64,000 nt of DNA from Agathobaculum massiliense. GTDB lineage: Bacteria > Bacillota > Clostridia > Oscillospirales > Butyricicoccaceae. This document shows positions 1-64,000 of the stretch, piece after piece (within the stretch, counting starts at the first letter, position 1; each line of letters begins with the position of its first letter). The notes below the pieces were generated by a model that saw only the letters and a program-made list of their open reading frames with translations, made no database searches and was not told where the DNA came from. The position numbers and the translations under genes are program-made. The stretch spans positions 2,356,001-2,420,000 of the forward strand of contig NZ_OMPN01000001.1 of NCBI RefSeq assembly GCF_900291975.1. Reading direction: 5' to 3'.

Positions 1-3000
1 TTCGCTTCGGACAGGCTGAGTTCCAGCGTGTCAAGCTGCTTTTCGATATGCGCCCGGGCGTGCTCCGGGGAAAGCGGGATTTTTTCAAACTGGCTATGCC
101 CGATGATCACCGCGTCATAATCCCCTGTGGCGATCCGCGCACAAAATGCAGGGCGGTTCTGTTTGGACAGGTCATCTTCCCGCGCCACAAGGATATGTGC
201 GCCGGGATATAATTGCTGGAATTCCGCGCCCCACTGCTCGGTCAGGCTGTTTGGCACAACGAACATCGGCTTGTGGGCAAGCCCCAGCCGCCGCAGTTCC
301 ATCGCGCCCGCTGCCATCGTCCATGTTTTCCCCGCGCCAACACAATGCGCCAGCAGGGTATTGCCGCCGTAGAGGATGCGGGCAACCGCGTTGCGCTGGT
401 GTTCTTTCAAGGTAATGTTCGGGTTCATGCCGGGGAAAGAGAGGTAATCCCCGTTATAGGTGCGCGGGCGGGTGTGGTTAAAATGCTCGTTGTAGTAGCG
501 GACCAGACGCTCGCGCCGTTCCGGGTCTGCAAAAATCCAGTCTTTGAACGCCTGCCGCAGCGCGTCCTGCTTCCCGCGCGCCTTGATGGTCTCCTGTTGG
601 TTGGGGATACGCTTTTCCTTGCCGTCTACGATTTTCACATCGAATATCTGCACATCCCGCAGGTTGAGCGCCCGTTCCAGCAGTTCATAGCCGTTCGCGC
701 GGCTTGTCCCGAATTTGGTGTGGGCAAAGGAATTGCGGTCGTTGTCCGCGCCCTTGTTGGATACATACCAGCTTTTGATTGCATCCGAGTAAGATACGGT
801 TATCTTATTTGCAGCATAGAACGGCGGGTGCAGGACTTCACGCACAAACTGCGTAATATCTTCGGGCGGAATCCACGCAGTGCCGAGCCGCACGCTGATA
901 TCCGAAGCGGTGAGCGGTTCGGGCAGGACGCTTTCCAGCATTTTCACGTTAAATGAGAAAGCGGGGTCTTTTTCCGCGTATGCCTGCGCGGTTTTCAGCT
1001 TTGCGCGGATATTGCCGGAAAGGTACTCGTCCGCCGGCTGCCAGACGCCGCTTACCGGTTCGCGGAAAATCTGCCCGTGCAGCGCGGAAATGATCTGCCC
1101 CTCCGGCGTCCCGCCCAGCAGGCGGGACATATAAGCAAAGTCGATTTCCCCGCGTTCCGCAAGGGATAAACCCAGCGCATCCTGCGGCGTATCCGCGCTG
1201 GTCACGGCAATATGCGGCCGGATCGTGCGCAGGGTGAAGATATCGCTTTTGCCTTTGACGTTCTGCTCATCGTCCAGCTCCTCCAATGCCAGCAGCAGCG
1301 GATAGCCTGCGTCCCGTGAAAAGGCGCGGCGGTTGGCGGTATCGTGGAGATAGCCGTGCTTTTTGACAAAGGCGTCGTACTGCCCGTTCAGCGTACGCTG
1401 CAGCCCGTGCAGCGTGTCATCATCACAACCTTCGGTCTGTGCTATGATCAAATCGCGCACGGTTTTTCGCAGGCCGATCATGCCGCGGGCGCGCTGCGAT
1501 GCGGTTTCCTTATATCCTGTAGGCTCATCCCTGCCAGCGGCGCGGAAAAACACCGCCCCGTCCTTGATGAAATAGCTATAATCTTCAACCTCTTCATCCG
1601 GGGTACTTCCTGTATTTTGCGATGTGTTCCACTGGAACACATCCGCAGCGCCGCGCACCGGCAGCTTCTCCAGCGCCCCGATATGCCGTACCGCTTCTGC
1701 AAGCTGCCCCTTCAGGTCTGCACCCGGAATCGGCGCGCAGGTGGTATCATAGCCGTATCTGGTGCTTTCCATCTTCATTTCACCCAAGACCATTTCCGGG
1801 TGGGAGATGAAATAACGGTTCATGGAAAGCCCGTCTGGATTTTGCCCCAGCTGTACCCACTCAGTCTCGGTCTCCGGCGGCGTTTCCCGCTTTTGCAGGA
1901 ACAGGATATCCGTTGTCACCTCTGCGCCGGCATTGGCTTTGAACGCATTGTTTGGCAGACGGATAGCGCCCAGCAAATCCGCCTTCTGCGCAAGCAGGCG
2001 GCGAACGTGTGTGTCTTTCTTATCCATTGTGCCTTTGGAGGTGATGAAAGCAGCGACGCCGTTCGGCTTTACTTTATCCAGTGATTTCATAAAGAAATAG
2101 TCGTGTATGAGCAGATGGTCTTTGTTATATGCCTTATCGTTCACGCGATAATCACCGAACGGGACGTTGCCGATGGCAAGGTCGAAAGTGTTGTCCGGAA
2201 ATGCGGTATTTTCAAAACCGGATACAGTGATATCCGCACTGGGATAGAGCTTTTGGGCAATGCGGCCCGTGATGCTGTCCAGCTCCACGCCGTACAAACG
2301 GCTGTTTCTCATTCCCTCCGGCAGCATACCGAAGAAGTTACCAGTACCGCAGGACGGCTCCAGAATGCTTTCCGGTGCAAGCCCCATGTGCTCTACGGCG
2401 TCATAGATAGCACGGATCACCGTGGGGCTGGTGTAATGCGCGTTTAAGGTGGAAGCGCGCGCGGCTTTATATTCATCGTCTGTCAGCAGCGCTTTAAGCT
2501 CGGTATATTCATCAGCCCACGCCGGATTCCCCGCATCAAACGCCTGCGGGATCGCGCCCCAGCCGGTATAACGGGCGAGCGCCGCCTGTTCGTCCGGCGC
2601 AGCCGGGCGGTTCTCCTGCTCCAGCGTGTGCAGCAGACGGAGTGCGGCAATGTTGTCACGATACCGTTCGCGCGGACGGGATACGCCGAGCAGTTCATCC
2701 GTAATATGATAATTGCCCGCGTTCCGCGCCGCCCCTTCCGGTGTGTTCGGCTGGAACACATCCGCGCTTGCAGCAGGTTCGGGGACAGCGTGACGGAAGC
2801 CGTCCAACTCCTGTTGATACAGGCTGCGGCAGAGCCGCGCGACTTCGGTCCATGAATACGACAGTTCCGTACCGAACCTGTCCTGAATCTCAACGGAAAA
2901 ACCGGATGGTGTGGCGATATACTCGGCTTCATCCCCTGTTAAAAGGGTGAAATTGCCGGTTGTACCCGCGTGGGCGTCCGAGAGATGCTGCGCAATTTCC

Positions 3001-6000
3001 GCATTGCCCAGACCGTCCCGCAGGAGGCGGGCGATGGCGTCCTTGTCCGCCTGTGACAGCAGGCCGTGCTCGCTGGTGAGCGTTTCCCGCAGATCGTCGT
3101 TTGTATTTTCGATATCCATAGTCAGGGTGTCTATGACGGGTGTATTTCGGGCGTCCTGAGACAACCGGCCCTCGAATACAGCTTTGGCGATGGGCGACAG
3201 TTCCGTACCCTCCGCGCCGACTTCTTTCAGCGTGATTCCTGCGGGGCTGACGCCGGAAATGATGTGCGCCGCTTTGTTCCAGTAAACCACTGTCCCAACC
3301 TGATAGGCGGGTGCAAGTGGGTCATACGGCGCTGGTATTGCCTGCGTGGTTTCCTCCAGTGTGTTCCCCTGGAACACATCGTGGGAGAGGGCTGCGGCAG
3401 CAGCCTGTACGGCTTCCTCAAGTGTGTTCCCGTGGAACACATCGTCGGCAGAAGGCTGCGTGTTCCGATGGAACACATCTTCGGCAGCGGTCTGCGTGTT
3501 CGACTGGAACACATCGTGAGCGGCGGGCTGTGTGTTCGACTGGAACACATCGTCAGCGACAGGCTGCGTGTTCGGTTGGAACACATCGTCAGCGGCGGGT
3601 TGCGTGTTCCCTTGGAACACATCGCGCGAGGGGTCTGCGGTAGCGGCCTGTACAGCTTCCTCCAGTGTGTTCCCTTGGAACACATCACGTGAAGGGTCTG
3701 TGGCAGCAGCCTGCACGGCTTCCTCCAATGTGTTCCCTTGGAACACATCATCAGATGAAACGGGCTGTTCTGCGCTTGCGTGCAGGGCAGGATAGGTTTC
3801 ATCAAATACCACTTTATGCAAATGGTTATGGAAAGAACTGAGGTCATAATAAAGCCGGAGGAACTCGGTATCCCCGATACTCACCGCCGCGCGCCGTGTA
3901 GCAGCATCCGCTTCTATACGGGCATTTTCCTCGTCTGAATTCATGCAGGCATTTTGATAGGCAGCGTCAGCCATGACCTTTTCTTTAATCACTGGCAGGT
4001 ATTGTTCATAAATCTCTTTTACCGTCCGCACCGTCCGTTTGGGCGCGGCGCTTTTCGATGTGTTCCGTCGGAACACATCGTCAGCGACAGGCTGCGTGTC
4101 CGACTGGAACACATCGTGGGAGGGGTCTGTGGCAGCGGCCTGCCCAATGGTTGCTTCATCCGGTGTAGGGGATACAATGGACGCCTCGCGCAGCTGCGGC
4201 AGGATGCTTTGATATTGGGGATACCGACTCAGGAAATCCAGCACCCCGCCATCACCATCGCCAATATCCTGCCGCTCCGTATAGGTCTGCCCATCAGGCA
4301 TAACGATAGTAAATTTGGTTTTATCATAGCCAAGAAACCGCTCGTTTTCAGGATCGTCCGCTTCGTACCAGTCCTCCCATGTGCCATGTTTTTTCAAAGC
4401 GGCGTTTTTCCCTGCAACCTGTTCGTCATCCGCCTGCTTCATCAGGCGGTCAAACTCATAGATGGAATACCGTTTCCCATCTTCAAATAGGGGGCTTTCA
4501 CTCCATTCGCAGAAGATATAGGGTGTGCTGTCCGGTTCATATGGATTTTCCCCCGTGGTTTGGGGCATGACAGGCGGGACTGCATGGCCTGTCTTGCCCT
4601 CCGGCACAGAAGGCGCAGCCATTTCCTCCTGTTCCGCCAGCGCGTTCCCCTCGCGCACCTTATCAGCCGCCGCCTGTGCCTCTGCAGGCAGGTATCGGTT
4701 GTTCTGCACCAGCGCGGCAACACGTTTCGCGGCATGTTCCCATGTAAGGTGGATATCCGGACAGCCATTTTTTCTATAATGAATCCCTTTCCCGTCATAA
4801 TCTTCCCAACTGTGGGAAGAGCCGGACAGCGCGTGGGATCGCCCGCCGATGCCATATTCCTCCTGCAGGAAGTCTTTCTGCTCTTTCGCAGAGTGTCCCT
4901 GCTGGAAGAAAGCGTAGATACGGTTTTTCCCGCCTGCGACGTTTCCGCCGTCCGAAAGGGAAACATCAATTTCATCGTCTGTGATAAACCGGCCGATCTC
5001 CGGGATTTTCGTCATTCCCGAAGCAAAAGTCCTGCGGGGAAGGGATAGATCATGCAGGCCATCCATGATGTCCCTGGTTTTATGATGCCGAAACCGCAGC
5101 AGGTCATGGTTTCGGTCATAGGCGGACAGGAACGCGGCATATTCCTCTGTGAACGTCCGGAGAAATTCCGGATTTTTCAGCTGTCCCGCGAGCCATGCTG
5201 TTTCTTCCGGATAATTGTTTCGCCGTACCCCGGACAGGCTGGGCAGATAGCCTTGCGCCTCTTCACCGAAGTCATGGTAAAGGAACCAGATTTTTTCCGA
5301 AAGCTGGCGGCGTTCGTATCCCTCGGCTTCCGCGACCTCGACATTGGTGGCAAACTGTCCGGTTCCTATAAGATGCCCGATCCGTCCTGCCGCCTGTTCC
5401 CATGGGATGAGATACGCCCCGGCGTCATACCGTGTGGAGCGCCCGCGGGAAAGATGGACGCCGTCCCTGTCATACCACGCGGCGAACATTTCCGCGCCGA
5501 TGGAAAAGCCATTGCCGCCGTGGTAGATGGTTTGCAGATCGGCTGCAATCCCGCCGATGGGTTTCTGCTTTTCAAAGGCTGCGACGATACATTCGCGGTG
5601 GCGGTCTGTGTTGCTGCCGAGCCGCAGCACATGGTCTATTTCCGCCTGCGTAAATTCATGCCGGCCGAGCCGTGTGTTCCGATGGAACACATCTTCGGCG
5701 GCGGTCTGCGTGTTCGGTTGGAACACATCTTCGGCGGCTGGTTGCGTGTTCGACTGGAACATATCCGCAGCGGCGGGCTGCGTGTTCGACTGGAACACAT
5801 CCCGCGCAGGGATTTCCTCCGGCATCAGCGAAAGCTGAACCGCGGGCGGTTCGTCAGAAAAAGGGAAAGCAGCAGGTTTTTTCAACTCTGCCGCTTTCCC
5901 TTTTTCATTATTACTTAACAGTAAATCCAGTCCCGCCGCACGATCTCCAGCGCGCAGTGGCGGTAGTTGTTCATCAGCCCCACCCATTTCATGGGGTCTG

Positions 6001-7097
6001 TCCGTTTCAGGTTTTCGTCCGTCCCGTCCTGCGCCGCCTGCGCCCGGATGAGCCGCTCCATATCCTCTTCCGCGCTCTCCGCGACCTCGTTGAGGTACTG
6101 GGTCAGCGTCCCTTTCACCACCATATCCTGATAGGATTCCGGATCGTTCTTCATGAGGTATCTCAGATGCTCCTGCCCGAACGGCCCGTACTCCTTCGGC
6201 GTCTTGTCTGGGTATTCCTTCCCGTCCGTCCCTGTGTAGTAGGTGATCTCCTCCGTTTCGGCCTGCGCGGTCTGGCCCTGCATTCCTTCGGTCATTTTGC
6301 CCATCTCCTTCCGTAAGCTGCCGGTCTTTTTCCGTATCCTTATTATACACCCCCGCGCCCTGTCCCGCAATACGGTTTCGCGTTGTAAATCGAAAAAGTT
6401 TACACCCATCCAAGTGTTTCATTGTCCGCTCAATGGATGATAATACGGTTTTAACGGACTGTTGGGTTACAGAACCCAAGCGGTGCAGGTCCGCTGTGGA
6501 AAGCCCTCCGGTTGGGATAAAGCGGACATAAGGCGCGGGGTCTATGCCGCACCGGCGCAGCACGCAGTAGGCGGCGGACGCCACTGCCGCACGGATAAAA
6601 TCAAGGTCCTGCGTGATGCTGTCCGCGTCATGGAACGCCTGATTCTGCGCCGCGATAAACAGGTTATCAGAAAAGCTGTCCAGTAAACGGGTATCTTCAC
6701 CGGACTGCGCGGAAAGGTTATCCAGTACGGCGTCCTGCGCGTCTGCGCGCATCTCCCAAATGTACGGCGGCGGGATGTTATCCCGCCGGGGGAGGGTATC
6801 TGAAATATCAAACAGGTACTGCACCTGTTCATGCCCATCCGCATGGCGCTGCACGACGCCGATGCCGGATGAATCGCGCGCTATCCTGCGCAGCGTGCGG
6901 TTGTTCCAAAACGGCAGGCCGGCGCAGGCGGTGGCGTCCGGCCGCTGGTTGAAGATCATGACCTGCGAGGGGAAATCGTACTTGTACAGCCTTGCCGCTG
7001 TGTCGAGGAACTGCATCCAGCTTTCCGGTGATTCGCGGAAACGGCGGACCGTCTGCTCCATCTGCTCTTTGAGCTGGTCTGGTGTGAATTTTGCCAT
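1..7097 (-). CDS. Giant helicase / N6-adenine methylase of a mobile element (3' end outside window)
   Basis: About 2,365 codons lie in the window, open without a stop from an ATG at 7097 (SD AAAGGAAA) to the left edge. I recognise the very large SNF2-type helicase/DNA methylase proteins of Clostridia conjugative elements. In order: an N-terminal module (FPSQVMIFNQRPDATA, about residues 48-63); a low-complexity stretch that is dual-coded with a tnpV-like gene (about 267-394); repeat-rich linkers; methylase motif I (LEPSCGTGNFFGM, about 1580); methylase motif IV as GNVPFG instead of NPPY (about 1640); and a helicase Walker A-like AHCVGAGKT (about 2247) followed by FVVPNSLTEQW. Seventeen palindromes in the linkers encode D-V-F-x-x-N-T. 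Expected to modify and unwind element DNA in the cytoplasm; the biochemical role is unproven. Family call is sure, exact function is not. Confidence 0.85.
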   Translation of the reverse strand, partial: MAKFTPDQLKEQMEQTVRRFRESPESWMQFLDTAARLYKYDFPSQVMIFNQRPDATACAGLPFWNNRTLRRIARDSSGIGVVQRHADGHEQVQYLFDISDTLPRRDNIPPPYIWEMRADAQDAVLDNLSAQSGEDTRLLDSFSDNLFIAAQNQAFHDADSITQDLDFIRAAVASAAYCVLRRCGIDPAPYVRFIPTGGLSTADLHRLGSVTQQSVKTVLSSIERTMKHLDGCKLFRFTTRNRIAGQGAGVYNKDTEKDRQLTEGDGQNDRRNAGPDRAGRNGGDHLLHRDGREGIPRQDAEGVRAVRAGASEIPHEERSGILSGYGGERDADPVPQRGRGERGRGYGAAHPGAGGAGRDGRKPETDRPHEMGGADEQLPPLRAGDRAAGLDLLLSNNEKGKAAELKKPAAFPFSDEPPAVQLSLMPEEIPARDVFQSNTQPAAADMFQSNTQPAAEDVFQPNTQTAAEDVFHRNTRLGRHEFTQAEIDHVLRLGSNTDRHRECIVAAFEKQKPIGGIAADLQTIYHGGNGFSIGAEMFAAWYDRDGVHLSRGRSTRYDAGAYLIPWEQAAGRIGHLIGTGQFATNVEVAEAEGYERRQLSEKIWFLYHDFGEEAQGYLPSLSGVRRNNYPEETAWLAGQLKNPEFLRTFTEEYAAFLSAYDRNHDLLRFRHHKTRDIMDGLHDLSLPRRTFASGMTKIPEIGRFITDDEIDVSLSDGGNVAGGKNRIYAFFQQGHSAKEQKDFLQEEYGIGGRSHALSGSSHSWEDYDGKGIHYRKNGCPDIHLTWEHAAKRVAALVQNNRYLPAEAQAAADKVREGNALAEQEEMAAPSVPEGKTGHAVPPVMPQTTGENPYEPDSTPYIFCEWSESPLFEDGKRYSIYEFDRLMKQADDEQVAGKNAALKKHGTWEDWYEADDPENERFLGYDKTKFTIVMPDGQTYTERQDIGDGDGGVLDFLSRYPQYQSILPQLREASIVSPTPDEATIGQAAATDPSHDVFQSDTQPVADDVFRRNTSKSAAPKRTVRTVKEIYEQYLPVIKEKVMADAAYQNACMNSDEENARIEADAATRRAAVSIGDTEFLRLYYDLSSFHNHLHKVVFDETYPALHASAEQPVSSDDVFQGNTLEEAVQAAATDPSRDVFQGNTLEEAVQAATADPSRDVFQGNTQPAADDVFQPNTQPVADDVFQSNTQPAAHDVFQSNTQTAAEDVFHRNTQPSADDVFHGNTLEEAVQAAAAALSHDVFQGNTLEETTQAIPAPYDPLAPAYQVGTVVYWNKAAHIISGVSPAGITLKEVGAEGTELSPIAKAVFEGRLSQDARNTPVIDTLTMDIENTNDDLRETLTSEHGLLSQADKDAIARLLRDGLGNAEIAQHLSDAHAGTTGNFTLLTGDEAEYIATPSGFSVEIQDRFGTELSYSWTEVARLCRSLYQQELDGFRHAVPEPAASADVFQPNTPEGAARNAGNYHITDELLGVSRPRERYRDNIAALRLLHTLEQENRPAAPDEQAALARYTGWGAIPQAFDAGNPAWADEYTELKALLTDDEYKAARASTLNAHYTSPTVIRAIYDAVEHMGLAPESILEPSCGTGNFFGMLPEGMRNSRLYGVELDSITGRIAQKLYPSADITVSGFENTAFPDNTFDLAIGNVPFGDYRVNDKAYNKDHLLIHDYFFMKSLDKVKPNGVAAFITSKGTMDKKDTHVRRLLAQKADLLGAIRLPNNAFKANAGAEVTTDILFLQKRETPPETETEWVQLGQNPDGLSMNRYFISHPEMVLGEMKMESTRYGYDTTCAPIPGADLKGQLAEAVRHIGALEKLPVRGAADVFQWNTSQNTGSTPDEEVEDYSYFIKDGAVFFRAAGRDEPTGYKETASQRARGMIGLRKTVRDLIIAQTEGCDDDTLHGLQRTLNGQYDAFVKKHGYLHDTANRRAFSRDAGYPLLLALEELDDEQNVKGKSDIFTLRTIRPHIAVTSADTPQDALGLSLAERGEIDFAYMSRLLGGTPEGQIISALHGQIFREPVSGVWQPADEYLSGNIRAKLKTAQAYAEKDPAFSFNVKMLESVLPEPLTASDISVRLGTAWIPPEDITQFVREVLHPPFYAANKITVSYSDAIKSWYVSNKGADNDRNSFAHTKFGTSRANGYELLERALNLRDVQIFDVKIVDGKEKRIPNQQETIKARGKQDALRQAFKDWIFADPERRERLVRYYNEHFNHTRPRTYNGDYLSFPGMNPNITLKEHQRNAVARILYGGNTLLAHCVGAGKTWTMAAGAMELRRLGLAHKPMFVVPNSLTEQWGAEFQQLYPGAHILVAREDDLSKQNRPAFCARIATGDYDAVIIGHSQFEKIPLSPEHARAHIEKQLDTLELSLSEA
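1623..1641. repeat. In-gene 19-bp palindrome (arms TGTGTTC/GAACACA)
   Basis: Single copy inside the helicase CDS with centre cactg. In the helicase frame it reads D-V-F-Q-W-N-T. It lies in the stretch following the methylase motifs. Confidence 0.9.
2742..2760. repeat. In-gene 19-bp palindrome (arms TGTGTTC/GAACACA)
   Basis: Single copy inside the helicase CDS with centre ggctg, read as D-V-F-Q-P-N-T. It lies about 400 bp upstream (in gene direction) of the methylase motif I codons. Confidence 0.9.
3360..3747. repeat. Cluster of nine in-gene palindromes, 36- or 63-bp spacing
   Basis: Copies start at 3360, 3423, 3459, 3495, 3531, 3567, 3603, 3666 and 3729. Arms are YGTGTTC and GAACACA with five variable central bases. 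Spacing is exactly 36 bp (12 codons) in the middle and 63 bp (21 codons) at the flanks, so the helicase frame is always kept. The protein repeat is D-V-F-x-x-N-T-Q-P-x-A-x, or the longer form containing L-E-E-A-V-Q-A. Central codons vary (Q-S, Q-P, H-R, H-G, Q-G) while V is GTG, F is TTC and N is AAC throughout. Confidence 0.92.
4059..4113. repeat. Pair of in-gene palindromes 36 bp apart
   Basis: Copies start at 4059 (centre cgtcg, D-V-F-R-R-N-T) and 4095. The second has one arm change (cgtgtCc), giving D-V-F-Q-S-D-T. Both are in the helicase frame. Confidence 0.9.
5673..5799. repeat. Cluster of four in-gene palindromes at 36-bp spacing
   Basis: Copies start at 5673, 5709, 5745 and 5781, exactly 12 codons apart, in the linker after the dual-coded region of the helicase gene. 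The copy at 5745 ends ACATA instead of ACACA, turning V into M in the peptide. The others keep both 7-bp arms, apart from Y at the first base. Confidence 0.92.
5915..6295 (-). CDS. tnpV: TnpV-like protein nested in another frame of the helicase gene
   Basis: This 126-residue protein is encoded wholly inside the helicase coding sequence on the same strand, one frame away. It has its own SD (GGAAGGAG, 9 nt before ATG at 6295). The C-terminal part (TDPMKWVGLMNNYRHCALEI and an aromatic end WIYC) matches what I know of TnpV, a small transposon-encoded protein of unclear role. The N-terminal half has the family's Y-x-G-x-D-G-K-E-Y-P-D pattern. The helicase frame is open through the whole overlap and is low complexity there (Gly, Arg, Glu, Asp), as expected if the TnpV frame carries the selected protein. 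Whether it is translated cannot be seen from sequence. Confidence 0.65.
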   Translation of the reverse strand: MTEGMQGQTAQAETEEITYYTGTDGKEYPDKTPKEYGPFGQEHLRYLMKNDPESYQDMVVKGTLTQYLNEVAESAEEDMERLIRAQAAQDGTDENLKRTDPMKWVGLMNNYRHCALEIVRRDWIYC

Positions 7098-7174
7098 ATC
7101 AATTTTCCTTTCTGCCAGTTTCGCACTGGCGGCATATTAAAATAAAAACATACTGCGGACAATATGCTTTATTT

Positions 7175-7669
7175 TCAGATGGCGGTGCCGGAGGATAACA
7201 GTTCGCCCAGCCTGTGAACGCTTTCCCAAGCGCTTTGCCGATGTATATGATGTTTGCGGGCGATTTCCGCAATGGATTTCCCGCGCAGGAAATAATCTAT
7301 GAACCGTTCTTTCTGCGCCGGGGTCAGCCCGCCGCTGTGCAGCAGCAGGAGCGCCGCACGGACTGCGAGCCGGCGCTGTTCCCACTGCAGCAGCGCTGTA
7401 CACGGCTCGGGGTCTGACGCCGGCAGCGCGGCGGCTACATCGTCAAAATCTGCATCGGTTTTCATGTAGCCGTAGCGATAATCTGTTTGATGTTGTTCAA
7501 AGAACATGCCGTCCGAGAGTTCCTTGATCTGCCGGAAGTCCTCGGCGGTGTATTCCGGGTTTTCACGCAGGTAGTCCTCCAGACGGACCACCTGTGTTGT
7601 GCCGTCTGCGAAGCAGTATACAATCCCGTCGCTTTCCCTGTTGACCGCCCATTCGTTTACTCTGCCCAT
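7175..7669 (-). CDS. Sigma-70 region 4-like HTH protein
   Basis: 164 residues. The start at 7669 is set by a strong SD (AGGAGGT, 8 nt away). The C-terminal third reads L-T-P-A-Q-K-E-R-F ... G-K-S-I-A-E-I-A-R-K-H-H-I-H-R-Q-S-A, the pattern of a sigma region 4 helix-turn-helix. No region 2 is visible, so it is probably an accessory transcription factor rather than a full sigma. It ends 77 bp before the giant helicase gene and begins just behind a terminator hairpin, so its expression may need read-through. Such proteins are common in Clostridia elements; the target promoter is unknown. Confidence 0.65.
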   Translation of the reverse strand: MGRVNEWAVNRESDGIVYCFADGTTQVVRLEDYLRENPEYTAEDFRQIKELSDGMFFEQHQTDYRYGYMKTDADFDDVAAALPASDPEPCTALLQWEQRRLAVRAALLLLHSGGLTPAQKERFIDYFLRGKSIAEIARKHHIHRQSAWESVHRLGELLSSGTAI

Positions 7670-7693
7670 GGCGCTGCAACCTCCTTTTTTAGC

Positions 7694-7730
7694 ACAAAAA
7701 AAGAGCATCCAGCCATTTGGATGCTCTTTG
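7694..7730 (-). terminator. Intrinsic terminator just before the sigma-like gene
   Basis: Hairpin AAAGAGCATCC/GGATGCTCTTT with a minus-strand T-run that runs almost directly into the SD of the 7669 start. It either separates this gene from upstream transcription or works as an attenuator. Confidence 0.8.
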
Positions 7731-8060
7731 CGGGCGTTGCCCGTGGGCTTCCGCCCAGTATACAGATTATCACAGGCAGGGTGGACAAAGCGGACAAGTT
7801 GCAGGGAAAAAGAAAGTTTTTTCGCCTTGCCGTTCATACCGGTATTGTTATCAGAAATATAATTAAACAGGTATAAATGAAGGGTATTTTATTATTTTAA
7901 GACAAATTACATCCTGCCTGAACCGCATACAGCCCTAATACCATTGCCCCTCTTTTCTACCACCCCCCGAAAACAGGCGTATGGTGTGTCAAGGGCGCGT
8001 GCGGGGCTGTGTAAACCGCAGATCCCGCGCCGTGACGGCGGCATTCCCCGGTTTTGGGCA
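7731..8060. other. Gene-free spacer between two minus-strand terminators
   Basis: About 330 bp. It contains an AT-rich stretch (about 7850-7910) that could hold the promoter for the sigma-like/helicase unit, though no clear -35/-10 pair is visible. The rest is GC-rich with no convincing ORF, repeat or RNA. Confidence 0.5.
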
Positions 8061-8121
8061 GAAAAAAAGCACGGCCATAAGCCGTACTGCATAAACGCTG
8101 GTACGGCTGTCAGGTCGTGCT
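8061..8121 (-). terminator. Terminator overlapping the end of the winged-helix gene
   Basis: Nested inverted repeats AGCACG/CGTGCT and AGCCGTAC/GTACGGCT followed on the minus strand by a run of seven T. The hairpin includes the last codons and stop of the upstream gene (stop at 8110-8112). Confidence 0.75.
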
Positions 8122-9351
8122 TGTATTTTTTTGTCCGGCTTCCTCGGCAAGACGCCGGCAGCGTACATCTTTGATCCGCTCCAGCCACTCCTGCTCCCAG
8201 TCGCTGAGCGGCTTGGCGCGCTGATTTCCCGCGGACGCGCGCTCCTGCATCCATTTCAATAGCACCGCGCGCAGATAGGCGGCAGGGTTGCCGGCGCGGG
8301 ACAGGTCTATTTTCGTGCGGAGGAACGATGACATATCGTCATATGTGAAAGCGGACGCCAGCGGCGCACGCTCATCAAGGGGGACGGTACGTTTGCTGAC
8401 CGTAAGCTCCGGCGCGTTTTCGATCTCCGCCAGCGCGCCCGCTGCCATATCTACAAGCTTGGCGTCATACTGCCATTCCAGACGGCCTGCGTCAATGCGC
8501 CGCCGCACTGCTTCTATTTCCGCCTGAGACGGTGCATACGGCGCTTTTCTCGCAGGGGCAGAGGAGGGCACGGAAGCATTGGAACCGCGCCTGTGCGCCG
8601 TTTTGGAGCAGGAGGGGCGCAGTGCGCGCAGCTTCTTCCCAGCATGGCTTAAATACCCCGCTATCGTTTTTACCGTGGATACCGTACCGTCCGCGTGATG
8701 GTTTGTAAGGTATGGGGTTTCCTGATCCGGTTCTGCCAGCAGCTCATACTGATAGGAAAAGCCGTCCTCCTGCCCCGTGGGGTAACGGTGCTGTTTAAGC
8801 AGGCCGCTGATCTTCAGCGCGCGCCATACCGAGGAAAAGCGTTTAAGGCGCTCCGCACAAAACGCACGCACGCCCTCCGGGTTCAGGTGGAAATGCGGGA
8901 TCAATGTCAGGTGTAAGACCACGCCGAAAAGCCCTTTGACTGCCAAAGGGATGGTTTTGCTGCGCAGCACGGCATTGGGGATACGGGTAAAATCGCGCAT
9001 GGTATCGCCGGCGGGGCGGAAACGGCAGTCCCCGCCCGTGCGCCCGGACGGCGCGGCATACTGATATGCAGGGGAATCCTCCGGCAGCTGCAGCAGGTCG
9101 TATGTATGGACAAATGCGCCGCTATTGCCCGTCTGGGAAAAGCGGTGCTTCAGATATCCGGCTTCCAGCAGGTCATGCCACGCTTTTTCCAGCGCATAAC
9201 GGCTTTCGCAGAACTGCACCAGCTGGGACTTGGAGAGCCGCCATCCCGGCATGCCGCAGAACGACGATATGACAAGGTACAGCCCCTTGGCTGCAAGGGA
9301 CAGGCCTTTGCTGCGCAGGGCATGGCTGCACCCCATTGTAAATCCGGACAT
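8110..9351 (-). CDS. Tandem winged-helix protein, putative replication initiator
   Basis: 413 residues; start at 9351 behind AGGAGGTG. Two similar winged-helix modules are visible: about residues 8-65 (A-L-R-S-K-G-L-S-L-A-A-K-G-L-Y ... L-L-E-A-G-Y-L) and about 115-185 (V-L-R-S-K-T-I-P-L-A-V-K-G-L-F ... L-K-I-S-G-L-L). This two-wing layout is typical of plasmid and element replication initiators. The C-terminal third (P-L-S-D-W-E-Q-E-W-L) resembles the tails of such proteins in Clostridia elements. It follows the sigma-4-like gene by 14 bp. Role in element replication is inferred from fold and context. Confidence 0.6.
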   Translation of the reverse strand: MSGFTMGCSHALRSKGLSLAAKGLYLVISSFCGMPGWRLSKSQLVQFCESRYALEKAWHDLLEAGYLKHRFSQTGNSGAFVHTYDLLQLPEDSPAYQYAAPSGRTGGDCRFRPAGDTMRDFTRIPNAVLRSKTIPLAVKGLFGVVLHLTLIPHFHLNPEGVRAFCAERLKRFSSVWRALKISGLLKQHRYPTGQEDGFSYQYELLAEPDQETPYLTNHHADGTVSTVKTIAGYLSHAGKKLRALRPSCSKTAHRRGSNASVPSSAPARKAPYAPSQAEIEAVRRRIDAGRLEWQYDAKLVDMAAGALAEIENAPELTVSKRTVPLDERAPLASAFTYDDMSSFLRTKIDLSRAGNPAAYLRAVLLKWMQERASAGNQRAKPLSDWEQEWLERIKDVRCRRLAEEAGQKNTSTT

Positions 9352-9365
9352 TTGAAACACCTCCT

Positions 9366-9785
9366 TCATGTCTTTTGTGCTGTGCCTTGCGGCAATGTTT
9401 TCAAGTATCGTTCCGCGATCTTGCGGACGCTGCTGGCGGTATTGTCCCCGCCGACCTGTGCTGCGATCTGACGCCACTGCAGGTCGTCTACATAGCGGTA
9501 AAGCAATATCTGCCGCAGCAGGGGGTCTTCTATCCCATTGATAAATGCGTTGAGCTTGGCATACTCCAGAATACTTTCGAGCACGCGGTCCATGATGACC
9601 CGTTTCAGTTCGTCTATAATGGATATGTACAGGCTGACATTATCCTGCAAAACGCCGATATGCGGCAGACCGGATATGGAAGAAGTGCGGCCGGAAACGG
9701 CGGATTCCAGTTCGTGCAGCCGCCGCAGGTCATGCTCCAGTTCACGGTTCAGGCTCCTCAGATGTTCCAATTCCTCTTTGCTCAT
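9366..9785 (-). CDS. Coiled-coil plus sigma-4-like regulator (phage ArpU/DUF1492 type)
   Basis: 139 residues; ATG at 9785 with SD GAGGT. The N-terminal part is a heptad-rich helix (E-E-L-E-H-L-R-S-L-N-R-E-L-E-H-D-L-R). The C-terminal part has the signature D-P-L-L-R-Q-I-L-L-Y-R-Y-V-D-D-L-Q-W-R-Q-I-A, followed by a helix rich in S-S-V-R-K-I. This is the layout of small phage/element regulators with a sigma region 4-like HTH. It sits directly downstream of the only intergenic copy of the palindrome (9808-9838), which could be its operator. Specific function unknown. Confidence 0.6.
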   Translation of the reverse strand: MSKEELEHLRSLNRELEHDLRRLHELESAVSGRTSSISGLPHIGVLQDNVSLYISIIDELKRVIMDRVLESILEYAKLNAFINGIEDPLLRQILLYRYVDDLQWRQIAAQVGGDNTASSVRKIAERYLKTLPQGTAQKT

Positions 9786-9807
9786 GATTACCTCTGTCAT
9801 ACAAGGG

Positions 9808-9838
9808 TATCCGTGTGTTCCATTGGAACACACGGATA
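9808..9838. promoter_or_regulatory. 31-bp perfect palindrome containing the repeated motif
   Basis: Arms tatccgtgtgttcca and tggaacacacggata pair perfectly over 15 bp around a single T. This is the only copy of the TGTGTTC-N5-GAACACA motif outside a gene, and it has longer arms than any in-gene copy. It lies between the SSB stop (9851) and the SD of the 9785 gene. No T-run follows, so it is more likely a protein-binding site than a terminator. Confidence 0.7.
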
Positions 9839-9850
9839 TGGGCGCGGCGG

Positions 9851-10582
9851 TCAGATGGGGGAATCTGTATCATCGTCCGAAATCCCCTCGGGGATGCTGT
9901 ACGCAGCGGCGGGCGCAGGCTCCGCCGCAGGGGGCGCTGCCTGTGTGGTATGCGGGATTTTGATCACACAGTCCTCGCCCGGTCTGATAGACGCTGTGAC
10001 CGAGCGCGCTGCAGGGGCGTAATGCGCAGGGACAGCGACCTCCGTGATGGTGTACTCACCGGCAGGCAGGCCGACGATATGCGCGCCGCTGTCCGTCCCT
10101 GCCATGTTGCGCTGGACGGGCGTGCCGTCCGCGCGGTACAGGTCATAGGCTGCGCCGGACAAAAGCATGCCGGTTTCAGCATCCAGCGCCAGGATCTGCA
10201 AACTGCCGCGCGCGGCGTCCCCCTGCTTGTCCGCAGATTCACGGTCCAGCCGTTGACGCTTGGTTTCCCCGAACTGGATCTGGTCGCACAGGATTTCAAA
10301 TGCAATATGGTTGCTGCCCTGGTCATCCGCCCATATGCGGGAGGTGACCTGCCCGATCACGACAGCCAGTGTGCCTTTGGAAAACCATTGGGATACAAAC
10401 TTCGCTTTTTCACGCCATGCCACGCAAGGGATGAAGTCTGTTTTCTCTTCGCCGGAGGTCTGCCGTGCGACTGCCAGCTTAAAAAAGCAAACGGGGATGT
10501 CCCCGCTGACATACCGCAGCTCCGGATCGCGGGTGAGCCGTCCCATAAGGACGGTGTTGTTGATGGAAATTGCGTTGCTCAT
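9851..10582 (-). CDS. ssb: Single-stranded DNA-binding protein fused to a Cna_B/SpaA-like domain
   Basis: 243 residues; start at 10582 behind GAGGAGG. Residues 1-110 are an SSB OB-fold (N-T-V-L-M-G-R-L-T-R-D-P-E-L-R-Y ... D-F-I-P-C-V-A-W). Residues about 128-205 look like a prealbumin-type Cna_B domain: L-Q-I-L-A-L-D-A-E-T-G, G-A-A-Y-D-L-Y, L-P-A-G-E-Y-T-I-T-E-V. The lysine that forms isopeptide bonds in surface Cna_B domains is replaced (A-L-D instead of K-x-D), while the Glu in T-I-T-E is kept. After a Pro/Ala linker the protein ends D-D-D-T-D-S-P-I, like the acidic SSB tip. There is no signal peptide, so it is cytoplasmic. SSB call is firm; the fusion is unusual. Confidence 0.8.
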   Translation of the reverse strand: MSNAISINNTVLMGRLTRDPELRYVSGDIPVCFFKLAVARQTSGEEKTDFIPCVAWREKAKFVSQWFSKGTLAVVIGQVTSRIWADDQGSNHIAFEILCDQIQFGETKRQRLDRESADKQGDAARGSLQILALDAETGMLLSGAAYDLYRADGTPVQRNMAGTDSGAHIVGLPAGEYTITEVAVPAHYAPAARSVTASIRPGEDCVIKIPHTTQAAPPAAEPAPAAAYSIPEGISDDDTDSPI

Positions 10583-10691
10583 GTGATGGTTCCTCCTCTG
10601 TTATTATGGTTAATAGACTTTTATATGGAAACAGGGTATTATGATAATAAGCTTTAAGTAATATCTGAACAGCAAGAGAAATTAGATGGAT

Positions 10692-10716
10692 TTGCAATTT
10701 TGCTATAAAATTGCAA
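10692..10716. promoter_or_regulatory. AT-rich inverted repeat upstream of ssb
   Basis: TTGCAATTTT and AAAATTGCAA around a 5-nt loop, in the 145-bp gap between the SSB start and the stop of the next upstream gene. It lacks a T-run on the downstream side of the minus strand, so it is more like an operator than a terminator. Confidence 0.4.
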
Positions 10717-10726
10717 AAAATCGCAG

Positions 10727-11119
10727 CTAAAATAGCAAAATATCATTCTTGTGTAGCGTTGACAAAACTTTGTCTGTGCTGGCTCGGATAAAATTATCTT
10801 TTTCTTGCTCCGTATCGCATCTCGCAATTGCTTCAGACAGATAATCCTTCAGAGCAGCGTCAGCTATGCTGTCCAGTAAATCTAATGTGAATGGTACAAA
10901 GATACCTTCAGACTTTATAATCCGGGAGCTATCCCAGCTATCATCATGCGCCATCCCCCACAGTACAGTGCAATTCCAATCACCGCCGTAACATTCCAGT
11001 TGGTAAATATGATCTGCACGAAAGAATAAAAAACTGATCAGATCCTGATCTGGCGAACAGGCCGTGATTGTATAGCCCAAAGCCGAAAGCAGCTCCTTTA
11101 TACGTTCTATATGGTTCAT
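10727..11119 (-). CDS. Hypothetical protein (130 aa)
   Basis: Soluble, acidic, no recognised motif. Starts M-N-H-I-E-R-I-K-E-L-L with SD GAGGTGG and contains Y-G-G-D-W-N-C-T-V-L-W and a C-terminal helical part ending N-D-I-L-L-F. First of a run of closely packed small minus-strand genes of the element. AT-richer than the methylase or ParB genes, which may point to separate ancestry. No function can be assigned. Confidence 0.6.
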   Translation of the reverse strand: MNHIERIKELLSALGYTITACSPDQDLISFLFFRADHIYQLECYGGDWNCTVLWGMAHDDSWDSSRIIKSEGIFVPFTLDLLDSIADAALKDYLSEAIARCDTEQEKDNFIRASTDKVLSTLHKNDILLF

Positions 11120-11176
11120 GTGCCACCTCAGTCTAAGGAGAATAACGCGGAATAAAGTTTTTGCTTTACTGCGAGA

Positions 11177-11335
11177 TTACTCGCCGGTGTAATAGGGGAT
11201 GCAGCGATCCTCGATAATTTGTGTCAATAGCCGTTCTTTCAAAGCCAGTTTCTCGACTTTCTTGTTGAGATAAGCGATCCGCAGTATTTGAATGACTATT
11301 ATGCAGATCAGCCCGACACAGATCAGAATGAGCAC
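11177..11335 (-). CDS. Small single-pass membrane protein (52 aa)
   Basis: A GTG start at 11335 is preferred because AAGGGGG lies 6 nt upstream and it begins 1 nt after the stop of the previous gene. The upstream in-frame ATG at 11368 has no SD. Residues 1-20 form a very hydrophobic helix (L-I-L-I-C-V-G-L-I-C-I-I-V-I-Q-I-L), followed by a charged tail with K-K-V-E-K-L-A-L-K-E-R and a Cys. Probably an inner-membrane peptide with a cytoplasmic tail. Function unknown. Confidence 0.55.
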   Translation of the reverse strand: MLILICVGLICIIVIQILRIAYLNKKVEKLALKERLLTQIIEDRCIPYYTGE

Positions 11336-11336
11336 G

Positions 11337-11567
11337 CTAATCCCCCTTGTCTGGCTCAGATGGATCATGCAGGAGCTGGATGTTCCTGATGATAACAGAA
11401 ATGTTCGAAGAATCCCGATGATAATGTGCTTTTTTTATTGCTTTGACCAAATCTTCATAATCACCCGGAGTTGTTATTTTCCGCTGAAGTTCACAGCAAC
11501 AAGCCGCCTCATTCTGTTCTCCGTAGCCGTCATAGTAAAAATACCAAACATGATACAAGTAATTCAT
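11337..11567 (-). CDS. Hypothetical protein (76 aa)
   Basis: ATG at 11567 (SD GGAG 8 nt upstream). Aromatic N-terminus M-N-Y-L-Y-H-V-W-Y-F-Y-Y-D-G-Y-G, a short Cys cluster (A-A-C-C-C-E-L) and a basic helix A-I-K-K-A-H-Y-H. Its stop is immediately followed by the GTG of the membrane peptide, suggesting translational coupling. Not recognised. Confidence 0.5.
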   Translation of the reverse strand: MNYLYHVWYFYYDGYGEQNEAACCCELQRKITTPGDYEDLVKAIKKAHYHRDSSNISVIIRNIQLLHDPSEPDKGD

Positions 11568-11581
11568 AGTAGTTTCTCCGC

Positions 11582-11812
11582 TCACAATCCTGCTTCTTTC
11601 TTAATTGGAGGGCATGCCGTGGGTCTGGATGCAGCGTGCGCTACACGGTCATTTACCTCGGCGCGTTTGGCGTTGTTAAACCGATCCAGATCGCCTACCA
11701 GATAGCCGGTGATACGGCGGATGCGCTCAAAGCCCACGCCTTCACCAATCAGCGGTTCAGATCCGCTGCATAATATAGCGTTATTTGCGGATTGTTGTGT
11801 ATTTTTCGACAT
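11582..11812 (-). CDS. Small protein resembling the C-terminal tail of anaerobic NTP reductase
   Basis: 76 residues; ATG at 11812 after AAGGAGA. The central stretch E-R-I-R-R-I-T-G-Y-L-V-G-D-L-D-R-F-N-N-A followed by K-R-A-E-x-N-D-R resembles the end of class III ribonucleotide reductase (R-V-T-G-Y-L-R-P-V-x-x-W-N-x-G-K). The glycyl-radical site and the zinc cysteines are absent, so it cannot be a reductase itself. Small proteins with this tail recur in Clostridia elements; their role is not known to me. Confidence 0.55.
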   Translation of the reverse strand: MSKNTQQSANNAILCSGSEPLIGEGVGFERIRRITGYLVGDLDRFNNAKRAEVNDRVAHAASRPTACPPIKKEAGL

Positions 11813-12023
11813 GGCGCTGTCTCCTTTGTAATTTTTTTCGAAACCGGCTGGAAAAAATAGCATTGTAATCGGGATCATATGCAGAAATATGTGTGAGGGC
11901 AAACCGTGCTTCGCGCTCTTGGCCGATACGGAAGCGCAGCTCCACAAGTTCATTATCCTGCTCATGATAGCGAATGACGGCAATTTCACACGGTCTAAGG
12001 TGCAGATGCAATGCGTCAGGCAT
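11781..12023 (-). CDS. Hypothetical protein (80 aa) overlapping its neighbours
   Basis: ATG at 12023 (AGGAGG, 8 nt upstream). It overlaps the previous gene by 8 nt and the next by 32 nt, so translation is probably coupled. Contains I-A-V-I-R-Y-H-E-Q-D-N-E-L-V-E-L-R-F and ends with a basic segment R-F-R-K-K-L-Q-R-R-Q-R-H. No recognised domain. Confidence 0.5.
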   Translation of the reverse strand: MPDALHLHLRPCEIAVIRYHEQDNELVELRFRIGQEREARFALTHISAYDPDYNAIFSSRFRKKLQRRQRHVEKYTTIRK

Positions 12024-12207
12024 TATCAAGACCTCCTATCCGTATTTGCCGGGCTTGTGCCTTTTGGGCTTCAAGATCCTCCAGCAGCAGAGAGCGGCGC
12101 GCTGATTGAATATAACGCTGAACCTGTTTGGGCGGCGCGCCTTCCGGCAGCTTTTTGTCTGTTTTCATCGTTTGGAAGGCCGCATCAATTTCAAATGTGA
12201 ATTTCAA
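12016..12207 (-). CDS. Hypothetical small basic protein
   Basis: 63 residues from a TTG at 12207 that has an AGGTG 7 nt upstream. An ATG at 12243 in the same frame has no SD and would add 12 residues. Sequence begins L-K-F-T-F-E-I-D-A-A-F-Q and has a Gln/Arg-rich helix (V-Q-R-Y-I-Q-S-A-R-R-S-L-L-L-E-D-L). Start uncertain; function unknown. Confidence 0.45.
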   Translation of the reverse strand: MKFTFEIDAAFQTMKTDKKLPEGAPPKQVQRYIQSARRSLLLEDLEAQKAQARQIRIGGLDNA

Positions 12208-12250
12208 AGGTCGTTCACCTGCCTTGTCTTGATTGCTGCGCATCGCGCAT

Positions 12251-12328
12251 GGTCATACACCGGAAGTTTGAGGAGGAAACATGCAGGGGGATAATCTGCG
12301 TAAGCGTTTCACCTTCCGGTGCATGACC
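12251..12328. repeat. Long-armed inverted repeat in leader of the small-gene cassette
   Basis: GGTCATACACCGGAAG (12251-12266) pairs with CTTCCGGTGCATGACC (12313-12328) with one mismatch over 16 bp around a 46-nt loop. It fills most of the gap between the methyltransferase stop and the small-gene cassette. No T-run; may be a leader structure or a processing site. Confidence 0.55.
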
Positions 12329-12381
12329 ACAGGCGATAGGCCCGTGGTTATTTTGCTTGTACGGTTGGCGGTTTCTTTATG

Positions 12382-13242
12382 TTACATATATCCTGCTTTG
12401 GATGTGCCGGATAGCCGTTCTTGTGCCAGTTTGCAGAAATCGGGGTTTAGCTCTATGCCGATATAGTGCCTCTCCATTTTTTTAGCAACAAGACCAGTGG
12501 TTCCGCTGCCGAAAAAGGGGTCAAGCACGATGCCGGCAGGAGGGCATCCGGCCACAATGCAGGTTTCTGCCAGTTTGGGAGGGAAAGTAGCAAAGTGTGT
12601 GCCCTTATAGGGGACTTTATTGATCTGCCATACGTCCCTGAGATTTCGGACTGTGGATGCTGCCGTAGGCTCCGCCACACTTTCTGCATCGTAAAAATAG
12701 CGGCGGGATTTTGAAAACAAAAAAACGTGTTCATAGCATCGGGTGGGACGGTCTTTTACGCTTTCCGGCATGGGATTGTTTTTCATCCAGATAATGTCCG
12801 AACGCCAATACCACCCATCTTGCCGCAGTGCGAACGCCAGCATCCACGGAATGCCCATCAGGTCTTTCGGCTTACAGCCGACTGAAGAGGGTGCTTTGTG
12901 CAGCACACCGGCTATTGTCCCGCGATTCGTACCCTGCTTGCCATCGGGACGATGGCTACCATCTGCGTTCCGACCTTTTCCACTCCCTGCATAACTGTCT
13001 GCTATATTAAGCCATAGTGTACCGTCTGCCCGCAGTACGCGCCGCACTTCGCGGAATATTTCCACCAGACGGACTATGTACTGCTCCGGTATCGGTTCCC
13101 GTCCGATTTGTCCCGCCATGCCGTAATCCCGCAAACCATAATACGGCGGCGATGTCACACAGCAATGTACACTGTTGTCGGGCAGGGTCTTTAGGATTTT
13201 TAGACTATCGCCGCATAGAATCGTATTAAGGGATAATTTCAT
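12382..13242 (-). CDS. DNA methyltransferase (N6_N4_Mtase family)
   Basis: 286 residues; start at 13242 behind AAAGGAAA. Motif IV is T-S-P-P-Y near residue 33 and motif I is D-P-F-F-G-S-G-T-T-G near residue 245, so the order is the beta-class one (catalytic motif first). The SPPY form is more typical of N4-cytosine than N6-adenine enzymes, but family members of both kinds exist. No restriction endonuclease is adjacent, so it is probably an orphan methylase protecting or marking element DNA. Target sequence cannot be inferred. Confidence 0.85.
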   Translation of the reverse strand: MKLSLNTILCGDSLKILKTLPDNSVHCCVTSPPYYGLRDYGMAGQIGREPIPEQYIVRLVEIFREVRRVLRADGTLWLNIADSYAGSGKGRNADGSHRPDGKQGTNRGTIAGVLHKAPSSVGCKPKDLMGIPWMLAFALRQDGWYWRSDIIWMKNNPMPESVKDRPTRCYEHVFLFSKSRRYFYDAESVAEPTAASTVRNLRDVWQINKVPYKGTHFATFPPKLAETCIVAGCPPAGIVLDPFFGSGTTGLVAKKMERHYIGIELNPDFCKLAQERLSGTSKAGYM

Positions 13243-13310
13243 ATTGTATTTCCTTTGTCCTTCGGACTATCGTTATTTGGGGGTCTGCACTTAAAAAGAG
13301 GGAGCATAAC

Positions 13311-14186
13311 TCAGGCGTCTGAGAACGTGAGCTGTCCCGGCAATACCCCGTCCTCCATCCACCAGTGGAACACGTCCTTGCCGGTTGTTCCGGTACGCCA
13401 CGAACCGTCCAGCTTGCCGCGCACTACGCGCATTTTCAGCATCCTGTCAAACGCATGGATATAAGCTCGTTCAAATGTTGGGTATCGCGCAAATTCAAAC
13501 TGCCTGCCTTTTCTCCCGGCCATCGGGCAGCCGACACATCCCACGCGGTCAAATCCACACGCATACAGCGGATTTGTTTCAATACGTTCGCTGCGGATGT
13601 AATCCCAAATGTCATCATCTGTCCAGTCTACAATCGGATTGCAGATGCGTTTTGCCTGCAATCTGCAGTTCTCGAACAACTGACGTTTATCATCATTGTC
13701 ATTGTTGATAATGATTTTCTTGCTGAGGTCGTGCGGCATACTCTCGTAAATACCGCGCTTATTTTTACGTGCCGCGCTCTCTGCCCAGCGCACACCCGTT
13801 GTAATCATGCGTCCGGCACCGCCGCCCTCTTTCAATACCGAGCAGCAGTAGCGTACTACCCGTGTCGGTGGCATCAGCTTTTGCGGGATCAGGCTCCACA
13901 TCGTCACCGGCGCACCTTTGTACGTCGGCCAGTTTACCGTGCATTTGATTCCTTTGGCTTCCAGCCTTCGGAATGTGTCCCGCACATGATATACCGTTTC
14001 CGGCGCGTCTGCCGTGGTGTGGTTATGCTGCACCTCAAAGTCAATCCCCGCCGCCACCGCCAGAGCAATGCAGACATCGCTGTCCTTGCCGCCGCTCGTG
14101 GTTACGATCAGCGGCTTTTGGTAGTAGGTCTCGCTCATCTGCGCCGCCAGCCGCATCCGTTCAATCGCTTTCTGTTCCTTGTCCAT
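13311..14186 (-). CDS. PAPS reductase-family protein (PP-loop, DndC-like)
   Basis: 291 residues. The PP-loop is T-T-S-G-G-K-D-S-D-V near residues 29-38. Cysteines at R-Y-C-C-S-V and C-G-F-D-R-V-G-C-V-G-C-P suggest an iron-sulphur cluster. Members of this superfamily adenylate or reduce sulphur-containing substrates; DndC uses the fold for DNA phosphorothioation. No dndB, D or E gene is in the window. It overlaps the upstream 93-residue gene by 26 nt and precedes the DNA methylase. Substrate unknown; a nucleic-acid modification role is my inference. Confidence 0.75.
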   Translation of the reverse strand: MDKEQKAIERMRLAAQMSETYYQKPLIVTTSGGKDSDVCIALAVAAGIDFEVQHNHTTADAPETVYHVRDTFRRLEAKGIKCTVNWPTYKGAPVTMWSLIPQKLMPPTRVVRYCCSVLKEGGGAGRMITTGVRWAESAARKNKRGIYESMPHDLSKKIIINNDNDDKRQLFENCRLQAKRICNPIVDWTDDDIWDYIRSERIETNPLYACGFDRVGCVGCPMAGRKGRQFEFARYPTFERAYIHAFDRMLKMRVVRGKLDGSWRTGTTGKDVFHWWMEDGVLPGQLTFSDA

Positions 14187-14442
14187 TTTGCTCTCCGTTT
14201 GCCAGATCGTACTCTTCCGGCATCATCAACCGGCAGTCTGCTGGGCTGAATTGCTGATCCAACCAGCACAGTCGTAAGACATCTTCAATCTTGATCTGTT
14301 CCAAGAATGCTTTGTACTCCGCGCCGGTTAATTCCTCGGCATCGTCATCGCCCAGCGTCACACAAACGACATTTGAACATGGCGTGCCGTACTCGTCCTG
14401 TCCAAGCCCCTGCACCTCAAGGCAAATCCGAATTTTTTTCAT
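14161..14442 (-). CDS. Hypothetical protein (93 aa)
   Basis: ATG at 14442, overlapping the upstream gene by 26 nt; the SD is weak, so coupled translation is likely. Sequence M-K-K-I-R-I-C-L-E-V-Q-G-L-G-Q-D-E-Y-G-T-P, then an acidic helix (D-D-D-A-E-E-L-T-G-A-E-Y) and a Cys-containing C-terminal half. Similar short proteins occur in Clostridia mobile elements, but I know no function. Confidence 0.55.
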   Translation of the reverse strand: MKKIRICLEVQGLGQDEYGTPCSNVVCVTLGDDDAEELTGAEYKAFLEQIKIEDVLRLCWLDQQFSPADCRLMMPEEYDLANGEQNGQGTESD

Positions 14443-14995
14443 CGTTTTCGTCAAGCCCCCAGTATGCTTTATAAGAGTAACCGCATTGCGCCAACCGTTC
14501 AAAGGCAGAAGGGTATTTGCTGACCATGTGTGGAATATAGCAGATGTCGGTTTCCTTCAACAAATCTGTTGTTTCTCGAGAAAAATACAGCAACGGTGCG
14601 TAATAACAATCGTCATTGCTGATAACTGTCCACGACTGACCGAGTTCGTATGATATTTCTTCCAGAAACACACATACAGAATGTATAAACGCACTGACAT
14701 AAAGCTGTCCGATTGCCAACCGCCGCGCAACCCGATTGCTCCAGCAGCCGCCAATAATCGGAGGATGCTTAATCAGTATATCAATGATAGGATCTGGATT
14801 TTCTGTATCCTTGATAAGTATGCACGCTGTACATGCGTCCCGATTAAGGTGATAAGATACAGTTAATGTAGAATCACATTTTACGTTGCGTTGTTGACAG
14901 TACTCGATGATTGTATCCCTGAGCAGTATATCGTAGAAATCACAGAAGCCGTCATTTATGCAATTTATAACCACATGATTATCGTTTATTTCCAT
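14417..14995 (-). CDS. Hypothetical protein (192 aa)
   Basis: ATG at 14995 with SD GGGAGGG. Mixed alpha/beta composition, many Cys (N-C-I-N-D-G-F-C-D-F, D-A-C-T-A-C), and Y-L-P-like aromatic segments near the C-terminus (C-G-Y-S-Y-K-A-Y-W-G-L). No membrane segment or signal peptide. AT-richer than neighbouring element genes. No domain recognised. Confidence 0.55.
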   Translation of the reverse strand: MEINDNHVVINCINDGFCDFYDILLRDTIIEYCQQRNVKCDSTLTVSYHLNRDACTACILIKDTENPDPIIDILIKHPPIIGGCWSNRVARRLAIGQLYVSAFIHSVCVFLEEISYELGQSWTVISNDDCYYAPLLYFSRETTDLLKETDICYIPHMVSKYPSAFERLAQCGYSYKAYWGLDENDEKNSDLP

Positions 14996-15050
14996 GACGC
15001 AGCCCTCCCTATTGCTTTTCGCAGTCTGCTTCATTGGTTTGGTATACCTT

Positions 15051-15521
15051 TTACCGGTTGCTTCTGAGCCTTTTTATTAGCCAACCTATAAAGTGAAAGC
15101 AGATCCACACTGCATCAATGACCGCGCTTATAAAAAGGAAGTGTATCCAAACGGGAACTGTATCTCCAGCTATTGCGTAAGTTATAGTAAATAATGTCTC
15201 AAGTGAAATTCCATACAGGAAGAACGATAGCATTATTTTCAAGTTCGTCCTTAACCGCACAAAGATCCATGGCAGCATAATCAACCCGATCCAGACAGCG
15301 AATATAGCAGTCTCCACAACCGGCGATCCTACATAGGACGGCAGCGAAGTAATCGCCTGCTCTCGGCTATCATAGGACGCTATCCAAGCTGACATTATCG
15401 CATCCCAATAGGCATAGATGACATGGTTAAGCCAGAAGCCTATTGGGGTGCCGATAACCAGAGACGATATTCCTGTAACGATTTCCCATCGTAATGTCTT
15501 GCTTTTTAGAAGTTTATTCAT
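15051..15521 (-). CDS. Multi-pass membrane protein (156 aa), unknown
   Basis: Three to four hydrophobic helices, at about residues 14-36, 68-90, 93-115 and 124-150, with basic ends (R-L-R-T-N and K-R-L-R-S-N-R). No motif for transport or catalysis. It sits between the radical SAM gene and soluble small genes of the element. The SD is weak (AAAGGTAGG 15-20 nt upstream). Function unknown. Confidence 0.55.
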   Translation of the reverse strand: MNKLLKSKTLRWEIVTGISSLVIGTPIGFWLNHVIYAYWDAIMSAWIASYDSREQAITSLPSYVGSPVVETAIFAVWIGLIMLPWIFVRLRTNLKIMLSFFLYGISLETLFTITYAIAGDTVPVWIHFLFISAVIDAVWICFHFIGWLIKRLRSNR

Positions 15522-15544
15522 TGCTTTTGCAGCCAGCCTACCTT

Positions 15545-16447
15545 TCAGCTTCTCCGTGGATCATACCTTGCAAAATCCGGTTCGCTTCGAAAGATCGGCT
15601 TGTTATTGCACCAACGCTGCAAGAGCCTGATCTCCCGTGGCGCATTTGGTTTGTCATAGATCATGACATAGGGGGTATATCCCATATCGCGCAGCGTATA
15701 GATCCGAAAGAGGTTTTCGTCCATAGTGGTATTAAAATTCGTCAGCACATACACCGTCCCATATTCTCCATGACGGTTTTTTCGCCCGCTTTCCACATAC
15801 AACCGAAGTCCCCGCAGTACAGCGTCGGTTTCACGCAAAGAATCCCACGCAAAATGAATTTCTTTGATCCGCATCAAATTAAGTAAAGAAATGTTTTCTG
15901 CACAGAGCAGCCGCGCGTCCAGCCCTTGCGTAAAATCAATCTGCGCGCCGCTGCTTGCTAACTGGCTGAGTAAGTCGGTATGCTCAGGGCAAGCCAGCAG
16001 GTTAGGATCAAGCAGTTTGATGTTCTTTTGCCCGTTCCAGAATTCCGCAAGGTCTGCGACCTTTACACTTCTGCGGCCTTCTTTATGGGAAACAATGCAA
16101 AACTCACACCCACGGGGACAACCCCGCGACAAAAATCCATAGGCCGTATCCTGTGGCATCCAGTGATAAAGACCGTAATCAGGCATTATGTGCTCTATTT
16201 CATCCGGCAATGTATTATCTAACCCATATCCCGTACCGCCTTTGATAATTTCCGATGCGTTGCACGGCTCGGGTTCATCCTCGGAATATGTGTTATCAAA
16301 TACACGCGACATATACACGCGGTCATATTGTGCAAATCCGTCCCACCACTCCACATCATCACCAATGGATTTGTGATATGCGGATATTTTCATCAGCGCG
16401 AGGTTTGGCCAATTATGGCTGTCTACATCAATCAATCCGATTCTCAA
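15545..16447 (-). CDS. Radical SAM protein of mobile elements
   Basis: 300 residues from a TTG at 16447 that has GGAGG 10 nt upstream. An ATG at 16477 in the same frame lacks an SD, and family members I recall start close to the TTG (x-I-G-L-I-D-V-D-x-H-N). The SAM cluster motif is C-P-R-G-C-E-F-C at about residue 115. The N-terminal part resembles a B12-binding-like domain with D-V-D and N-L-A-L-M-K-I-S-A-Y-H-K. Substrate unknown; such proteins recur in Clostridia elements and phages, often near PAPS-reductase-like and methylase genes as here. Confidence 0.75.
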   Translation of the reverse strand: MRIGLIDVDSHNWPNLALMKISAYHKSIGDDVEWWDGFAQYDRVYMSRVFDNTYSEDEPEPCNASEIIKGGTGYGLDNTLPDEIEHIMPDYGLYHWMPQDTAYGFLSRGCPRGCEFCIVSHKEGRRSVKVADLAEFWNGQKNIKLLDPNLLACPEHTDLLSQLASSGAQIDFTQGLDARLLCAENISLLNLMRIKEIHFAWDSLRETDAVLRGLRLYVESGRKNRHGEYGTVYVLTNFNTTMDENLFRIYTLRDMGYTPYVMIYDKPNAPREIRLLQRWCNNKPIFRSEPDFARYDPRRS

Positions 16448-16558
16448 ATGTGTACGTCCTCCTGCCACAGGCAACATCTATCACTCGCTTACTCATACTT
16501 CACCCCCGGCGGGCATTTCCCATCTCCGATCTCGAATTTGATTTTCATCGGACAGACC

Positions 16559-17746
16559 TCAAGCATCGGTGTTTTCCTTGGGAGGGCATCGGTAAACCGT
16601 GTATTTTCCGCTTGAATTGTCGAGGGTATCGCCACCTGTCGCGTCAAGCAGAAGATCTTCAAGACCTGCGCCGTCGAGCACATCAATGGAATACAGTTTC
16701 CCATATAGCACGACGCCTTCTTCACCAAATCTTTCGCCATCCTCATCCATTCCGTAATCGATCCAGACGCGATCAAAGTGCATTTTATCGATTTCTGCTT
16801 GTGTCAGCGGCTTGTATGGTGCATTTGCATGGAATATCTGTTGGGGAGTTTGCTGTGTGTTCGGATGGAACACATCGGACGGAGCCGGTTCGCTCGACGC
16901 AGGGGCAGAGGGCTGCGTGTTCGGATGGAACACATCGGACGGAGCCGGTTCGCTTGACGCAGGGGCAGAGGGCTGCGTGTTCGGATGGAACACATCGGAC
17001 GGAGCCGGTTCGCTTGACGCAGGGGCAGAGGGCTGTGTGTTCGACTGGAACACACCAGACGGAGCCGATTCGCTCGGTAGCTTGCCGTGGTTAAGATAAA
17101 AATCATAGCTTGCCTGCTGCCTGTCCGCAGGCAGGCCGCTGAGGTCATAGGCCGTAGAAATTGATAGGCGGTTCGCCTTAATTTCCTCCATTAAAGAGGG
17201 GATCAGGTTGTTCAAAATGGAATCGTACTTGGCAATGCGGCTGGAGCTGATGTGCAGGCTTTGTGCCACAAGGTCACGGACGCGCCCGGCAATGCCGCGC
17301 TCCTGTTTCGTGCGGCGTGCAATATCCCGCATCTGACGGACTTCCTCCAGTTTGTCCCATGCCGTTTTTTCGCGCTGGCTGTTGGCTGTAATGAGCAGCA
17401 CCTGTTCGCGGACGTCACGATCTTCATCCGTCAGCTCTTCAACCGCACAGGGCAGAAATTCGTACTCATCCTTCCCAGCGGCCAGAAGCCGCCCCACCGC
17501 TGCATGACGGCGATGACCGGACAGAATCTTGTACTTGCCGTCCGGCAGCGGTGTTACAATAAGGTTGCTTAAGATGTGTCCCGCAAGCTCAATCGCAGTC
17601 TGAAGCTCTTCCAGCTCCTGCATGGAGTAAAAGTTATCTTCCGATGGAACGAGATCATAGTAGCTGATCCTGCGGATCGGCTGATCTTTTGCCGGTGCAG
17701 AAGAGAGGGAGGACTGCATCAGCATATCTGTAATAGCAAATCCCAT
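16559..17746 (-). CDS. parB: ParB-like partition protein with embedded palindromes
   Basis: 395 residues; ATG at 17746 overlaps the parA stop region and is probably coupled. The N-terminal domain has the ParB/Spo0J box K-I-L-S-G-H-R-R-H-A-A-V-G-R-L (about residue 75), which in chromosomal ParB binds CTP, followed by E-E-L-T-D-E-D-R-D-V-R-E-Q and an HTH around R-V-R-D-L-V-A-Q-S-L-H-I-S-S-S-R-I-A-K-Y. Between residues about 230 and 300 lie four peptide repeats (D-V-F-H-P-N-T-Q-P-S-A-P-A-S-S-E-P-A-P-S) whose DNA carries the palindrome shared with the helicase gene. A decayed fifth repeat reads Q-I-F-H-A-N-A. The C-terminus is an acidic domain. Confidence 0.88.
   Translation of the reverse strand: MGFAITDMLMQSSLSSAPAKDQPIRRISYYDLVPSEDNFYSMQELEELQTAIELAGHILSNLIVTPLPDGKYKILSGHRRHAAVGRLLAAGKDEYEFLPCAVEELTDEDRDVREQVLLITANSQREKTAWDKLEEVRQMRDIARRTKQERGIAGRVRDLVAQSLHISSSRIAKYDSILNNLIPSLMEEIKANRLSISTAYDLSGLPADRQQASYDFYLNHGKLPSESAPSGVFQSNTQPSAPASSEPAPSDVFHPNTQPSAPASSEPAPSDVFHPNTQPSAPASSEPAPSDVFHPNTQQTPQQIFHANAPYKPLTQAEIDKMHFDRVWIDYGMDEDGERFGEEGVVLYGKLYSIDVLDGAGLEDLLLDATGGDTLDNSSGKYTVYRCPPKENTDA
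16856..17054. repeat. Four in-gene palindromes in a 60-bp tandem repeat within parB
   Basis: Copies start at 16856, 16916, 16976 and 17036, exactly 60 bp (20 codons) apart. Arms are YGTGTTC/GAACACA; centres are ggatg (three times) and gactg. The whole 60-bp unit is nearly identical between copies, unlike the helicase clusters, suggesting recent tandem duplication. A decayed copy is visible at about 16823-16842. Confidence 0.92.
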
Positions 17747-17747
17747 A

Positions 17748-18521
17748 TCAGCAGCCCCTCTCATCATCCAGATACTCGGCAACAAAGTCGCAGTAGTCAT
17801 GCGCTGCACCGCTGCGGCGGCTGTATTCCAAGATGGGGGTAGCTTCAAACGAGCTTTCCACTACTTTGCCGCTGTAACGTATGTGCGTTTTGTATACAGG
17901 GCAATCCATGTTGGCACGCAGCCATTCCTCGCCCTGCCGCTCGCCCTCTACGTGCTGGAAGCAGGTGATCAGGCACCCAGCCAGACGCAGCGCCGGGTTG
18001 AGTTCTTCCCGTGTGATAGCGATCTGATCTTTCAGCTCCTGCAGGCCGTCAAAGGCGTAGCGGTCTATCTTCACTGGGATGATTGCTTCATTCGATGCGA
18101 CCAGCGCATTGATGGTGCTGATGTTGATATCCGGGGCGTTGTCGATCAGGCAGTAGTCATACTGATCCTGTACCTTGCGCAGAGCTGCGCGCAGGCGGGT
18201 TTGCTGCGGACGGCTGCTGTCCATCATCACCTGCATATTGGCGGTGAGCAGCTTCATGTTTGCAGGGATCACGTCGATCCGTTGATAGCGGGTATGGCAG
18301 ATGGTATCAGCCAGGTCGGCGTTGCGATCCAGCATCAGCTCCGCGACGCTGCCGCGCTCATAGCTATGTACGCCAAATGTTTTGCTGGTATTGCCTTGCT
18401 TGTCGTTGTCCACGACAAGCACGCGCTTTCCGTGCCGTTCTGACAGGATATGTGCCATGCTGATAGTAGTGAGCGTCTTTGCGACACCGCCTTTCAGGTT
18501 GATGATGGAAATTGTTTTCAT
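17748..18521 (-). CDS. parA: ParA-family partition ATPase
   Basis: 257 residues; ATG at 18521 after AAGGGGAT. Deviant Walker A K-G-G-V-A-K-T at residues 10-16, Walker A' region V-L-V-V-D-N-D-K-Q-G-N-T-S, and Walker B-like Y-C-L-I-D-N-A-P-D-I at about 125. This is the plasmid/element ParA layout without an N-terminal HTH domain. It pairs with the ParB gene directly downstream to segregate the element, presumably acting on the nucleoid. The palindromes in parB and the helicase gene are the natural candidates for the centromere. Confidence 0.93.
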   Translation of the reverse strand: MKTISIINLKGGVAKTLTTISMAHILSERHGKRVLVVDNDKQGNTSKTFGVHSYERGSVAELMLDRNADLADTICHTRYQRIDVIPANMKLLTANMQVMMDSSRPQQTRLRAALRKVQDQYDYCLIDNAPDINISTINALVASNEAIIPVKIDRYAFDGLQELKDQIAITREELNPALRLAGCLITCFQHVEGERQGEEWLRANMDCPVYKTHIRYSGKVVESSFEATPILEYSRRSGAAHDYCDFVAEYLDDERGC

Positions 18522-18612
18522 TTTGATTATCCCCTTGAAAATGTCTTTGGTTGAAGCAAATACTGCAGCATATCCTCCACCATGCCACAGGTCTGCGATG
18601 TATCATGTGGCT

Positions 18613-18918
18613 TTAATCATCCTGGGCAGATGCTTCGCCCATATCATCGCCCGGGCAGATGCTGGGCGGTGCGGACACCATACGCATCATCTGCTCCCGG
18701 TGCGCCTGCCTTCCGTGGCTATTGCTGCATCGCTCCGCAAGCTCCGGATCGTAGACCGGTCTGCCGCCTGAGTAGATCTGCCCGTTGTATCCTTTACACA
18801 GCTCGTTCCTGATGGTGTTTACATTCAGCTTCAGGTGTTCACTAATGTCTTTTTTGCTTGCGCCGGTACGCCACATTTCGTAGATAGTTTTTCGCATTTC
18901 ATGCGTCACTTTTGCCAT
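18613..18918 (-). CDS. Small HTH protein (IS30-type N-terminal HTH)
   Basis: 101 residues; ATG at 18918 with AAAGGAG. The HTH is M-R-K-T-I-Y-E-M-W-R-T-G-A-S-K-K-D-I-S-E and N-V-N-T-I-R-N-E-L, the form found at the N-terminus of IS30 transposases, but no DDE catalytic domain follows. Contains G-R-P-V-Y-D-P-E-L-A-E-R-C. Likely a regulator of the par region, lying 92 bp upstream of parA and just behind a terminator hairpin. Confidence 0.65.
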   Translation of the reverse strand: MAKVTHEMRKTIYEMWRTGASKKDISEHLKLNVNTIRNELCKGYNGQIYSGGRPVYDPELAERCSNSHGRQAHREQMMRMVSAPPSICPGDDMGEASAQDD

Positions 18919-18982
18919 CCTTAGCCTCTCCTTTCCGTTCTGTTTTTCGGGGAATCACACTGGTATTCCTGCCCTTTTACGG

Positions 18983-19024
18983 CAAAAAATAAAGTTACCA
19001 GAGTGCTGTCCTCTTGGTAACTTT
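18983..19024 (-). terminator. Strong minus-strand terminator before the HTH-parA-parB unit
   Basis: AAAGTTACC-A-GAG pairs with CTC-T-TGGTAACTTT around a short loop, with ATTTTTT following on the minus strand. It probably ends the toxin mRNA read from 19335. No promoter is visible in the 65 bp between it and the HTH gene start. Confidence 0.8.
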
Positions 19025-19076
19025 AATTATAAAATTTTCGCTTGTAAAAAAGAAATAACCCTTTTCTTGACAACTC

Positions 19077-19105
19077 CGCTTAAGGCAGGTATACTAAACA
19101 TAGAA
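19077..19105 (+). promoter_or_regulatory. Consensus promoter of antitoxin RNA 1
   Basis: TTGACA, 17-bp spacer, TATACT. It reads rightwards into the region complementary to the 3' part of the toxin mRNA. Confidence 0.85.
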
Positions 19106-19111
19106 AAGGGC

Positions 19112-19195
19112 GCAGCCGGTTGACGGTTACTCCCAAACTACTTGATCAAAGAATTTGACCGCTTCATTTGGACGTGAGGGCGGTCATTTTCTTTT
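19112..19195 (+). ncRNA. Putative type I antitoxin RNA 1
   Basis: An RNA of about 85 nt predicted between the promoter at 19077-19105 and a terminator hairpin (GACCGC/GCGGTC then ATTTTCTTTT). It is antisense to the last codons and the 3' UTR of the small toxin gene on the minus strand. Its sequence (for example GACGGTTACTCCCAAACTAC) resembles the RNA predicted at 45552-45644. Confidence 0.7.
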
Positions 19196-19270
19196 GCATA
19201 TCTGAAAAATCAGACTGGAAAATGCCACGAGCAACATAAGAAGCTGAAAAAGCTCCGAGTATGTAACCAT
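19184..19270 (-). CDS. Small hydrophobic type I toxin (holin-like), 28 aa
   Basis: Begins M-V-T-Y-S-E-L-F-Q-L-L-M-L-L-V-A-F and ends I-C-K-R-K. One transmembrane helix and a basic tail is the layout of putative holin-like toxins of the TxpA/BsrG kind. SD GGGGAGGTGG lies 5 nt upstream. An extended -10 promoter is at 19341-19369. An antisense promoter drives a converging short RNA that overlaps the last 12 nt and the 3' UTR. It probably maintains the element by post-segregational killing; membrane depolarisation is the usual mode in such families, not shown here. Confidence 0.7.
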   Translation of the reverse strand: MVTYSELFQLLMLLVAFSSLIFQICKRK

Positions 19271-19340
19271 AGCACCACCTCCCCTCTATGGGTTCGGTGG
19301 GAATAACCGCCAACCGCGGACACGGCTGCGCCTTAATCAA

Positions 19341-19369
19341 ATTATACCAAAGAACGACAATGTACGCAA
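19341..19369 (-). promoter_or_regulatory. Toxin promoter
   Basis: Minus strand TTGCGT, 17 bp, TATAAT preceded by TGG (extended -10). About 65 nt of leader before the toxin SD. Confidence 0.7.
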
Positions 19370-19392
19370 GCAGCCAATGCGGCGAGCAAGTG

Positions 19393-19420
19393 AAAGGGGA
19401 GGCTTCGGCCTCCCCTTTTT
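19393..19420 (+). terminator. GC-rich tetraloop terminator hairpin
   Basis: AAAGGGGAGGC-ttcg-GCCTCCCCTTTT followed by T's on the plus strand. Nothing obvious on the plus strand ends here; it may insulate the element end. Next to it, TTTCGTGTTGCA occurs twice in tandem. Confidence 0.6.
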
Positions 19421-19534
19421 CGTGTTGCATTTCGTGTTGCATGACTTGGTTTTTTGGCGTTTTTGATGCTTGTTTAGAAAAATAAAAATACGTTTCAAAA
19501 ACACTCAAAACCCGCGCCACGTCTTGATGAAATG

Positions 19535-19560
19535 AAAAAACCCGCGCAGGGCGGGCTTTT
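19535..19560 (-). terminator. Terminator of the tRNA cluster
   Basis: CCCGC/GCGGG stem with TTTTTT on the minus strand, 7 nt beyond the tRNA-Lys 3' end. Element A must therefore end at or left of this point unless it brought the terminator with it. Confidence 0.75.
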
Positions 19561-19566
19561 CGTAAT

Positions 19567-19642
19567 TGGTGATCCAGCGGGGATTCGAACCCCGGACACC
19601 CTGCTTAAAAGGCAGGTGCTCTGCCGACTGAGCTACTGGATC
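19567..19642 (-). tRNA. tRNA-Lys (anticodon TTT)
   Basis: Full cloverleaf; anticodon stem CTGC/GCAG with loop containing TTT; CCA is encoded. Last of five tRNAs on the minus strand. Confidence 0.95.
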
Positions 19643-19656
19643 GTGTTAAGTTGAAA

Positions 19657-19731
19657 TGGCAGGGACGGCTGGATTCGAACCAGCGAATGTCGGCGTCAAA
19701 GGCCGATGCCTTACCGCTTGGCGACGCCCCT
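19657..19731 (-). tRNA. tRNA-Gln (anticodon TTG)
   Basis: Anticodon stem TCGGC/GCCGA with loop CTTTGAC; acceptor AGGGGCG pairs with CGTCCCT; CCA encoded. Confidence 0.93.
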
Positions 19732-19809
19732 GTATTCGGCTGGATTGCATGGAGCCGGTCCTTATATTTATAACGCGCTGCATCAAGCAGCGCGTCACAT
19801 GGTTTCATA

Positions 19810-19887
19810 TGGGGTGGGTAAAGGGACTCGAACCCTCGACCCTCGGAACCACAATCCGATGCTCTAACCAACTGAGCTATACCCACC
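19810..19887 (-). tRNA. tRNA-His (anticodon GTG)
   Basis: Anticodon loop TTGTGGT; the extra 5' G (position -1) typical of tRNA-His is present; CCA encoded. Confidence 0.95.
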
Positions 19888-19913
19888 ATATAAACTGTAG
19901 TCAACTGGAGAGA

Positions 19914-19990
19914 TGGCACGCCAGGAGGGATTCGAACCCCCGGCCTACTGCTTAGAAGGCAGTTGCTCTATCCGGCTGAGCTACTGGCGC
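19914..19990 (-). tRNA. tRNA-Arg (anticodon TCT)
   Basis: Anticodon stem ACTGC/GCAGT with loop CTTCTAA; CCA encoded. Confidence 0.95.
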
Positions 19991-20023
19991 ATATCAATTC
20001 CAGCCCGCGCATGGGAAAGAAAA

Positions 20024-20097
20024 TGGAGCGGGTGATGGGAATCGAACCCACGTGTTCAGCTTGGAAGGCTGACATTCTACCATTGAACTACACCCGC
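20024..20097 (-). tRNA. tRNA-Gly (anticodon TCC)
   Basis: Anticodon loop CTTCCAA; acceptor GCGGGTG pairs with CACCCGC; CCA encoded. First tRNA of the cluster in transcription order within the window. Confidence 0.95.
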
Positions 20098-20269
20098 GGG
20101 TTTTTCTGACGCTTAAACAGTATACCAATAATCAGCGATTTTGTCAATACTATTTTCTGCATCTTTTCCAACTAATGTACTTGTGTCAGGAAAGGCTTTC
20201 CATGGAAAAGAAAAAATAGGGTATGTTATAATAAATTAAAATTATTTGAAAGAACTCAAAAAATATCGG

Positions 20270-20298
20270 ATTCTTTTCCACAACACACAAGGTATAAT
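20270..20298 (+). promoter_or_regulatory. Possible promoter of the sugar island
   Basis: A good -10 (TATAAT at 20293) with a poor -35 (ATTCTT) at 17 bp, so an activator may be needed. 27 nt before the first gene's start. Confidence 0.4.
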
Positions 20299-20324
20299 TA
20301 GTGCTATAAAAAGGAGGAATGGTT

Positions 20325-21062
20325 ATGTCAGATATTCTATATACAATTCGTGAAGCGGTTTCAGCCTGTAATGTAGTTGATTTGTCGCCAGTATTGGAAA
20401 ATGATATCCCGCGCTGGCCGACGCATCCCCCGCTGGTCATCCATCCGACAGTCACACATGCGCATGATGGATATTACTGCCAGACAATGTTTTTGGGAGA
20501 GCATACTGGAGCGCATGTTGATGCTCCCGCCCATCAGGTATCCGCAATGATGGAAAGTACGATTGAAACCTATCCGCCGGACTATCTGTGCGGCGTGGCG
20601 GTTACATACCCTTTGTATCAACTGGATGCCAAGCCTGGTCAGAGGATCACAGCGGATCAGATATTGTCACTTGAGGCGAAAATGGGAACGGCAGCGGGGG
20701 AAGATGAGATCGTTCTGCTGGATTTCCATTGGTTCCGCTACTGGTCGGCCGGAGCCGATTGGAAGTACTATGCCAAAAATGAACCCGGGCTTTCAGAAGA
20801 TGCAGTCCGGCTATTCGCGGAGCGCAGGGTTCGGGCGGTAGGAAGCGATACGATCGCCTGTGATACTCCTGTAATTGCTGGGGAGGAAATGGAATCCTAT
20901 GGACACCATATGCACTGGCTCCCCAATCATATCCTGATCATGGAGGAACTGCAGAATCTGGATAAATTGCCGGTGCGGTCTTACTTCATAGCTGTACCGC
21001 TGAAGATCAGAAACGGTTCAGGATCTCCAATCCGCCCGTTTGCATTCGTGCCGAGGAATTGA
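20325..21062 (+). CDS. Cyclase-family metal hydrolase (kynurenine formamidase-like)
   Basis: 245 residues. ATG at 20325 fits the SD AGGAGG (7 nt); an ATG two codons earlier would be too close to it. The metal-binding motif of the cyclase family is seen as G-E-H-T-G-A-H-V-D-A-P-A-H (about residues 61-73). Further family features are D-L-S-P-V-L near the start and L-L-D-F-H-W-F-R in the middle. These enzymes hydrolyse formamides, lactones or related substrates. It opens the plus-strand sugar island and is followed by a terminator-like hairpin. Substrate unknown; not necessarily kynurenine. Confidence 0.75.
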   Translation: MSDILYTIREAVSACNVVDLSPVLENDIPRWPTHPPLVIHPTVTHAHDGYYCQTMFLGEHTGAHVDAPAHQVSAMMESTIETYPPDYLCGVAVTYPLYQLDAKPGQRITADQILSLEAKMGTAAGEDEIVLLDFHWFRYWSAGADWKYYAKNEPGLSEDAVRLFAERRVRAVGSDTIACDTPVIAGEEMESYGHHMHWLPNHILIMEELQNLDKLPVRSYFIAVPLKIRNGSGSPIRPFAFVPRN

Positions 21063-21072
21063 ACAATGAGAA

Positions 21073-21119
21073 GCTGCCTGACATAAGAAGATGCTCTTTT
21101 GACAGGCAGTTTTTATTTT
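21073..21119 (+). terminator. Terminator-like hairpin after the cyclase gene
   Basis: CTGCCTG/CAGGCAG with a 22-nt loop followed by TTTTTATTTT. May partly uncouple the regulator genes from the first gene. Confidence 0.55.
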
Positions 21120-21138
21120 CTGCGGGGAGGAGTCTGAA

Positions 21139-22878
21139 ATGCATGAACAATCCATGAAAAAACGTCTGTTCCGATTCTTTGGTGCTTTCTCCCTTATTTC
21201 TGTCGTAACAGTTGCCGCGGCAGCCTGCATTGTGTCCTATCGCCATGTGATGGAAATGGCGGTCACGACAAGCGAACAGATCGTAGAAAAAACAGCGGAT
21301 GAAGTTGATAACCTATTGGAAGATATGATATCCATGTCGCGGATTATCAGTCGGTCAGCCGGTGTCCAGTCGGTCATGCGTACAGAATATCCACAATATA
21401 AAGCGCAGTTCAGCGATCGCTTTGAGCTGGACGCATACCTTTCGGAGCTGAACCAGTATAACAGCAGTATATTTGCTATGTATTTTTTTGCAGATAATGG
21501 TATAGCGGCAAAATCACAGTATTACTCTTTTATAAATGAAAAAGCAATGGACAACCCGTATTGCCAAAAAGCCCTGCAATCAGAACACACTATTTGGCTG
21601 CCGCCTGAACAAGGTTCGCAATTTGCCGTAACAACAGGAGAAACGCTGTTGACTACGGTCACGCCGGTAAAGGAGTTGGGGAGCGGAGAGTACCGCGGGA
21701 TTGTGGTGGTGGAACTGGAAGCGGCAAAAGTCAGTTCTTTTCTGAATACCAGAGTCAGCGAAAGTGGTTTTTTATATATACAGGATACGTATGGACGGCC
21801 TATTATTGGCCCTGCGGATATGACCGCTGCCCAATTGTCGGAAAGGGTCCGGCAAAATGCGTCCTATTCCTGGAAAGATGCCATATTTCATGATCTGCGG
21901 ATTGAACAACCGGTTTTACAGACGGGATGGAAGCTGGTATGTACCGTGCCGGGCAGAGAACTGGCGCAAAACGTTCTTTTGATTATCAAAATCGTGAGCC
22001 TGGTTTCAATTGGCGTTATGGGAATTGCGCTGCTGCTGGCCTATCGAGTCGCCGCGTATATTGTTTGCCCTATCACAAAATTGGATGAAAAAATGCGTTT
22101 GGTGGAACAGGGGGACTTGAATGTGCATGCCGTTCCAGAACGGGACGATGAGATCGGCGCGTTAACCAACCGCTTTAACATGATGCTCAATACTATACAT
22201 ATTCTTATGGAACATGAGGTGGAAAATCAGAAGAAACTTCGCCTGACCGAACTAAAGGCATTACAGGCGCAGATCAAGCCGCATTTCCTCTATAATACAC
22301 TGGATTCTATTATCTGGATGGTGCGGTCGGGAGACAAGGATGGTGCGGTCCGCATGGTAATGGCCTTGACGCAGTTCCTAAAAATTGGGTTGAACAGGGG
22401 GCGGGAGGTTATTACACTGCGTGAGGAGCTGGCGCATGCCGGCAATTACCTGATTATACAGAATATACGGTATAAAGGAAAGTTCACGCATGAGATACAT
22501 TTGAAAGAAGAGATCGCTTCCTGTCTGATTCCCAAGCTGGTCTTACAGCCGTTGATCGAAAATGCTATTTACCATGGCATGAAGCCTAAACGCGGGAGTT
22601 GTCATTTAAAAATTTGGGTACGGCCAATGGAAAAGAATATTGTGATAGATGTAACCGATAATGGCGTGGGCATGACAGAAGAGGCTTCTGCGGCACTGAA
22701 TAATACGCTGCGGCACGGAAGCGGCCCGCGCGCAGAGAGTTATGGTGTGGTGAACGTAAACGAAAGGATTCGTATTCTGTTTGGAGAGCCGTACGGTGTG
22801 ACGTTTGAAAGCCGGCAGGGGGAGGGAAGCTGCTTCCGCATTACCTTGCCGATGCGCTGGGAGGAGGAAACAGAGTGA
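21139..22878 (+). CDS. YesM-type sensor histidine kinase
   Basis: 579 residues. One membrane helix at about 14-34, a roughly 250-residue extracellular sensor, a second helix at about 282-305, a HAMP region (I-T-K-L-D-E-K-M-R ... D-D-E-I-G-A-L-T-N-R-F-N-M-M), then a His_kinase domain with Q-A-Q-I-K-P-H-F-L-Y-N-T-L-D (phospho-acceptor His about residue 384). The ATPase has N-box L-I-E-N-A-I-Y-H-G and G-box D-N-G-V-G-M. YesM kinases pair with YesN regulators and usually control carbohydrate uptake, as the next gene and the following ABC genes suggest. Confidence 0.92.
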   Translation: MHEQSMKKRLFRFFGAFSLISVVTVAAAACIVSYRHVMEMAVTTSEQIVEKTADEVDNLLEDMISMSRIISRSAGVQSVMRTEYPQYKAQFSDRFELDAYLSELNQYNSSIFAMYFFADNGIAAKSQYYSFINEKAMDNPYCQKALQSEHTIWLPPEQGSQFAVTTGETLLTTVTPVKELGSGEYRGIVVVELEAAKVSSFLNTRVSESGFLYIQDTYGRPIIGPADMTAAQLSERVRQNASYSWKDAIFHDLRIEQPVLQTGWKLVCTVPGRELAQNVLLIIKIVSLVSIGVMGIALLLAYRVAAYIVCPITKLDEKMRLVEQGDLNVHAVPERDDEIGALTNRFNMMLNTIHILMEHEVENQKKLRLTELKALQAQIKPHFLYNTLDSIIWMVRSGDKDGAVRMVMALTQFLKIGLNRGREVITLREELAHAGNYLIIQNIRYKGKFTHEIHLKEEIASCLIPKLVLQPLIENAIYHGMKPKRGSCHLKIWVRPMEKNIVIDVTDNGVGMTEEASAALNNTLRHGSGPRAESYGVVNVNERIRILFGEPYGVTFESRQGEGSCFRITLPMRWEEETE

Positions 22879-24473
22879 AGGTATTGCTGGCAGACGACGA
22901 ATATCTGATTCGAGAGGGACTGCGGGACAATGTGCCTTGGGCGGCTCATGGAATGGAGGTTATAGCAACAGCGGAGGATGGGGAACAGGCGCTGGAACTG
23001 GCGCGGCAATACCGGCCGGATCTTTTAATCACCGACATTTGTATGCCGTTTATGGATGGGTTAGAATTGGTGGAAAATGTATTGCGGGAGCAGGCGGATA
23101 TCTGCGTGATATTGCTGACCTGCTATGATGAATTTGAATATGCTAAACGTGCGATTAAGCTGGGCGTAAAGGATTACATACTCAAGCCGATCGATTTGGC
23201 TTATATGGAGAGCCTGTTGGACGAGATTTTTGAAAAATATAAAGCAAGGCAGGAAGAAAATATAAAGCAGGAGCGCACGGAACTGCTTTCCTGCCTGCTG
23301 CACGCTGACTTGGATAAACAGCCTGAGGAAGCTGCGCTTGCGCAGGCAGGTATTCCTGTGGAGCGGTTCTATGCCTGTATTATGATCGATATTTTGGGCT
23401 ATCGGTTTGCACGGGATACGTTCACTGAGCAGGAGCTACAGAAATATTTTAGCCGGTTCGCTGCGCAAGTAGAAGAATGTGCGGCAGAGCGCATGTTTTT
23501 TTATGAAGAATTTCAGACAGAGGGACGTGTCCTAATCGTTGTTTCGGGAAGAAATGCCCAGCAGGCAGCAGAGCATATGCAGGCTGTTTGCAGGGCGCTG
23601 CGCCAGGATGTGGATTTGAAAAATGAGTATCCCTTTCTTTGCGCTACAGATGGTGTGTCGGGAGACGTATGGGGGCTACAGGCGATGTACGGCCACTGTC
23701 AAAAAGTGCTGCAGTATGCTTTCCTTTATGATGAGACAAGCTTTTTGGATTACGCGGAGCTGAAGCGAATACGCCAGGATGACGGAACGCAGATTGCTGC
23801 TAATATAGCGCGTTTTGTCGACTGTATACGCACCTTTGATAAAGGTCTGATTGAGCAGAATATTTGTCTCATCACAGACAATATACGAGAAAGTGGACGA
23901 TATTCCATTCTGTATGGCCAAATGTTTATTGCATCGGTGTACAGCCAGGTCACCGGCGCATTGAAAGAATTTGGGATCGATCTGTCCGAGGTGTTTGAAG
24001 ATCCTGTGGAAGAATACCGCATGATCATTACGGCGGGCAGCCTGCAGAAGCAGATTAGCGGCCTCAGTGAACTGCTGGGGAAGGTGTGCGACTATGTACA
24101 TGGAAAAAAAGGCGCGGCGCATCATACATTGATCGAAAAAGCGCGGCAGTATATCGAGCAGAATTATACCGACCATTCCATTTCTCTGCAAAGCGTTTCC
24201 GCTTCGGTCAATATGTCGTCATGTTACTTCAGTATTTTGTTTAAGCAGGAATGCGGCAAATCGTTTATCAGTTACCTGACTGACCTGCGCATGGAAAAGG
24301 CCAAGCAGCTTTTACGATATTCCGATCAGCGCTCCTATGAAATTGCACTGGCTGTTGGATATGACAACCCCAACTATTTTAGTACGCTCTTCAAGAAAAA
24401 TACGGATTTTTCGCCCACGGAGTATCGACAGAGACAGAAAGAAAACGGGGCGGCAAAACAGAAAAAATCTTGA
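22875..24473 (+). CDS. YesN-type response regulator with AraC DNA-binding domain
   Basis: 532 residues; GTG start overlapping the kinase stop by 4 nt, so coupled. Receiver domain residues 1-120, with the phosphorylated Asp in L-L-I-T-D-I-C-M-P-F-M-D-G (about residue 54) and Lys in I-L-K-P-I-D. A 290-residue middle region follows. AraC-type double HTH at the C-terminus (I-S-L-Q-S-V-S-A-S-V-N-M-S-S-C-Y-F, then Y-E-I-A-L-A-V-G-Y-D-N-P-N-Y-F). Likely activates the ABC transporter operon just downstream. Confidence 0.93.
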   Translation: MKVLLADDEYLIREGLRDNVPWAAHGMEVIATAEDGEQALELARQYRPDLLITDICMPFMDGLELVENVLREQADICVILLTCYDEFEYAKRAIKLGVKDYILKPIDLAYMESLLDEIFEKYKARQEENIKQERTELLSCLLHADLDKQPEEAALAQAGIPVERFYACIMIDILGYRFARDTFTEQELQKYFSRFAAQVEECAAERMFFYEEFQTEGRVLIVVSGRNAQQAAEHMQAVCRALRQDVDLKNEYPFLCATDGVSGDVWGLQAMYGHCQKVLQYAFLYDETSFLDYAELKRIRQDDGTQIAANIARFVDCIRTFDKGLIEQNICLITDNIRESGRYSILYGQMFIASVYSQVTGALKEFGIDLSEVFEDPVEEYRMIITAGSLQKQISGLSELLGKVCDYVHGKKGAAHHTLIEKARQYIEQNYTDHSISLQSVSASVNMSSCYFSILFKQECGKSFISYLTDLRMEKAKQLLRYSDQRSYEIALAVGYDNPNYFSTLFKKNTDFSPTEYRQRQKENGAAKQKKS

Positions 24474-24494
24474 AATATTAAAAAAATATGTTGA

Positions 24495-24523
24495 TTTACC
24501 ACTATAGGAACAATCGGTATAAT
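24495..24523 (+). promoter_or_regulatory. Promoter before the sugar-binding protein gene
   Basis: TATAAT with TTTACC 17 bp upstream, in the 98-bp gap between the regulator and the binding-protein gene. The weak -35 fits activation by the YesN-type regulator. Confidence 0.5.
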
Positions 24524-24570
24524 GAAAGCACATTCAGAAAAGAGAAAAATAGAAAACGGGAGGGTTTCGT

Positions 24571-25575
24571 ATGAAAAAGACCAGATTATTCGCAATGCTT
24601 CTAACCAGTGTACTGCTAATTGGCTCAGGTACAGGTTGTTCAACCGATTCAGAGAACACGGCCGTACCAGATGCGGATGTGGGAGTGGACAGCGGCGAAA
24701 GCGAGGTGCTGACGGTAGCCTTTTCGCAGTGCGGCAACCAGAACAACTGGAAAGTCGTTCAAACAAATGATATGAAAGAAAAAATAGAGGCAAGAGGATA
24801 CCAATATATTTATACGGACGCACAGGACGATACGGCAAAACAAATGTCCGATATTGAGGATATTATTTCTCAAAAGCCGGATTACCTGATCGTATCTCCG
24901 CGTGAGTCCGAGGGTTTGACGCCCGTGCTTAAATCCGCAATGGATGCCGGTATTCCGGTCATTCTGGTTGACCGCGGCATCAATGGTGAGGCAGGCGTGG
25001 ATTATACAACACTGAACAGCGCCGATTTGATTTGGGAGGGGCAGACCTGCGCCCAGTATATGAAAGAGCAGTTTGGCGACGAACGCTGCAATGTTGTGGA
25101 ACTGACCGGAACACCGGGCGCCACCAGTACGATCGACCGCAATAAAGGGTTCACCGAGGAGATCGCCAACTATGACAATATAAAGATTATCGCCTCCCAG
25201 GTTGGAAATTTCAACCGTGCGGAATCACAAAAAGCGATGGAAAACCTGATTCAGGCCTATGGGGATGAGATCGATGCGGTATTTGCGCATAATGACGATA
25301 ACGCTATCGGTGCTTTACAGGCGATCAAGGCTGCGGGACTCAAACCGGGCGAGGACATCAAGATTTACAGCATGGATGGGCAGAAAGATGCTTTGCAGGC
25401 GATCATTGATGGGGATATGGAATTGAGCGTGCTCTGTCAACCGCGCTTTGGAGACAGTGTTTTAGCGATTATTGACCAATTGGAAGCGGGTGAAGAGGTA
25501 CCGGCGTTCGTTAAAAATGAAGGTAAGCTATATACGATTGAAAATGCAGAGGAATGCTTGGACGAGGCGTATTGA
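24571..25575 (+). CDS. Sugar-binding lipoprotein (YtfQ-like)
   Basis: 334 residues. Lipoprotein signal with lipobox near L-I-G-S-G-T-G-C (Cys about residue 23). The mature part is a periplasmic-binding-protein-like fold (type I): V-A-F-S-Q-C-G-N-Q-N-N-W-K, A-M-D-A-G-I-P-V-I-L-V-D-R-G-I, H-N-D-D-N-A-I-G-A-L-Q-A-I, and I-Y-S-M-D-G-Q-K-D-A-L. The gene order binding protein - double ATPase - two permeases matches ytfQ-ytfR-ytfT-yjfF of galactofuranose uptake. Sugar specificity cannot be read from sequence. Confidence 0.85.
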   Translation: MKKTRLFAMLLTSVLLIGSGTGCSTDSENTAVPDADVGVDSGESEVLTVAFSQCGNQNNWKVVQTNDMKEKIEARGYQYIYTDAQDDTAKQMSDIEDIISQKPDYLIVSPRESEGLTPVLKSAMDAGIPVILVDRGINGEAGVDYTTLNSADLIWEGQTCAQYMKEQFGDERCNVVELTGTPGATSTIDRNKGFTEEIANYDNIKIIASQVGNFNRAESQKAMENLIQAYGDEIDAVFAHNDDNAIGALQAIKAAGLKPGEDIKIYSMDGQKDALQAIIDGDMELSVLCQPRFGDSVLAIIDQLEAGEEVPAFVKNEGKLYTIENAEECLDEAY

Positions 25576-25651
25576 TGCGTTTATGCATCTTAAAATAGCG
25601 TTCGGGAGAGGGGCGAAACGCCCCTCTCCCCTATGAAAGGAGGGATAGTGA

Positions 25652-27178
25652 ATGGAAGCCATGTATTTGTTGGAAATGAGACAGATTGACAAGCAGTTTC
25701 CGGGCGTTCATGCATTGGATCATGTGAATTTTCGAGTGCGCGCGGGCGAGATCCATGCGTTGATGGGTGAAAATGGCGCAGGGAAGTCCACCTTGATGAA
25801 AATTCTGACCGGCTTGTACCGGAAAGATACGGGCGAAATTATCTTGGACGGGCAGCAGGTTTCGTTCAACAGCCCGTTGGAGGCACAGCGAGCCGGTATC
25901 AGTACAATTTATCAGGAGATCAATCTGATTCCGTATTTGAGTATTGCGGAAAATATTCATCTTGGGCGGGAGCCTATGAACCGTACAGGAATTGACTGGA
26001 AACAGGTGAACCAGAGAGCGGAGCGGATACTGCGCGAAATGGGAGTGGAGGCAGATGTGACCCAGCCGCTTTGCAGCTATGGAACGGCAGTGCAGCAGAT
26101 GGTGGCGATTGCTCGTGCTATTTCGGTGCAGGCCAAACTGATTGTAATGGATGAGCCGACTTCCTCTTTGGATGAAAAGGAAGTAGAGATTTTATTCCGG
26201 CAAATGCGTAAACTCAGAGAAAAAGGCATCGCAATTATTTTTATCAGCCATCGTCTGGATGAGGTGTTTGAGATATGTGATACGGTTACGATTCTGAAAG
26301 ACGGAAAGCTTGTCAGCGAAAGTCCGGCGGCGGAATTGAGTAAGCTGGAGCTAGTGTCCCGCATGATTGGACGCGATGCGACTGACGTGTTGCGAAGGAA
26401 AAACGGGGTTTATCAGGGAACAGGAGGAGTACCTGTGCTGGAAGCCCATGGGATTACAGACAAGGAGAAGTTGCGGGGGGTGAGCCTGAGAATCCGGCAG
26501 GGAGAGATAGTGGGCTTGGCCGGACTGCTTGGCGCGGGGCGGACCGAGCTTGCCAAGGTGATTTTTGGAGATAACCCGGATTATACAGGGACGCTGGCGG
26601 TCAATGGGCAGGAGGTGCGCTGGAAAGCTCCACGGGATGCGATTGCAAAAGGATTTGCCTATTGCTCGGAAGATCGCAAAGCGGAAGGAATTTTTCCCCA
26701 TATGTCCGTGCGGGAAAACATGACGATGGCGATTTTGCCGCGGATCGCACGGCGGGGGCTGGTAAACGTCGGCCGACAGAAGGACATTGTAGATCGTTAT
26801 ATCAAGAGCCTGTCCATCAAAACGCCAGGGCAGGAGCAGTTGATCCGAAACCTGTCAGGCGGTAATCAGCAGAAAGTTCTTTTAGCGCGCTGGCTGTGCA
26901 TGGAGCCGCGGCTGATCATACTGGACGAGCCGACAAGGGGGATCGATATCGGCGCGAAAGCAGAAATCGAGGCGCTGATTCAGGATATCGCTGGGCAGGG
27001 CATCAGTGTATTGTTGATTTCTTCTGAGCTGGAGGAATTGGTACGCAACTGTCACCGTGTGATAGTTATACGGGATGGGAAAAATATCGGGGAGCTGGAA
27101 AGCGATATGCTATCAGAAGGAAACATCATGCGGACGATTGCACAAGACATCCTGCAGGAAGGGGGAGCCTGCATATGA
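25652..27178 (+). CDS. Sugar ABC transporter ATPase, two ABC domains (YtfR/RbsA-like)
   Basis: 508 residues; SD AAGGAGGG. First ABC domain has Walker A G-E-N-G-A-G-K-S-T (about 40) and Walker B L-I-V-M-D-E-P-T. The second has the degenerate P-loop G-L-L-G-A-G-R-T-E-L usual for this subfamily, signature L-S-G-G-N-Q-Q-K and Walker B L-I-I-L-D-E-P-T. Full family length. It energises the two permeases that follow; the stop overlaps the next start by 4 nt. Confidence 0.93.
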   Translation: MEAMYLLEMRQIDKQFPGVHALDHVNFRVRAGEIHALMGENGAGKSTLMKILTGLYRKDTGEIILDGQQVSFNSPLEAQRAGISTIYQEINLIPYLSIAENIHLGREPMNRTGIDWKQVNQRAERILREMGVEADVTQPLCSYGTAVQQMVAIARAISVQAKLIVMDEPTSSLDEKEVEILFRQMRKLREKGIAIIFISHRLDEVFEICDTVTILKDGKLVSESPAAELSKLELVSRMIGRDATDVLRRKNGVYQGTGGVPVLEAHGITDKEKLRGVSLRIRQGEIVGLAGLLGAGRTELAKVIFGDNPDYTGTLAVNGQEVRWKAPRDAIAKGFAYCSEDRKAEGIFPHMSVRENMTMAILPRIARRGLVNVGRQKDIVDRYIKSLSIKTPGQEQLIRNLSGGNQQKVLLARWLCMEPRLIILDEPTRGIDIGAKAEIEALIQDIAGQGISVLLISSELEELVRNCHRVIVIRDGKNIGELESDMLSEGNIMRTIAQDILQEGGACI

Positions 27179-28161
27179 TGGACAGCATTGCTGCAAAAAA
27201 CGGGCATACCTGTATTGACTGGGGACAGAACATACGAAAATATGGTACAATATATGCATTCCTGCTGCTGGTTATGTTCAATATCCTATTTACCCGCAAT
27301 TTTGCTTCCATGGGAACCCTGTGGAACCTGACGATTCAGGTACTGCCAACTATGCTGACCTCGTTGGGGATGGTGCTGGTGATCTCCTCCGGAGGGATTG
27401 ATATCTCGGTAGGGTCGGTCATGGCGATATCCGCCGTTACGAGCGGTTTGGTGCTGACTGGGAAAACACCGCTTTTGGGAACGGATACTGGCATGGCCGT
27501 GCTGGCCGCCCTTGTTGTGGCATTGGTGTTGGGATTGTTCAACGGTGTTCTGGTAGCATGCTTTAAAATACAGCCGATCATTGTAACCCTAATTCTTTAT
27601 ATTGCCGGACGAGGTATTGCACAATTGATGAATAACGGCGGCACAATCGTGTTTTATGGAAATACGTTTACGGAAATCGGCTTATACCGCGTTGGCGGCC
27701 TGGTACCGGTACAATTATTTGTATCCATACTGTTTGTCTGGATAATTGCATTCCTGCTTAAAAAGACGACATTTGGATATTATGTGCAGGGAATTGGAGA
27801 AAACGGGAAAGCCGCAAGATTATCGGGCATTCGTACGGCGCAGGTGTTGATCTCGGTGTATGTGATCAGTGCGCTGCTGGCGGGAATGGCAGGTCTGTTT
27901 GAATGCTCCCGTGCAAGCTGTGCAGATCCCAATGCGATTGGACAGCTTGCAGAAATGGATGCGATCGCGGCCGTTGCGATTGGGGGGACCTCCATGAACG
28001 GCGGCAAAGCGCGGATTATGGGGACGATATTCGGAGCCTTAATCATACAGCTGATTTCAATTATGGTCAATATGAACAACATCCCGTTTGCGTATTCCCG
28101 CATTTTTAAAGCCGCTATTATTATTCTCGCAGTTTATTTGCAGCGGGAAAAACGCCGTTAG
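27175..28161 (+). CDS. Sugar ABC transporter permease 1 (YtfT-like)
   Basis: 328 residues, about eight to ten membrane helices. Family signature S-S-G-G-I-D-I-S-V-G-S-V-M-A-I (about 75-90) and I-G-G-T-S-M-N-G-G (near residue 265). ATG overlaps the ATPase stop by 4 nt. The second permease is a separate gene, as in YtfT/YjfF, so the channel is probably a heterodimer. Confidence 0.9.
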   Translation: MMDSIAAKNGHTCIDWGQNIRKYGTIYAFLLLVMFNILFTRNFASMGTLWNLTIQVLPTMLTSLGMVLVISSGGIDISVGSVMAISAVTSGLVLTGKTPLLGTDTGMAVLAALVVALVLGLFNGVLVACFKIQPIIVTLILYIAGRGIAQLMNNGGTIVFYGNTFTEIGLYRVGGLVPVQLFVSILFVWIIAFLLKKTTFGYYVQGIGENGKAARLSGIRTAQVLISVYVISALLAGMAGLFECSRASCADPNAIGQLAEMDAIAAVAIGGTSMNGGKARIMGTIFGALIIQLISIMVNMNNIPFAYSRIFKAAIIILAVYLQREKRR

Positions 28162-28171
28162 GGGGGATCGT

Positions 28172-29152
28172 ATGAAAAAAAAGAACTTGTTTTATGCGTT
28201 CTGTAAGAAGCACGGCGTAGTGTTTGCGCTGCTGGCCCTTATACTGGCTGCGGCTCTGCTGTTTCCGGAATTTGCATCGTACGGAAATGTGACGAATATC
28301 CTGAATCAGAACAGCATGATCGGCATTATTTCTCTTGGTATGACCTTTGTTATTTTGACGGGAGGCATAGACCTTTCAGTTGGTTCGCTTGCGGCGCTGT
28401 CCAGTGTTCTGGCGGCAGTCCTAAGCCCAAAGGGTAGTCTTGCAATAATGATCCTGGTGCCGTTGGCGGTCTGTACGGCGATGGGTCTGCTCAGCGGACT
28501 CATTATTGCGAAGCTGCAAATCGCCCCCTTTATCGCTACGCTGGGGATGATGATGGCGGCGCGCGGCATTGCTCTGGTAATGACAGACGGGGGCGTTTCG
28601 GTCAGTGTGGACACAGGTGTGGCAGAAACATTCCGATTGTTTGCCCGAAGCTATCTGTTGAGGGTGCCGGCGCCGGTATGGCTGTTTGTGTTGTTGCTGG
28701 TTACAGGGCTGTATATTGCGCGCCGGACACGGTCCGGACGGTATGTTTACGCAGTGGGCGGGAATGAAGAAGCAGCCCGCATGATGGGGCTGCAACCTGA
28801 AAAAATTAAGATCGCTGTTTATACGGTAAATGGCTTGCTGGCAGGGCTGGCAGGATTGATTTTGGCTTCCCGTTTAGGTGCGGGTCAGCCTGTGACATGT
28901 GACGGTTGGGAAATGACTGCGATTGCGGCGACCGCGATTGGTGGCACCCTGCTTTCGGGCGGCCGCGGCGGCCTTGGGGGGACGGCGATCGGCGTATTTA
29001 TCATTGGTGTGATTTCGAACATGATTAATCTGCAAGGCAGCTTGAGTTCATGGTGGCAGTCGATCATTACCGGACTGCTGCTCTTGTTCGTCGTCATGCT
29101 GCAGTCCCACGCGCGGGCGAATGGTACCGGTAGTACAGAAATCGCTGGATAA
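28172..29152 (+). CDS. Sugar ABC transporter permease 2 (YjfF-like)
   Basis: 326 residues. ATG at 28172 with GGGGGAT upstream, 10 nt after the previous stop. Same fold as permease 1: L-T-G-G-I-D-L-S-V-G-S-L-A-A-L and I-G-G-T-L-L-S-G-G-R-G-G. Partner of permease 1 in a galactofuranose-type importer. Confidence 0.9.
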   Translation: MKKKNLFYAFCKKHGVVFALLALILAAALLFPEFASYGNVTNILNQNSMIGIISLGMTFVILTGGIDLSVGSLAALSSVLAAVLSPKGSLAIMILVPLAVCTAMGLLSGLIIAKLQIAPFIATLGMMMAARGIALVMTDGGVSVSVDTGVAETFRLFARSYLLRVPAPVWLFVLLLVTGLYIARRTRSGRYVYAVGGNEEAARMMGLQPEKIKIAVYTVNGLLAGLAGLILASRLGAGQPVTCDGWEMTAIAATAIGGTLLSGGRGGLGGTAIGVFIIGVISNMINLQGSLSSWWQSIITGLLLLFVVMLQSHARANGTGSTEIAG

Positions 29153-29167
29153 GAAAAGGAGAACGGT

Positions 29168-29989
29168 ATGAAAATCAGTTGTTTGCCTGTCTCGCTGTTT
29201 GATGAGATTTGTTCAGGGCGCATGAGTTTGCCTCAGTGGGCGCGCAAAGCAAAGGAAATCGGCTATGACGGCATTGATATCAGCATTATGTTCATCAAAA
29301 ACCGAACACCGACCTATTTGAACGCCTTGAAACAGGAGCTGCAGGAAATCGGAATGCCGATTGTGATGATGACCACCTATCCGGATTTTACCAATCCAAA
29401 TCCGGTGCAGCGGGAGCGCGAATTCCTATACCTGCAGGCGGATATTGCGCTTGCCTCAGAGCTGCATATTCGCTATCTGCGCATATTGGCGGGACAGGCA
29501 CATCCGGAGCTGGATCGCGCGCAGGGTATCGCATGGGTATCGGATTATTTCCATCGCATTGCGCCAATAGGAAAAGAGTATGGCGTGGGCTTGGTGTTTG
29601 AGAACCATGGCAAGCCGGGCGCATGGCCGCGTGTGGACTTTACATATGATCCGGCGGTTTTCCTTGATATTTGCAGGCAGATAGAGGATACAGATATCCG
29701 GCTGAACTTTGATACAGGGAACATCACTGCTTTTGGGGGAGATCCACTCGAAGTAGTACCATCTGTCGTAAACCGCCTGGAAACCATTCATGTGACCGAC
29801 ATGGAGCAGCGCGGCCGCTTTTGCCCTGCGGCCATAGGAACGGGTGTGACGCCAAATCGGCCATTTTTCGAGTACATCAAGCGGCATGGCTTCGATAACT
29901 GGCTCTGTATTGAAGAAGCAAGCGGCTGTGGCTTGGCAGGAATCCGTGACGCCTATCATTTTGTCAAACAGGCTTGGGATGAGGCGTGA
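29168..29989 (+). CDS. Sugar phosphate isomerase/epimerase (TIM barrel)
   Basis: 273 residues. AP-endonuclease-2-like TIM barrel: I-G-Y-D-G-I-D-I-S near the start, L-V-F-E-N-H-G-K (Glu metal ligand), L-N-F-D-T-G-N (Asp) and I-H-V-T-D-M (His/Asp), then C-I-E-E-A at the end. This is the usual set of metal ligands for xylose-isomerase-like epimerases. It follows the permease by 15 bp and probably converts the imported sugar or its derivative. Confidence 0.85.
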   Translation: MKISCLPVSLFDEICSGRMSLPQWARKAKEIGYDGIDISIMFIKNRTPTYLNALKQELQEIGMPIVMMTTYPDFTNPNPVQREREFLYLQADIALASELHIRYLRILAGQAHPELDRAQGIAWVSDYFHRIAPIGKEYGVGLVFENHGKPGAWPRVDFTYDPAVFLDICRQIEDTDIRLNFDTGNITAFGGDPLEVVPSVVNRLETIHVTDMEQRGRFCPAAIGTGVTPNRPFFEYIKRHGFDNWLCIEEASGCGLAGIRDAYHFVKQAWDEA

Positions 29990-30006
29990 AAGGGGATGTA
30001 TGGTAG

Positions 30007-31041
30007 ATGAAAGCTCTGGTATTGACTGCTTATAATGAGCTTCAGCTCAAGGAGGTTCCGAAGCCGGTGCCTGCGGAAGATGAAGTGCTGGTACATATCA
30101 AAGCGTGTGCGATTTGTGGAAGCGATGTACACGGGTATGACGGGGGGAGCGGACGCCGGCAGCCTCCTATCATCATGGGACACGAAGCGGCCGGTGTGAT
30201 CGAGCAGGTGGGGCGCGCGGTAAAAGGCTTTGCCGTGGGCGATCGCGTTACCTTTGATTCTACCGTGTTCTGCGGGAATTGCTGGTATTGCCGGCATGGT
30301 ATGATCAACCTTTGTGAAAATCGGATGGTACTCGGTGTTTCCTGCGACGAATATACCAATGCGGGCGCAATGGCGGAATATGCGGCGATCAAGGCGAGAA
30401 CCTTATTCCGGATACCGGATGCAGTCAGCTTTGAGCAGGCTGCGATGGTTGAGCCACTGTCCATTGCAGTACATGCCGTGTCCACTGTTGCGCCGATTCG
30501 TATGGGGGACAGAGCGGTGGTGATAGGCGCGGGGACAATCGGGCTTCTGCTTACGCAGGCGGTTAGGAACGCAGGCGTAACCGAACTGGTTGTCGTTGAT
30601 TTGGATGACCGTAAGCTGGAACTGGCCAAAGCATTGGGGGCAACGCATGTTATTCACTCCGGGCGGGAGGATGCGGCTGCGGAAATCCGTGCGCTCTGCG
30701 GCGGCCGCGGGGCGGATATCGCTTTTGAGGCGGTTGGGATCTCACAAACGTTGAACACCGCGATCGACAGCGTGCGTCTGGGGGGAAGTGTGGTTATGGT
30801 CGGTAATGTAGCGCGTAAAGCAGAGCTGCCACTGCAGAAATGCGTTACACAGCAGATTACATTATATGGGAGCTGTGCGTCATCAGGGGAATACGATATC
30901 TGTCTTGATTTGATTGCACACCGGATGGTTGATGTAGACAGTCTGATCAGTGCGGCCGTGCCGCTTGCAGACGGTGCGGAATGGTTTGATAGGCTGCATG
31001 CGGCAGAACCTGGTCTGATTAAGGTGGTACTACAGCCTTAA
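30007..31041 (+). CDS. Zinc-dependent alcohol/polyol dehydrogenase (MDR family)
   Basis: 344 residues. Catalytic zinc residues C-A-I-C-G-S-D-V-H and G-H-E-A-A-G-V-I-E; structural zinc cysteines in F-C-G-N-C-W-Y-C-R-H-G-M-I-N-L-C; Rossmann motif V-I-G-A-G-T-I-G near residue 175. Closest by motif to sorbitol/threonine-type dehydrogenases. Last gene of the island, before a strong bidirectional terminator. Likely oxidises the sugar or sugar alcohol; substrate unknown. Confidence 0.88.
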   Translation: MKALVLTAYNELQLKEVPKPVPAEDEVLVHIKACAICGSDVHGYDGGSGRRQPPIIMGHEAAGVIEQVGRAVKGFAVGDRVTFDSTVFCGNCWYCRHGMINLCENRMVLGVSCDEYTNAGAMAEYAAIKARTLFRIPDAVSFEQAAMVEPLSIAVHAVSTVAPIRMGDRAVVIGAGTIGLLLTQAVRNAGVTELVVVDLDDRKLELAKALGATHVIHSGREDAAAEIRALCGGRGADIAFEAVGISQTLNTAIDSVRLGGSVVMVGNVARKAELPLQKCVTQQITLYGSCASSGEYDICLDLIAHRMVDVDSLISAAVPLADGAEWFDRLHAAEPGLIKVVLQP

Positions 31042-31101
31042 TGTGGGATACCGAATGCTTCTTCTTTTTCTTCTCTTTTTTTTCATATTGTGCGGCAGCA
31101 A

Positions 31102-31133
31102 AATAAAAGAGCCTCTTTTGAGGCTCTTTTATT
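31102..31133. terminator. Bidirectional terminator between the sugar island and the anti-sigma gene
   Basis: AATAAAAGAGCCTC/GAGGCTCTTTTATT: runs of T on both strands, so it ends the plus-strand operon and the converging minus-strand gene. Confidence 0.9.
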
Positions 31134-31144
31134 ACGTATGGATT

Positions 31145-32539
31145 TTATTGCAGATCGATCGTAACGGCCTGCTCTTCGAGCAGCTCCATATCGTCGTCCG
31201 GCTGCCAGAAGGACACGCCGGCGACCCTGGAAAGCTCTTCCTCGGCCGCGCAGGGGTAGTACAGGGTGGCGATGATATTCCCAGTCTCACGGTCGGTATA
31301 GCTGTCAAAGTAAGCGTCATTGTTCAACGACAGGCTGTTCCCAGCCGCGTCTGTCAGATTAAACTGGCCGTTTTCCATCCAGGTCGCGCCGTGAGTGGAG
31401 AAGATGGCAACAGCCTTGGCCGCGCCGACCTCCAGACTTTCGAGTGTCAGGCCGTTTTTGCCTTGGTCGGTCAGCGGAAGCGCATCGAGCGCACCCTTGA
31501 CCTCGTGGGCATGGTAGCTGGACATGAACGGGATCAATGTGATAGATTTGGTGTCCTCGTCCGCACCGATAAATTCAAACTGATTCACCGACCGGCCTAA
31601 GCCGCTGGCGGTTAGTCCGACGCTGATGAGGGGCAGGTAATTGCCCTTGTCGTCACGCAGGACGAAGCTGTCCCATGGCATAGCATCGCCGGACACGCGC
31701 TCGCTGAGTGTGATGGACGAACTGAGCGGGGAGATAGATACGCGCTCGACGCGCGGCGTGCGGTCTACCGTATAGGCGTTGCCCCTCTCGTCCGTACCGG
31801 AGAAACGGACGGTAAAGTCCTGCTCCGGTTCGACTGTCAGGCTACCCACTGAGCTTTTATCGACCGAAAGCGCGAATTTAAAATCTGCGTCCTGCATGCC
31901 ATTGATGCTGCCGCCGGTATATAGTAACAGGTTAAACTGGTCAGGGAGCGATTGCTTGAGCGGCAGCCGATGCAGGCCCTTGAGCGTGCAGTCGTCCTCA
32001 AAATAGGCCTCGTTCAAAATAGCGCCTGTTGTATCCAGTTCCTTGCCATCAACTGCCGCCCAGAATACAGGCGCAGACCAAGCGGCACGCCAGCTTTCGG
32101 GGTCGCTGCTGTCACCAATCTGTTCCAGCGGAGACTTGCTCGACATAGTATAGAAAATATTGATATAGCTGTCATCAGCCGCGATGTTATCAATAGTCAG
32201 CGTTATGCCGTCTATGGTCTGGCTTGTGTCGACCGCCGCGTTATAGGCCTTATATCGTTCCTGGTGGGCGGCGTATTCCGAAGTGCGGTTCCCGCTGAAG
32301 TAATCGATTGCGTTGCGTGTCATTTCCAGCATCGCGGGTGCAGCCGCTGAAGCCCCTACAACCAGCGCGGCCGCTGCGGCGATGCACACAGCCATGCGGA
32401 GCGGGCGGCGCTTTTTTGCGGGCTGTGCCGTCCGCGCGGGCAGAGTATCGAGCAGCGCGTCCATACGGCTGTCAAAGCCGTCGGGCGTAGGGCAGTCCTC
32501 CCGCGCGGCGCGCGCTTTCAGCTTTTCATCAAATGTCAT
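31145..32539 (-). CDS. DUF4179-type membrane anti-sigma-like protein
   Basis: 464 residues. Cytoplasmic N-terminus with R-E-D-C-P-T-P-D-G-F-D-S-R-M-D-A-L-L, one membrane helix (M-A-V-C-I-A-A-A-A-A-L-V-V-G-A-S, about 49-64), then a large extracytoplasmic beta-rich part, as in DUF4179 proteins. Start codon 3 nt after the sigma stop. By position and topology it should hold the ECF sigma factor inactive until an envelope signal arrives; not proven by sequence. Confidence 0.75.
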   Translation of the reverse strand: MTFDEKLKARAAREDCPTPDGFDSRMDALLDTLPARTAQPAKKRRPLRMAVCIAAAAALVVGASAAAPAMLEMTRNAIDYFSGNRTSEYAAHQERYKAYNAAVDTSQTIDGITLTIDNIAADDSYINIFYTMSSKSPLEQIGDSSDPESWRAAWSAPVFWAAVDGKELDTTGAILNEAYFEDDCTLKGLHRLPLKQSLPDQFNLLLYTGGSINGMQDADFKFALSVDKSSVGSLTVEPEQDFTVRFSGTDERGNAYTVDRTPRVERVSISPLSSSITLSERVSGDAMPWDSFVLRDDKGNYLPLISVGLTASGLGRSVNQFEFIGADEDTKSITLIPFMSSYHAHEVKGALDALPLTDQGKNGLTLESLEVGAAKAVAIFSTHGATWMENGQFNLTDAAGNSLSLNNDAYFDSYTDRETGNIIATLYYPCAAEEELSRVAGVSFWQPDDDMELLEEQAVTIDLQ

Positions 32540-32542
32540 ACC

Positions 32543-33040
32543 CTATTCCTCCTTTAACAGCATGCGCAGACGGTTCCTCGCGCGGGAAAGGCGGCTGCGC
32601 ACCGTGCCTTCGCGCACGCCGAGCGTTTTGGCAATCTCGGCGGTGGTCATATCCTCGTAATAGAACAGCACGGTCGCGATCCGATGATCCTCCGGCAGAC
32701 GGCAGACCGCGTCCCACAGGCCGAGGTCGTGTTTATCCTCCGAGCCGCCCGCGAGCGGCTCGAGGTCGTCGGTATAGGTCACGCGCGCGCCCTTGCGGAG
32801 ATGCTCGTAAGCGCAGTTGACCGTGATCTTGATGAGCCAGCCCTTGAACGCCCGTTCCTCGCGCAGCCGTCCGAATGCCTGCCACGCGCGTAAGGTCGCT
32901 TCGCTGACCGCGTCCTCAGCGTCCGCGTCACTGTCGAGCAGGGCGCGCGCCGCGCGGTACATAGCGTGCCGGTGTGCGGTCACTGCGGCGGCAAAACGCT
33001 CGCGCGCATCCTCCTGCATACCAGTCAATATCATTTCCAT
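32543..33040 (-). CDS. ECF-type RNA polymerase sigma factor
   Basis: 165 residues; ATG at 33040 with GAGGTGA. Region 2 (A-E-D-A-V-S-E-A-T-L-R-A-W-Q-A-F and F-K-G-W-L-I-K-I-T-V-N-C) and region 4 (L-P-E-D-H-R-I-A-T-V-L-F-Y-Y-E-D-M-T-T-A-E-I-A, then R-E-G-T-V-R-S-R-L-S-R-A-R). No region 3. Paired with the DUF4179 protein downstream. Confidence 0.9.
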   Translation of the reverse strand: MEMILTGMQEDARERFAAAVTAHRHAMYRAARALLDSDADAEDAVSEATLRAWQAFGRLREERAFKGWLIKITVNCAYEHLRKGARVTYTDDLEPLAGGSEDKHDLGLWDAVCRLPEDHRIATVLFYYEDMTTAEIAKTLGVREGTVRSRLSRARNRLRMLLKEE

Positions 33041-33185
33041 CGTTTCACCTCGTCTCCATTGTCCGGACATTATAAGGATGCGTGTGGGAGGGGGAATGTT
33101 CCCGATCAGGGGGATTTTTTATGGCGCGGTACTTGTGTGGGGAGAGCAAATAGGCCGGCCTGGTTTTTCCTGTGTCGGCTGACGG

Positions 33186-33212
33186 AAAAACCGCCCCAAA
33201 GAGGCGGTTTTG
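33186..33212 (-). terminator. Terminator
   Basis: AAACCGCC/GGCGGTTT hairpin with T-run on the minus strand, directly after the 33214 stop. Confidence 0.8.
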
Positions 33213-33213
33213 T

Positions 33214-33768
33214 TTATTGCGCACGACGGTAAAGGATAGGCTGGTCATACCCGAAAGTACGCTTGCCGTTCATCTCCATAACTTCAGATACCTCAAGTAA
33301 TTCATCCGAAAAACGCTCGAACAGTTTGAATTTGAGCGTGGGGGTGAACATACTTTCACTGCCGCCCTCCCAAACGCCATCCTTCAGACGGTAGACCGCA
33401 GGCGTGAACTTTTCTGATGCGCGTAGCGCCGTATAGGCGACCGGCTGCATGCTTTCATAGGTGAAATTGGTTTTGCTGCAGCCTGAGGGGAGATCGAATG
33501 AAGTCAGGCAAATCCCGTGTGCCTCTTCGGTGAAAAGAAACAGGTGTGACGAAGCGTTGGTATGGCCGTTGATCGTATAATAACTTTCCTCAATGAGGAA
33601 CACACCTGAAAAATCCTCAGGCAGGCCCGAAATCTTGTTGTTGCACGGGGTGTTGACATGCTCGGCATAGGGGAAGTCCGTCACACCCTGTTCCTGCAGC
33701 AGGTGGAACTGTTGTGCGTTGTTGAAGCGTCCGGAAAGGATATGAATAAAATCCTTTAATTGGCTCAT
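33214..33768 (-). CDS. Hypothetical protein, possibly CpcT/CpeT-like fold
   Basis: 184 residues; ATG at 33768 (GGAGG). The opening L-K-D-F-I-H-I-L-S-G-R-F-N-N-A-Q-Q resembles the start of CpcT/CpeT-type proteins (lipocalin-like), and a mid-protein S-G-C motif (L-P-S-G-C-S-K-T-N-F) fits too. That family is best known from phycobilin attachment, which is irrelevant here. Soluble, single gene with its own terminator. Function unknown; fold call is weak. Confidence 0.45.
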   Translation of the reverse strand: MSQLKDFIHILSGRFNNAQQFHLLQEQGVTDFPYAEHVNTPCNNKISGLPEDFSGVFLIEESYYTINGHTNASSHLFLFTEEAHGICLTSFDLPSGCSKTNFTYESMQPVAYTALRASEKFTPAVYRLKDGVWEGGSESMFTPTLKFKLFERFSDELLEVSEVMEMNGKRTFGYDQPILYRRAQ

Positions 33769-33867
33769 ATGCGTCCTCCTTATGGAATATGGTGTTTGAA
33801 TGAACACTATTATACTCTATGAACGGCGGTTTGTCCCTGTCTGTATGCTGTAATTCATAAATGTTTT

Positions 33868-33902
33868 ACAAAAAAACAGCCGGACGATATTCGTCCGGCT
33901 GT
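33868..33902 (-). terminator. Terminator of the clp gene
   Basis: ACAGCCGGACGA/TCGTCCGGCTGT with a 3-nt loop and T-run on the minus strand. Confidence 0.9.
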
Positions 33903-33922
33903 GGTAAAAGCAGAGGAGAAGG

Positions 33923-36223
33923 TTAGATCGTTTCCAGAATGATCCTCCCATTCCCAGCGTGCAGGTATGCGCCGGAAAGCGGGCGCTCGCCTGTGACGAT
34001 CGCAGTTGCAAGCGGGTTCTCGATCTCCTTTTCGATCAGGCGGCGCAGGTTGCGCGCGCCGAACTTGATGGAGAACGACCTTTCGGTCAGGTAGTCAAGC
34101 AGCGTGTCGTCCCAGGTCAGGCGAAGCTGCTTGCCCGCCAGGGTATCGCGCAACTCGCCCAGCATGATGGTGGCGATGCGGCGGAAATCGGCGTTTGTGA
34201 GCTGGTTGAACGCAATGATCTCATCGATACGGTTGAGGAATTCAGGACGCATGATATCCTCCAGCGCCTTCATCGCGCGCTCCTTGCTCTGCTGGGAGAC
34301 CGTGCGGCCGAAGCCCGCGGGCGTGCCGCCGGTCGCGGAGCCGGCGTTCGAGGTCATGACGATCACCGTGTTTTCAAAGCTCACCACGCGGCCATGCGCG
34401 TCGGTCAGGCGGCCGTCGTCAAGGATCTGCAGCAGGGCGTTGAGCACATCGGGGTGCGCTTTTTCGATCTCATCGAACAGCACGACCGAGTATGGGCGGC
34501 GGCGGATCTTTTCGGTCAGCTGCCCGGCCTCGTCATAGCCGACATAGCCCGGGGGCGAACCGATCAGGCGGGAAACCGTGTGCTTTTCCATATATTCCGA
34601 CATATCCAGCCGCACCAGTGCGTCCGGCGAATCGAACAGGTCGAGCGCGAGCTGTTTGACCAGCTCGGTTTTGCCCACGCCGGTCGGTCCGACAAACAGG
34701 AAAGACGCGGGCTTGCGCTTGGGGCTGATGCCCGCGCGCGAGCGGCGGATGGACGCGCAGACCGCGTCCACGGCCTCGTCCTGGCCGATCACATGTGATT
34801 TGAGACGGCTCTCCATATCCCGCAGCCGCGCGGATTCCTGCGCCGCGACCTTGGAGGCTGGAATGCCGGTCCAGATCTCAATGACCGAGGCGAGGAGCTG
34901 CTCGTCAACCGCTGGGGCGGGCTGGGTCAGCAGCTCGTGCAGCCGGCCTTCCACCTGCAGCAGGCGCTGGCGGCAGGCGGCGATGCGGGCGTAAGTGTCC
35001 TCCTGATCGGTGCGCGCGCTGGACTGGGTCAGCAGGTCGAGCTGGGTCTGCAGGCTTTCCAGCTCCGCTTGGAGCGCGGGGATTTCGGAAAGCTGCGGGG
35101 AGTCCAGATTGAGACGCGAGCAGGCTTCGTCAATCAGGTCGATGGCCTTGTCGGGCAGGAAACGGTCGGTGATATAGCGCTCGCTCATCTCGGCGGCACG
35201 GCGGCACATCTCGTCGGACACGGTCACGCCGTGGAAGGTTTCGTAATAAGAGCGGATGCCCTTGAGGATTTCGGTGGTCTCCGCGACCGACGGCTCGCCG
35301 ATATACACCGGCTGGAAGCGGCGCTCGAGCGCGGCGTCCTTTTCAATATACTTGCGGTATTCCTTGAGCGTGGTCGCGCCGATGACCTGGATATCGCCGC
35401 GCGCGAGCGCGGGCTTGAGGATGTTGGCCGCGTTCATCGAGCCTTCGGAATCCCCCGCGCCGACGATATTATGCACCTCGTCGATCACCAGGATGATGTT
35501 GCCGAGCTTTTTCACCTCGTCGATCAGGCCTTTCATGCGGCTCTCAAACTGCCCGCGGAACTGCGTACCCGCGACGAGCGCGGTCAGATCGAGCAGGTGG
35601 ACCTCCTTGTTCCGCATCTTGAACGGCACCTTGCCCTCGTTGATGCGCACCGCCAGCCCTTCGGCCACGGCGGTCTTGCCCACGCCGGGCTCGCCGATCA
35701 GACAGGGGTTGTTCTTCTGGCGGCGGTTGAGGATCTGGATGACGCGGTCGGTTTCGCGGTCGCGGCCGACGATATGGTCGATGCGGCCCTCGGCGGCTTT
35801 GCGCGTCAGGTTTTCACAGTAGTTGTTCAGGTATTTGCGCTTTTTATCCTCGCGCGGGGGCGCCTGCGTGCGCGTGCGTGCGCTGTCGCGCAGTGGCGTC
35901 TGCGGCGGCAGGGGTGGGGCGGGGGAGGACGGGACCGGCGCCGCAGGGTCGGTTTCGTGAGGCGCGTCGTCGTCCGCCCCGTCCGAGCCGGCAGGCACTA
36001 GGTCGTTCAGGTCGGACAGCGAGCCGATCTCGCCTGAAAGGGCCTCGAGGTCGTCCTCGGTGATGCCCATTTGCTCCATGATATTGTCGAGCGGCTTGAC
36101 GCCCAGCTCGCGCGCGCATTTCAGGCACAGGCCCTCCTGGGTCGTTTTGTCCGGCCCTTCGATCTTGGTGATGAAGACGACCGCGATATTTTTTTTGCAT
36201 CGCGAGCACATTGGCATGTTCAT
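33923..36223 (-). CDS. clpE: ClpE/ClpC-like AAA+ unfoldase
   Basis: 766 residues; start at 36223 behind AAGGAGA. The N-terminal zinc finger C-S-R-C ... C-L-K-C (residues about 5-37) is typical of ClpE, followed by a short acidic/Pro-rich linker. First AAA+: G-E-P-G-V-G-K-T and D-E-V-H-N-I; coiled middle; second AAA+: G-P-T-G-V-G-K-T-E and D-E-I-E-K. C-terminal D2-small domain is complete. Works with ClpP to degrade or remodel stress-damaged proteins. No CtsR box is visible upstream. Confidence 0.88.
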   Translation of the reverse strand: MNMPMCSRCKKNIAVVFITKIEGPDKTTQEGLCLKCARELGVKPLDNIMEQMGITEDDLEALSGEIGSLSDLNDLVPAGSDGADDDAPHETDPAAPVPSSPAPPLPPQTPLRDSARTRTQAPPREDKKRKYLNNYCENLTRKAAEGRIDHIVGRDRETDRVIQILNRRQKNNPCLIGEPGVGKTAVAEGLAVRINEGKVPFKMRNKEVHLLDLTALVAGTQFRGQFESRMKGLIDEVKKLGNIILVIDEVHNIVGAGDSEGSMNAANILKPALARGDIQVIGATTLKEYRKYIEKDAALERRFQPVYIGEPSVAETTEILKGIRSYYETFHGVTVSDEMCRRAAEMSERYITDRFLPDKAIDLIDEACSRLNLDSPQLSEIPALQAELESLQTQLDLLTQSSARTDQEDTYARIAACRQRLLQVEGRLHELLTQPAPAVDEQLLASVIEIWTGIPASKVAAQESARLRDMESRLKSHVIGQDEAVDAVCASIRRSRAGISPKRKPASFLFVGPTGVGKTELVKQLALDLFDSPDALVRLDMSEYMEKHTVSRLIGSPPGYVGYDEAGQLTEKIRRRPYSVVLFDEIEKAHPDVLNALLQILDDGRLTDAHGRVVSFENTVIVMTSNAGSATGGTPAGFGRTVSQQSKERAMKALEDIMRPEFLNRIDEIIAFNQLTNADFRRIATIMLGELRDTLAGKQLRLTWDDTLLDYLTERSFSIKFGARNLRRLIEKEIENPLATAIVTGERPLSGAYLHAGNGRIILETI

Positions 36224-36260
36224 AATGTGAAATCTCCTTTTCGGAAGTAGGGGGGCGCGG

Positions 36261-36866
36261 TTAGATCGCCACCGGCAGTATATCCATCAGTTTTGCCAGC
36301 AGTAGGGTATTTGACACTCGCTCAGGCGAAAGACAGCCGAGCGAGGAGTAGGTGATGGGGAAAAACCACTCAATGCCGAGCAGCAACAGGGCAACCAGAA
36401 CAAGGCCGGTCGCGGCGCCAACGATACCGCCGGCGAGCGAATCCAGAATGCCGAGCGGCGTCAGGTGGGCGATAAAGTGCAGGCTTTTGGCCGCAAAGCT
36501 GATGATCCAGCCGAACAGGATCGCGCACAGCAGAAGCAGAAGCAGAAAAGCGATGCTTTCGGCCATGCTGGTCGCGGCCTCGGTCACGGTCTGGCGCAGC
36601 CCGTCAAGCAGGCCGGCGGCCTCGCCCAGCGCGGCCTGATTTTGAAAAATATCGCCCACAATGGGGGTTACGACCCACTTGGCAACAATAGGGGCGGCGG
36701 CGCGCGCGGCAAAGAACGCCGCCGCCAGGGCAATGAGCTTACCGACCAAGCCGTACAGCGAACCGAAGAAGCCGCGCCGGAAGCCCAGAACCATACAGAT
36801 CAGCACCACCGCGAGAATGACGAGGTCCGGCAGGTTGAGCAGGTCTAATAATAGATCAGCTTGCAT
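36261..36866 (-). CDS. CvpA family membrane protein
   Basis: 201 residues; ATG at 36866 (GAGGAT). Four predicted membrane helices; V-L-G-F-R-R-G-F-F-G-S-L-Y-G-L-V-G-K near residue 25 is the CvpA signature, and L-D-S-L-A-G-G-I-V-G-A-A occurs in the C-terminal half. Overlaps the upstream DUF5711 gene by 11 nt. Exact role of CvpA in Gram-positives is unclear. Confidence 0.85.
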   Translation of the reverse strand: MQADLLLDLLNLPDLVILAVVLICMVLGFRRGFFGSLYGLVGKLIALAAAFFAARAAAPIVAKWVVTPIVGDIFQNQAALGEAAGLLDGLRQTVTEAATSMAESIAFLLLLLLCAILFGWIISFAAKSLHFIAHLTPLGILDSLAGGIVGAATGLVLVALLLLGIEWFFPITYSSLGCLSPERVSNTLLLAKLMDILPVAI

Positions 36867-38136
36867 GGGAGATATCCTCGGATTGTTCAGAATGCGCGGT
36901 AAACAGCCGCGTGTTTTTTGCGTATAGGGCGAACAGAGTGCCGTCATCCGTCAGCAGCACGCTGCGCGCGCCGACAGCCTCGCTGTTGTGCCAGAGCGGG
37001 GCAGCGCTGCTGTCATATACCGATACGCCGGAGGAAGTGAGCACGGCAAAGCCCGCGTTTGACAGGGAAACCGCGGACGGCTCCTCGGACAGGAAGAAAG
37101 GACCGTTCAGCACGCCATCCTCCTGTACGGTATACAGGTCGCTGCGCGCGCCGCCGGAATAGGAGCGGGTGGCGAGTACGACCGCGCCGTTCTGCATGGA
37201 AAAGGCGAGCAGGTCGCTGGAAACAAAGGTCAGCACATGTTCAGTTCCACCCTTCCGGTCGGCCAGATAAAGCCCGTCATCCGCCAGGATGGCGGCTGTA
37301 CCGTTGGACAGGAAGCGGACGTCAATGCCGAGCGTCCCTTCCAGCACCGCGTCCGCAGCCAGTTCGCCGCTGGAAACGGTATAAAGCAGCAGGTGGGAGT
37401 CGAGCATGACCCCGTCCTGCCGGAAGGCCAGCGCGGCGAGCGTTTTGCCATCTGGCGAGAGCGCGGCCGATACGATATAGTATTCCGAGGATTGGTATTT
37501 GAAAACCTCTTTGCCGCTGGTATCATATACGGCCGCCGCGGTGCGGTAGCCCTGCTCGTCTGTAACGAGCGCAAAATGGCCGTTTTCGGCAATGCTGCCG
37601 GTGATGATTGGGGAGGTCAGCTCCAGCTCCGCAGCGGCGGAGACCGAATTGGCCAGCACGGCTTTCGTGCCGCCGCAGTCAAAGGCGAGAACGTAATCGT
37701 CACAGGCTTCCACCACGGGGGCGGTATAGCCGAGCGTCTGCCGCAGCGTTACCAGGCCGCCGGGCTTGGCAAGGAACAGGGAATCGCTGTCCGCATAGGC
37801 CAGGCCGGATTCAAACAGCGCCGCATCGGAAAACGAGCCGTTTTCATAGGCGATTGTGGTCGCGTCGCCCCCATGCTCCCGCAGGCCCGCGATCGCATAG
37901 CTGGCAAGGCTTTGGATGGAAGCGGGCGTGAAAAGCCGGTAATTGGAAAGCAGGAACAGGAAAACCGCGATCACAAGCAGCCAGCCGCAGGCGGTTCGCA
38001 GCGTGGTGACAATGCGCACGCGGATATCCTTGCTTTCGAGCAGTAGCCTGCGCCGTTCTTTTTTGGAGGACGGGAAACGGATGATATTTTGTTTTGTTTT
38101 CCTGGTCTTTGTGGTCAAATGCTTCCGCCTCCTCAT
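36856..38136 (-). CDS. Membrane-anchored beta-propeller-like protein (DUF5711 type)
   Basis: 426 residues. Very basic cytoplasmic N-terminus (M-R-R-R-K-H), one membrane helix at about residues 50-66 (L-L-V-I-A-V-F-L-F-L-L), then repeated beta-strand units with W/Y-x-x-D-x-S-G-x patterns, e.g. A-A-V-Y-D-T-S-G-K-E-V and S-P-D-G-K-T-L-A-A-L. The likely fold is a propeller facing outward. Located with cvpA and clpE in a minus-strand run. Function unknown. Confidence 0.7.
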   Translation of the reverse strand: MRRRKHLTTKTRKTKQNIIRFPSSKKERRRLLLESKDIRVRIVTTLRTACGWLLVIAVFLFLLSNYRLFTPASIQSLASYAIAGLREHGGDATTIAYENGSFSDAALFESGLAYADSDSLFLAKPGGLVTLRQTLGYTAPVVEACDDYVLAFDCGGTKAVLANSVSAAAELELTSPIITGSIAENGHFALVTDEQGYRTAAAVYDTSGKEVFKYQSSEYYIVSAALSPDGKTLAALAFRQDGVMLDSHLLLYTVSSGELAADAVLEGTLGIDVRFLSNGTAAILADDGLYLADRKGGTEHVLTFVSSDLLAFSMQNGAVVLATRSYSGGARSDLYTVQEDGVLNGPFFLSEEPSAVSLSNAGFAVLTSSGVSVYDSSAAPLWHNSEAVGARSVLLTDDGTLFALYAKNTRLFTAHSEQSEDISHAS

Positions 38137-38216
38137 TGTATCGCGTTTTGGGGATAAAAATGTGAATAAAAATTAAATTATCGGGCGCATATGGAACAGG
38201 CCGCATAAAAACGGGT

Positions 38217-38987
38217 TCAGCTTCCGAGCTGGAACGGGTCGAGCGCGGGGGTATGCTCATACCACAGGCGGTTCATGAACAGCCCGTTCGCGGGCAGGGT
38301 GGGGCCGGCCTGCTCTCGGTCGCCCGACCGCAGGATCGCGGTGACGTCGTCCGGTGTCAGCTTCCCGCCGCCCACATAGGCCAGCGTGCCTGCGATGGCG
38401 CGCACCATGTTGTACAGGAACCCGTCGCCGCAGACGCGGATGCGGATGAGCCCGCCCACCGGCTCGACCTCGCACCAGAACACGGTGCGCACCGTGCTTT
38501 TGACTGGCGAACCCTGGCTGCGCACGGCAGCAAAGTCCTGCCTGCCGACAAAGCGCTGCGCGCCCTGCTGCATTTTCGCAAGGTCGAGCGGGTAGTGGTA
38601 TCGGTAGGCGTAGCGGGCATGGAACGGGTCGCGCAGGGCCGAGGGATAGATATAGTACGCATATTCCTTTTTGGTGCAGTCAAAGCGGGCGTCGAACGAC
38701 TCCGGAACGGCGGCAGCGCCGGAAACCGCGATATCATCGGGCAGGAAGCTGTTCAGCGCATAGGGCAGGCGCGCCATCGGGATGGTGCAGTTCGCCCGAA
38801 AGCTTGCGACATACCGGCGCGCATGCACGCCGGAGTCCGTGCGCCCCACGCCGGAAACATGCGCCTTCTGGCCGAGCAGACGGAAGACTGCGGTTTCCAT
38901 GCTCTCCTGGATGGAGGGACCGTTTTTCTGTACCTGCCAGCCGTTGTAGTTCGTCCCGTCGTAAGAGAGGATAAGCGCGATGTTCAT
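38217..38987 (-). CDS. truA: tRNA pseudouridine synthase A
   Basis: 256 residues; ATG at 38987 overlaps the ecfT stop by 4 nt. Catalytic Asp in G-R-T-D-S-G-V-H-A (about residue 53), R-F-D-C-T-K-K-E-Y-A-Y-Y-I, and F-L-Y-N-M-V-R-A-I-A-G-T-L in the C-terminal half. Modifies U38-40 of tRNA anticodon arms. The ecfA-ecfA-ecfT-truA order is common in Firmicutes. Confidence 0.96.
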   Translation of the reverse strand: MNIALILSYDGTNYNGWQVQKNGPSIQESMETAVFRLLGQKAHVSGVGRTDSGVHARRYVASFRANCTIPMARLPYALNSFLPDDIAVSGAAAVPESFDARFDCTKKEYAYYIYPSALRDPFHARYAYRYHYPLDLAKMQQGAQRFVGRQDFAAVRSQGSPVKSTVRTVFWCEVEPVGGLIRIRVCGDGFLYNMVRAIAGTLAYVGGGKLTPDDVTAILRSGDREQAGPTLPANGLFMNRLWYEHTPALDPFQLGS

Positions 38988-39796
38988 AGGCCGTACCGCC
39001 CCAGCGCGATCACCGCGCCGATTACAACCGCGAAAATAACGCACGCACAGATATCCACGCGTTCAATATGGAGCTGCTTCATGCGCGTGCGCCCCACGTC
39101 GCCGCGGTACAGGCGGCACTCCATCGCAGTGGCCAGCTCATCCGCGCGGCGGAACGCCGAGATGAACAGCGGCACCAGAATGGGGATCATTGCCTTGGCG
39201 CGCTGGATTAGATTGCCGGAGTCAAAATCCGCGCCGCGCGCTTTCTGGGCGGAAATGATCTTTTCGGTCTCCTCGATCAGCGTCGGGATGAAGCGCAGCG
39301 CGATCGACATCATCATGGAAAGCTCATGTACGGGCGCGTGCAGCTTTTTCAGCGGCGAGAGCAGGCGCTCCAGTCCGTCGGTCAACTGGATGGGGGAGGT
39401 GGTATAAGTCAGCATGGAGGTCGCGATGATGAGCAGCATCAGGCGCAGCACCATGAAGAACGCGACCTTGACGCCCTCCCAGGAGATATGCAGGAAGCCC
39501 CACTGCCACAGATATTCGCCCGTGGCGCTGGGCGTGTAGAACAGGTTTAGCACCGCGGTGAACGCGATGATGAACAGGACCGGCCGAAGCCCGCGCACGA
39601 CAAGACGGAGGGAAATGCCGGAAATGCCGATGACCACGGCAAGGAAAGCAATCACGGCCGCATAGGAAACCGGACCGCCCGCCAGAAACAGCGCGATGAT
39701 GAACACGATTGTCAATACGATCTTAACCCGTGGATCAAGCCGGTGTACCGCGCTGTCGCCGGGGAAAAACTGGCCGATGGTAATGTCCTTGAGCAT
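38984..39796 (-). CDS. ecfT: Energy-coupling factor transporter transmembrane protein EcfT
   Basis: 270 residues with about five to six membrane helices. Coupling-helix motifs with A-R-G (Q-K-A-R-G-A-D-F) and a second one near A-M-E-C-R-L-Y-R-G. Links the two EcfA ATPases to vitamin-binding S components encoded elsewhere. Confidence 0.95.
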   Translation of the reverse strand: MLKDITIGQFFPGDSAVHRLDPRVKIVLTIVFIIALFLAGGPVSYAAVIAFLAVVIGISGISLRLVVRGLRPVLFIIAFTAVLNLFYTPSATGEYLWQWGFLHISWEGVKVAFFMVLRLMLLIIATSMLTYTTSPIQLTDGLERLLSPLKKLHAPVHELSMMMSIALRFIPTLIEETEKIISAQKARGADFDSGNLIQRAKAMIPILVPLFISAFRRADELATAMECRLYRGDVGRTRMKQLHIERVDICACVIFAVVIGAVIALGRYGL

Positions 39797-40665
39797 CAGT
39801 GCGCCGCCTCCTTCCGCTTGCAGGCACGCAGCGCTTCCAAGGCCTGCGCGACGGTGAATACCGAGGTGTCCACGGCATGTCCGCGTTTTTTCAGCTCGAG
39901 CATGACCTTGGTAATCATGGGGATGTCGAGACCGGCCGCGACGATCTCCTCCGCGTGGGAGAATACCTCGCGCGGGGTGTCGCAGAACAGGATCTTCGCG
40001 TGGTTCATCACGAGCAGGCGGTTGGCCAGCCGGGCGATGTCCTCCATGGAGTGCGAAACGATTAGCACGGTCGCGCCGGACTGGTCGTGGTACCGCTTGA
40101 CAAGGCTGAGGATCTCATCCCGTCCGGCAGGGTCGAGGCCGGCGGTCGGCTCGTCCAGCACAAGCACGTCCGGACGCATGGCAATTACGCCCGCGATGGC
40201 GACGCGGCGCTTCTGGCCGCCGGACAGCGCAAATGGAGACTGGCTGGCAAGGCTTGCGTCCAGTCCAACCGCATCCATGGATTCACGCACGCGTTCGTCG
40301 ATCTCATCCTGCGGCAGTTTCATGTTGGTCGGGCCGTAAGCGATATCCCGGGCGATCGTCTCCTCGAAAAGCTGGTATTCCGGATACTGGAACACCAGGC
40401 CGACGCGGAAACGGGTTTCGCGCGCGCATTTGCCCTTTTCGTTCCAGATGGGCTGTCCATCCAGCAACACCTCGCCTGAGGCGGGCTTGAGAAGGCCGTT
40501 AAAATGCTGGATCAGAGTGGACTTGCCCGAACCGGTGTGGCCGATCACGCCAAGGATCTCGCCCTTTTGTATTTTCAGGTCAACATGGTCGAGCGCGGTG
40601 CGCTCAAAGGGGGTGCCTGCCCCGTAAACGTAGGTCAGGCCCCGTGTTTCAAGAATCGTTGACAA
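39796..40665 (-). CDS. ecfA2: Energy-coupling factor ATPase EcfA2
   Basis: 289 residues. TTG start at 40665 chosen for GGAGG 9 nt upstream; an upstream ATG in frame lacks this spacing. Walker A G-H-T-G-S-G-K-S-T, Q-loop F-Q-Y-P-E-Y-Q-L-F, signature L-S-G-G-Q-K-R-R, Walker B L-V-L-D-E-P-T-A-G-L-D-P. Ends on the ecfT start. Confidence 0.95.
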   Translation of the reverse strand: MSTILETRGLTYVYGAGTPFERTALDHVDLKIQKGEILGVIGHTGSGKSTLIQHFNGLLKPASGEVLLDGQPIWNEKGKCARETRFRVGLVFQYPEYQLFEETIARDIAYGPTNMKLPQDEIDERVRESMDAVGLDASLASQSPFALSGGQKRRVAIAGVIAMRPDVLVLDEPTAGLDPAGRDEILSLVKRYHDQSGATVLIVSHSMEDIARLANRLLVMNHAKILFCDTPREVFSHAEEIVAAGLDIPMITKVMLELKKRGHAVDTSVFTVAQALEALRACKRKEAAH

Positions 40666-40725
40666 TGGGTTCTCCTCCCATATGGATTGATGTGCGGGGT
40701 GAAAGGCGCGCGGCACTTCTGGCCG

Positions 40726-41574
40726 CTATGCCAGATACTGCTCCAGGATATCCGCGCATTCACCGATGGAAAGCGCGTCGATCGGCAAGGCTTCGCCGTC
40801 CTGCCGGTTGAGGCTGTGCAGCACCTCAATGGTCTGCGGCACGGTGAGCGACGCGGCGCGCAGCGTGTCCACCTGCGTAAATATCTCGCGCGGCGTACCG
40901 TCCATCAGCACGTTCCCCTGATGCATGACCACCACGCGCTGCGCCTGCACGGCCTCGTCCATGTGGTGCGTGATCAGGATGACCGTGATGCCGTACTGGC
41001 GGTTCAGCTCACGCACGACCGCCATGACCTCGCGCCGCCCCTGGGGGTCGAGCATGGCGGTGGGCTCGTCAAGCACCACGCAGCGCGGCATCATGGCGAT
41101 CACGCCCGCGATGGCCACACGCTGCTTCTGTCCGCCGGACAGGCGGTGCGGCGCCTGCTTGCGGTATTCGTACATGCCGACCGCGCGGAGCGCTTCGTCC
41201 ACCCGTTTGCGGATTTCGGCGGGCGGCACGCCCATGTTTTCGAGCGCGAACGCAACGTCCTCCTCCACGACCGTGGCGACAAGCTGGTTGTCCGGATTCT
41301 GGAACACCATGGAGACGGTCTTTCGCACCTCATAGGTGTTGCTCTCGTCCCGCGTGTCCATCATATCGACATAGCACACGCCGCCCGTCGGCAGACGGAT
41401 GGCGTTGAAGCAGCCCGCGAGGGTGGACTTGCCCGAGCCGTTATGCCCCAGCACGGCGACGAATTCGCCGCGCTTGATCGAAAGGTCCACGCCCTTCAGA
41501 ACAGGTACGGAAAGCTGTCCCTCCTCCGCGGGATAGGCGTATTGCAGGTTTTCTGTTTTGATGATCTCGGACAT
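40726..41574 (-). CDS. ecfA1: Energy-coupling factor ATPase EcfA1
   Basis: 282 residues; ATG at 41574 (AAGGAT). Walker A G-H-N-G-S-G-K-S-T, Q-loop F-Q-N-P-D-N-Q-L-V, signature L-S-G-G-Q-K-Q-R, Walker B V-V-L-D-E-P-T-A-M-L-D-P. Forms the heterodimeric motor with EcfA2. Confidence 0.95.
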   Translation of the reverse strand: MSEIIKTENLQYAYPAEEGQLSVPVLKGVDLSIKRGEFVAVLGHNGSGKSTLAGCFNAIRLPTGGVCYVDMMDTRDESNTYEVRKTVSMVFQNPDNQLVATVVEEDVAFALENMGVPPAEIRKRVDEALRAVGMYEYRKQAPHRLSGGQKQRVAIAGVIAMMPRCVVLDEPTAMLDPQGRREVMAVVRELNRQYGITVILITHHMDEAVQAQRVVVMHQGNVLMDGTPREIFTQVDTLRAASLTVPQTIEVLHSLNRQDGEALPIDALSIGECADILEQYLA

Positions 41575-41596
41575 AGCTTTTTCATCCTTAAAACAA

Positions 41597-41725
41597 TCAG
41601 AATTTCGGTCGGTTGGACTCGTCAATCGCGTCCTTGACCGCTTTTTTGACGACAAAATACAACAGAATCAGGAAAAGGATATCAGGGAGATACATAAACA
41701 AATTAAAAAGCAAACTTTGCAGCAT
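41597..41725 (-). CDS. Small membrane protein (42 aa) upstream of ecfA1
   Basis: ATG at 41725 with GGAGGAAGGTGG upstream; ends 22 bp before ecfA1. One hydrophobic helix (L-F-N-L-F-M-Y-L-P-D-I-L-F-L-I-L-L-Y-F-V-V) and a charged tail K-K-A-V-K-D-A-I-D-E-S-N-R-P. The good SD, codon structure and operon position support a real gene. Not recognised. Confidence 0.6.
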   Translation of the reverse strand: MLQSLLFNLFMYLPDILFLILLYFVVKKAVKDAIDESNRPKF

Positions 41726-41803
41726 TAGTTTTCCCACCTTCCTCCATCAGAAAGCAGTTCGTGCCGTACCCTGCGTTTTACACGCTGGATACAGCCGTAT
41801 CCG

Positions 41804-42670
41804 TTATTCCGCCGCAATAAACCGCGCGCTCGACCCGCACGGCAATACCAGTCCGGTCGACTCGACCGGCAGGCCAAGCTCCTGCGCCTCGATGCGCCCC
41901 GCGGTGCGTTTGGCCGCCGTGATGCCGAGCAGATAGGCCATGACGGACGGAGCCAGTCCGGTGGAATAGCTGGAGATCAGTACGAACAGCGGCTTATCCG
42001 ACAATACGTTCATCGTCATTGCGACAAACTCGGCCACGTCCTCCTCGATCTTCCAGGTCTCGCCCGAGGGGCCGCGTCCGTAACTCGGCGGGTCCATGAT
42101 GACCGCGTCGTATTTGCGGCCGCGCCGGATCTCGCGCTGGACGAACTTTTTGCAGTCGTCCACGATCCAGCGGATCGGGCGGTCGGAAAGGCCAGAGGAG
42201 GCAGCGTTTTCGCGCGCCCACTGGACCATCCCCTTGGAAGCGTCCACATGGCAGACCGACGCGCCCGCTGCCGCTGCCGCGAGCGTTGCGCCGCCCGTGT
42301 AGGCGAACAGGTTGAGTACGCTTACCGGCCGGCCCGCGTTCCGCACCATGCGGTCAATGAAATCCCAGTTGGCGGCCTGCTCGGGGAACAGGCCGGTATG
42401 CTTGAAGCTCATGGGCTTGAGCTGGAACGTCAGCTCACGGTAGCGGATGGCCCACTGCTCGGGCAGGCTGCGGATTTCCCACCTGCCGCCGCCCGCGTTC
42501 GAACGGTGGTAGATGGCGTTGGGCCTGTCCCACGCGCGGCAGGACGCCTCGCGCGGCCAGATGGCCTGCGGGTCCGGCCGCACCAGCACTTGAGTGCCCC
42601 AGCGTTCGGCCTTTTCGCCGCCGCCGCAGTCAAGCACAGCGTAATCTTTCCAATTGTCCGCAATCCACAT
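41804..42670 (-). CDS. Class I SAM methyltransferase (RlmI/RlmK-like rRNA type)
   Basis: 288 residues; ATG at 42670 with GAGGA 8 nt upstream. SAM motif V-L-N-L-F-A-Y-T-G-G-A-T-L-A (about 118), catalytic-region V-I-M-D-P-P-S-Y-G-R-G, and the flexible C-terminal half typical of 23S rRNA m5C-type enzymes of this family. The PUA domain found in longer relatives is missing. Target base is not certain. Confidence 0.8.
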   Translation of the reverse strand: MWIADNWKDYAVLDCGGGEKAERWGTQVLVRPDPQAIWPREASCRAWDRPNAIYHRSNAGGGRWEIRSLPEQWAIRYRELTFQLKPMSFKHTGLFPEQAANWDFIDRMVRNAGRPVSVLNLFAYTGGATLAAAAAGASVCHVDASKGMVQWARENAASSGLSDRPIRWIVDDCKKFVQREIRRGRKYDAVIMDPPSYGRGPSGETWKIEEDVAEFVAMTMNVLSDKPLFVLISSYSTGLAPSVMAYLLGITAAKRTAGRIEAQELGLPVESTGLVLPCGSSARFIAAE

Positions 42671-42883
42671 AAACACATTCCTCGTTCTGTGAGAGATTTA
42701 CACAATTTATCAGTATCTATTCTAACACCAAAAAGCGGGCGGCGCAATGCAAAAGAAATCCCACCGAAGGGGCGGGTTTTTATGAAAAACGGCGAAAGCA
42801 GACTGTGTACGCCGTCCGAAGCGCCGGAAAAGCAAACCGGACTGCGGCCGCAGTCCGGTTTTGAGAAAGGCGGGGCGGCGGAG

Positions 42884-43405
42884 TCAGGCGGTCTGCGCCT
42901 GCCGCGTCAGCTTGCGAGTGATGGTTATGAACATCACCACCGACATGACCACGGAGAACAGGTCGGCGATCGGCTGGGTAAAGATAATGCCGTCCAGCCC
43001 GAACAGGGCGTTGAACAGGAACAGACAGGGGACGAATACGAAGCCTTGCCGGCTGCCTGCCAGCGCCAGCGACGCGGCCGCGCGTCCCATAGCCTGCAGC
43101 ACGAACAGGATGCGGAGTACAGGCATGGACAGCATCAGCGCGCGCAACATGGGTACGCCCGCTTGGATCACGTCTGCGTCATTGATGAACACCGAGATGA
43201 TGCGGTCCGCAGCGAAGTAGTAGGCCGCGGTCAGAACCGCGCGCCTCACCGTGGTGCAGACGACCAAGAAATTGACCACTCCGCGCAGGAAGTAGCACAG
43301 GTAAAAGACGCAGGCGCAGATGCTGCCGATCACGGTGGCGGTGGCGGCTCCGGCCACGCCCCAATCCAGCGAAAGGATCATGATGGGGTCGAGGATGATG
43401 TTTGC
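42884..43405 (-). pseudogene. MATE efflux transporter remnant
   Basis: Recognisable MATE segments are S-L-A-N-I-I-L-D-P-I-M-I-L-S (after which family members have the second half) and W-G-V-A-G-A-A-T-A-T-V-I-G, then helices to the C-terminus. About 170 codons remain of the usual 440-460. The 5' part is missing: the frame begins within the terminator hairpin of the upstream gene. The middle also looks shortened. There is no start codon with an SD, so it is a decaying fragment. Confidence 0.75.
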
Positions 43406-43413
43406 CAGGGAAA

Positions 43414-43440
43414 CACCGGCCGTTTGTCAACGGCCGGTGT
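43414..43440 (-). terminator. Hairpin after ygiQ
   Basis: CACCGGCCGTT/AACGGCCGGTG stem with a short T stretch on the minus strand; separates ygiQ from the MATE remnant. Confidence 0.7.
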
Positions 43441-43444
43441 GGAT

Positions 43445-45385
43445 TTATTTTTTGCGCTTGGCCTTGGCCCAGCCTTTCTTTTTGGGTGCGGAGGGGCGGC
43501 CCATCCCTGTGCGGGCCGGCGCGCGGCCGGCCGCGGCCTTCTTCGCCGGGGCGGATGGCTTTTTCGCCGCCGTGGGCGGCTGCTCGCCGCGGTGCGGGCG
43601 GATCAGACAGCCCTTGCCGTAGCCGATCAGATCCTCGCGCCCGGCCTTTTTGAGCGCCGCCAGCACGATCGGCCGCTTGTCCGGCCGCCGCCACTGGAGC
43701 AGCGCGCGCTGCATGGCCTTTTCCTCGGGTGTTTTGGCCACATAGACCGGCTGCATCGTGCGCGGGTCAAGTCCGGTGTAGTACATCGCGGTCGAGAGCG
43801 TACCCGGGGTGGGGTAGAAGTCCTGCACCTGCTCGGGCATATAGCCGACTCTGTTCAGGTATTCCGCCAGCAGGATCGCGTCGTCCAGTGTCGCGCCCGG
43901 GTGGGAGCTCATCAGATAGGGGACCAGATACTGCTTGCGGCCCAGCTTCTGGTTGATGCGGGCGTACCGCTCGCGGAACTGTTCGTATACAGAAAATGAT
44001 GGTTTTCCCATATAATACAATGCGTTATCGCTCATGTGTTCGGGCGCAACCTTGAGCTGACCCGAGATATGGTGCTCAACCAGCTCGCGGAAAAACGCGT
44101 CGTTATGGTCGGCCATCATGTAGTCATAGCGCAGGCCGCTGCGCACGAATACCTTTTTAACGCCGTTGAGCTGGCGCAGCGCGCGCAGCAGACTCAGGTA
44201 ATCCGTGTGGTCGGCTTCGAGGTTTTGGCACGCGGACGGAAAGAGGCAGCGCTTGTTTTTGCACAGGCCGTGTTCCTCCTGCTGCTTGCAAGCGGGGAAG
44301 CGGAAATTCGCGGTCGGCCCGCCGACGTCGTGGAGGTAGCCCTTGAAGCCGGGCATCTGCACGATCTGTTTGGCTTCCGCGATCACGCTTTCATGGCTGC
44401 GTGCCTGGATGTACCGTCCCTGATGGAAGGCGAGCGCGCAGAAATTGCACGCGCCGAAGCAGCCGCGGTTGTGGATGATGGAAAACTGCACCTCCTGAAT
44501 CGCGGGTACGCCGCCCAGCGTCTCATAGGACGGGTGGTAGGCGCGCATATAGGGCAGGGCGTACACATGGTCCATCTCCGTGGTGGTCAGCGGGAGGGAG
44601 GGCGGGTTCTGGACCATCACGCGCCTGCCGTGGCGCTGTAAAATCGCCTTGCCGCGCACATGGTCCTGCTCGTCGTACTGCGTTTTGACCGAGCGGGCGT
44701 AGTCCGCCTTGCGTGCGCATACATCCTCGTAGGAGGGGCATTCGACCGCGTCGAACGCCAGTCCCTCCACATCGTGCGCCAGATAGGCCGTGCCGCGCAC
44801 ACCCACGCAGGCGTCCGCGCCCTTTTTGCCGTGCTTCAGGTTGCGCGCCAGCTCGAGCACCGAGCGCTCGCTCATGCCGTACATCAGCCCGTCCGCGCCC
44901 GTGGACTCCAAAATGGAGGGCATCACGCGGTCGGCCCAGTAGTCATAGTGTGCAAAGCGGCGCAGGCTGGCCTCGATGCCGCCGAGGTAGACCGGCACCT
45001 CCGGAAATGCGCGCCGCGCAAGCATGGCGTAAACGGTCACCGCGCGGTCGGGGCGCTTGCCCGCCCTGCCGCCGGGGGTGTAGGCGTCGTCCGAACGACG
45101 CTTTTTGGCTGCGGTGTAGTGCGCGACCATGGAGTCGATATTGCCGCCGTTGATAAGTACCGCGTAACGCGGCCGGCCCATGGCGAGGAAGTCGCGCTCG
45201 TCGCGGAAATCCGGCTGGCTGAGGATGGCGACTCTGTAGCCCGCGTCCTCGAGCACACGAGAAATGATCGCGGTGCCGAACGAGGGATGATCGACATAGG
45301 CATCGCCGGTGACGAGCAGGAAATCGCAGTAGAACCAGCCGCGATCCTGCATATCCTGTTTGGAAATCGGGAGAAAACCGTTCAT
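43445..45385 (-). CDS. YgiQ-family radical SAM protein
   Basis: 646 residues; ATG at 45385 (AAAGGGG). N-terminal B12-binding-like region (S-R-V-L-E-D-A-G-Y-R-V-A-I-L-S-Q-P), radical SAM cluster G-C-F-G-A-C-N-F-C-A-L-A-F-H-Q-G-R (about residue 330), and the YgiQ-specific C-terminal D-F-Y-P-T-P-G-T-L-S-T-A-M-Y-Y-T-G. A Lys/Ala/Pro-rich tail follows. Substrate unknown although the family is widespread. Confidence 0.93.
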   Translation of the reverse strand: MNGFLPISKQDMQDRGWFYCDFLLVTGDAYVDHPSFGTAIISRVLEDAGYRVAILSQPDFRDERDFLAMGRPRYAVLINGGNIDSMVAHYTAAKKRRSDDAYTPGGRAGKRPDRAVTVYAMLARRAFPEVPVYLGGIEASLRRFAHYDYWADRVMPSILESTGADGLMYGMSERSVLELARNLKHGKKGADACVGVRGTAYLAHDVEGLAFDAVECPSYEDVCARKADYARSVKTQYDEQDHVRGKAILQRHGRRVMVQNPPSLPLTTTEMDHVYALPYMRAYHPSYETLGGVPAIQEVQFSIIHNRGCFGACNFCALAFHQGRYIQARSHESVIAEAKQIVQMPGFKGYLHDVGGPTANFRFPACKQQEEHGLCKNKRCLFPSACQNLEADHTDYLSLLRALRQLNGVKKVFVRSGLRYDYMMADHNDAFFRELVEHHISGQLKVAPEHMSDNALYYMGKPSFSVYEQFRERYARINQKLGRKQYLVPYLMSSHPGATLDDAILLAEYLNRVGYMPEQVQDFYPTPGTLSTAMYYTGLDPRTMQPVYVAKTPEEKAMQRALLQWRRPDKRPIVLAALKKAGREDLIGYGKGCLIRPHRGEQPPTAAKKPSAPAKKAAAGRAPARTGMGRPSAPKKKGWAKAKRKK

Positions 45386-45492
45386 AAATCCCCTTTCGCT
45401 TTGCAAAGCGTGAAAAGACGTATACCATAGAAGTAAGCGGTCCGGAAAGACGAAAAAGCGGTTGGCCACGCTCCTGCAGAGAAGGTGGTTTT

Positions 45493-45561
45493 ATGGAGAG
45501 TGTGCGGCAGATTATTTTGATGCTGCGCCTTCTTGAAATCGTCAAGACCATAAAAAAATGA
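45493..45561 (+). CDS. Small hydrophobic type I toxin, second copy (22 aa)
   Basis: M-E-S-V-R-Q-I-I-L-M-L-R-L-L-E-I-V-K-T-I-K-K. SD AAGGTGG. As at 19184-19270, the stop codon is the first part of TGACCGCC, inside a bidirectional terminator, and a perfect antisense promoter lies about 95 bp downstream. Peptide sequence differs from the first toxin but length, charge pattern and 3' structure match. Too short for standard gene finders. Confidence 0.6.
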   Translation: MESVRQIILMLRLLEIVKTIKK

Positions 45562-45644
45562 CCGCCCACTTGCCCCGGGTACGGTCATTTTTTGAAATGA
45601 TAGATACTTAGGGTCAACCGTCTTTGCCGGACTGCCCTTTGCTA
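45552..45644 (-). ncRNA. Putative type I antitoxin RNA 2
   Basis: Predicted from the promoter at 45651-45678 to the hairpin ATGACCG/CGGTCAT (45558-45588) with T-run on both strands. It overlaps the toxin 3' end. Shares blocks such as AAAGGGC, GACGGTT and GGGCGGTCAT in the same order with antitoxin RNA 1. Confidence 0.65.
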
Positions 45645-45650
45645 CTTTTC

Positions 45651-45678
45651 ATTATAACGGTCCTGCGCCGTTTGTCAA
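45651..45678 (-). promoter_or_regulatory. Consensus promoter of antitoxin RNA 2
   Basis: Minus strand TTGACA, 16-bp spacer, TATAAT. It lies just past the ireB stop but reads away from ireB; no other gene is read from it. Confidence 0.85.
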
Positions 45679-45686
45679 GCCCCGCC

Positions 45687-45932
45687 TCAGTTATCGAGGT
45701 AGAACTGCACCAGCTCCTGCATCAGCTCGTCGCGGTCGATCTTGCAGATCAGGCTGCGCGCGTTATTGTGGTTGGTGATGTACGTCGGGTCCTCGGAGAG
45801 GAGATAGCCTACGATCTGGTTGATCGGGTTATAACCCTTCTCCTTCAGCGCGTCATATACTGCGGTCAGCGTGCGCTTCATCTCCTTGTTGGACTCGTCT
45901 ACAAGGCTGAATTTTCTTGTGCCGTCAAGCAT
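45687..45932 (-). CDS. ireB: IreB family regulatory phosphoprotein
   Basis: 81 residues, full length. [22 protein letters not shown] and [21 protein letters not shown] are diagnostic of UPF0297/IreB. In enterococci IreB is phosphorylated by the IreK Ser/Thr kinase and affects cephalosporin tolerance. Confidence 0.95.
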
Positions 45933-46045
45933 GTCTGTCTCCTTTCCGATCCTACCGGTTGGTTTTTGCTATAAACAGCATAATACAAAACAACGGAAAA
46001 GTAAAGCCCTTATCGGCCGAAATGGGGGCGAAATCTTTTTCCAAC

Positions 46046-46083
46046 CCTGCCACAGTGCGGTTCGCAAGCCGTACTGTGGCAGG
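46046..46083. other. Strong hairpin in the pheT-ireB gap
   Basis: CCTGCCACAGT-CGG/CCG-ACTGTGGCAGG, a 14-bp stem with one mismatch and a 7-8-nt loop. The rest of 45933-46150 holds no ORF I believe. Possibly a 3' UTR structure of pheT. Confidence 0.6.
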
Positions 46084-46150
46084 ATTGGTTACCGTCAGGG
46101 AAGTCTGGGAAAAGCTCCCCCTGCACAGCGGGGGCATGCGAACCCAAACA

Positions 46151-46178
46151 GAAAGCGGGCGGTTATACCGCCCGCTTC
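46151..46178 (-). terminator. Terminator of pheST
   Basis: GAAGCGGGCGGT/ACCGCCCGCTTTC with loop TA, then CTGTTT on the minus strand, 19 bp after the pheT stop. Confidence 0.75.
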
Positions 46179-46196
46179 TGGAAAACCGGTCTGTTA

Positions 46197-48605
46197 TCAG
46201 CTGCGCAGGACCGCGCCGAACGACTTTTCGAGTGCCGCCAGCGCGTTCTTCATCGCCTTGTCGCACTCCTCGTCGGTCAGCGTGCGGTCGGGCGCGCGCA
46301 TGGACAGCGAGTAGGCCACGGATTTTTTGCCCTCCGGGATGCCCTTGCCCTTATACACGTCGAACAGCTTGACCGACTCGAGGATCGTGCCGGCAGCCTT
46401 TTCGATCGCAGCCTGCATAGAGGCCGCTGGAATGGCATCGTCCACCAGCACCGCGATGTCACGGGTCGACGCAGGGAACTTGGGCAGCGGGTGGTACAGC
46501 TTGCTGGGATCAATGGATGCGAACAGCGCATCCATGCGCAGCTCAGCCGCCAGCACCTCGCCGGACAAGCCGTAGCGGTCTGCGACCGTGGGATGCACGG
46601 TGCCGAATACACCGACCTGCTCGCCGCCGATCAGCACGTTTGCGCAGCGGCCCGGGTGATAGGACGGGTTCGCCTTCTCCGGCACGAACTGCACGCCCTT
46701 AATGTTGAGCTCACGGCACAACGCCTCGATCACGCCCTTGAGCTGGAAGAAGGACAGACGGCCGTACGAGCCAAGCGTCAGCACCTTTTCCTCGTGCGGG
46801 AGCACGTCCGGATCGGCCTTGCCGTCCTTGATGGACGGGGTATAGATTGTGCCTAGCTCGTAGAGCGACGCAGTCGGGTTGCGGTGCGCGTGGTTGTGCG
46901 CAAGCGATTCCAGCATCGAGGGCAGCACGGTCGTGCGCATGACGCTGAAATCCTCACCGAGCGGGTTCAAAATCGTGGTAGAGATGCGGCGTGGGTCGTC
47001 CTCGGCCCAGCCAATCATGTCATAGAACTTCGGGGAGATGAACGAGTGGCTCATGGCTTCGTCAAAGCCCGCCTCGCGGCAGACCAGCGCCGCGGCGCGC
47101 TCGGCCTGCTGCCTGGGCGTGTATTCGCCCTGCACCATCTCGCCGGCATACAGCGTGGTCGGGATCTTGTCGTAGCCGTACATGCGCGCGACTTCCTCCG
47201 CGAGGTCGCACATGCGCGCGATGTCCGTGCGGAAGCTCGGCACGATGACCTCGCCGCTTTCGACTGTGAAGCCCAGCTTCTCGAGGTAAGCCTGCTGCTC
47301 CGCATCGGACAGGGACAGGCCGAGCAGGCCGTTCATTTTATCCGGTTCAAAGGGTAGACGCTTGGGGTTGGGGTCGGAGTTGTCCACGTCGATGATGCCG
47401 TCGATGACCTCGCCCGCGCCGAGCTGTTCGACCAGCTCGCAGGCGCGGTTGACCGCGTCGAGCGTCATGCGGGGGTCGAGGCCCTTTTCAAAGCGGCCGG
47501 ACGCCTCGGTGCGCATGCCGAGCGCCTTGGCGGTCACGCGGACGGTCGCGCCGTGGAAGCACGCGGACTCGAACACAACGGTCTTGGTGTCGTCCTCGAT
47601 CTCGGAGTTCGCGCCGCCCATCACGCCCGCGACCGCGACCGGCTTGTCGTTGTCGCAGATGGCGAGCATTTTGTCGGTCAGATCGTGGTCCTGGCCGTCC
47701 AGGGTCTGGATGGACTCGCCGTTACGCGCGCGGCGCACGACGATCTTGCCGTCCGACAGGCAGGAATAGTCGAACGCGTGCATGGGCTGGCCATACTCGA
47801 GCATGACGTAGTTGGTAATATCGACGATGTTGTTGATCGGCCGCACACCGGAGGCATGCAGGCGCTCGCGCATCCACACGGGCGAGGGCTCAATCTTGAT
47901 GTTGCGCACCAGACGTGCGGTGTAGCGCGGACACAGGTCAGGATCCTTGACCTCGACCGACATATGCTTGTTGATATCATCGCCCACGCCCTTGACCAGG
48001 GGGGACTTGACTGCGAACGGGCGGTCAAAGGTAGCGGCGGTCTCACGCGCCAGGCCGATAACGCTCAGACAGTCCGGACGGTTGGAGGTGATCTCAAAAT
48101 CCGCGACATATTCGTCCAGGCCGAGTACCTTTTTGATATCCTCGCCCACCGGAGTACCCGCGGGCAGAAACAGGATGCCGTTCTCGCACGCATAGGGTAC
48201 GCAGCCGTGGGTCAGGCCCAGCTCCTGGAACGAGCACATCATGCCGTTGGAGACCTCGCCGCGCAGCTTGCCTCTGGTGATCTTGACCCCGCCGGGCAGG
48301 GTGGACTTGTGCAGCGCGACAGGGCAGACCTCACCCACCGAATCGGGGGTCACGTTGGGCGCGCCGGTGACGATCTGGACAGGCTCGCCCTGCCCCACGT
48401 CGAGCTGGCAGATTTTGAGATGGTCGGAGTCCGGATGGTCAATGACCGACAGCACCTTGCCGGTCACGACGTTTTCGATCTCCGCGCCGAGGTAGAAAAC
48501 CTCCTCGACCTTGGAGCCGGACATGGTAAGCCGTGCGTCATACTCCTTGGGCGTGACGCCGGAAATATCGGTATAATCCGAAAGCCAGGAAAGCGACAGT
48601 TTCAC
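46197..48605 (-). CDS. pheT: Phenylalanyl-tRNA synthetase beta subunit
   Basis: 802 residues; GTG start at 48605 (AAGGAGG). N-terminal tRNA-binding EMAP-like domain (V-V-T-G-K-V-L-S-V-I-D-H-P-D-S-D-H-L), B3/B4 editing region, B5 domain (N-G-L-L-G-L-S-L-S), the catalytic-like core and a C-terminal anticodon-binding FDX-ACB domain (F-P-A-S-T-R-D-I-A-V-L-V-D). Full length. Separated from pheS by an unusual 328-bp hairpin region. Confidence 0.97.
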   Translation of the reverse strand: MKLSLSWLSDYTDISGVTPKEYDARLTMSGSKVEEVFYLGAEIENVVTGKVLSVIDHPDSDHLKICQLDVGQGEPVQIVTGAPNVTPDSVGEVCPVALHKSTLPGGVKITRGKLRGEVSNGMMCSFQELGLTHGCVPYACENGILFLPAGTPVGEDIKKVLGLDEYVADFEITSNRPDCLSVIGLARETAATFDRPFAVKSPLVKGVGDDINKHMSVEVKDPDLCPRYTARLVRNIKIEPSPVWMRERLHASGVRPINNIVDITNYVMLEYGQPMHAFDYSCLSDGKIVVRRARNGESIQTLDGQDHDLTDKMLAICDNDKPVAVAGVMGGANSEIEDDTKTVVFESACFHGATVRVTAKALGMRTEASGRFEKGLDPRMTLDAVNRACELVEQLGAGEVIDGIIDVDNSDPNPKRLPFEPDKMNGLLGLSLSDAEQQAYLEKLGFTVESGEVIVPSFRTDIARMCDLAEEVARMYGYDKIPTTLYAGEMVQGEYTPRQQAERAAALVCREAGFDEAMSHSFISPKFYDMIGWAEDDPRRISTTILNPLGEDFSVMRTTVLPSMLESLAHNHAHRNPTASLYELGTIYTPSIKDGKADPDVLPHEEKVLTLGSYGRLSFFQLKGVIEALCRELNIKGVQFVPEKANPSYHPGRCANVLIGGEQVGVFGTVHPTVADRYGLSGEVLAAELRMDALFASIDPSKLYHPLPKFPASTRDIAVLVDDAIPAASMQAAIEKAAGTILESVKLFDVYKGKGIPEGKKSVAYSLSMRAPDRTLTDEECDKAMKNALAALEKSFGAVLRS

Positions 48606-48628
48606 AAAAATTCCTCCTTGAAATTTTT

Positions 48629-48919
48629 CGATTGAAACCACGGTTTCAATCGAGGGGGACGCGCCGAACCATGGTTCGGACGCGTTCTAGGCTGCGAAAG
48701 GTTCCGACGGGCGAAACTTTTCTCCGCTCTGGTATCAAAACCCTGATACATGCTCGCGGTTTTCTGTTTTATGCGCGCATGGCGCGCCCGTCAAAAGTGA
48801 GGACATGCCTGATCTTTGACACCCCGACCCAGCCGCCCTGGGCGGCGACGTTCGGGTGTCGAAGACCGGTTCCTTCGGGACCGGTTTTCGTATATAAGGG
48901 ACTTGTGAAGTCCCTTATA
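48629..48919. repeat. Chain of hairpins between pheS and pheT
   Basis: At least six inverted repeats in a row: 48629-48652 (CGATTGAAACC/GGTTTCAATCG), 48664-48679 (CCGAACCATGGTTCGG), 48732-48749 (GTATCA/TGATAC), 48818-48860 (GACACCC/GGGTGTC with inner GCCGCC/GGCGGC), 48865-48885 (ACCGGTTCC/GGGACCGGT) and 48893-48919 (TATAAGGGACTT/AAGTCCCTTATA). No ORF is credible in 48606-48933. No sigma-A promoter seen. Confidence 0.75.
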
Positions 48920-48933
48920 AGCACGCGAGCGCG

Positions 48934-49953
48934 TTAAAATTGCTCCAAAAACCGCACGTCGTTTTCATAGAACAGGCGGATGTCGTCGATCTTGAAGCGG
49001 CCCATGACCATGCGCTCCAGGCCGATGCCGAACGCGTAGCCCGAGTATTCCTCCGGATCGATACCGCTCATCTCAAGTACCTTGGGGTGTACCATGCCGC
49101 AGCCGAGGATCTCGATCCAGCCCTCGCCTTTGCAGAGCGGGCAGCCTTCGCCGTGGCAGCGGTAGCACTGGATGTCCATTTCCGCCGACGGCTCGGTGAA
49201 CGGGAAGTGGTGCGGGCGGAAACGGACGACCGTGTCCTCGCCGTACAGCTTTTTGGCGAACAGCTCGAGGATACCCTTGAGGTCCGACATGCGGATGCCC
49301 TTATCGACGACCAGCCCCTCGATCTGGTGGAACAGCGGGGAGTGGGTCGCGTCCACCGCATCCGAGCGGTACACACGGCCGGGCGCGATGATGCGGATGG
49401 GCGGCTTTTTCTTCTCCATCGTGCGCACCTGCATCGGGGAGGTCTGCGTGCGCAGCACCACGTTGTCCGAGATATAGAAGGTGTCCTGCGTGTCGCGCGC
49501 AGGATGGTCCTTGGGGATGTTGAGTGCTTCGAAATTGTAATGGTCAAGCTCGACCTCCGGACCTTCTGCGATCGAGAAGCCCAGGCCGAGGAAAATTTCC
49601 TTGAACTCATCCAGCACGATGTTGAGCGGATGCTTTTTGCCGATCACGACCTCCTCGCCCGGCAGGGTCACGTCGATTGTTTCGGCCTCCAGCTTGTGCG
49701 CGAGCGCGGCCTGCTCAATGACCAGCTTCTGCTTTTCGATTATGGTTTCGATCTCGGCGCGCACGTCGTTGATGAGCTGGCCTACGGCCGGGCGTTCCTC
49801 TGCGGCAACGTCCTTCATGCCCTTGAGGAGCGCGGTCAGCTCTCCTTTTTTGCCAAGGAACTTGACGCGCGCTTCGTCAAGCGCGCGCGGGTCCGCGGCG
49901 GCGGCAAGCTGTTCCTTTGCGGCCTGCAGGATGCCTTGCAGCTTTTCTTTCAT
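48934..49953 (-). CDS. pheS: Phenylalanyl-tRNA synthetase alpha subunit
   Basis: 339 residues; SD AGGAGAG. N-terminal coiled coil (residues 1-85), then the class II core with [13 protein letters not shown] (motif 1), [11 protein letters not shown] (about 145), [10 protein letters not shown] (motif 2) and G-I-G-L-E-R-M-V-M (motif 3). Controlled by the T-box leader upstream. Confidence 0.97.
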
Positions 49954-49997
49954 GGTTGCCTCTCCTTTTTATATGAAAAATCAGCGTTTGGGACAAA

Positions 49998-50268
49998 ATA
50001 AAAGCCTTTCGTCCCATGAATTAGGGACGAAAGGCATAAAAGCAGCTTCCGTGGTACCACCCTGATTCCCAGCCGGAGCCGGGCGCTCATTGAACGCCGG
50101 TAACGGGGCGTCAACCCGCCTGCGCCTACTGGAAAAGCCGTTCAGCGCCGGTGCTCGCAGGGGAACTTCGCGTCATGTCTCTTTGGGCGGCTTGCAGCCA
50201 AAGGCCGCCTTCTCTGAAAAGAGGGGGATGGCGTTACTTTCCCTGTTCATCGCAGTTTGGTATTCATA
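49998..50268 (-). promoter_or_regulatory. T-box leader of pheST (Phe, UUC specifier)
   Basis: Minus-strand GGTGGTACCACGGAAGC is the T-box antiterminator sequence. It is followed by the terminator hairpin GCCTTTCGTCCC/GGGACGAAAGGC with T-run (50003-50036). Stem I contains GAAGTTCCC, whose TTC aligns with the GTC of the valS leader and is the likely Phe specifier codon. Uncharged tRNA-Phe should allow read-through. Confidence 0.9.
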
Positions 50269-50277
50269 GACAGTAAT

Positions 50278-50306
50278 ATTAAACCACATCTTTCGGGGGA
50301 TTGCAA
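50278..50306 (-). promoter_or_regulatory. Promoter of the pheST leader
   Basis: Minus strand TTGCAA, 17 bp, TTTAAT; divergent from the valS promoter 50 bp away. Confidence 0.6.
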
Positions 50307-50357
50307 GTGGAAGGCATGTTTTTTTTGACAGGCAGGAAAGAGGGGGTGCCGCGCCGC

Positions 50358-50386
50358 TTGACAAATCTGCGGTTTTTGGATATACT
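50358..50386 (+). promoter_or_regulatory. Promoter of the valS leader
   Basis: TTGACA, 17-bp spacer, TATACT: near-consensus sigma-A promoter. Confidence 0.9.
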
Positions 50387-50393
50387 GTTAAAG

Positions 50394-50640
50394 TTGATAT
50401 GCAAAATGCGATGAAAAAGAGGAGTATTCCCGCTTCGCGCGCTGCAGAGAGAGGGCGGTCGGTGCAAGCCCTTGGGCGGAGGGAAGAAAGTCGCTTTGGA
50501 GCAGGAGGCCGAATGCCAGTAGGCTGTCCCGTCCCGCCCACGTTACGGGCAAACGAGTGCGCGGCGGCATTGCCGCGAATTCAGGTGGTACCACGGAGCA
50601 CGCTTCGTCCTGTACGGACAGCGTGCCTTTTTGTTTTCCG
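50394..50640 (+). promoter_or_regulatory. T-box leader of valS (Val, GUC specifier)
   Basis: Contains AGGTGGTACCACGGAGC and terminator AGCACGC/GCGTGCC followed by TTTTTG. The Stem I specifier loop reads GAAAGTCGC (Val codon GTC). The shared downstream element GCCAGTAGGC aligns with the pheS leader. Confidence 0.9.
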
Positions 50641-50667
50641 CAATCAAACCGAAAAGGAGACAGACCA

Positions 50668-53289
50668 ATGAGCGAACTGCCAAAGACCTACGACCCGAAA
50701 TCGGTCGAGGACAAGCTGTACAGCTTCTGGAACGATTCCGGCTTTTTCCACGCCGAGGTCAATCCGGACAAGAAACCCTACACCATCGTTATCCCGCCTC
50801 CGAACGTGACCGGCCAGCTCCACATGGGCCATGCGTTCGATGAAACGCTGCAGGACATTCTCATCCGCACCAAGCGTATGCAGGGCTATGAGGCGCTGTG
50901 GATGCCCGGCACCGACCACGCGGGCATCGCCACCCAGATCAAGGTGGAGGAGACGCTCCGCAAGGAGGAGGGCAAGACCCGCTATGACCTTGGCCGCGAG
51001 AAGTTCCTCGAGCGCGTGTGGGACTGGAAGCACCAGTACGGCAACCGCATCATCAGCCAGCTCAAAAAGCTCGGCTCCTCCTGCGACTGGGAACGCGAGC
51101 GCTTCACCATGGACGAGGGCTGCTCCAAGGCCGTGCGCGAGGTGTTCGTCAACCTGTATGATAAGGGCCTGATCTACAAGGGACACCGCATTATCAACTG
51201 GTGTCCGCACTGTGCGACCGCGCTTTCGGACGCCGAGGTTGAGTACGAAACCCAGCCGGGCAAGCTGTGGCACATCCGTTACCCGCTGGCGGACGGCTCA
51301 GGCGACCTGGTGGTCGCCACCACCCGTCCGGAAACCTTTATGGGCGACACCGGCGTGGCCGTCAACCCGAACGACGAGCGCTATCAGCATCTGATCGGCA
51401 AGACCTGCATCCTGCCAATCATGAACCGTGAGATCCCGATCTTCGGCGATGAGTACGTCGATATGGAATTCGGCACGGGCTGCGTCAAGGTCACGCCATG
51501 CCATGACCCGAACGACTTCGAGATGGGACAGCGCCACAACCTTGAGCAGATCCTCGTGTTCAACGAGGATGCGACCGTCAACGAAAACGGCGGCAAGTAC
51601 GAGGGGATGGACCGCTACGAATGCCGCAAGGCGGTTATCCGTGACCTCGAGGAGGGCAGCTACCTTGTCAAAACCGAGGACCACGAGCACAACGTCGGCA
51701 CCTGCTACCGCTGCGGCACGACCGTTGAGCCGATGACCTCCGCGCAGTGGTTCGTCAAGATGGCGCCGCTGGCGAAGCCCGCAATGGACGTGGTACACGA
51801 GGGCAAGACCAGGTTCGTGCCGGACCGCTTCGCCAAGACCTACCTGCGCTGGATGGAGAACGTGCATGACTGGTGCATCTCGCGTCAGCTCTGGTGGGGC
51901 CACCGCATTCCGGCGTTTTACTGCGACGACTGCGGCGAAATGACCGTCTCCAAGGAAGACGTCCACGTCTGCCCGAAGTGCGGCAGCAAAAACGTCCGCC
52001 AGGAGGAGGACGTGCTGGATACCTGGTTCTCGTCCGCGCTGTGGCCGTTCTCCACGCTCGGCTGGCCGGAAAAAACGCCGGAGCTTGACTACTTCTACCC
52101 GACTTCCACGCTGGTCACGGGGTACGATATCATCTTCTTCTGGGTGGCGCGCATGATCTTTTCGGGCGTCGAGCATATGGGCGAGACGCCGTTCGAGACC
52201 GTGTATATCCACGGTCTGGTGCGCGATGCGCAGGGCCGCAAGATGTCCAAATCGCTCGGTAATGGCATCGACCCGCTGGAGGTCATCGACCAGTATGGCG
52301 CGGACGCGCTGCGCTTCACGCTCGCGACCGGCAACAGCCCCGGCAATGACATGCGCTTCTCGACCGAGCGCGTCGAGGCGAGCCGCAACTTCTGCAACAA
52401 GATCTGGAATGCGTCCCGCTTCATCCAGATGAACCTGACGATTGGCAGGGACAAGGCGGCGTCGCTGCCCGCCGACCTCGCGCTTGAGGACAAGTGGATC
52501 GTCTCCAAATATAACACGCTGGTGGCCGAGGTCACCCGCAACATCGACCAGTATGAGTTGGGCCTGGCCGCCGCGAAGCTGAACGACTTCATCTGGGATA
52601 ACTTCTGCGACTGGTATATTGAGATCGCCAAGACCCGCTTGCAGGCGGGCGACGAGAAAGTGCAGCAGGTGCTATGCTATGTGTTGTCGGGCGCGATGCA
52701 GCTGTTGCATCCGTTCATGCCGTTCATCACCGAAACCATCTGGCAGGCGCTGCCGCACGAGGGGCCGTCGGTGATGGTGTCTCAATGGCCGCAGTATGAC
52801 GAAACATTGCGCTTTGCGGAAGAGGAAGCGCAGATGGAGACCCTGATGGACGCGGTGCGCGCGATCCGCAACCGCCGCAGCGAGATGAACGTGCCGCCCT
52901 CCAAAAAGGCCAAGGTGCTGATCCTGACCGAGAAGCGCGATACCTTCGCCGCCGGTGCGGGCTTCTTCCCCAAGCTGGCCTATGCCTCCGCGATCGAGTT
53001 GGTGGACGCAGTACCCGCGGACGCGGCCAAAATGGCAAGTGTCGTCACGGGCGACGCGCAGCTCTATATGCCGATGGGTGACCTGATCGACTTCGCCGCC
53101 GAGCGCGCGCGCCTCGAAAAGGAGAAGGCCAAGGTCGAGGATGACATCGCGTTTGTGATGAAAAAGCTGGATAATCCGAGCTTTACCCAAAAGGCGCCGG
53201 AAAAGATCGTCGCGGTCGAGCGGGAGAAGGCGGAAAAGCTGCGCGAGCACCTCGCCAAGCTCGAGGAGTCTATCGCCGCGCTGGGATAA
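50668..53289 (+). CDS. valS: Valyl-tRNA synthetase
   Basis: 873 residues; ATG at 50668 (AAGGAGA). HIGH motif as [11 protein letters not shown] (about residue 45), editing domain with T-T-R-P-E-T (about 216), zinc-type cysteines C-D-D-C and C-P-K-C, KMSKS as K-M-S-K-S (about 530), and the C-terminal coiled coil ([12 protein letters not shown]) typical of ValRS. Full length. Confidence 0.98.
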
Positions 53290-53303
53290 AACGAACAGAG
53301 GAA

Positions 53304-53338
53304 AAAGGAGGAAGCCGCGCTTCCTCCTTTTCTTTTTG
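53304..53338 (+). terminator. Terminator of valS
   Basis: AAGGAGGAAGC-cgc-GCTTCCTCCTTTTCTTTTT. Confidence 0.9.
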
Positions 53339-53386
53339 TAAAAGTGTGTTATAATACTGAATAAAACGGAGTCCGGAGACAAAGGC

Positions 53387-53848
53387 ATGGAGCATACTTA
53401 TTTTTTCCAAACAACAGTATGGAGGGCCAGCGGCACCTACTATGATGCGGAGGGGCGGTCGTTCCTGTTAATGGGAGAGGTGCAGGTGCGGCGCACGGCA
53501 TCCGAATGGACGCTGGCAGGCACGCTCACCGTGCGGTCCGACCCGCCGGTTCAGTTTTCCAACAGCTACCGCATCGCGCGTACGGAAACGCCAGACACGC
53601 TTTGCTGGGAATCGTACAACCCCGCGCTGGGGACGCTGCGCGGCACATTTGAGATCGTCGGCCCGTGCATCGTATCAATATACCGCTCCACGGAGGACGG
53701 ATACAGCGGTACGGAAACGCTGCGCCAGCTCGACGGGCAGACGTATGAAAACGTTGGGGTGTCGTTCCGAAACGGCAGGCGCATATCCTCGTGGACAGCG
53801 CGTATTCACAGAGAGGAGGCGGAAACGATTGGGCTACCGATGGATTGA
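53387..53848 (+). CDS. Hypothetical protein (153 aa)
   Basis: Beta-rich, soluble, no motif I know: W-R-A-S-G-T-Y-Y-D-A-E-G-R-S, F-E-I-V-G-P-C-I-V-S, and a W-T-A-R-I-H end. A TATAAT with TGT before it lies at 53350, so it may have its own promoter. The last 20 nt overlap the CAT-like gene, suggesting one transcript with it and folC. Confidence 0.55.
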   Translation: MEHTYFFQTTVWRASGTYYDAEGRSFLLMGEVQVRRTASEWTLAGTLTVRSDPPVQFSNSYRIARTETPDTLCWESYNPALGTLRGTFEIVGPCIVSIYRSTEDGYSGTETLRQLDGQTYENVGVSFRNGRRISSWTARIHREEAETIGLPMD

Positions 53849-54524
53849 TATGGAGAACTATCCGCGCATCCAGCATTTTGCGTATTTCCGCGGCCTTGCC
53901 TATCCCTATGTAGGCTTGACGGCGGAGGTGGATATTACATTGCTGATGCAACGGATGGAGCGAGAGAGGATACCGTTTTTCCTAACGGTCTGCTATTGTG
54001 CGGCCCGTGCGGCAAACGCGGTGCCGCAGCTGCGCCAGCGGATTCGTGGGGACAAGATCATCGAATTTGACAGGTGTATGACATCGCATACTGTTGCGCT
54101 GGAAGATGGCACATACTGCTACTGTACACTGGACAGCGGGATGGCTTTTGGGGACTTCCTGTCCTATGCGGCGCGAGTGCAGGAGCGGGCGGCCACCGCC
54201 CGCTCGCTGGGCGAGAGCGAAGAGGATGCGGAGGCGTGCTTTTTTGTATCTACGCTGCCGTGGCTGACTTACACCGCGTTGGTGCAGCCGGTGCCGCAGC
54301 CTGCGGACAGCAATCCGCGCATCACATGGGGCAGATATTTCACACGGGAGCAGAGGACCCTGCTGCCGGTTTCTCTGTTGTGCCATCATGCATTGGTGGA
54401 CGGAATACATATCGCCGCGTTTTACAGGGAGCTGGACAAACAGATCCGAATGGTAGCGGAAAACGGAAAGGATGGGAAACAGTACGGTTATGATGCAGAG
54501 CGGAACGCCCAAAACAGCAATTGA
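53829..54524 (+). CDS. CatA-like O-acetyltransferase
   Basis: 231 residues from a TTG at 53829 with GGAGG 9 nt upstream. An ATG at 53850 is possible, but the family domain already starts before it (W-I-D-M-E-N-Y-P-R-I-Q-H-F). Catalytic H-H-A-L-V-D-G-I-H motif near residue 200 (HHxxxDG) and acyl-pocket residues in F-F-V-S-T-L-P-W-L. This is the chloramphenicol acetyltransferase fold; relatives are often uncharacterised and may not give chloramphenicol resistance. Overlaps folC by 35 nt. Confidence 0.75.
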   Translation: MGYRWIDMENYPRIQHFAYFRGLAYPYVGLTAEVDITLLMQRMERERIPFFLTVCYCAARAANAVPQLRQRIRGDKIIEFDRCMTSHTVALEDGTYCYCTLDSGMAFGDFLSYAARVQERAATARSLGESEEDAEACFFVSTLPWLTYTALVQPVPQPADSNPRITWGRYFTREQRTLLPVSLLCHHALVDGIHIAAFYRELDKQIRMVAENGKDGKQYGYDAERNAQNSN

Positions 54525-55797
54525 CTACATCCACGCCCTCGGCCGCTTTACCGGCATGCCGGGGCTGCACCGCATCCGCGCGCTGTGCGCGGCGCTGGGG
54601 GACCCGCAGGACGGGCTGCGCTTCGTCCATATCGCAGGTACGAACGGCAAGGGCTCGACCGCGTGCATGACCGCGTCGATCCTGCAGGCTGCGGGCTATC
54701 GGGTGGGGCTGTATACTTCGCCATATCTGGTGCAGTTCCATGAGCGCATCCGTGTAAACGGCGCGCTGATATCGGACGGCGATCTCACACGGCTGTCCGG
54801 AGAGGTGGCGGCTGCGGCGAAAGGCCTGTCCCTGCCGGCTGGGGAAACGATCGGCGAATTTGAGTTCACCACCGCACTGGGGTTCCGGTATTTCGCGGAA
54901 CAGGGCTGCGACATTGTGGTGCTGGAAACCGGGCTGGGCGGCCGGTGCGACGCAACCAATGTGGTGCGGACGACCGAGGTCAGCGTCATCACCCCGATTT
55001 CACGCGACCACATGGCGGTGCTGGGCGATACGGTGGCCGAGATCGCGGGGGAAAAGGCCGCGATCATCAAGCCGGCATCCGCTGTGGTGTGCGCAGACGG
55101 CCAGCCGGAGGAAGCGCAGGTCGTGATCCACCATGCGTGCGAAGCGCTGGGTGCGGTGTGGTATGAGGGAGAGCGCGAATGCCGCCTGCTGCGCTGCGGT
55201 ATCGACGGTTCGGCCTTTGTCTGCCGGGGGCAGGGATACACTGTCGCCATGCCCGGCCGCCACCAACTACAGAACGCGATGACCGCGCTGCGCACTGTGG
55301 ACGCTCTGCGGTTGCGCGGCTGGGAGATACCGGTGGAGGCCGCGGTGCGCGGCCTGGCGCGGGCGCGCATGCAGGGCCGCCTGGAGCGCGTGGTGGACCA
55401 GCCGCTCGTCCTGCTCGACGGGGCGCACAATGAGGCGGGGATAGAGGCGCTCTGCCGCACGGTGGACGAGCTTCTCAAAATGCGCCGCTTGCATGTGGTC
55501 ATGGGCATGGTGCGGGATAAGGAGTACGAGGTCTGCGTCCGGCGGATGGCGCGGCGCGCGGACGTGTTCTATGCCTGCGCGCCGGATACGGAGGACCGTT
55601 CCCTGAACGAACAGACGGTTGCCGCGCTGGCGGAGCAGGGCTGCGCCGAGGTATATGACTGCCATACGGTAGAGCGTGCGCTGGCCGCGGCGCTGGGGAA
55701 TGCCTCGCAGGAGGACTGCATTCTGGTGTGCGGCTCGCTGTTTCTGGTTGGAGAGGCCGAAAAAATCCTGCGGACGCGACAAAAAACGGCAGAATAA
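54490..55797 (+). CDS. folC: Folylpolyglutamate / dihydrofolate synthase
   Basis: 435 residues. P-loop H-I-A-G-T-N-G-K-G-S-T (about 44-54), Y-T-S-P-Y-L-V-Q-F-H-E-R-I, L-E-T-G-L-G-G-R-C-D-A-T-N, and L-L-D-G-A-H-N in the C-terminal domain. Adds glutamate to folates. The SD is weak; start at 54490 within the end of the previous gene implies coupled translation. Confidence 0.95.
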   Translation: MMQSGTPKTAIDYIHALGRFTGMPGLHRIRALCAALGDPQDGLRFVHIAGTNGKGSTACMTASILQAAGYRVGLYTSPYLVQFHERIRVNGALISDGDLTRLSGEVAAAAKGLSLPAGETIGEFEFTTALGFRYFAEQGCDIVVLETGLGGRCDATNVVRTTEVSVITPISRDHMAVLGDTVAEIAGEKAAIIKPASAVVCADGQPEEAQVVIHHACEALGAVWYEGERECRLLRCGIDGSAFVCRGQGYTVAMPGRHQLQNAMTALRTVDALRLRGWEIPVEAAVRGLARARMQGRLERVVDQPLVLLDGAHNEAGIEALCRTVDELLKMRRLHVVMGMVRDKEYEVCVRRMARRADVFYACAPDTEDRSLNEQTVAALAEQGCAEVYDCHTVERALAAALGNASQEDCILVCGSLFLVGEAEKILRTRQKTAE

Positions 55798-55818
55798 ACA
55801 GTTAAATATTGGTAATAT

Positions 55819-55853
55819 AAGGCTTGTACAAGGGTACAGGCCTTTTTCTTTTT
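55819..55853 (+). terminator. Terminator of folC
   Basis: AAGGC-TTGTAC/GTACA-GGCCTT hairpin followed by TTTTTCTTTT. Confidence 0.75.
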
Positions 55854-55878
55854 GGGAGAACAAACGAGGTGAATATAT

Positions 55879-56196
55879 ATGCTGCATATCACACAGGCCG
55901 AGCGGGACGGTACGCTGATGATCTCGCTTTCCGGCGAGCTGGACCACCATGCGGCGCGTGCGGCTATCGAGCAGGCGGAGGACCTGCTTGTGCTTTACCC
56001 CTGCGAAAAGCTGATCCTCAACCTGTCCGGACTGACGTTCATGGACAGTTCGGGATTGGCGGTCGTGCTGCACCTGCACCGTACCTGCGCGCGCAGCGGC
56101 TATGAATTTATCGTGCGGGGCGCGCCGCCGCAGCCCATGCGCGTGTTCGAGGCTGCGGGACTGCCGCAGGTTATGATTTTTGAGAGGGGGGAATAA
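55879..56196 (+). CDS. spoIIAA: Anti-sigma F factor antagonist
   Basis: 105 residues, STAS domain. Phosphorylated Ser in T-F-M-D-S-S-G-L-A-V-V (Ser about 58). In forespore signalling it binds SpoIIAB and frees sigma F. First gene of the spoIIA operon; no clear sigma-H promoter could be picked out. Confidence 0.93.
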   Translation: MLHITQAERDGTLMISLSGELDHHAARAAIEQAEDLLVLYPCEKLILNLSGLTFMDSSGLAVVLHLHRTCARSGYEFIVRGAPPQPMRVFEAAGLPQVMIFERGE

Positions 56197-56197
56197 G

Positions 56198-56635
56198 ATG
56201 CGCGCTGTCGTTAACAAAATGAGCCTGAAATTTGAAAGCCGCTCGGTCAATGAGGCGTTCGCGCGGCAGTCGGTAGGCGCGTTCGTGGCGCAGCTCGATC
56301 CCACGATGGAGGAGCTGGGCGATATCAAAACCGTGGTGAGCGAGGCGGTCACAAACGCGATCGTACACGGCTACGCGGATAAGGCCGGCTTTATCACGGT
56401 CGCGGTGCGCCTGCTGGAAGGGCGGGTGCTGGAGCTAAAGGTAAAGGACGCCGGCCGCGGCATAGAGAACGTCGAGCAGGCGCGCCAGCCCATGTTCACG
56501 ACCGGCGACGATACGCGCAGCGGCATGGGCTTCACCATCATGGAAACCTTTACGGATAAGCTGCGCGTGCGCTCCACGCCCGGCAAGGGGACGATGGTGA
56601 CCATGGTCAAGGTACTTAAGGAGCGCGGCGCGTGA
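56198..56635 (+). CDS. spoIIAB: Anti-sigma F factor / serine kinase
   Basis: 145 residues, GHKL ATPase: E-A-V-T-N-A-I-V-H-G-Y (N-box), V-K-D-A-G-R-G-I (G1), S-G-M-G-F-T-I-M-E (G2). Starts 1 nt after the spoIIAA stop. Holds sigma F inactive and phosphorylates SpoIIAA. Confidence 0.95.
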   Translation: MRAVVNKMSLKFESRSVNEAFARQSVGAFVAQLDPTMEELGDIKTVVSEAVTNAIVHGYADKAGFITVAVRLLEGRVLELKVKDAGRGIENVEQARQPMFTTGDDTRSGMGFTIMETFTDKLRVRSTPGKGTMVTMVKVLKERGA

Positions 56636-57339
56636 CGACCAGCATGCGCGGCCTGCTGGAACAGGCCGCCGCGGGCGACCGCGGCGCGGAAGCTCGGCTG
56701 ATCGAGGAAAACAGCGGGTTGATTTGGTCGATCGCGCGGCGTTACTATGGGCGCGGCGCCGAACCGGACGATCTGTACCAGCTCGCCTGCGTGGGCTTTA
56801 TCAAGGCGGTTCGCGGCTTTGACCCAGCGCTGGGCAACGAATTTTCCACCTATGCGGTACCCAAGATCGCGGGCGAGATCCGACGCTTCCTGCGGGACGA
56901 CGGCGCGGTCAAGGTCAGCAGGTCGGTCAAGGAGCGGTCGGTGCGGGTGCGGCGCATCCAAAGCGAGCTGGAAAGCAGAACCGGTCGTTCGCCAACCGTG
57001 TCCGAGCTGGCGGAAGCCGCCGGTCTGACCGTGGAAGAGGTTGCTGCATGCGAGCAGGCGGACGTAGCCGTGGACTCCTTTGAACGCGAGCTATCCGGCG
57101 GCGGGCGGCTGGGCGATATTGTAGGCGACGAGGGCATGGAGGAGCGTGCCTGCCTGTATTTGTCCTTGGGCGAGGCGCTGAGGACGCTGCCGGATCGCGA
57201 CCGGCAGGTGCTGGCGCTGCGTTTCTCGCGCGACCTAACACAGCAGCAGGTGTCCAGGATCATCGGAGTATCGCAGGTGCAGGTGTCGCGGATTGAAAAA
57301 CGGGCGATCCAGGCGCTGCGGGAAAAGCTGATGGAATAG
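56632..57339 (+). CDS. sigF: Sporulation sigma factor F
   Basis: 235 residues; GTG start overlapping spoIIAB by 4 nt. Region 2 (D-L-Y-Q-L-A-C-V-G-F-I-K-A-V-R-G-F-D), region 3, and region 4 (L-T-Q-Q-Q-V-S-R-I-I-G-V-S-Q-V-Q-V-S-R-I-E-K). Directs early forespore transcription, so the host should form endospores. Confidence 0.95.
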   Translation: MTTSMRGLLEQAAAGDRGAEARLIEENSGLIWSIARRYYGRGAEPDDLYQLACVGFIKAVRGFDPALGNEFSTYAVPKIAGEIRRFLRDDGAVKVSRSVKERSVRVRRIQSELESRTGRSPTVSELAEAAGLTVEEVAACEQADVAVDSFERELSGGGRLGDIVGDEGMEERACLYLSLGEALRTLPDRDRQVLALRFSRDLTQQQVSRIIGVSQVQVSRIEKRAIQALREKLME

Positions 57340-57377
57340 GCGGGCTGTCCGTTGAGGGACAGCCCGCTTGGGTTATT
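57340..57377. terminator. Terminator between sigF and the lipoprotein gene
   Basis: GCGGGCTGTCC-gttga-GGGACAGCCCGC hairpin at the end of sigF; downstream T content is modest. Confidence 0.75.
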
Positions 57378-57912
57378 CTGATTCAGTTGCTTCCACAGAA
57401 TCCGCAGATGTGTAAAAGGTCAGTTCGTTGAAAGCGGATTGGCATTCACCCTTCTTTTCGGAAATGGCGCTGGAGTAGGTCAGCTTGGAGTAGCCGCTGG
57501 GATAAGCAGAGATCAGGCTGTAATAATCGTTGACAGCTAGATAGTAGTTTTTTGCTGCATCATAAAAGTCGCCGGTGCCTTCTGTGCCAAGCAGTGTTTT
57601 GGCATCGTCCATAACATCTTTGGCGTAGCTGCGGAAATCATGGACGCTTTGGGCGCGGTCTTTGAGAGAACCGCTATTTAACTCTTCGTATGCGCTTTCA
57701 TCAAAATAACAGTTCATGACACTTCCTGTTGTCGTCCAGTTCTCCAGTAGAAGTGATGCGGCAGAATCGATCGCCACCTCAGCCAGATAGAGGTTGCCAG
57801 CCGCATTGTTTAGATCCTCGTCTGTGGGGGAACCGCTGGAGTTCCCCTGTCCACATGCACACAGGGAAAACGTTATGACACCCGAGAATAACAGTGATAA
57901 TACTTTTTTCAT
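57373..57912 (-). CDS. Small secreted lipoprotein, unknown
   Basis: 179 residues. Lipoprotein signal M-K-K-V-L-S-L-L-F-S-G-V-I-T-F-S-L-C-A-C (lipobox Cys at 20), then a Ser/Asp-rich mature part with alpha-helical character (D-D-A-K-T-L-L, D-A-A-K-N-Y-Y-L-A-V-N-D-Y-Y). Divergent from the XRE regulator with a perfect dyad between them, so probably its target. Function unknown. Confidence 0.65.
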   Translation of the reverse strand: MKKVLSLLFSGVITFSLCACGQGNSSGSPTDEDLNNAAGNLYLAEVAIDSAASLLLENWTTTGSVMNCYFDESAYEELNSGSLKDRAQSVHDFRSYAKDVMDDAKTLLGTEGTGDFYDAAKNYYLAVNDYYSLISAYPSGYSKLTYSSAISEKKGECQSAFNELTFYTSADSVEATESE

Positions 57913-57975
57913 CTTTTTCGCCCTTTCTGTGTTTTGATTTTGGATTACTACCTAAACTATATCACAGTTTCTGGT

Positions 57976-57993
57976 TGAGGTCAACTGACCTCA
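57976..57993. promoter_or_regulatory. Perfect 18-bp operator-like dyad
   Basis: TGAGGTCA-AC-TGACCTCA in the 131-bp gap between the divergent lipoprotein and XRE genes; flanking GTTTCTG/GAAAC extends the symmetry. The right size and place for binding by the adjacent XRE protein. Confidence 0.65.
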
Positions 57994-58043
57994 GAAACAA
58001 AATGAGCCCTTGCTATTATGGAAAACAGTAGGAGGGTACATTC

Positions 58044-58286
58044 ATGCTGGATACCAAGGCTGTTGGTAAAACAATACAGGGGCTGCGGCGGAAAAAAGGG
58101 TTGACGCAGGAACAACTGAGCGGTTTGGCTGCTCTTGACCGCACGCACTACAGTAAGATTGAGAGGGGGTTGCGCAGTCCGACGCTTGATACGATTTTTA
58201 AAATAGCATTTGCATTGGATATGGAGCCACACGAATTGATACAGGTGATCGAAAGGAACGTGGCATTTGACTTTATTGAATTTTAG
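58044..58286 (+). CDS. XRE-family regulator (80 aa)
   Basis: ATG at 58044 with AGGAGGG. A single HTH_3 domain: I-Q-G-L-R-R-K-K-G-L-T-Q-E-Q-L-S-G-L-A and R-T-H-Y-S-K-I-E-R-G-L-R-S-P, then L-D-T-I-F-K-I-A-F-A-L-D. No effector domain. Likely represses itself and the divergent lipoprotein gene. Confidence 0.85.
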   Translation: MLDTKAVGKTIQGLRRKKGLTQEQLSGLAALDRTHYSKIERGLRSPTLDTIFKIAFALDMEPHELIQVIERNVAFDFIEF

Positions 58287-58295
58287 TAAAAGAAA

Positions 58296-58327
58296 GAGGG
58301 CGGGCGCATCGCGTCCGTCCTCTTTTT
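58296..58327. terminator. Bidirectional terminator
   Basis: GAGGGCGGGCGC-atc-GCGTCCGTCCTC with TTTTT on the plus side; ends the XRE gene and probably the converging pcrA gene. Confidence 0.85.
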
Positions 58328-58333
58328 CCAGCC

Positions 58334-60754
58334 TTATATCAGTTTTTCCATAAATTGCGCGGCCGATTTTGCCATTAACCGCTTGGTGCCTTTCTGGTCG
58401 AAGGCGATTTCGAGCAGCGCGTCGCCGCCCATGGGCTTGACCGAAACGACCATCCCATCGCCGAATGCCTTGTGGCGTACGCGGCAGCCGGCGGAGAAAT
58501 CGGGCAGGGGGGAACCGGCCGGCTGTGCCGCGGGAGCGGCAAAGGAGGGGGCGGCCGCGGCAGGGGAAACATAACGCGCCCGCGCGACCTGCGCGCGGGA
58601 CAGCCCGGGGTCGGGCTGGGTGACCTGCTGGAACATGCGGCGCTCCACAATGTTGCTGTCGAGCAGCTCGCGCGGCATCTCGTCGATAAAGCGGGAGGGA
58701 TGCGCGTATTGAGTGCGGCCGTACAGCATGCGCCGTTCGGCACAAGTCAGGTACAACTGCTCCTTGGCGCGCGTCACCGCAACGTAGCACAGGCGGCGCT
58801 CCTCCTCCATATCCTCGTCGCGCTCCATCGCGCGGAAGCCGGGAAACAGGCCGTCCTCCATGCCCGCGAGGAATACGACCGGAAATTCCAGCCCCTTGGC
58901 CGAGTGCATGGTCATCATCAGGACCGCGTCCTCCTCCTCGCCGGACTGGTCGGCGTCTGTGTACAGCGCCATTTCCTCAAGGAAGCCCGCAAGAGAAGCG
59001 TCGTCATGGTCGTTTTCATAGCTGACGATGTAGGATTTAAGCTCTTCGATATGCTCGATACGGCTCTGCTCCTCCGCGCCGCCCCTGGCTTCCAACGCGG
59101 CGAGATAGCCGGTCTGGTCGAGCAGCCCGTCGTACAGCTCGGAAAGGGAGAGGAACTCCTTCTGCTTCCGCAGGTTTTCCATCATTTCGCCGAATTTTTC
59201 CATCGCCGCCGCGCCGCGGGACAGGGCGGGATAGTCCGACGCGTGGCACACCGTTTCGTACAGCGTCACGCCGTTTCCCACAGCGAGCTGTGCCGCCGTT
59301 TCAACCGATTTGTCGCCGATCTTGCGCGCGGGTACATTGATGATGCGGCGCAGGCGCAGCTCGTCCGCTGGATTTTCCAGCACCCACAGGTAAGCGAACA
59401 TATCGCGCACCTCGGCGCGCGAGAAGAAGTCGCGTCCCTTGTACACACGGTAGGGGATGCCCGCGCGGATGAACGCGGCCGCGATATTGTCCGACAGGAC
59501 GTTGTTGCGGTAAAGCACCGCGAAATCACCCCAGCGAAGTCCCTGCTCCACTCCCTCGCGGATGGTATCCGCGATGTAGGCGGCCTCGCCCTCCTGGCTG
59601 TCCGAGCGGTGCAGGTGGATCTTGGCGCCGTCGCCGTGGTCGGTCCACAGCTCCTTGCCCTTGCGGCCGACATTGTTGCGGATGACCTCGTTGGCGGCGT
59701 TCAGGATATTGCCGGTCGAACGGTAGTTCTGTTCCAGACGGATGGTTTTCGCGTCCTTGAACTGCTTTTCAAATTCGAGAATATTGGTAATGGTGGCTCC
59801 CCGGAATTTGTAAATGGATTGGTCGTCGTCCCCGACAACGCAGATGTTCTCGTAATAGCCCGCCAGCAGGCTGGTCAGCACATACTGGGCGTAGTTGGTG
59901 TCCTGATACTCGTCCACCAGCACATAGCGAAATTTGCGCTGGTAGTATTCCAGCACATCCGGATTGCTCTGCAGCAGGAGGACGGTTTTCATGATAATGT
60001 CGTCGAAATCAAGCGCACAGGCCTTTTTCATTTCTTTTTCGTAAAGCTGGTACACCTCCGCGACCTTTTCGCGGAAGTAGTCGCCCGCCCCGTCCGCGCG
60101 GAACTGCCTAGGGGTCATCAGCTTGTCCTTGGCGCGGCTGATCATACTCATGACGGTGCGCGGGTCGAACGTTTTGGTATCCAGGTTGAGCGATTTCATC
60201 ACGTTCGTGACGACGCGCTTTTTATCGTCCTCGTCATAGATGGTGAAAGCGGTCTCAAAGCCGAGCAGGTCGACATGGCGCCGCAGGATGCGCAGGCAGG
60301 CGGTATGGAACGTATAGGCCCAGACGGCGGAGGCGGATTCTTCATCTCCCAGCGCGGCCTGCAGGCGCTCGCGCAGCTCGCGCGCGGCCTTGTTGGTGAA
60401 CGTGATCGCGATGACCTCCCACGGCTTTGCCGGATGCATGGCGCACAGCCGCTCCGCGTGTTCCCGATTTTCCGGCTGAGGGGCGGTCAGGTATTCGGTG
60501 AGGAACAGCAGGTCCTCCTCGGTGGCGCCTGCAGGCGCATAGGAGCTGTCCAGCCCCTCGCCAAAGCGCAGGATATTGATGATGCGGTTGATGAGCACGG
60601 TGGTTTTGCCGCTACCCGCGCCCGCAAGGATAAGCAGCGGCCCCTCGGTGGCAAATACCGCCTCGCGCTGCTTTTCGTTCAGGGAAGAAAAGCGCCGCTC
60701 TATAATGGCGCGCCGTATGGACGCGTACTTCAGGTCGAATTTGGTCGGTTCCAT
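58334..60754 (-). CDS. pcrA: UvrD/PcrA-type DNA helicase
   Basis: 806 residues; ATG at 60754 (GAGGAAA). Motif I L-A-G-A-G-S-G-K-T-T, motif Ia I-T-F-T-N-K-A-A-R-E-L, motif II V-D-E-Y-Q-D-T-N, motif III D-D-Q-S-I-Y-K-F-R-G, motif V M-T-M-H-S-A-K-G-L-E-F, motif VI L-C-Y-V-A-V-T-R-A-K. Full length with a C-terminal beta-barrel tail (A-G-C-R-V-R-H-K-A-F-G-D-G). Works in repair and replication conflict resolution. Confidence 0.95.
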   Translation of the reverse strand: MEPTKFDLKYASIRRAIIERRFSSLNEKQREAVFATEGPLLILAGAGSGKTTVLINRIINILRFGEGLDSSYAPAGATEEDLLFLTEYLTAPQPENREHAERLCAMHPAKPWEVIAITFTNKAARELRERLQAALGDEESASAVWAYTFHTACLRILRRHVDLLGFETAFTIYDEDDKKRVVTNVMKSLNLDTKTFDPRTVMSMISRAKDKLMTPRQFRADGAGDYFREKVAEVYQLYEKEMKKACALDFDDIIMKTVLLLQSNPDVLEYYQRKFRYVLVDEYQDTNYAQYVLTSLLAGYYENICVVGDDDQSIYKFRGATITNILEFEKQFKDAKTIRLEQNYRSTGNILNAANEVIRNNVGRKGKELWTDHGDGAKIHLHRSDSQEGEAAYIADTIREGVEQGLRWGDFAVLYRNNVLSDNIAAAFIRAGIPYRVYKGRDFFSRAEVRDMFAYLWVLENPADELRLRRIINVPARKIGDKSVETAAQLAVGNGVTLYETVCHASDYPALSRGAAAMEKFGEMMENLRKQKEFLSLSELYDGLLDQTGYLAALEARGGAEEQSRIEHIEELKSYIVSYENDHDDASLAGFLEEMALYTDADQSGEEEDAVLMMTMHSAKGLEFPVVFLAGMEDGLFPGFRAMERDEDMEEERRLCYVAVTRAKEQLYLTCAERRMLYGRTQYAHPSRFIDEMPRELLDSNIVERRMFQQVTQPDPGLSRAQVARARYVSPAAAAPSFAAPAAQPAGSPLPDFSAGCRVRHKAFGDGMVVSVKPMGGDALLEIAFDQKGTKRLMAKSAAQFMEKLI

Positions 60755-61009
60755 AGGTTTCCTCGTTTCATGATGGAGATACAAAACCAGTATAGCATAA
60801 AAACAGAGGGAAAACAAATGTTCCCGTTCCGACCCTGCGGGAGTGCCGCAGGATGATAAAATCTCCTTTTTTGTATTTTTGTGGAATAAAAATAGGCATT
60901 TGTGGAGTTTAACTCAACAAATGGTGAGTGTAAACGCACAAAAGTAGAATAGCATGATATTTTTATCGGGGCATTACATGGGTAGACTTATTACCATGAG
61001 GTGATAAGA

Positions 61010-61237
61010 ATGGATTTCAGGCATTCCGATAAATACAGGAAGCTCGGGCTTAATGTCGCATACTACCGGAAGGACCGGCATTTCACGCAGGAAGGACTGG
61101 CGGAGGTAATCGATGTGGACCGGTCCACGATCGCGAAAATCGAGGGCGCGACAGCAGGTGCGTCAATGGATACCCTGTTCGATATCGCGGACGCGCTGGA
61201 GCTCCCTGCGTATAAGCTGCTGGAATTCCGCGATTGA
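61010..61237 (+). CDS. XRE-family regulator (75 aa)
   Basis: ATG at 61010 with GAGGTGATAAG. HTH: L-N-V-A-Y-Y-R-K-D-R-H-F-T-Q-E-G-L-A-E-V-I-D and V-D-R-S-T-I-A-K-I-E-G. Unlike the other XRE protein it has R-H-F-T in helix 1. It converges on the feoB remnant; the 255 bp upstream contain no other gene. Confidence 0.8.
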   Translation: MDFRHSDKYRKLGLNVAYYRKDRHFTQEGLAEVIDVDRSTIAKIEGATAGASMDTLFDIADALELPAYKLLEFRD

Positions 61238-61264
61238 TACGCTGGCGCGGACCAAAACGCCGAT

Positions 61265-61297
61265 AAAAAAACCGCCCTGGACAGGGCGGTTTTTTTC
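61265..61297. terminator. Bidirectional terminator overlapping the feoB stop
   Basis: AAAAAACCGCCCTG-gac-CAGGGCGGTTTTTT; the feoB stop lies in its T-run. Confidence 0.9.
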
Positions 61298-62130
61298 AGG
61301 CAAAGCCCAGCAAAAGGCTCGCGGTATGCACGATAAAGCACAGCGCACAGCCGAAAACTGTGGGCAGGGCGATGGCGGCAAGCGTCCATTTGACGCTGCG
61401 GCATTCCTTCCAGATCGTCAGGCAGGTGGTGGAGCAAGGCCAGTGTGCAACGGCAAAGAACAGCGTGCAGAGCGCGGTTGTCAGCGTCCAGCCGTTGGCG
61501 AGCAACAGGGTATGGAACGAGGCAAGGTCTGCGATGTCCGCAAGCGTACCGGTTGCCAGATAGCCCATCACGATCAGCGGCATGACCAGCTCGTTGGCGG
61601 GGAAGCCCAGCACGAAAGCCAGCAGGATGACTCCATCCAGGCCGAGCAGCCGCGCAAAGGGGTCGAGGAAAGCAGTCAGATGGCTGAAAACCGGAATGCC
61701 GCCGACCGTGATATTGGCGAGCAGCCAGATCACCAGCCCAGCGGGCGCGGCGACCGCTGCCGCCCGACCCAGGACGAACAGGGTGCGGTCGAATATACTG
61801 CGCAGGATGACCCTGCCGATCTGCGGCGCACGGTAGGGGGGCAGCTCGAGGGTGAAGGAGGAGGGCACCCCTTTCAGTATTGTCGCGGAGAGCAGGCGGG
61901 AGGCGGCGAGCGTGAGCAGCACGCTGCCTGCGATGACCGTGGTCAGCAGCAGGGAGCCGCCGGCGGCGCTGCCGGCAAAAAAGACCGAGCAGAGGAAGAT
62001 CAGCAGCGGGAAGCGCCCGTTGCAGGGGGCGAACGAGTTGGTGAGCATGGCGATCAGACGCTCGCGCGGGGAGTCGATGATGCGGCAGCCGACAACGCCG
62101 CAGGCGTTGCATCCAAACCCCATGCACATG
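61296..62130 (-). pseudogene. feoB: 3' part of feoB, cut off by a mobile element
   Basis: About 277 codons. Begins at M-C-M-G-F-G-C-N-A-C-G-V-V-G-C-R-I-I-D-S followed by P-R-E-R-L-I-A-M-L-T-N-S-F-A-P-C-N-G-R-F, the conserved FeoB region at the second gate domain, then membrane helices to the C-terminus. The GTPase domain and first gate are missing. Homology ends right at the attL-like site, so the 5' part should lie beyond the other end of the second element. Ferrous iron uptake by this protein is probably lost unless the element excises. Confidence 0.8.
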
Positions 62131-62137
62131 CTTGGGG
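62118..62137. other. Putative attL of the second element
   Basis: CCCCATGCA-CA-TGCTTGGGG: 9-bp arms with one mismatch around a CA dinucleotide, as in serine-integrase att sites. The left arm is feoB sequence; the right arm belongs to the element. The next 264 bp (62138-62401) contain no credible gene. Confidence 0.55.
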
Positions 62138-62401
62138 AAAAAGTGGATGCGAACTTTTTGTTCGTTTTTTTATATAGTGAAAAGGAGGAGCTTGACTCAC
62201 TCCGGCAGGAAAAAGGCAGTCCGCCACAAGCTCAAGCGCCAGCATGCACGGCATCGAGCGTTATTTTGGGGAAAAGAGGCGGAGAAAGTGCGGGAAATGC
62301 TGTGTTTGCCGCGGAAAACCGTAATCAGGAAGGTGTTATATACATATTATAGATATGTAAGAACCTGTACGAGTAAAAGGATGCAAAAAGGAGGTATGCG
62401 C

Positions 62402-62512
62402 ATGACTGACTCCAAGCCCAAAGCGCGTCCGGCACAGCACAGCAGTACCTTACTGGAGTTGCTGGAGAACGTGATCGCCGCACAATTTGAAATGGAGAAA
62501 ACAGCTACATAA
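62402..62512 (+). CDS. Small helical protein (36 aa) next to the recombinase
   Basis: ATG at 62402 with AAGGAGGT. M-T-D-S-K-P-K-A-R-P then S-T-L-L-E-L-L-E-N-V-I-A-A-Q-F-E. Small genes at this place occur in other serine-recombinase elements. Possibly a directionality or regulatory protein; no evidence for either. Confidence 0.5.
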   Translation: MTDSKPKARPAQHSSTLLELLENVIAAQFEMEKTAT

Positions 62513-62558
62513 GCGGTCGTGACCGTTCGCAGGCGGAAAACGAAGGGAGGAGGCTCGC

Positions 62559-64000
62559 TTGCATGATCGTATTGCCGCCAACCGGGCGGTACTATATCTG
62601 CGGCTGAGCCGCGATGACGCCAACCGGGGTGAGAGCGAGAGCATCCATAACCAGCGTGCCCTGCTGCGGGAGTATGCCGCACGGCAAGGCTTCTCTATGG
62701 CGGACGAGTATGTAGACGACGGGTGGCCGGGGACGAACTTCGACCGCCCTCGCTTTCAGGACATGCTGCGCGATATGGAGCAGCACCGGTTCGACATCGT
62801 GCTGGTCAAGGACCTGTCCCGCTTGGGGCGCGATTATATCCAGATCGGACGATATATAGAGCTGGTGTTCCCAGAACACGGCGTGCGTCTGATCGCGGTC
62901 AATGACGGGCTCGATACCGCGCGGGCGGATACCGATATGGCGCCGTTCCGCAATGTTGTCAATGAGATGTATGCGCGCGATACCAGCCGGAAAATCCGCA
63001 GCGCCTTGCGCGCGAAAATGCAGGAAGGGAAATTCGTCGGGAATTTCGCACCCTATGGGTATCAAAAAGACCCCAGGGATAAAAACCATCTGATTCCGGA
63101 CGGGTATGCGGCGCAGATCGTGCGGCAGATCTTTATTTGGGCGGCGGCGGGCTCCCGTCCGGCGGAGATCGCGCGGAGGCTGGGTGAGCGCGGGGAACCG
63201 CCGCCCGCATTATACCGCTGCCAGGCGCATCCTGAGCTGAATCCGGACTGCTACTCAAAGCACAAGGAATGGACTGCGGGCGGTGTCAGCCGGATCCTGC
63301 GGGATACGGTCTATCTGGGCTGTATCGTGCAGGGGAAGACGGATAAGATCAGCTTCAAGAGTAAGAAAACGCGGGAAAAGCAGCCGGAGGAATGGATCGT
63401 TGTACCGGAACGGCATGAGCCGCTGGTCTCGGTGCAGACCTTTGAGACGGTACAGCACCAGCGCGCGTCCCGCCGCTGTGGCCGGAAAGGGACGTTTGAA
63501 AATCTCTTTTCGGGCCTGGCGTTTTGTATGGACTGCGGCAAGGCCATGTCCACGGTCGGTACGCGGAAAAAGGGTTCGGCCGCGAATCTGGCCTGCGGCG
63601 CATACAAGCTGCACGGCACATCGGCCTGCTCTAATCATTTTATCGCGTATGAGAGCCTGTATCGCTGCGTGCTGGAGGCGGTGCGCCGGTATGCCTGTCT
63701 GTCCGAGAAGGAATGCGACGACCTGTTTGAACGCCTGAACCGCCGCCTGCGGTTGGCCGAGCGGGAACAGGAAGCCGGACGCGAGCGGGAGTGGCTGGAT
63801 CAGGAACTGGCCCGTATGCAGCGCCTGGTCGCACAGCTTTATGAGGATCGTTCAGCGGGCAGGATAGGAGGGACAAATTTCTATCCGCTGCTCGAAAGAT
63901 ACGAACAGAAAACGGCCCAGCTGCAAAAACAGCGCGATGCGTTGCAGCCGGATGCCGGAGATGCGGGCCTGTGGCAGCAGCAGGAGCATCTGCGCGCCCT
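62559..64000 (+). CDS. Large serine recombinase (3' end outside window)
   Basis: 480 codons visible. TTG start at 62559 behind AGGAGG. Resolvase catalytic domain: nucleophile in V-L-Y-L-R-L-S-R-D-D (Ser about 17), then V-K-D-L-S-R-L-G-R-D-Y. Recombinase domain with P-Y-G-Y-Q-K-D-P and V-S-R-I-L-R-D-T-V-Y-L-G. Zinc ribbon C-M-D-C-G-K ... C, and a long C-terminal coiled coil (L-A-R-M-Q-R-L). Mediates attP/attB integration; the attL-like site is about 420 bp upstream. Confidence 0.93.
   Translation, partial: MHDRIAANRAVLYLRLSRDDANRGESESIHNQRALLREYAARQGFSMADEYVDDGWPGTNFDRPRFQDMLRDMEQHRFDIVLVKDLSRLGRDYIQIGRYIELVFPEHGVRLIAVNDGLDTARADTDMAPFRNVVNEMYARDTSRKIRSALRAKMQEGKFVGNFAPYGYQKDPRDKNHLIPDGYAAQIVRQIFIWAAAGSRPAEIARRLGERGEPPPALYRCQAHPELNPDCYSKHKEWTAGGVSRILRDTVYLGCIVQGKTDKISFKSKKTREKQPEEWIVVPERHEPLVSVQTFETVQHQRASRRCGRKGTFENLFSGLAFCMDCGKAMSTVGTRKKGSAANLACGAYKLHGTSACSNHFIAYESLYRCVLEAVRRYACLSEKECDDLFERLNRRLRLAEREQEAGREREWLDQELARMQRLVAQLYEDRSAGRIGGTNFYPLLERYEQKTAQLQKQRDALQPDAGDAGLWQQQEHLRA

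Follow-up and report, generated by a model that had tools for sequence, protein, structure and literature searches.

Palindromes repeated in frame within the coding linkers of a conjugative element: a candidate parS array for its ParB

Why should a short palindrome be repeated many times, in a single reading frame, inside the protein-coding DNA of a mobile element, and which protein might it serve? The question is raised by a 64-kb window, by which we mean the whole stretch of DNA that was analysed. Motif scans of the window recovered GTGTTC-N5-GAACAC in 20 exact copies and in two copies with one mismatch each, at 4096 (GTGTCC arm) and 5746 (GAACAT arm). The 22 copies of the original prediction were thus all found again at their coordinates, although two of them are inexact. 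When up to two mismatches were allowed, there were 23 matches as against 1.8 +/- 1.3 in shuffles (shuffle maximum 8); the 23rd, a two-mismatch match at 10369, was left out of the site count. A scan of the whole 3.2 Mb genome found no exact copy beyond the 20 in the window. A looser genome scan added one near-exact copy with one imperfect outer base (G000:C2:2329159), about 27 kb to the left of the window and distant from the array.

Twenty-one of the 22 copies are inside coding sequence, most of them far from any gene start, and, as had been claimed, 17 are in a giant gene and four in parB, all 21 in one common frame. The giant polyvalent gene (1..7136, minus strand; LPD25, N6 methylase, ResIII helicase) runs past the left window edge to about -2070 and has 3,069 codons from stop to stop. 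Its sites, on the minus strand, comprise one at 1624..1640 (encoding DVFQWNT, with the symmetric core GTGTTCCA-N-TGGAACAC), one at 2743..2759 (DVFQPNT), an array of nine at 3361..3746 (starting at 3361, 3424, 3460, 3496, 3532, 3568, 3604, 3667 and 3730), a pair at 4060..4112 (4060 and the mismatched 4096, which encodes DVFQSDT) and a group of four at 5674..5798 (5674, 5710, the mismatched 5746, which encodes DMFQSNT, and 5782). The four parB sites (16857..17053, minus strand; starts at 16857, 16917, 16977 and 17037) are spaced by 60 bp and fall in a C-terminal tail of ParB that is modelled with low confidence. The remaining site is intergenic (9808..9838, assigned to neither strand): a perfect 31-bp palindrome with the core TGTGTTCCATTGGAACACA and a motif match at 9815. 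It is flanked by the adjoining ssb (9851..10582, minus strand; SSB and a SpaA-like domain) and by a downstream gene without a Pfam match (8113..9477, minus strand).

The predicted peptide D-V-F-x-x-N-T holds broadly: 20 of the 21 coding copies begin with D and the other, in parB, with G; one copy has M instead of V, and another has D instead of N. The spacing, said to be locked at 36, 60 or 63 bp, is so only inside local clusters. Relatives have spacings of 33, 42, 48, 96, 363 bp and more, so the pattern looks like tandem duplication rather than a rule.

Is it the peptide or the DNA that is kept? Codons were counted in 59 V-F-x-x-[ND]-T sites, defined by their peptide, from the window element and related elements (60 matches were found; AVSIGDT was set aside as chance). 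Because copies within arrays are duplicates, these counts are not independent, but in all 59 sites V was GTG (background 0.30), F was TTC (background 0.44) and T was AC[AG] (background 0.50), while the [ND] position was AAC in 58 and GAC in one. The first codon ended in T in every site. The central residues vary, as originally described, yet not with complete freedom, for the second central codon ended in G in 59/59. Variation persisted between CAA and CAG, CAT and CAC, and ACA and ACG. The giant gene and its homologue in genome G001 are identical at 1226 of 2417 aligned residues; where V is conserved, its codon is the same in 6/6 cases inside sites and in 10/44 outside, and the linker codons between copies vary. 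In parB genes with a second form of the site (type 2, as against type 1 for the form in the window), Leu was TTG in 14/14 (background 0.12) and Ser was TCC in 10/10 (background 0.16); this count used 14 of 17 genes, leaving out L112 and L121, which both read VSKSDT, and L120. The peptide itself is not conserved between the types: type 2 has S in place of F and D in place of N. A synonymous-site check, set in advance, looked for the peptide with freely varying codons and did not see it. The synonymous codons of the arms are invariant among homologues, in agreement with the proposal that selection acts on the arms and not on the peptide. The DNA is conserved beyond the level of the peptide.

All 60 DNA-defined copies in type-1 genes are in a single frame, a regularity that DNA selection alone does not demand. 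It would be expected if D-V-F-x-x-N-T were a short linear motif of the linkers, its codons frozen by recent duplication, and the flank N-T-Q-P-S-A, common to the parB and giant-gene copies, fits such a motif too. We nevertheless hold this reading to be very improbable: the site codons are frozen across homologues that have otherwise diverged in codons, perfect non-coding copies exist, type 2 changes two residues, the linker codons vary, and 16 giant-gene homologues are without such an array. The codon and homologue tests both disfavour it. Nor does a hairpin in the mRNA, whose 6-bp arms and 5-nt loop could pair, seem at all credible, since some copies are outside genes and a C-A mismatch breaks the stem in 8/14 type-2 parB messages (VSxLNT copies).

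Palindromic DNA repeated in frame in genes is also known as PARCEL and as the Rickettsia RPEs. PARCEL occur in membrane proteins and RPEs in housekeeping genes, and the available text of PMC2996958 describes no link to parAB for either. A selfish element of the RPE kind would likewise be palindromic, in frame and placed in segments that are probably unstructured. Such a repeat is expected to spread over many host genes, whereas all 20 exact genomic copies are in the element; the absence of any exact copy elsewhere in the 3.2 Mb disfavours it. The unit, at 17 bp, is also short, and its family is linked to parAB, which leaves this explanation hardly tenable.

The link to parAB directs attention to the element's own partition proteins. 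The parA gene (17748..18521, minus strand) encodes a Walker-type ATPase (AAA_31/ParA, E=2.6e-46) and abuts parB (16559..17746, minus strand; start codon inferred). ParB scored 23.1 bits against ParB_N, below the Pfam cut-off of 26.3, and a phmmer search of the PDB with the single sequence found nothing. A profile of 36 sequences, drawn from 56 ParB-candidate frames, matched Noc/ParB/Spo0J structures. The ParB model has a confident core at about 12-218, which Foldseek matched to Noc/ParB (E about 1e-9) and KorB (1e-6). By this model ParB has the ParB/Noc/KorB fold, with an N domain of the CTPase type and an HTH; CTP binding is predicted, and the tail that holds the sites is probably disordered.

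Sites of the same family accompany these genes well beyond the window. In 38 of 63 parA loci, for the most part from Firmicutes, a family palindrome fell between -40 and +120 relative to the 3' end of parA, as compared with 0.0069 per 160 b elsewhere, an enrichment of ~90x (67 loci were surveyed; L426, L430, L431 and L436 were dropped for incomplete parA). The other 25 loci had none there, and some of the closest ParA relatives (L372, L376-L378) are in this group; L374, L375 and L424 have two-mismatch forms. Twenty distant parB loci share only parA and parB out of 12 window proteins tested, with parA adjoining parB in 20/20, and 17 of them carry related palindromes. These 17 are of type 2 and all have an in-frame site in 5' parB (with one end mismatch in L120); phage terminase is present in 13. 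A second region with four type-2 sites and its own parB exists in the window's own genome. Outside the genus, no strict GTGTYC site occurred in the three loci with the nearest ParBs (G054, L104-L106). Near parA, L106 has TGTCCGAATCGGACA; it is apparently identical to L373, a one-mismatch match in the parA survey. Among plasmids, a 5 kb query from the giant gene had no match and ParB matched eight distant ParBs. ParB had no match in viral_contigs, and one phage record, Flavonifractor phage Cormatin, has a type-2 ParB (32.7% identity). The type-1 pattern was present in at least 120 stretches of viral_contigs, with one site each among the 80 listed, which is chance level; among the type-2 matches listed, some contigs had 3-5 sites.

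The proposed scan of related elements found sites, coding and non-coding, in genus-mates, which retain the former and add the latter upstream of parA. Perfect 19-bp copies lie directly upstream of parA at L065:331, L066:331, L069:8948 and L070:2344, and in L063/L064 a near-perfect one precedes the giant gene. Relative to parAB, the cis site lies at the parA 3' end in the 38 loci, upstream of parA in genus-mates, and inside parB in the window, where neither the junction of parA with parB nor the DNA upstream of parA had a site. In fragmented assemblies, G011 had sites and no ParB match, while in G001 parA was confined to contig ends, with no parB close by. The giant-gene homologue of G275 has a single site; a match in G140 looks like chance. 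None of 16 giant genes from other elements had a type-1 site; they were chosen from homologues in 57/197 genomes, whatever parAB their elements carry. Among these homologues, L469 has a single match to a looser family pattern and L476 an unrelated three-copy palindrome.

We consider it likely, from the sequence comparisons, that the palindrome is the parS of the element's ParB and that it has grown into an in-frame array within the coding linkers. Somewhat more cautiously, we favour a protein-coding centromere that is resized by in-frame duplication in the linkers of the largest protein and in ParB, the DNA being doubly selected and parB carrying its own array. The array sits in a conjugative element whose ParAB belongs to a family widespread among mobile elements, with a related palindrome often present where parA meets parB. 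We infer the following order of events. The half-site in this lineage is GTGTTCCA, and the site would have multiplied to about 23 copies, most of them placed by in-frame duplication in the linkers and the ParB tail, where extra residues are cheap. Every site would load a ParB clamp, and together the many sites would build a partition complex that extends over some 15 kb and includes, besides, the distant non-coding site. ParA would then move the excised element at cell division; in elements with a site upstream of parA, repression of parAB by ParB is a further possibility. The DNA that encodes these linkers probably also helps the inheritance of the element.

ParB might instead bind these sites chiefly to regulate, in the manner of KorB: by spreading from the copies in coding sequence it would repress the giant gene, parAB and ssb while the element is integrated, and partition would be secondary. 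The relatives' copies upstream of parA and of the giant gene, the intergenic site beside ssb and the model's match to KorB are compatible with this, and an integrated element requires partition only once excised. However, KorB operators are mostly at promoters, where one per promoter would do, and 21/22 copies are intragenic, mostly far from starts; parA moreover stays beside parB in 20/20 distant loci. We judge such a regulator unlikely. The chance that another DNA-binding protein of the element is the binder appears slight. Weak HTH matches, below cut-off, occur at 7178-7888 and 18616-18918, but neither protein was found (E 1e-5) in the 20 distant parB loci, 17 of which have palindromes. A replication protein, REP_ORF2-G2P, is present in 16/20 distant parB loci and 42/63 parA loci (28/38 of those with a family site). 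It is also present in L104-L106, which are without GTGTYC sites, and a search of positions 2260001 to 2420000 of the window's genome and of the type-1 loci L063-L071, L370 and L371 did not find it. It was set aside as a common neighbour that was not seen in the type-1 element regions searched.

How does a parS array in coding linkers compare with known systems? The chromosomal parS consensus is TGTTNCACGTGNAACA, whose sole exact match in the genome, at C2:1781245, is away from the element's sites; these differ from it in sequence and spacing, with another centre that is shorter by one base. The host's own TGTTTCACGTGAAACA occurs once, elsewhere than the element's sites. The half-site TGTTCCA resembles TGTTNCAC, which we take to be the parS consensus. 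In N15 (SopB centromeres) and RK2 (KorB operators), a mobile element carries multiple scattered sites for a ParB-family protein, as is predicted here; to our knowledge, those sites are fewer, and none is iterated inside a giant gene.

Sites inside genes have precedents. Of the ten parS predicted in Pseudomonas aeruginosa, nine are most likely within coding sequence, which the predicted ParB sites resemble; they are single sites, and the available text does not describe them as in-frame arrays (PMC4368675). In the repABC replicons of Alphaproteobacteria, parS lies between repA and repB or at the repB 5' end, and the authors hypothesize that extra parS are selected even inside coding sequences; copies are few, with no arrays in linkers in the text available (PMC9040568). 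Similar site numbers are on record for Myxococcus xanthus (22 parS; PMC3899335) and for Streptomyces coelicolor and Listeria innocua (up to 20-23; PMC7333895), but these parS are chromosomal and near the origin, and the accessible parts of both papers do not describe them as protein-coding repeats. A literature search, mostly of papers open without subscription, found no description of an in-frame coding parS-like array. parS in coding sequence is already known, and the in-frame array in linkers would be a new form of it.

If the reading is true, the array of ~20 in-frame copies shows that flexible protein segments offer evolvable room for cis-acting DNA. It also gives a sequence-level handle on the evolution of parS number, a question left open in the available text of PMC7333895. 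The half-site changes across ParB-site pairs of conjugative elements and prophages (GTGTCCGA, GTGACCGA, GTGTCCAA, GTGTTCAA and GTGTTCCA), which makes specificity switching testable. At two positions of the recognition helix, the three ParBs that face GTGTTCCA sites carry R and K, as against Q (30/33) and R (33/33) in the others. This change belongs to one clade and is a single event, co-occurring with the change of site.

The palindrome GTGTTC-N5-GAACAC occurred in the window (positions 2356001-2420000 of contig C2, genome G000) as 20 exact copies and two with one mismatch. Seventeen lay in the giant minus-strand gene, four in parB (16559-17746, minus strand) and one was intergenic, forming a perfect palindrome of 31 bp. 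The original prediction was therefore right about the total of 22 and its distribution, though two of the copies are imperfect. Allowing up to two mismatches gave 23 matches, compared with 1.8 in shuffled sequences. A scan of the whole 3.2-Mb genome added no exact copy to the 20; with GTGTTCCANTGGAACA and up to one mismatch, every genome copy fell within 2329159-2373053, an interval that starts some 27 kb outside the window's left edge and stops at window position 17053.

A relaxase of the MobA/VirD2 type is encoded left of the window, together with a VirD4-type coupling protein, a weak AAA/TraG-like match and a lysozyme-like protein; carbohydrate-transport genes lie beyond these conjugation-type genes. 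The giant gene's product carries LPD25, N6 methylase and ResIII helicase domains and is of the polyvalent kind described from Tn1549-like conjugative elements (PMC5512222). Because of these conjugation genes and the giant-gene type, the site-bearing region was called a putative integrative conjugative element, a name based on gene content. None of nine genes tested right of the 20-kb point had a mobile-element match, and these nine were taken as chromosomal. At 9851-10582 (minus strand), an SSB protein is joined to a SpaA (prealbumin-like) domain, an unusual pairing, and a 1,718-aa adhesin-like protein with many SpaA repeats (L364:13428-18581) sits between the relaxase and the coupling protein.

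If the DNA arms rather than the peptide are selected, as had been proposed, codons should be frozen wherever the palindrome dictates them. Eight genes or fragments of the window's kind (type 1), from four genomes, were searched for the peptide V-[FS]-x-x-[ND]-T; this returned 60 matches, one of which was discarded as chance. In the remaining 59, GTG, TTC and AC[AG] were invariant and AAC was used 58 times (GAC once), against background frequencies in the same genes of 0.30 for GTG, 0.44 for TTC, 0.55 for GAT, 0.55 for AAC and 0.50 for AC[AG]. All 59 had T ending the first codon and G ending the second central codon, while codons varied at positions that the palindrome does not dictate (CAA/CAG, CAT/CAC, ACA/ACG). 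Assuming just five independent sites, five frozen codons would arise by chance with a probability of ~10^-8.7. Selection on the DNA arms was thus supported. The two central residues do differ, but are not wholly free, since the second codon is always xxG: GTGTTCCANTGGAACAC would give Trp (TGG), and most copies carry TCG, CCG, CGG, GGG or another xxG that keeps the outer G. In our reading, these substitutions balance the needs of the DNA site against those of the protein.

Synonymous sites in homologues agreed. The window giant gene and its homologue in Agathobaculum butyriciproducens DSM 100391 (G001) share 1226 of 2417 aligned residues. Conserved V, F and N kept their codons at 10/44, 38/59 and 25/45 positions outside sites, and at 6/6 each inside; for T, whose third base is only half constrained, the values were 23/65 and 3/6. 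Neither GTGTTC-N5-GAACAY nor a comparable array was found in 16 giant-gene homologues of other elements, including a G000 paralogue and one G001 gene. The paralogue has one chance peptide (KVFDFNT); of the other genes, one matches the looser family pattern once and another holds three copies of an unrelated palindrome. The 60 DNA-defined copies in type-1 genes are all in the same frame, which would be explained most simply if they descend from one cassette. Repeat units in the window measure 36, 60 and 63 bp, the sizes first reported; spacings differ in relatives and so are not locked. The coding arrays probably grew by in-frame duplication.

A motif scan of related elements recovered both type-1 copies and more distant kin. 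Perfect 19-bp non-coding TGTGTTCCAWTGGAACACA lies directly upstream of parA at two loci each in G001 and Candidatus Agathobaculum pullicola, and a near-perfect non-coding copy precedes the giant gene in G001. This genome seems to hold two copies of the element type (C29 and C31, L063 and L064; ends of C1 and C2, L065 and L066); the first bases of C1 and C2 are already inside parA. Among 20 loci picked by distant parB homologues (28-41% identity), 17 carried type-2 palindromes, GTGTYC-N5-GRACAC (exceptions L104-L106, genome G054). In all 17 a palindrome lay in frame within the 5' part of parB (one end mismatch in L120), and in 14 of these loci Leu was TTG 14/14 (background 0.12) and Ser TCC 10/10 (0.16). 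Of 12 window proteins sought, only ParA and ParB occurred at all 20 loci, ParB by design of the locus choice; ssb occurred in one, the window 15548 gene in two and the others in none. The 20 stretches retrieved held 49 type-2 sites by the strict pattern. Of these, 23 lie within predicted genes and use the type-1 frame (~14 at the homologous parB position), nine use a second frame and are often found where genes begin, one uses the third, and 16 are intergenic. GTGTYCANNNTGRACAC gave 146 sites in 29 of 87 family genomes, versus four for the reversed control. Terminase homologues in 13 of the 17 loci, and terminase and portal proteins in L118, indicate that most type-2 loci are prophages. L118, from the same genus, is a prophage with a dispersed site set: the type-2 palindrome lies within both parB and the portal gene and close to where a replication-protein gene starts, and the terminase gene contains a variant. 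In a second mobile region of G000 (C2:1927249-1964937, L367-L369), four type-2 palindromes accompany a separate parB at 1934149 as well as homologues of terminase and of the replication protein.

A ParA search of genome contigs gave 67 loci, 63 with a usable parA end. These were mostly from Firmicutes; four were from Pelagibacteraceae, none with a site. The family pattern GTGWYC-N5-GRWCAC (up to one mismatch) lay at -40 to +120 of the parA 3' end in 38/63, compared with 49 in the remaining 1.14 Mb of these loci (0.0069 per 160 bases). Among its forms, GTGTCCGATTCGGACAC came from Paenibacillus alvei and GTGTTCAATTTGAACAC from Sporomusa silvacetica. The two type-1 loci scored as misses because their site precedes parA. 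Though strong, the association is not universal. A replication protein was present in 42/63 loci and in 28 of the 38 site-bearing ones; it was not found in the type-1 regions searched.

A profile of 36 ParBs matched Noc, ParB and Spo0J structures. In the AlphaFold model of window ParB (mean pLDDT 69.9), confidence is high over a core of about residues 12-218, and Foldseek matched the model to Noc and ParB (E ~1e-9) and KorB (1e-6). The four parB sites fall in the model's low-confidence tail, consistent with disorder, although a shallow alignment could likewise lower confidence. At two positions of the recognition-helix region, R and K are found in the three ParBs with GTGTTCCA sites; of the other 33, 30 carry Q at the first position and all 33 carry R at the second. 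A few residues of the DNA-binding domain are known to switch ParB/Noc specificity (PMC7383237); that the residue change tracks the site change is, in a single clade, suggestive only.

The window system works like ParABS in the features testable here, with parA (17748-18521, minus strand) beside parB, and ParB binding and an inheritance role are predicted. Most likely, ParB would nucleate at each palindrome and load as a clamp; once the element is excised, the clamps on it would build a partition complex, which ParA would move. Both parS within genes (PMC4368675, PMC9040568) and chromosomal clusters of ~20 parS (PMC3899335, PMC7333895) have been described; our literature search found no description of a comparable in-frame coding array. 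Near parA-parB junctions of L373-L429, conserved 17-bp palindromes (GTGTCCGAWTCGGACAC with its variants) apparently make up a candidate general parS family. L396, L397, L399 and L429 share another palindrome, the even TTGAACAGCCGTTCAA, located 72-84 bp past parA and close to the 5' end of parB.
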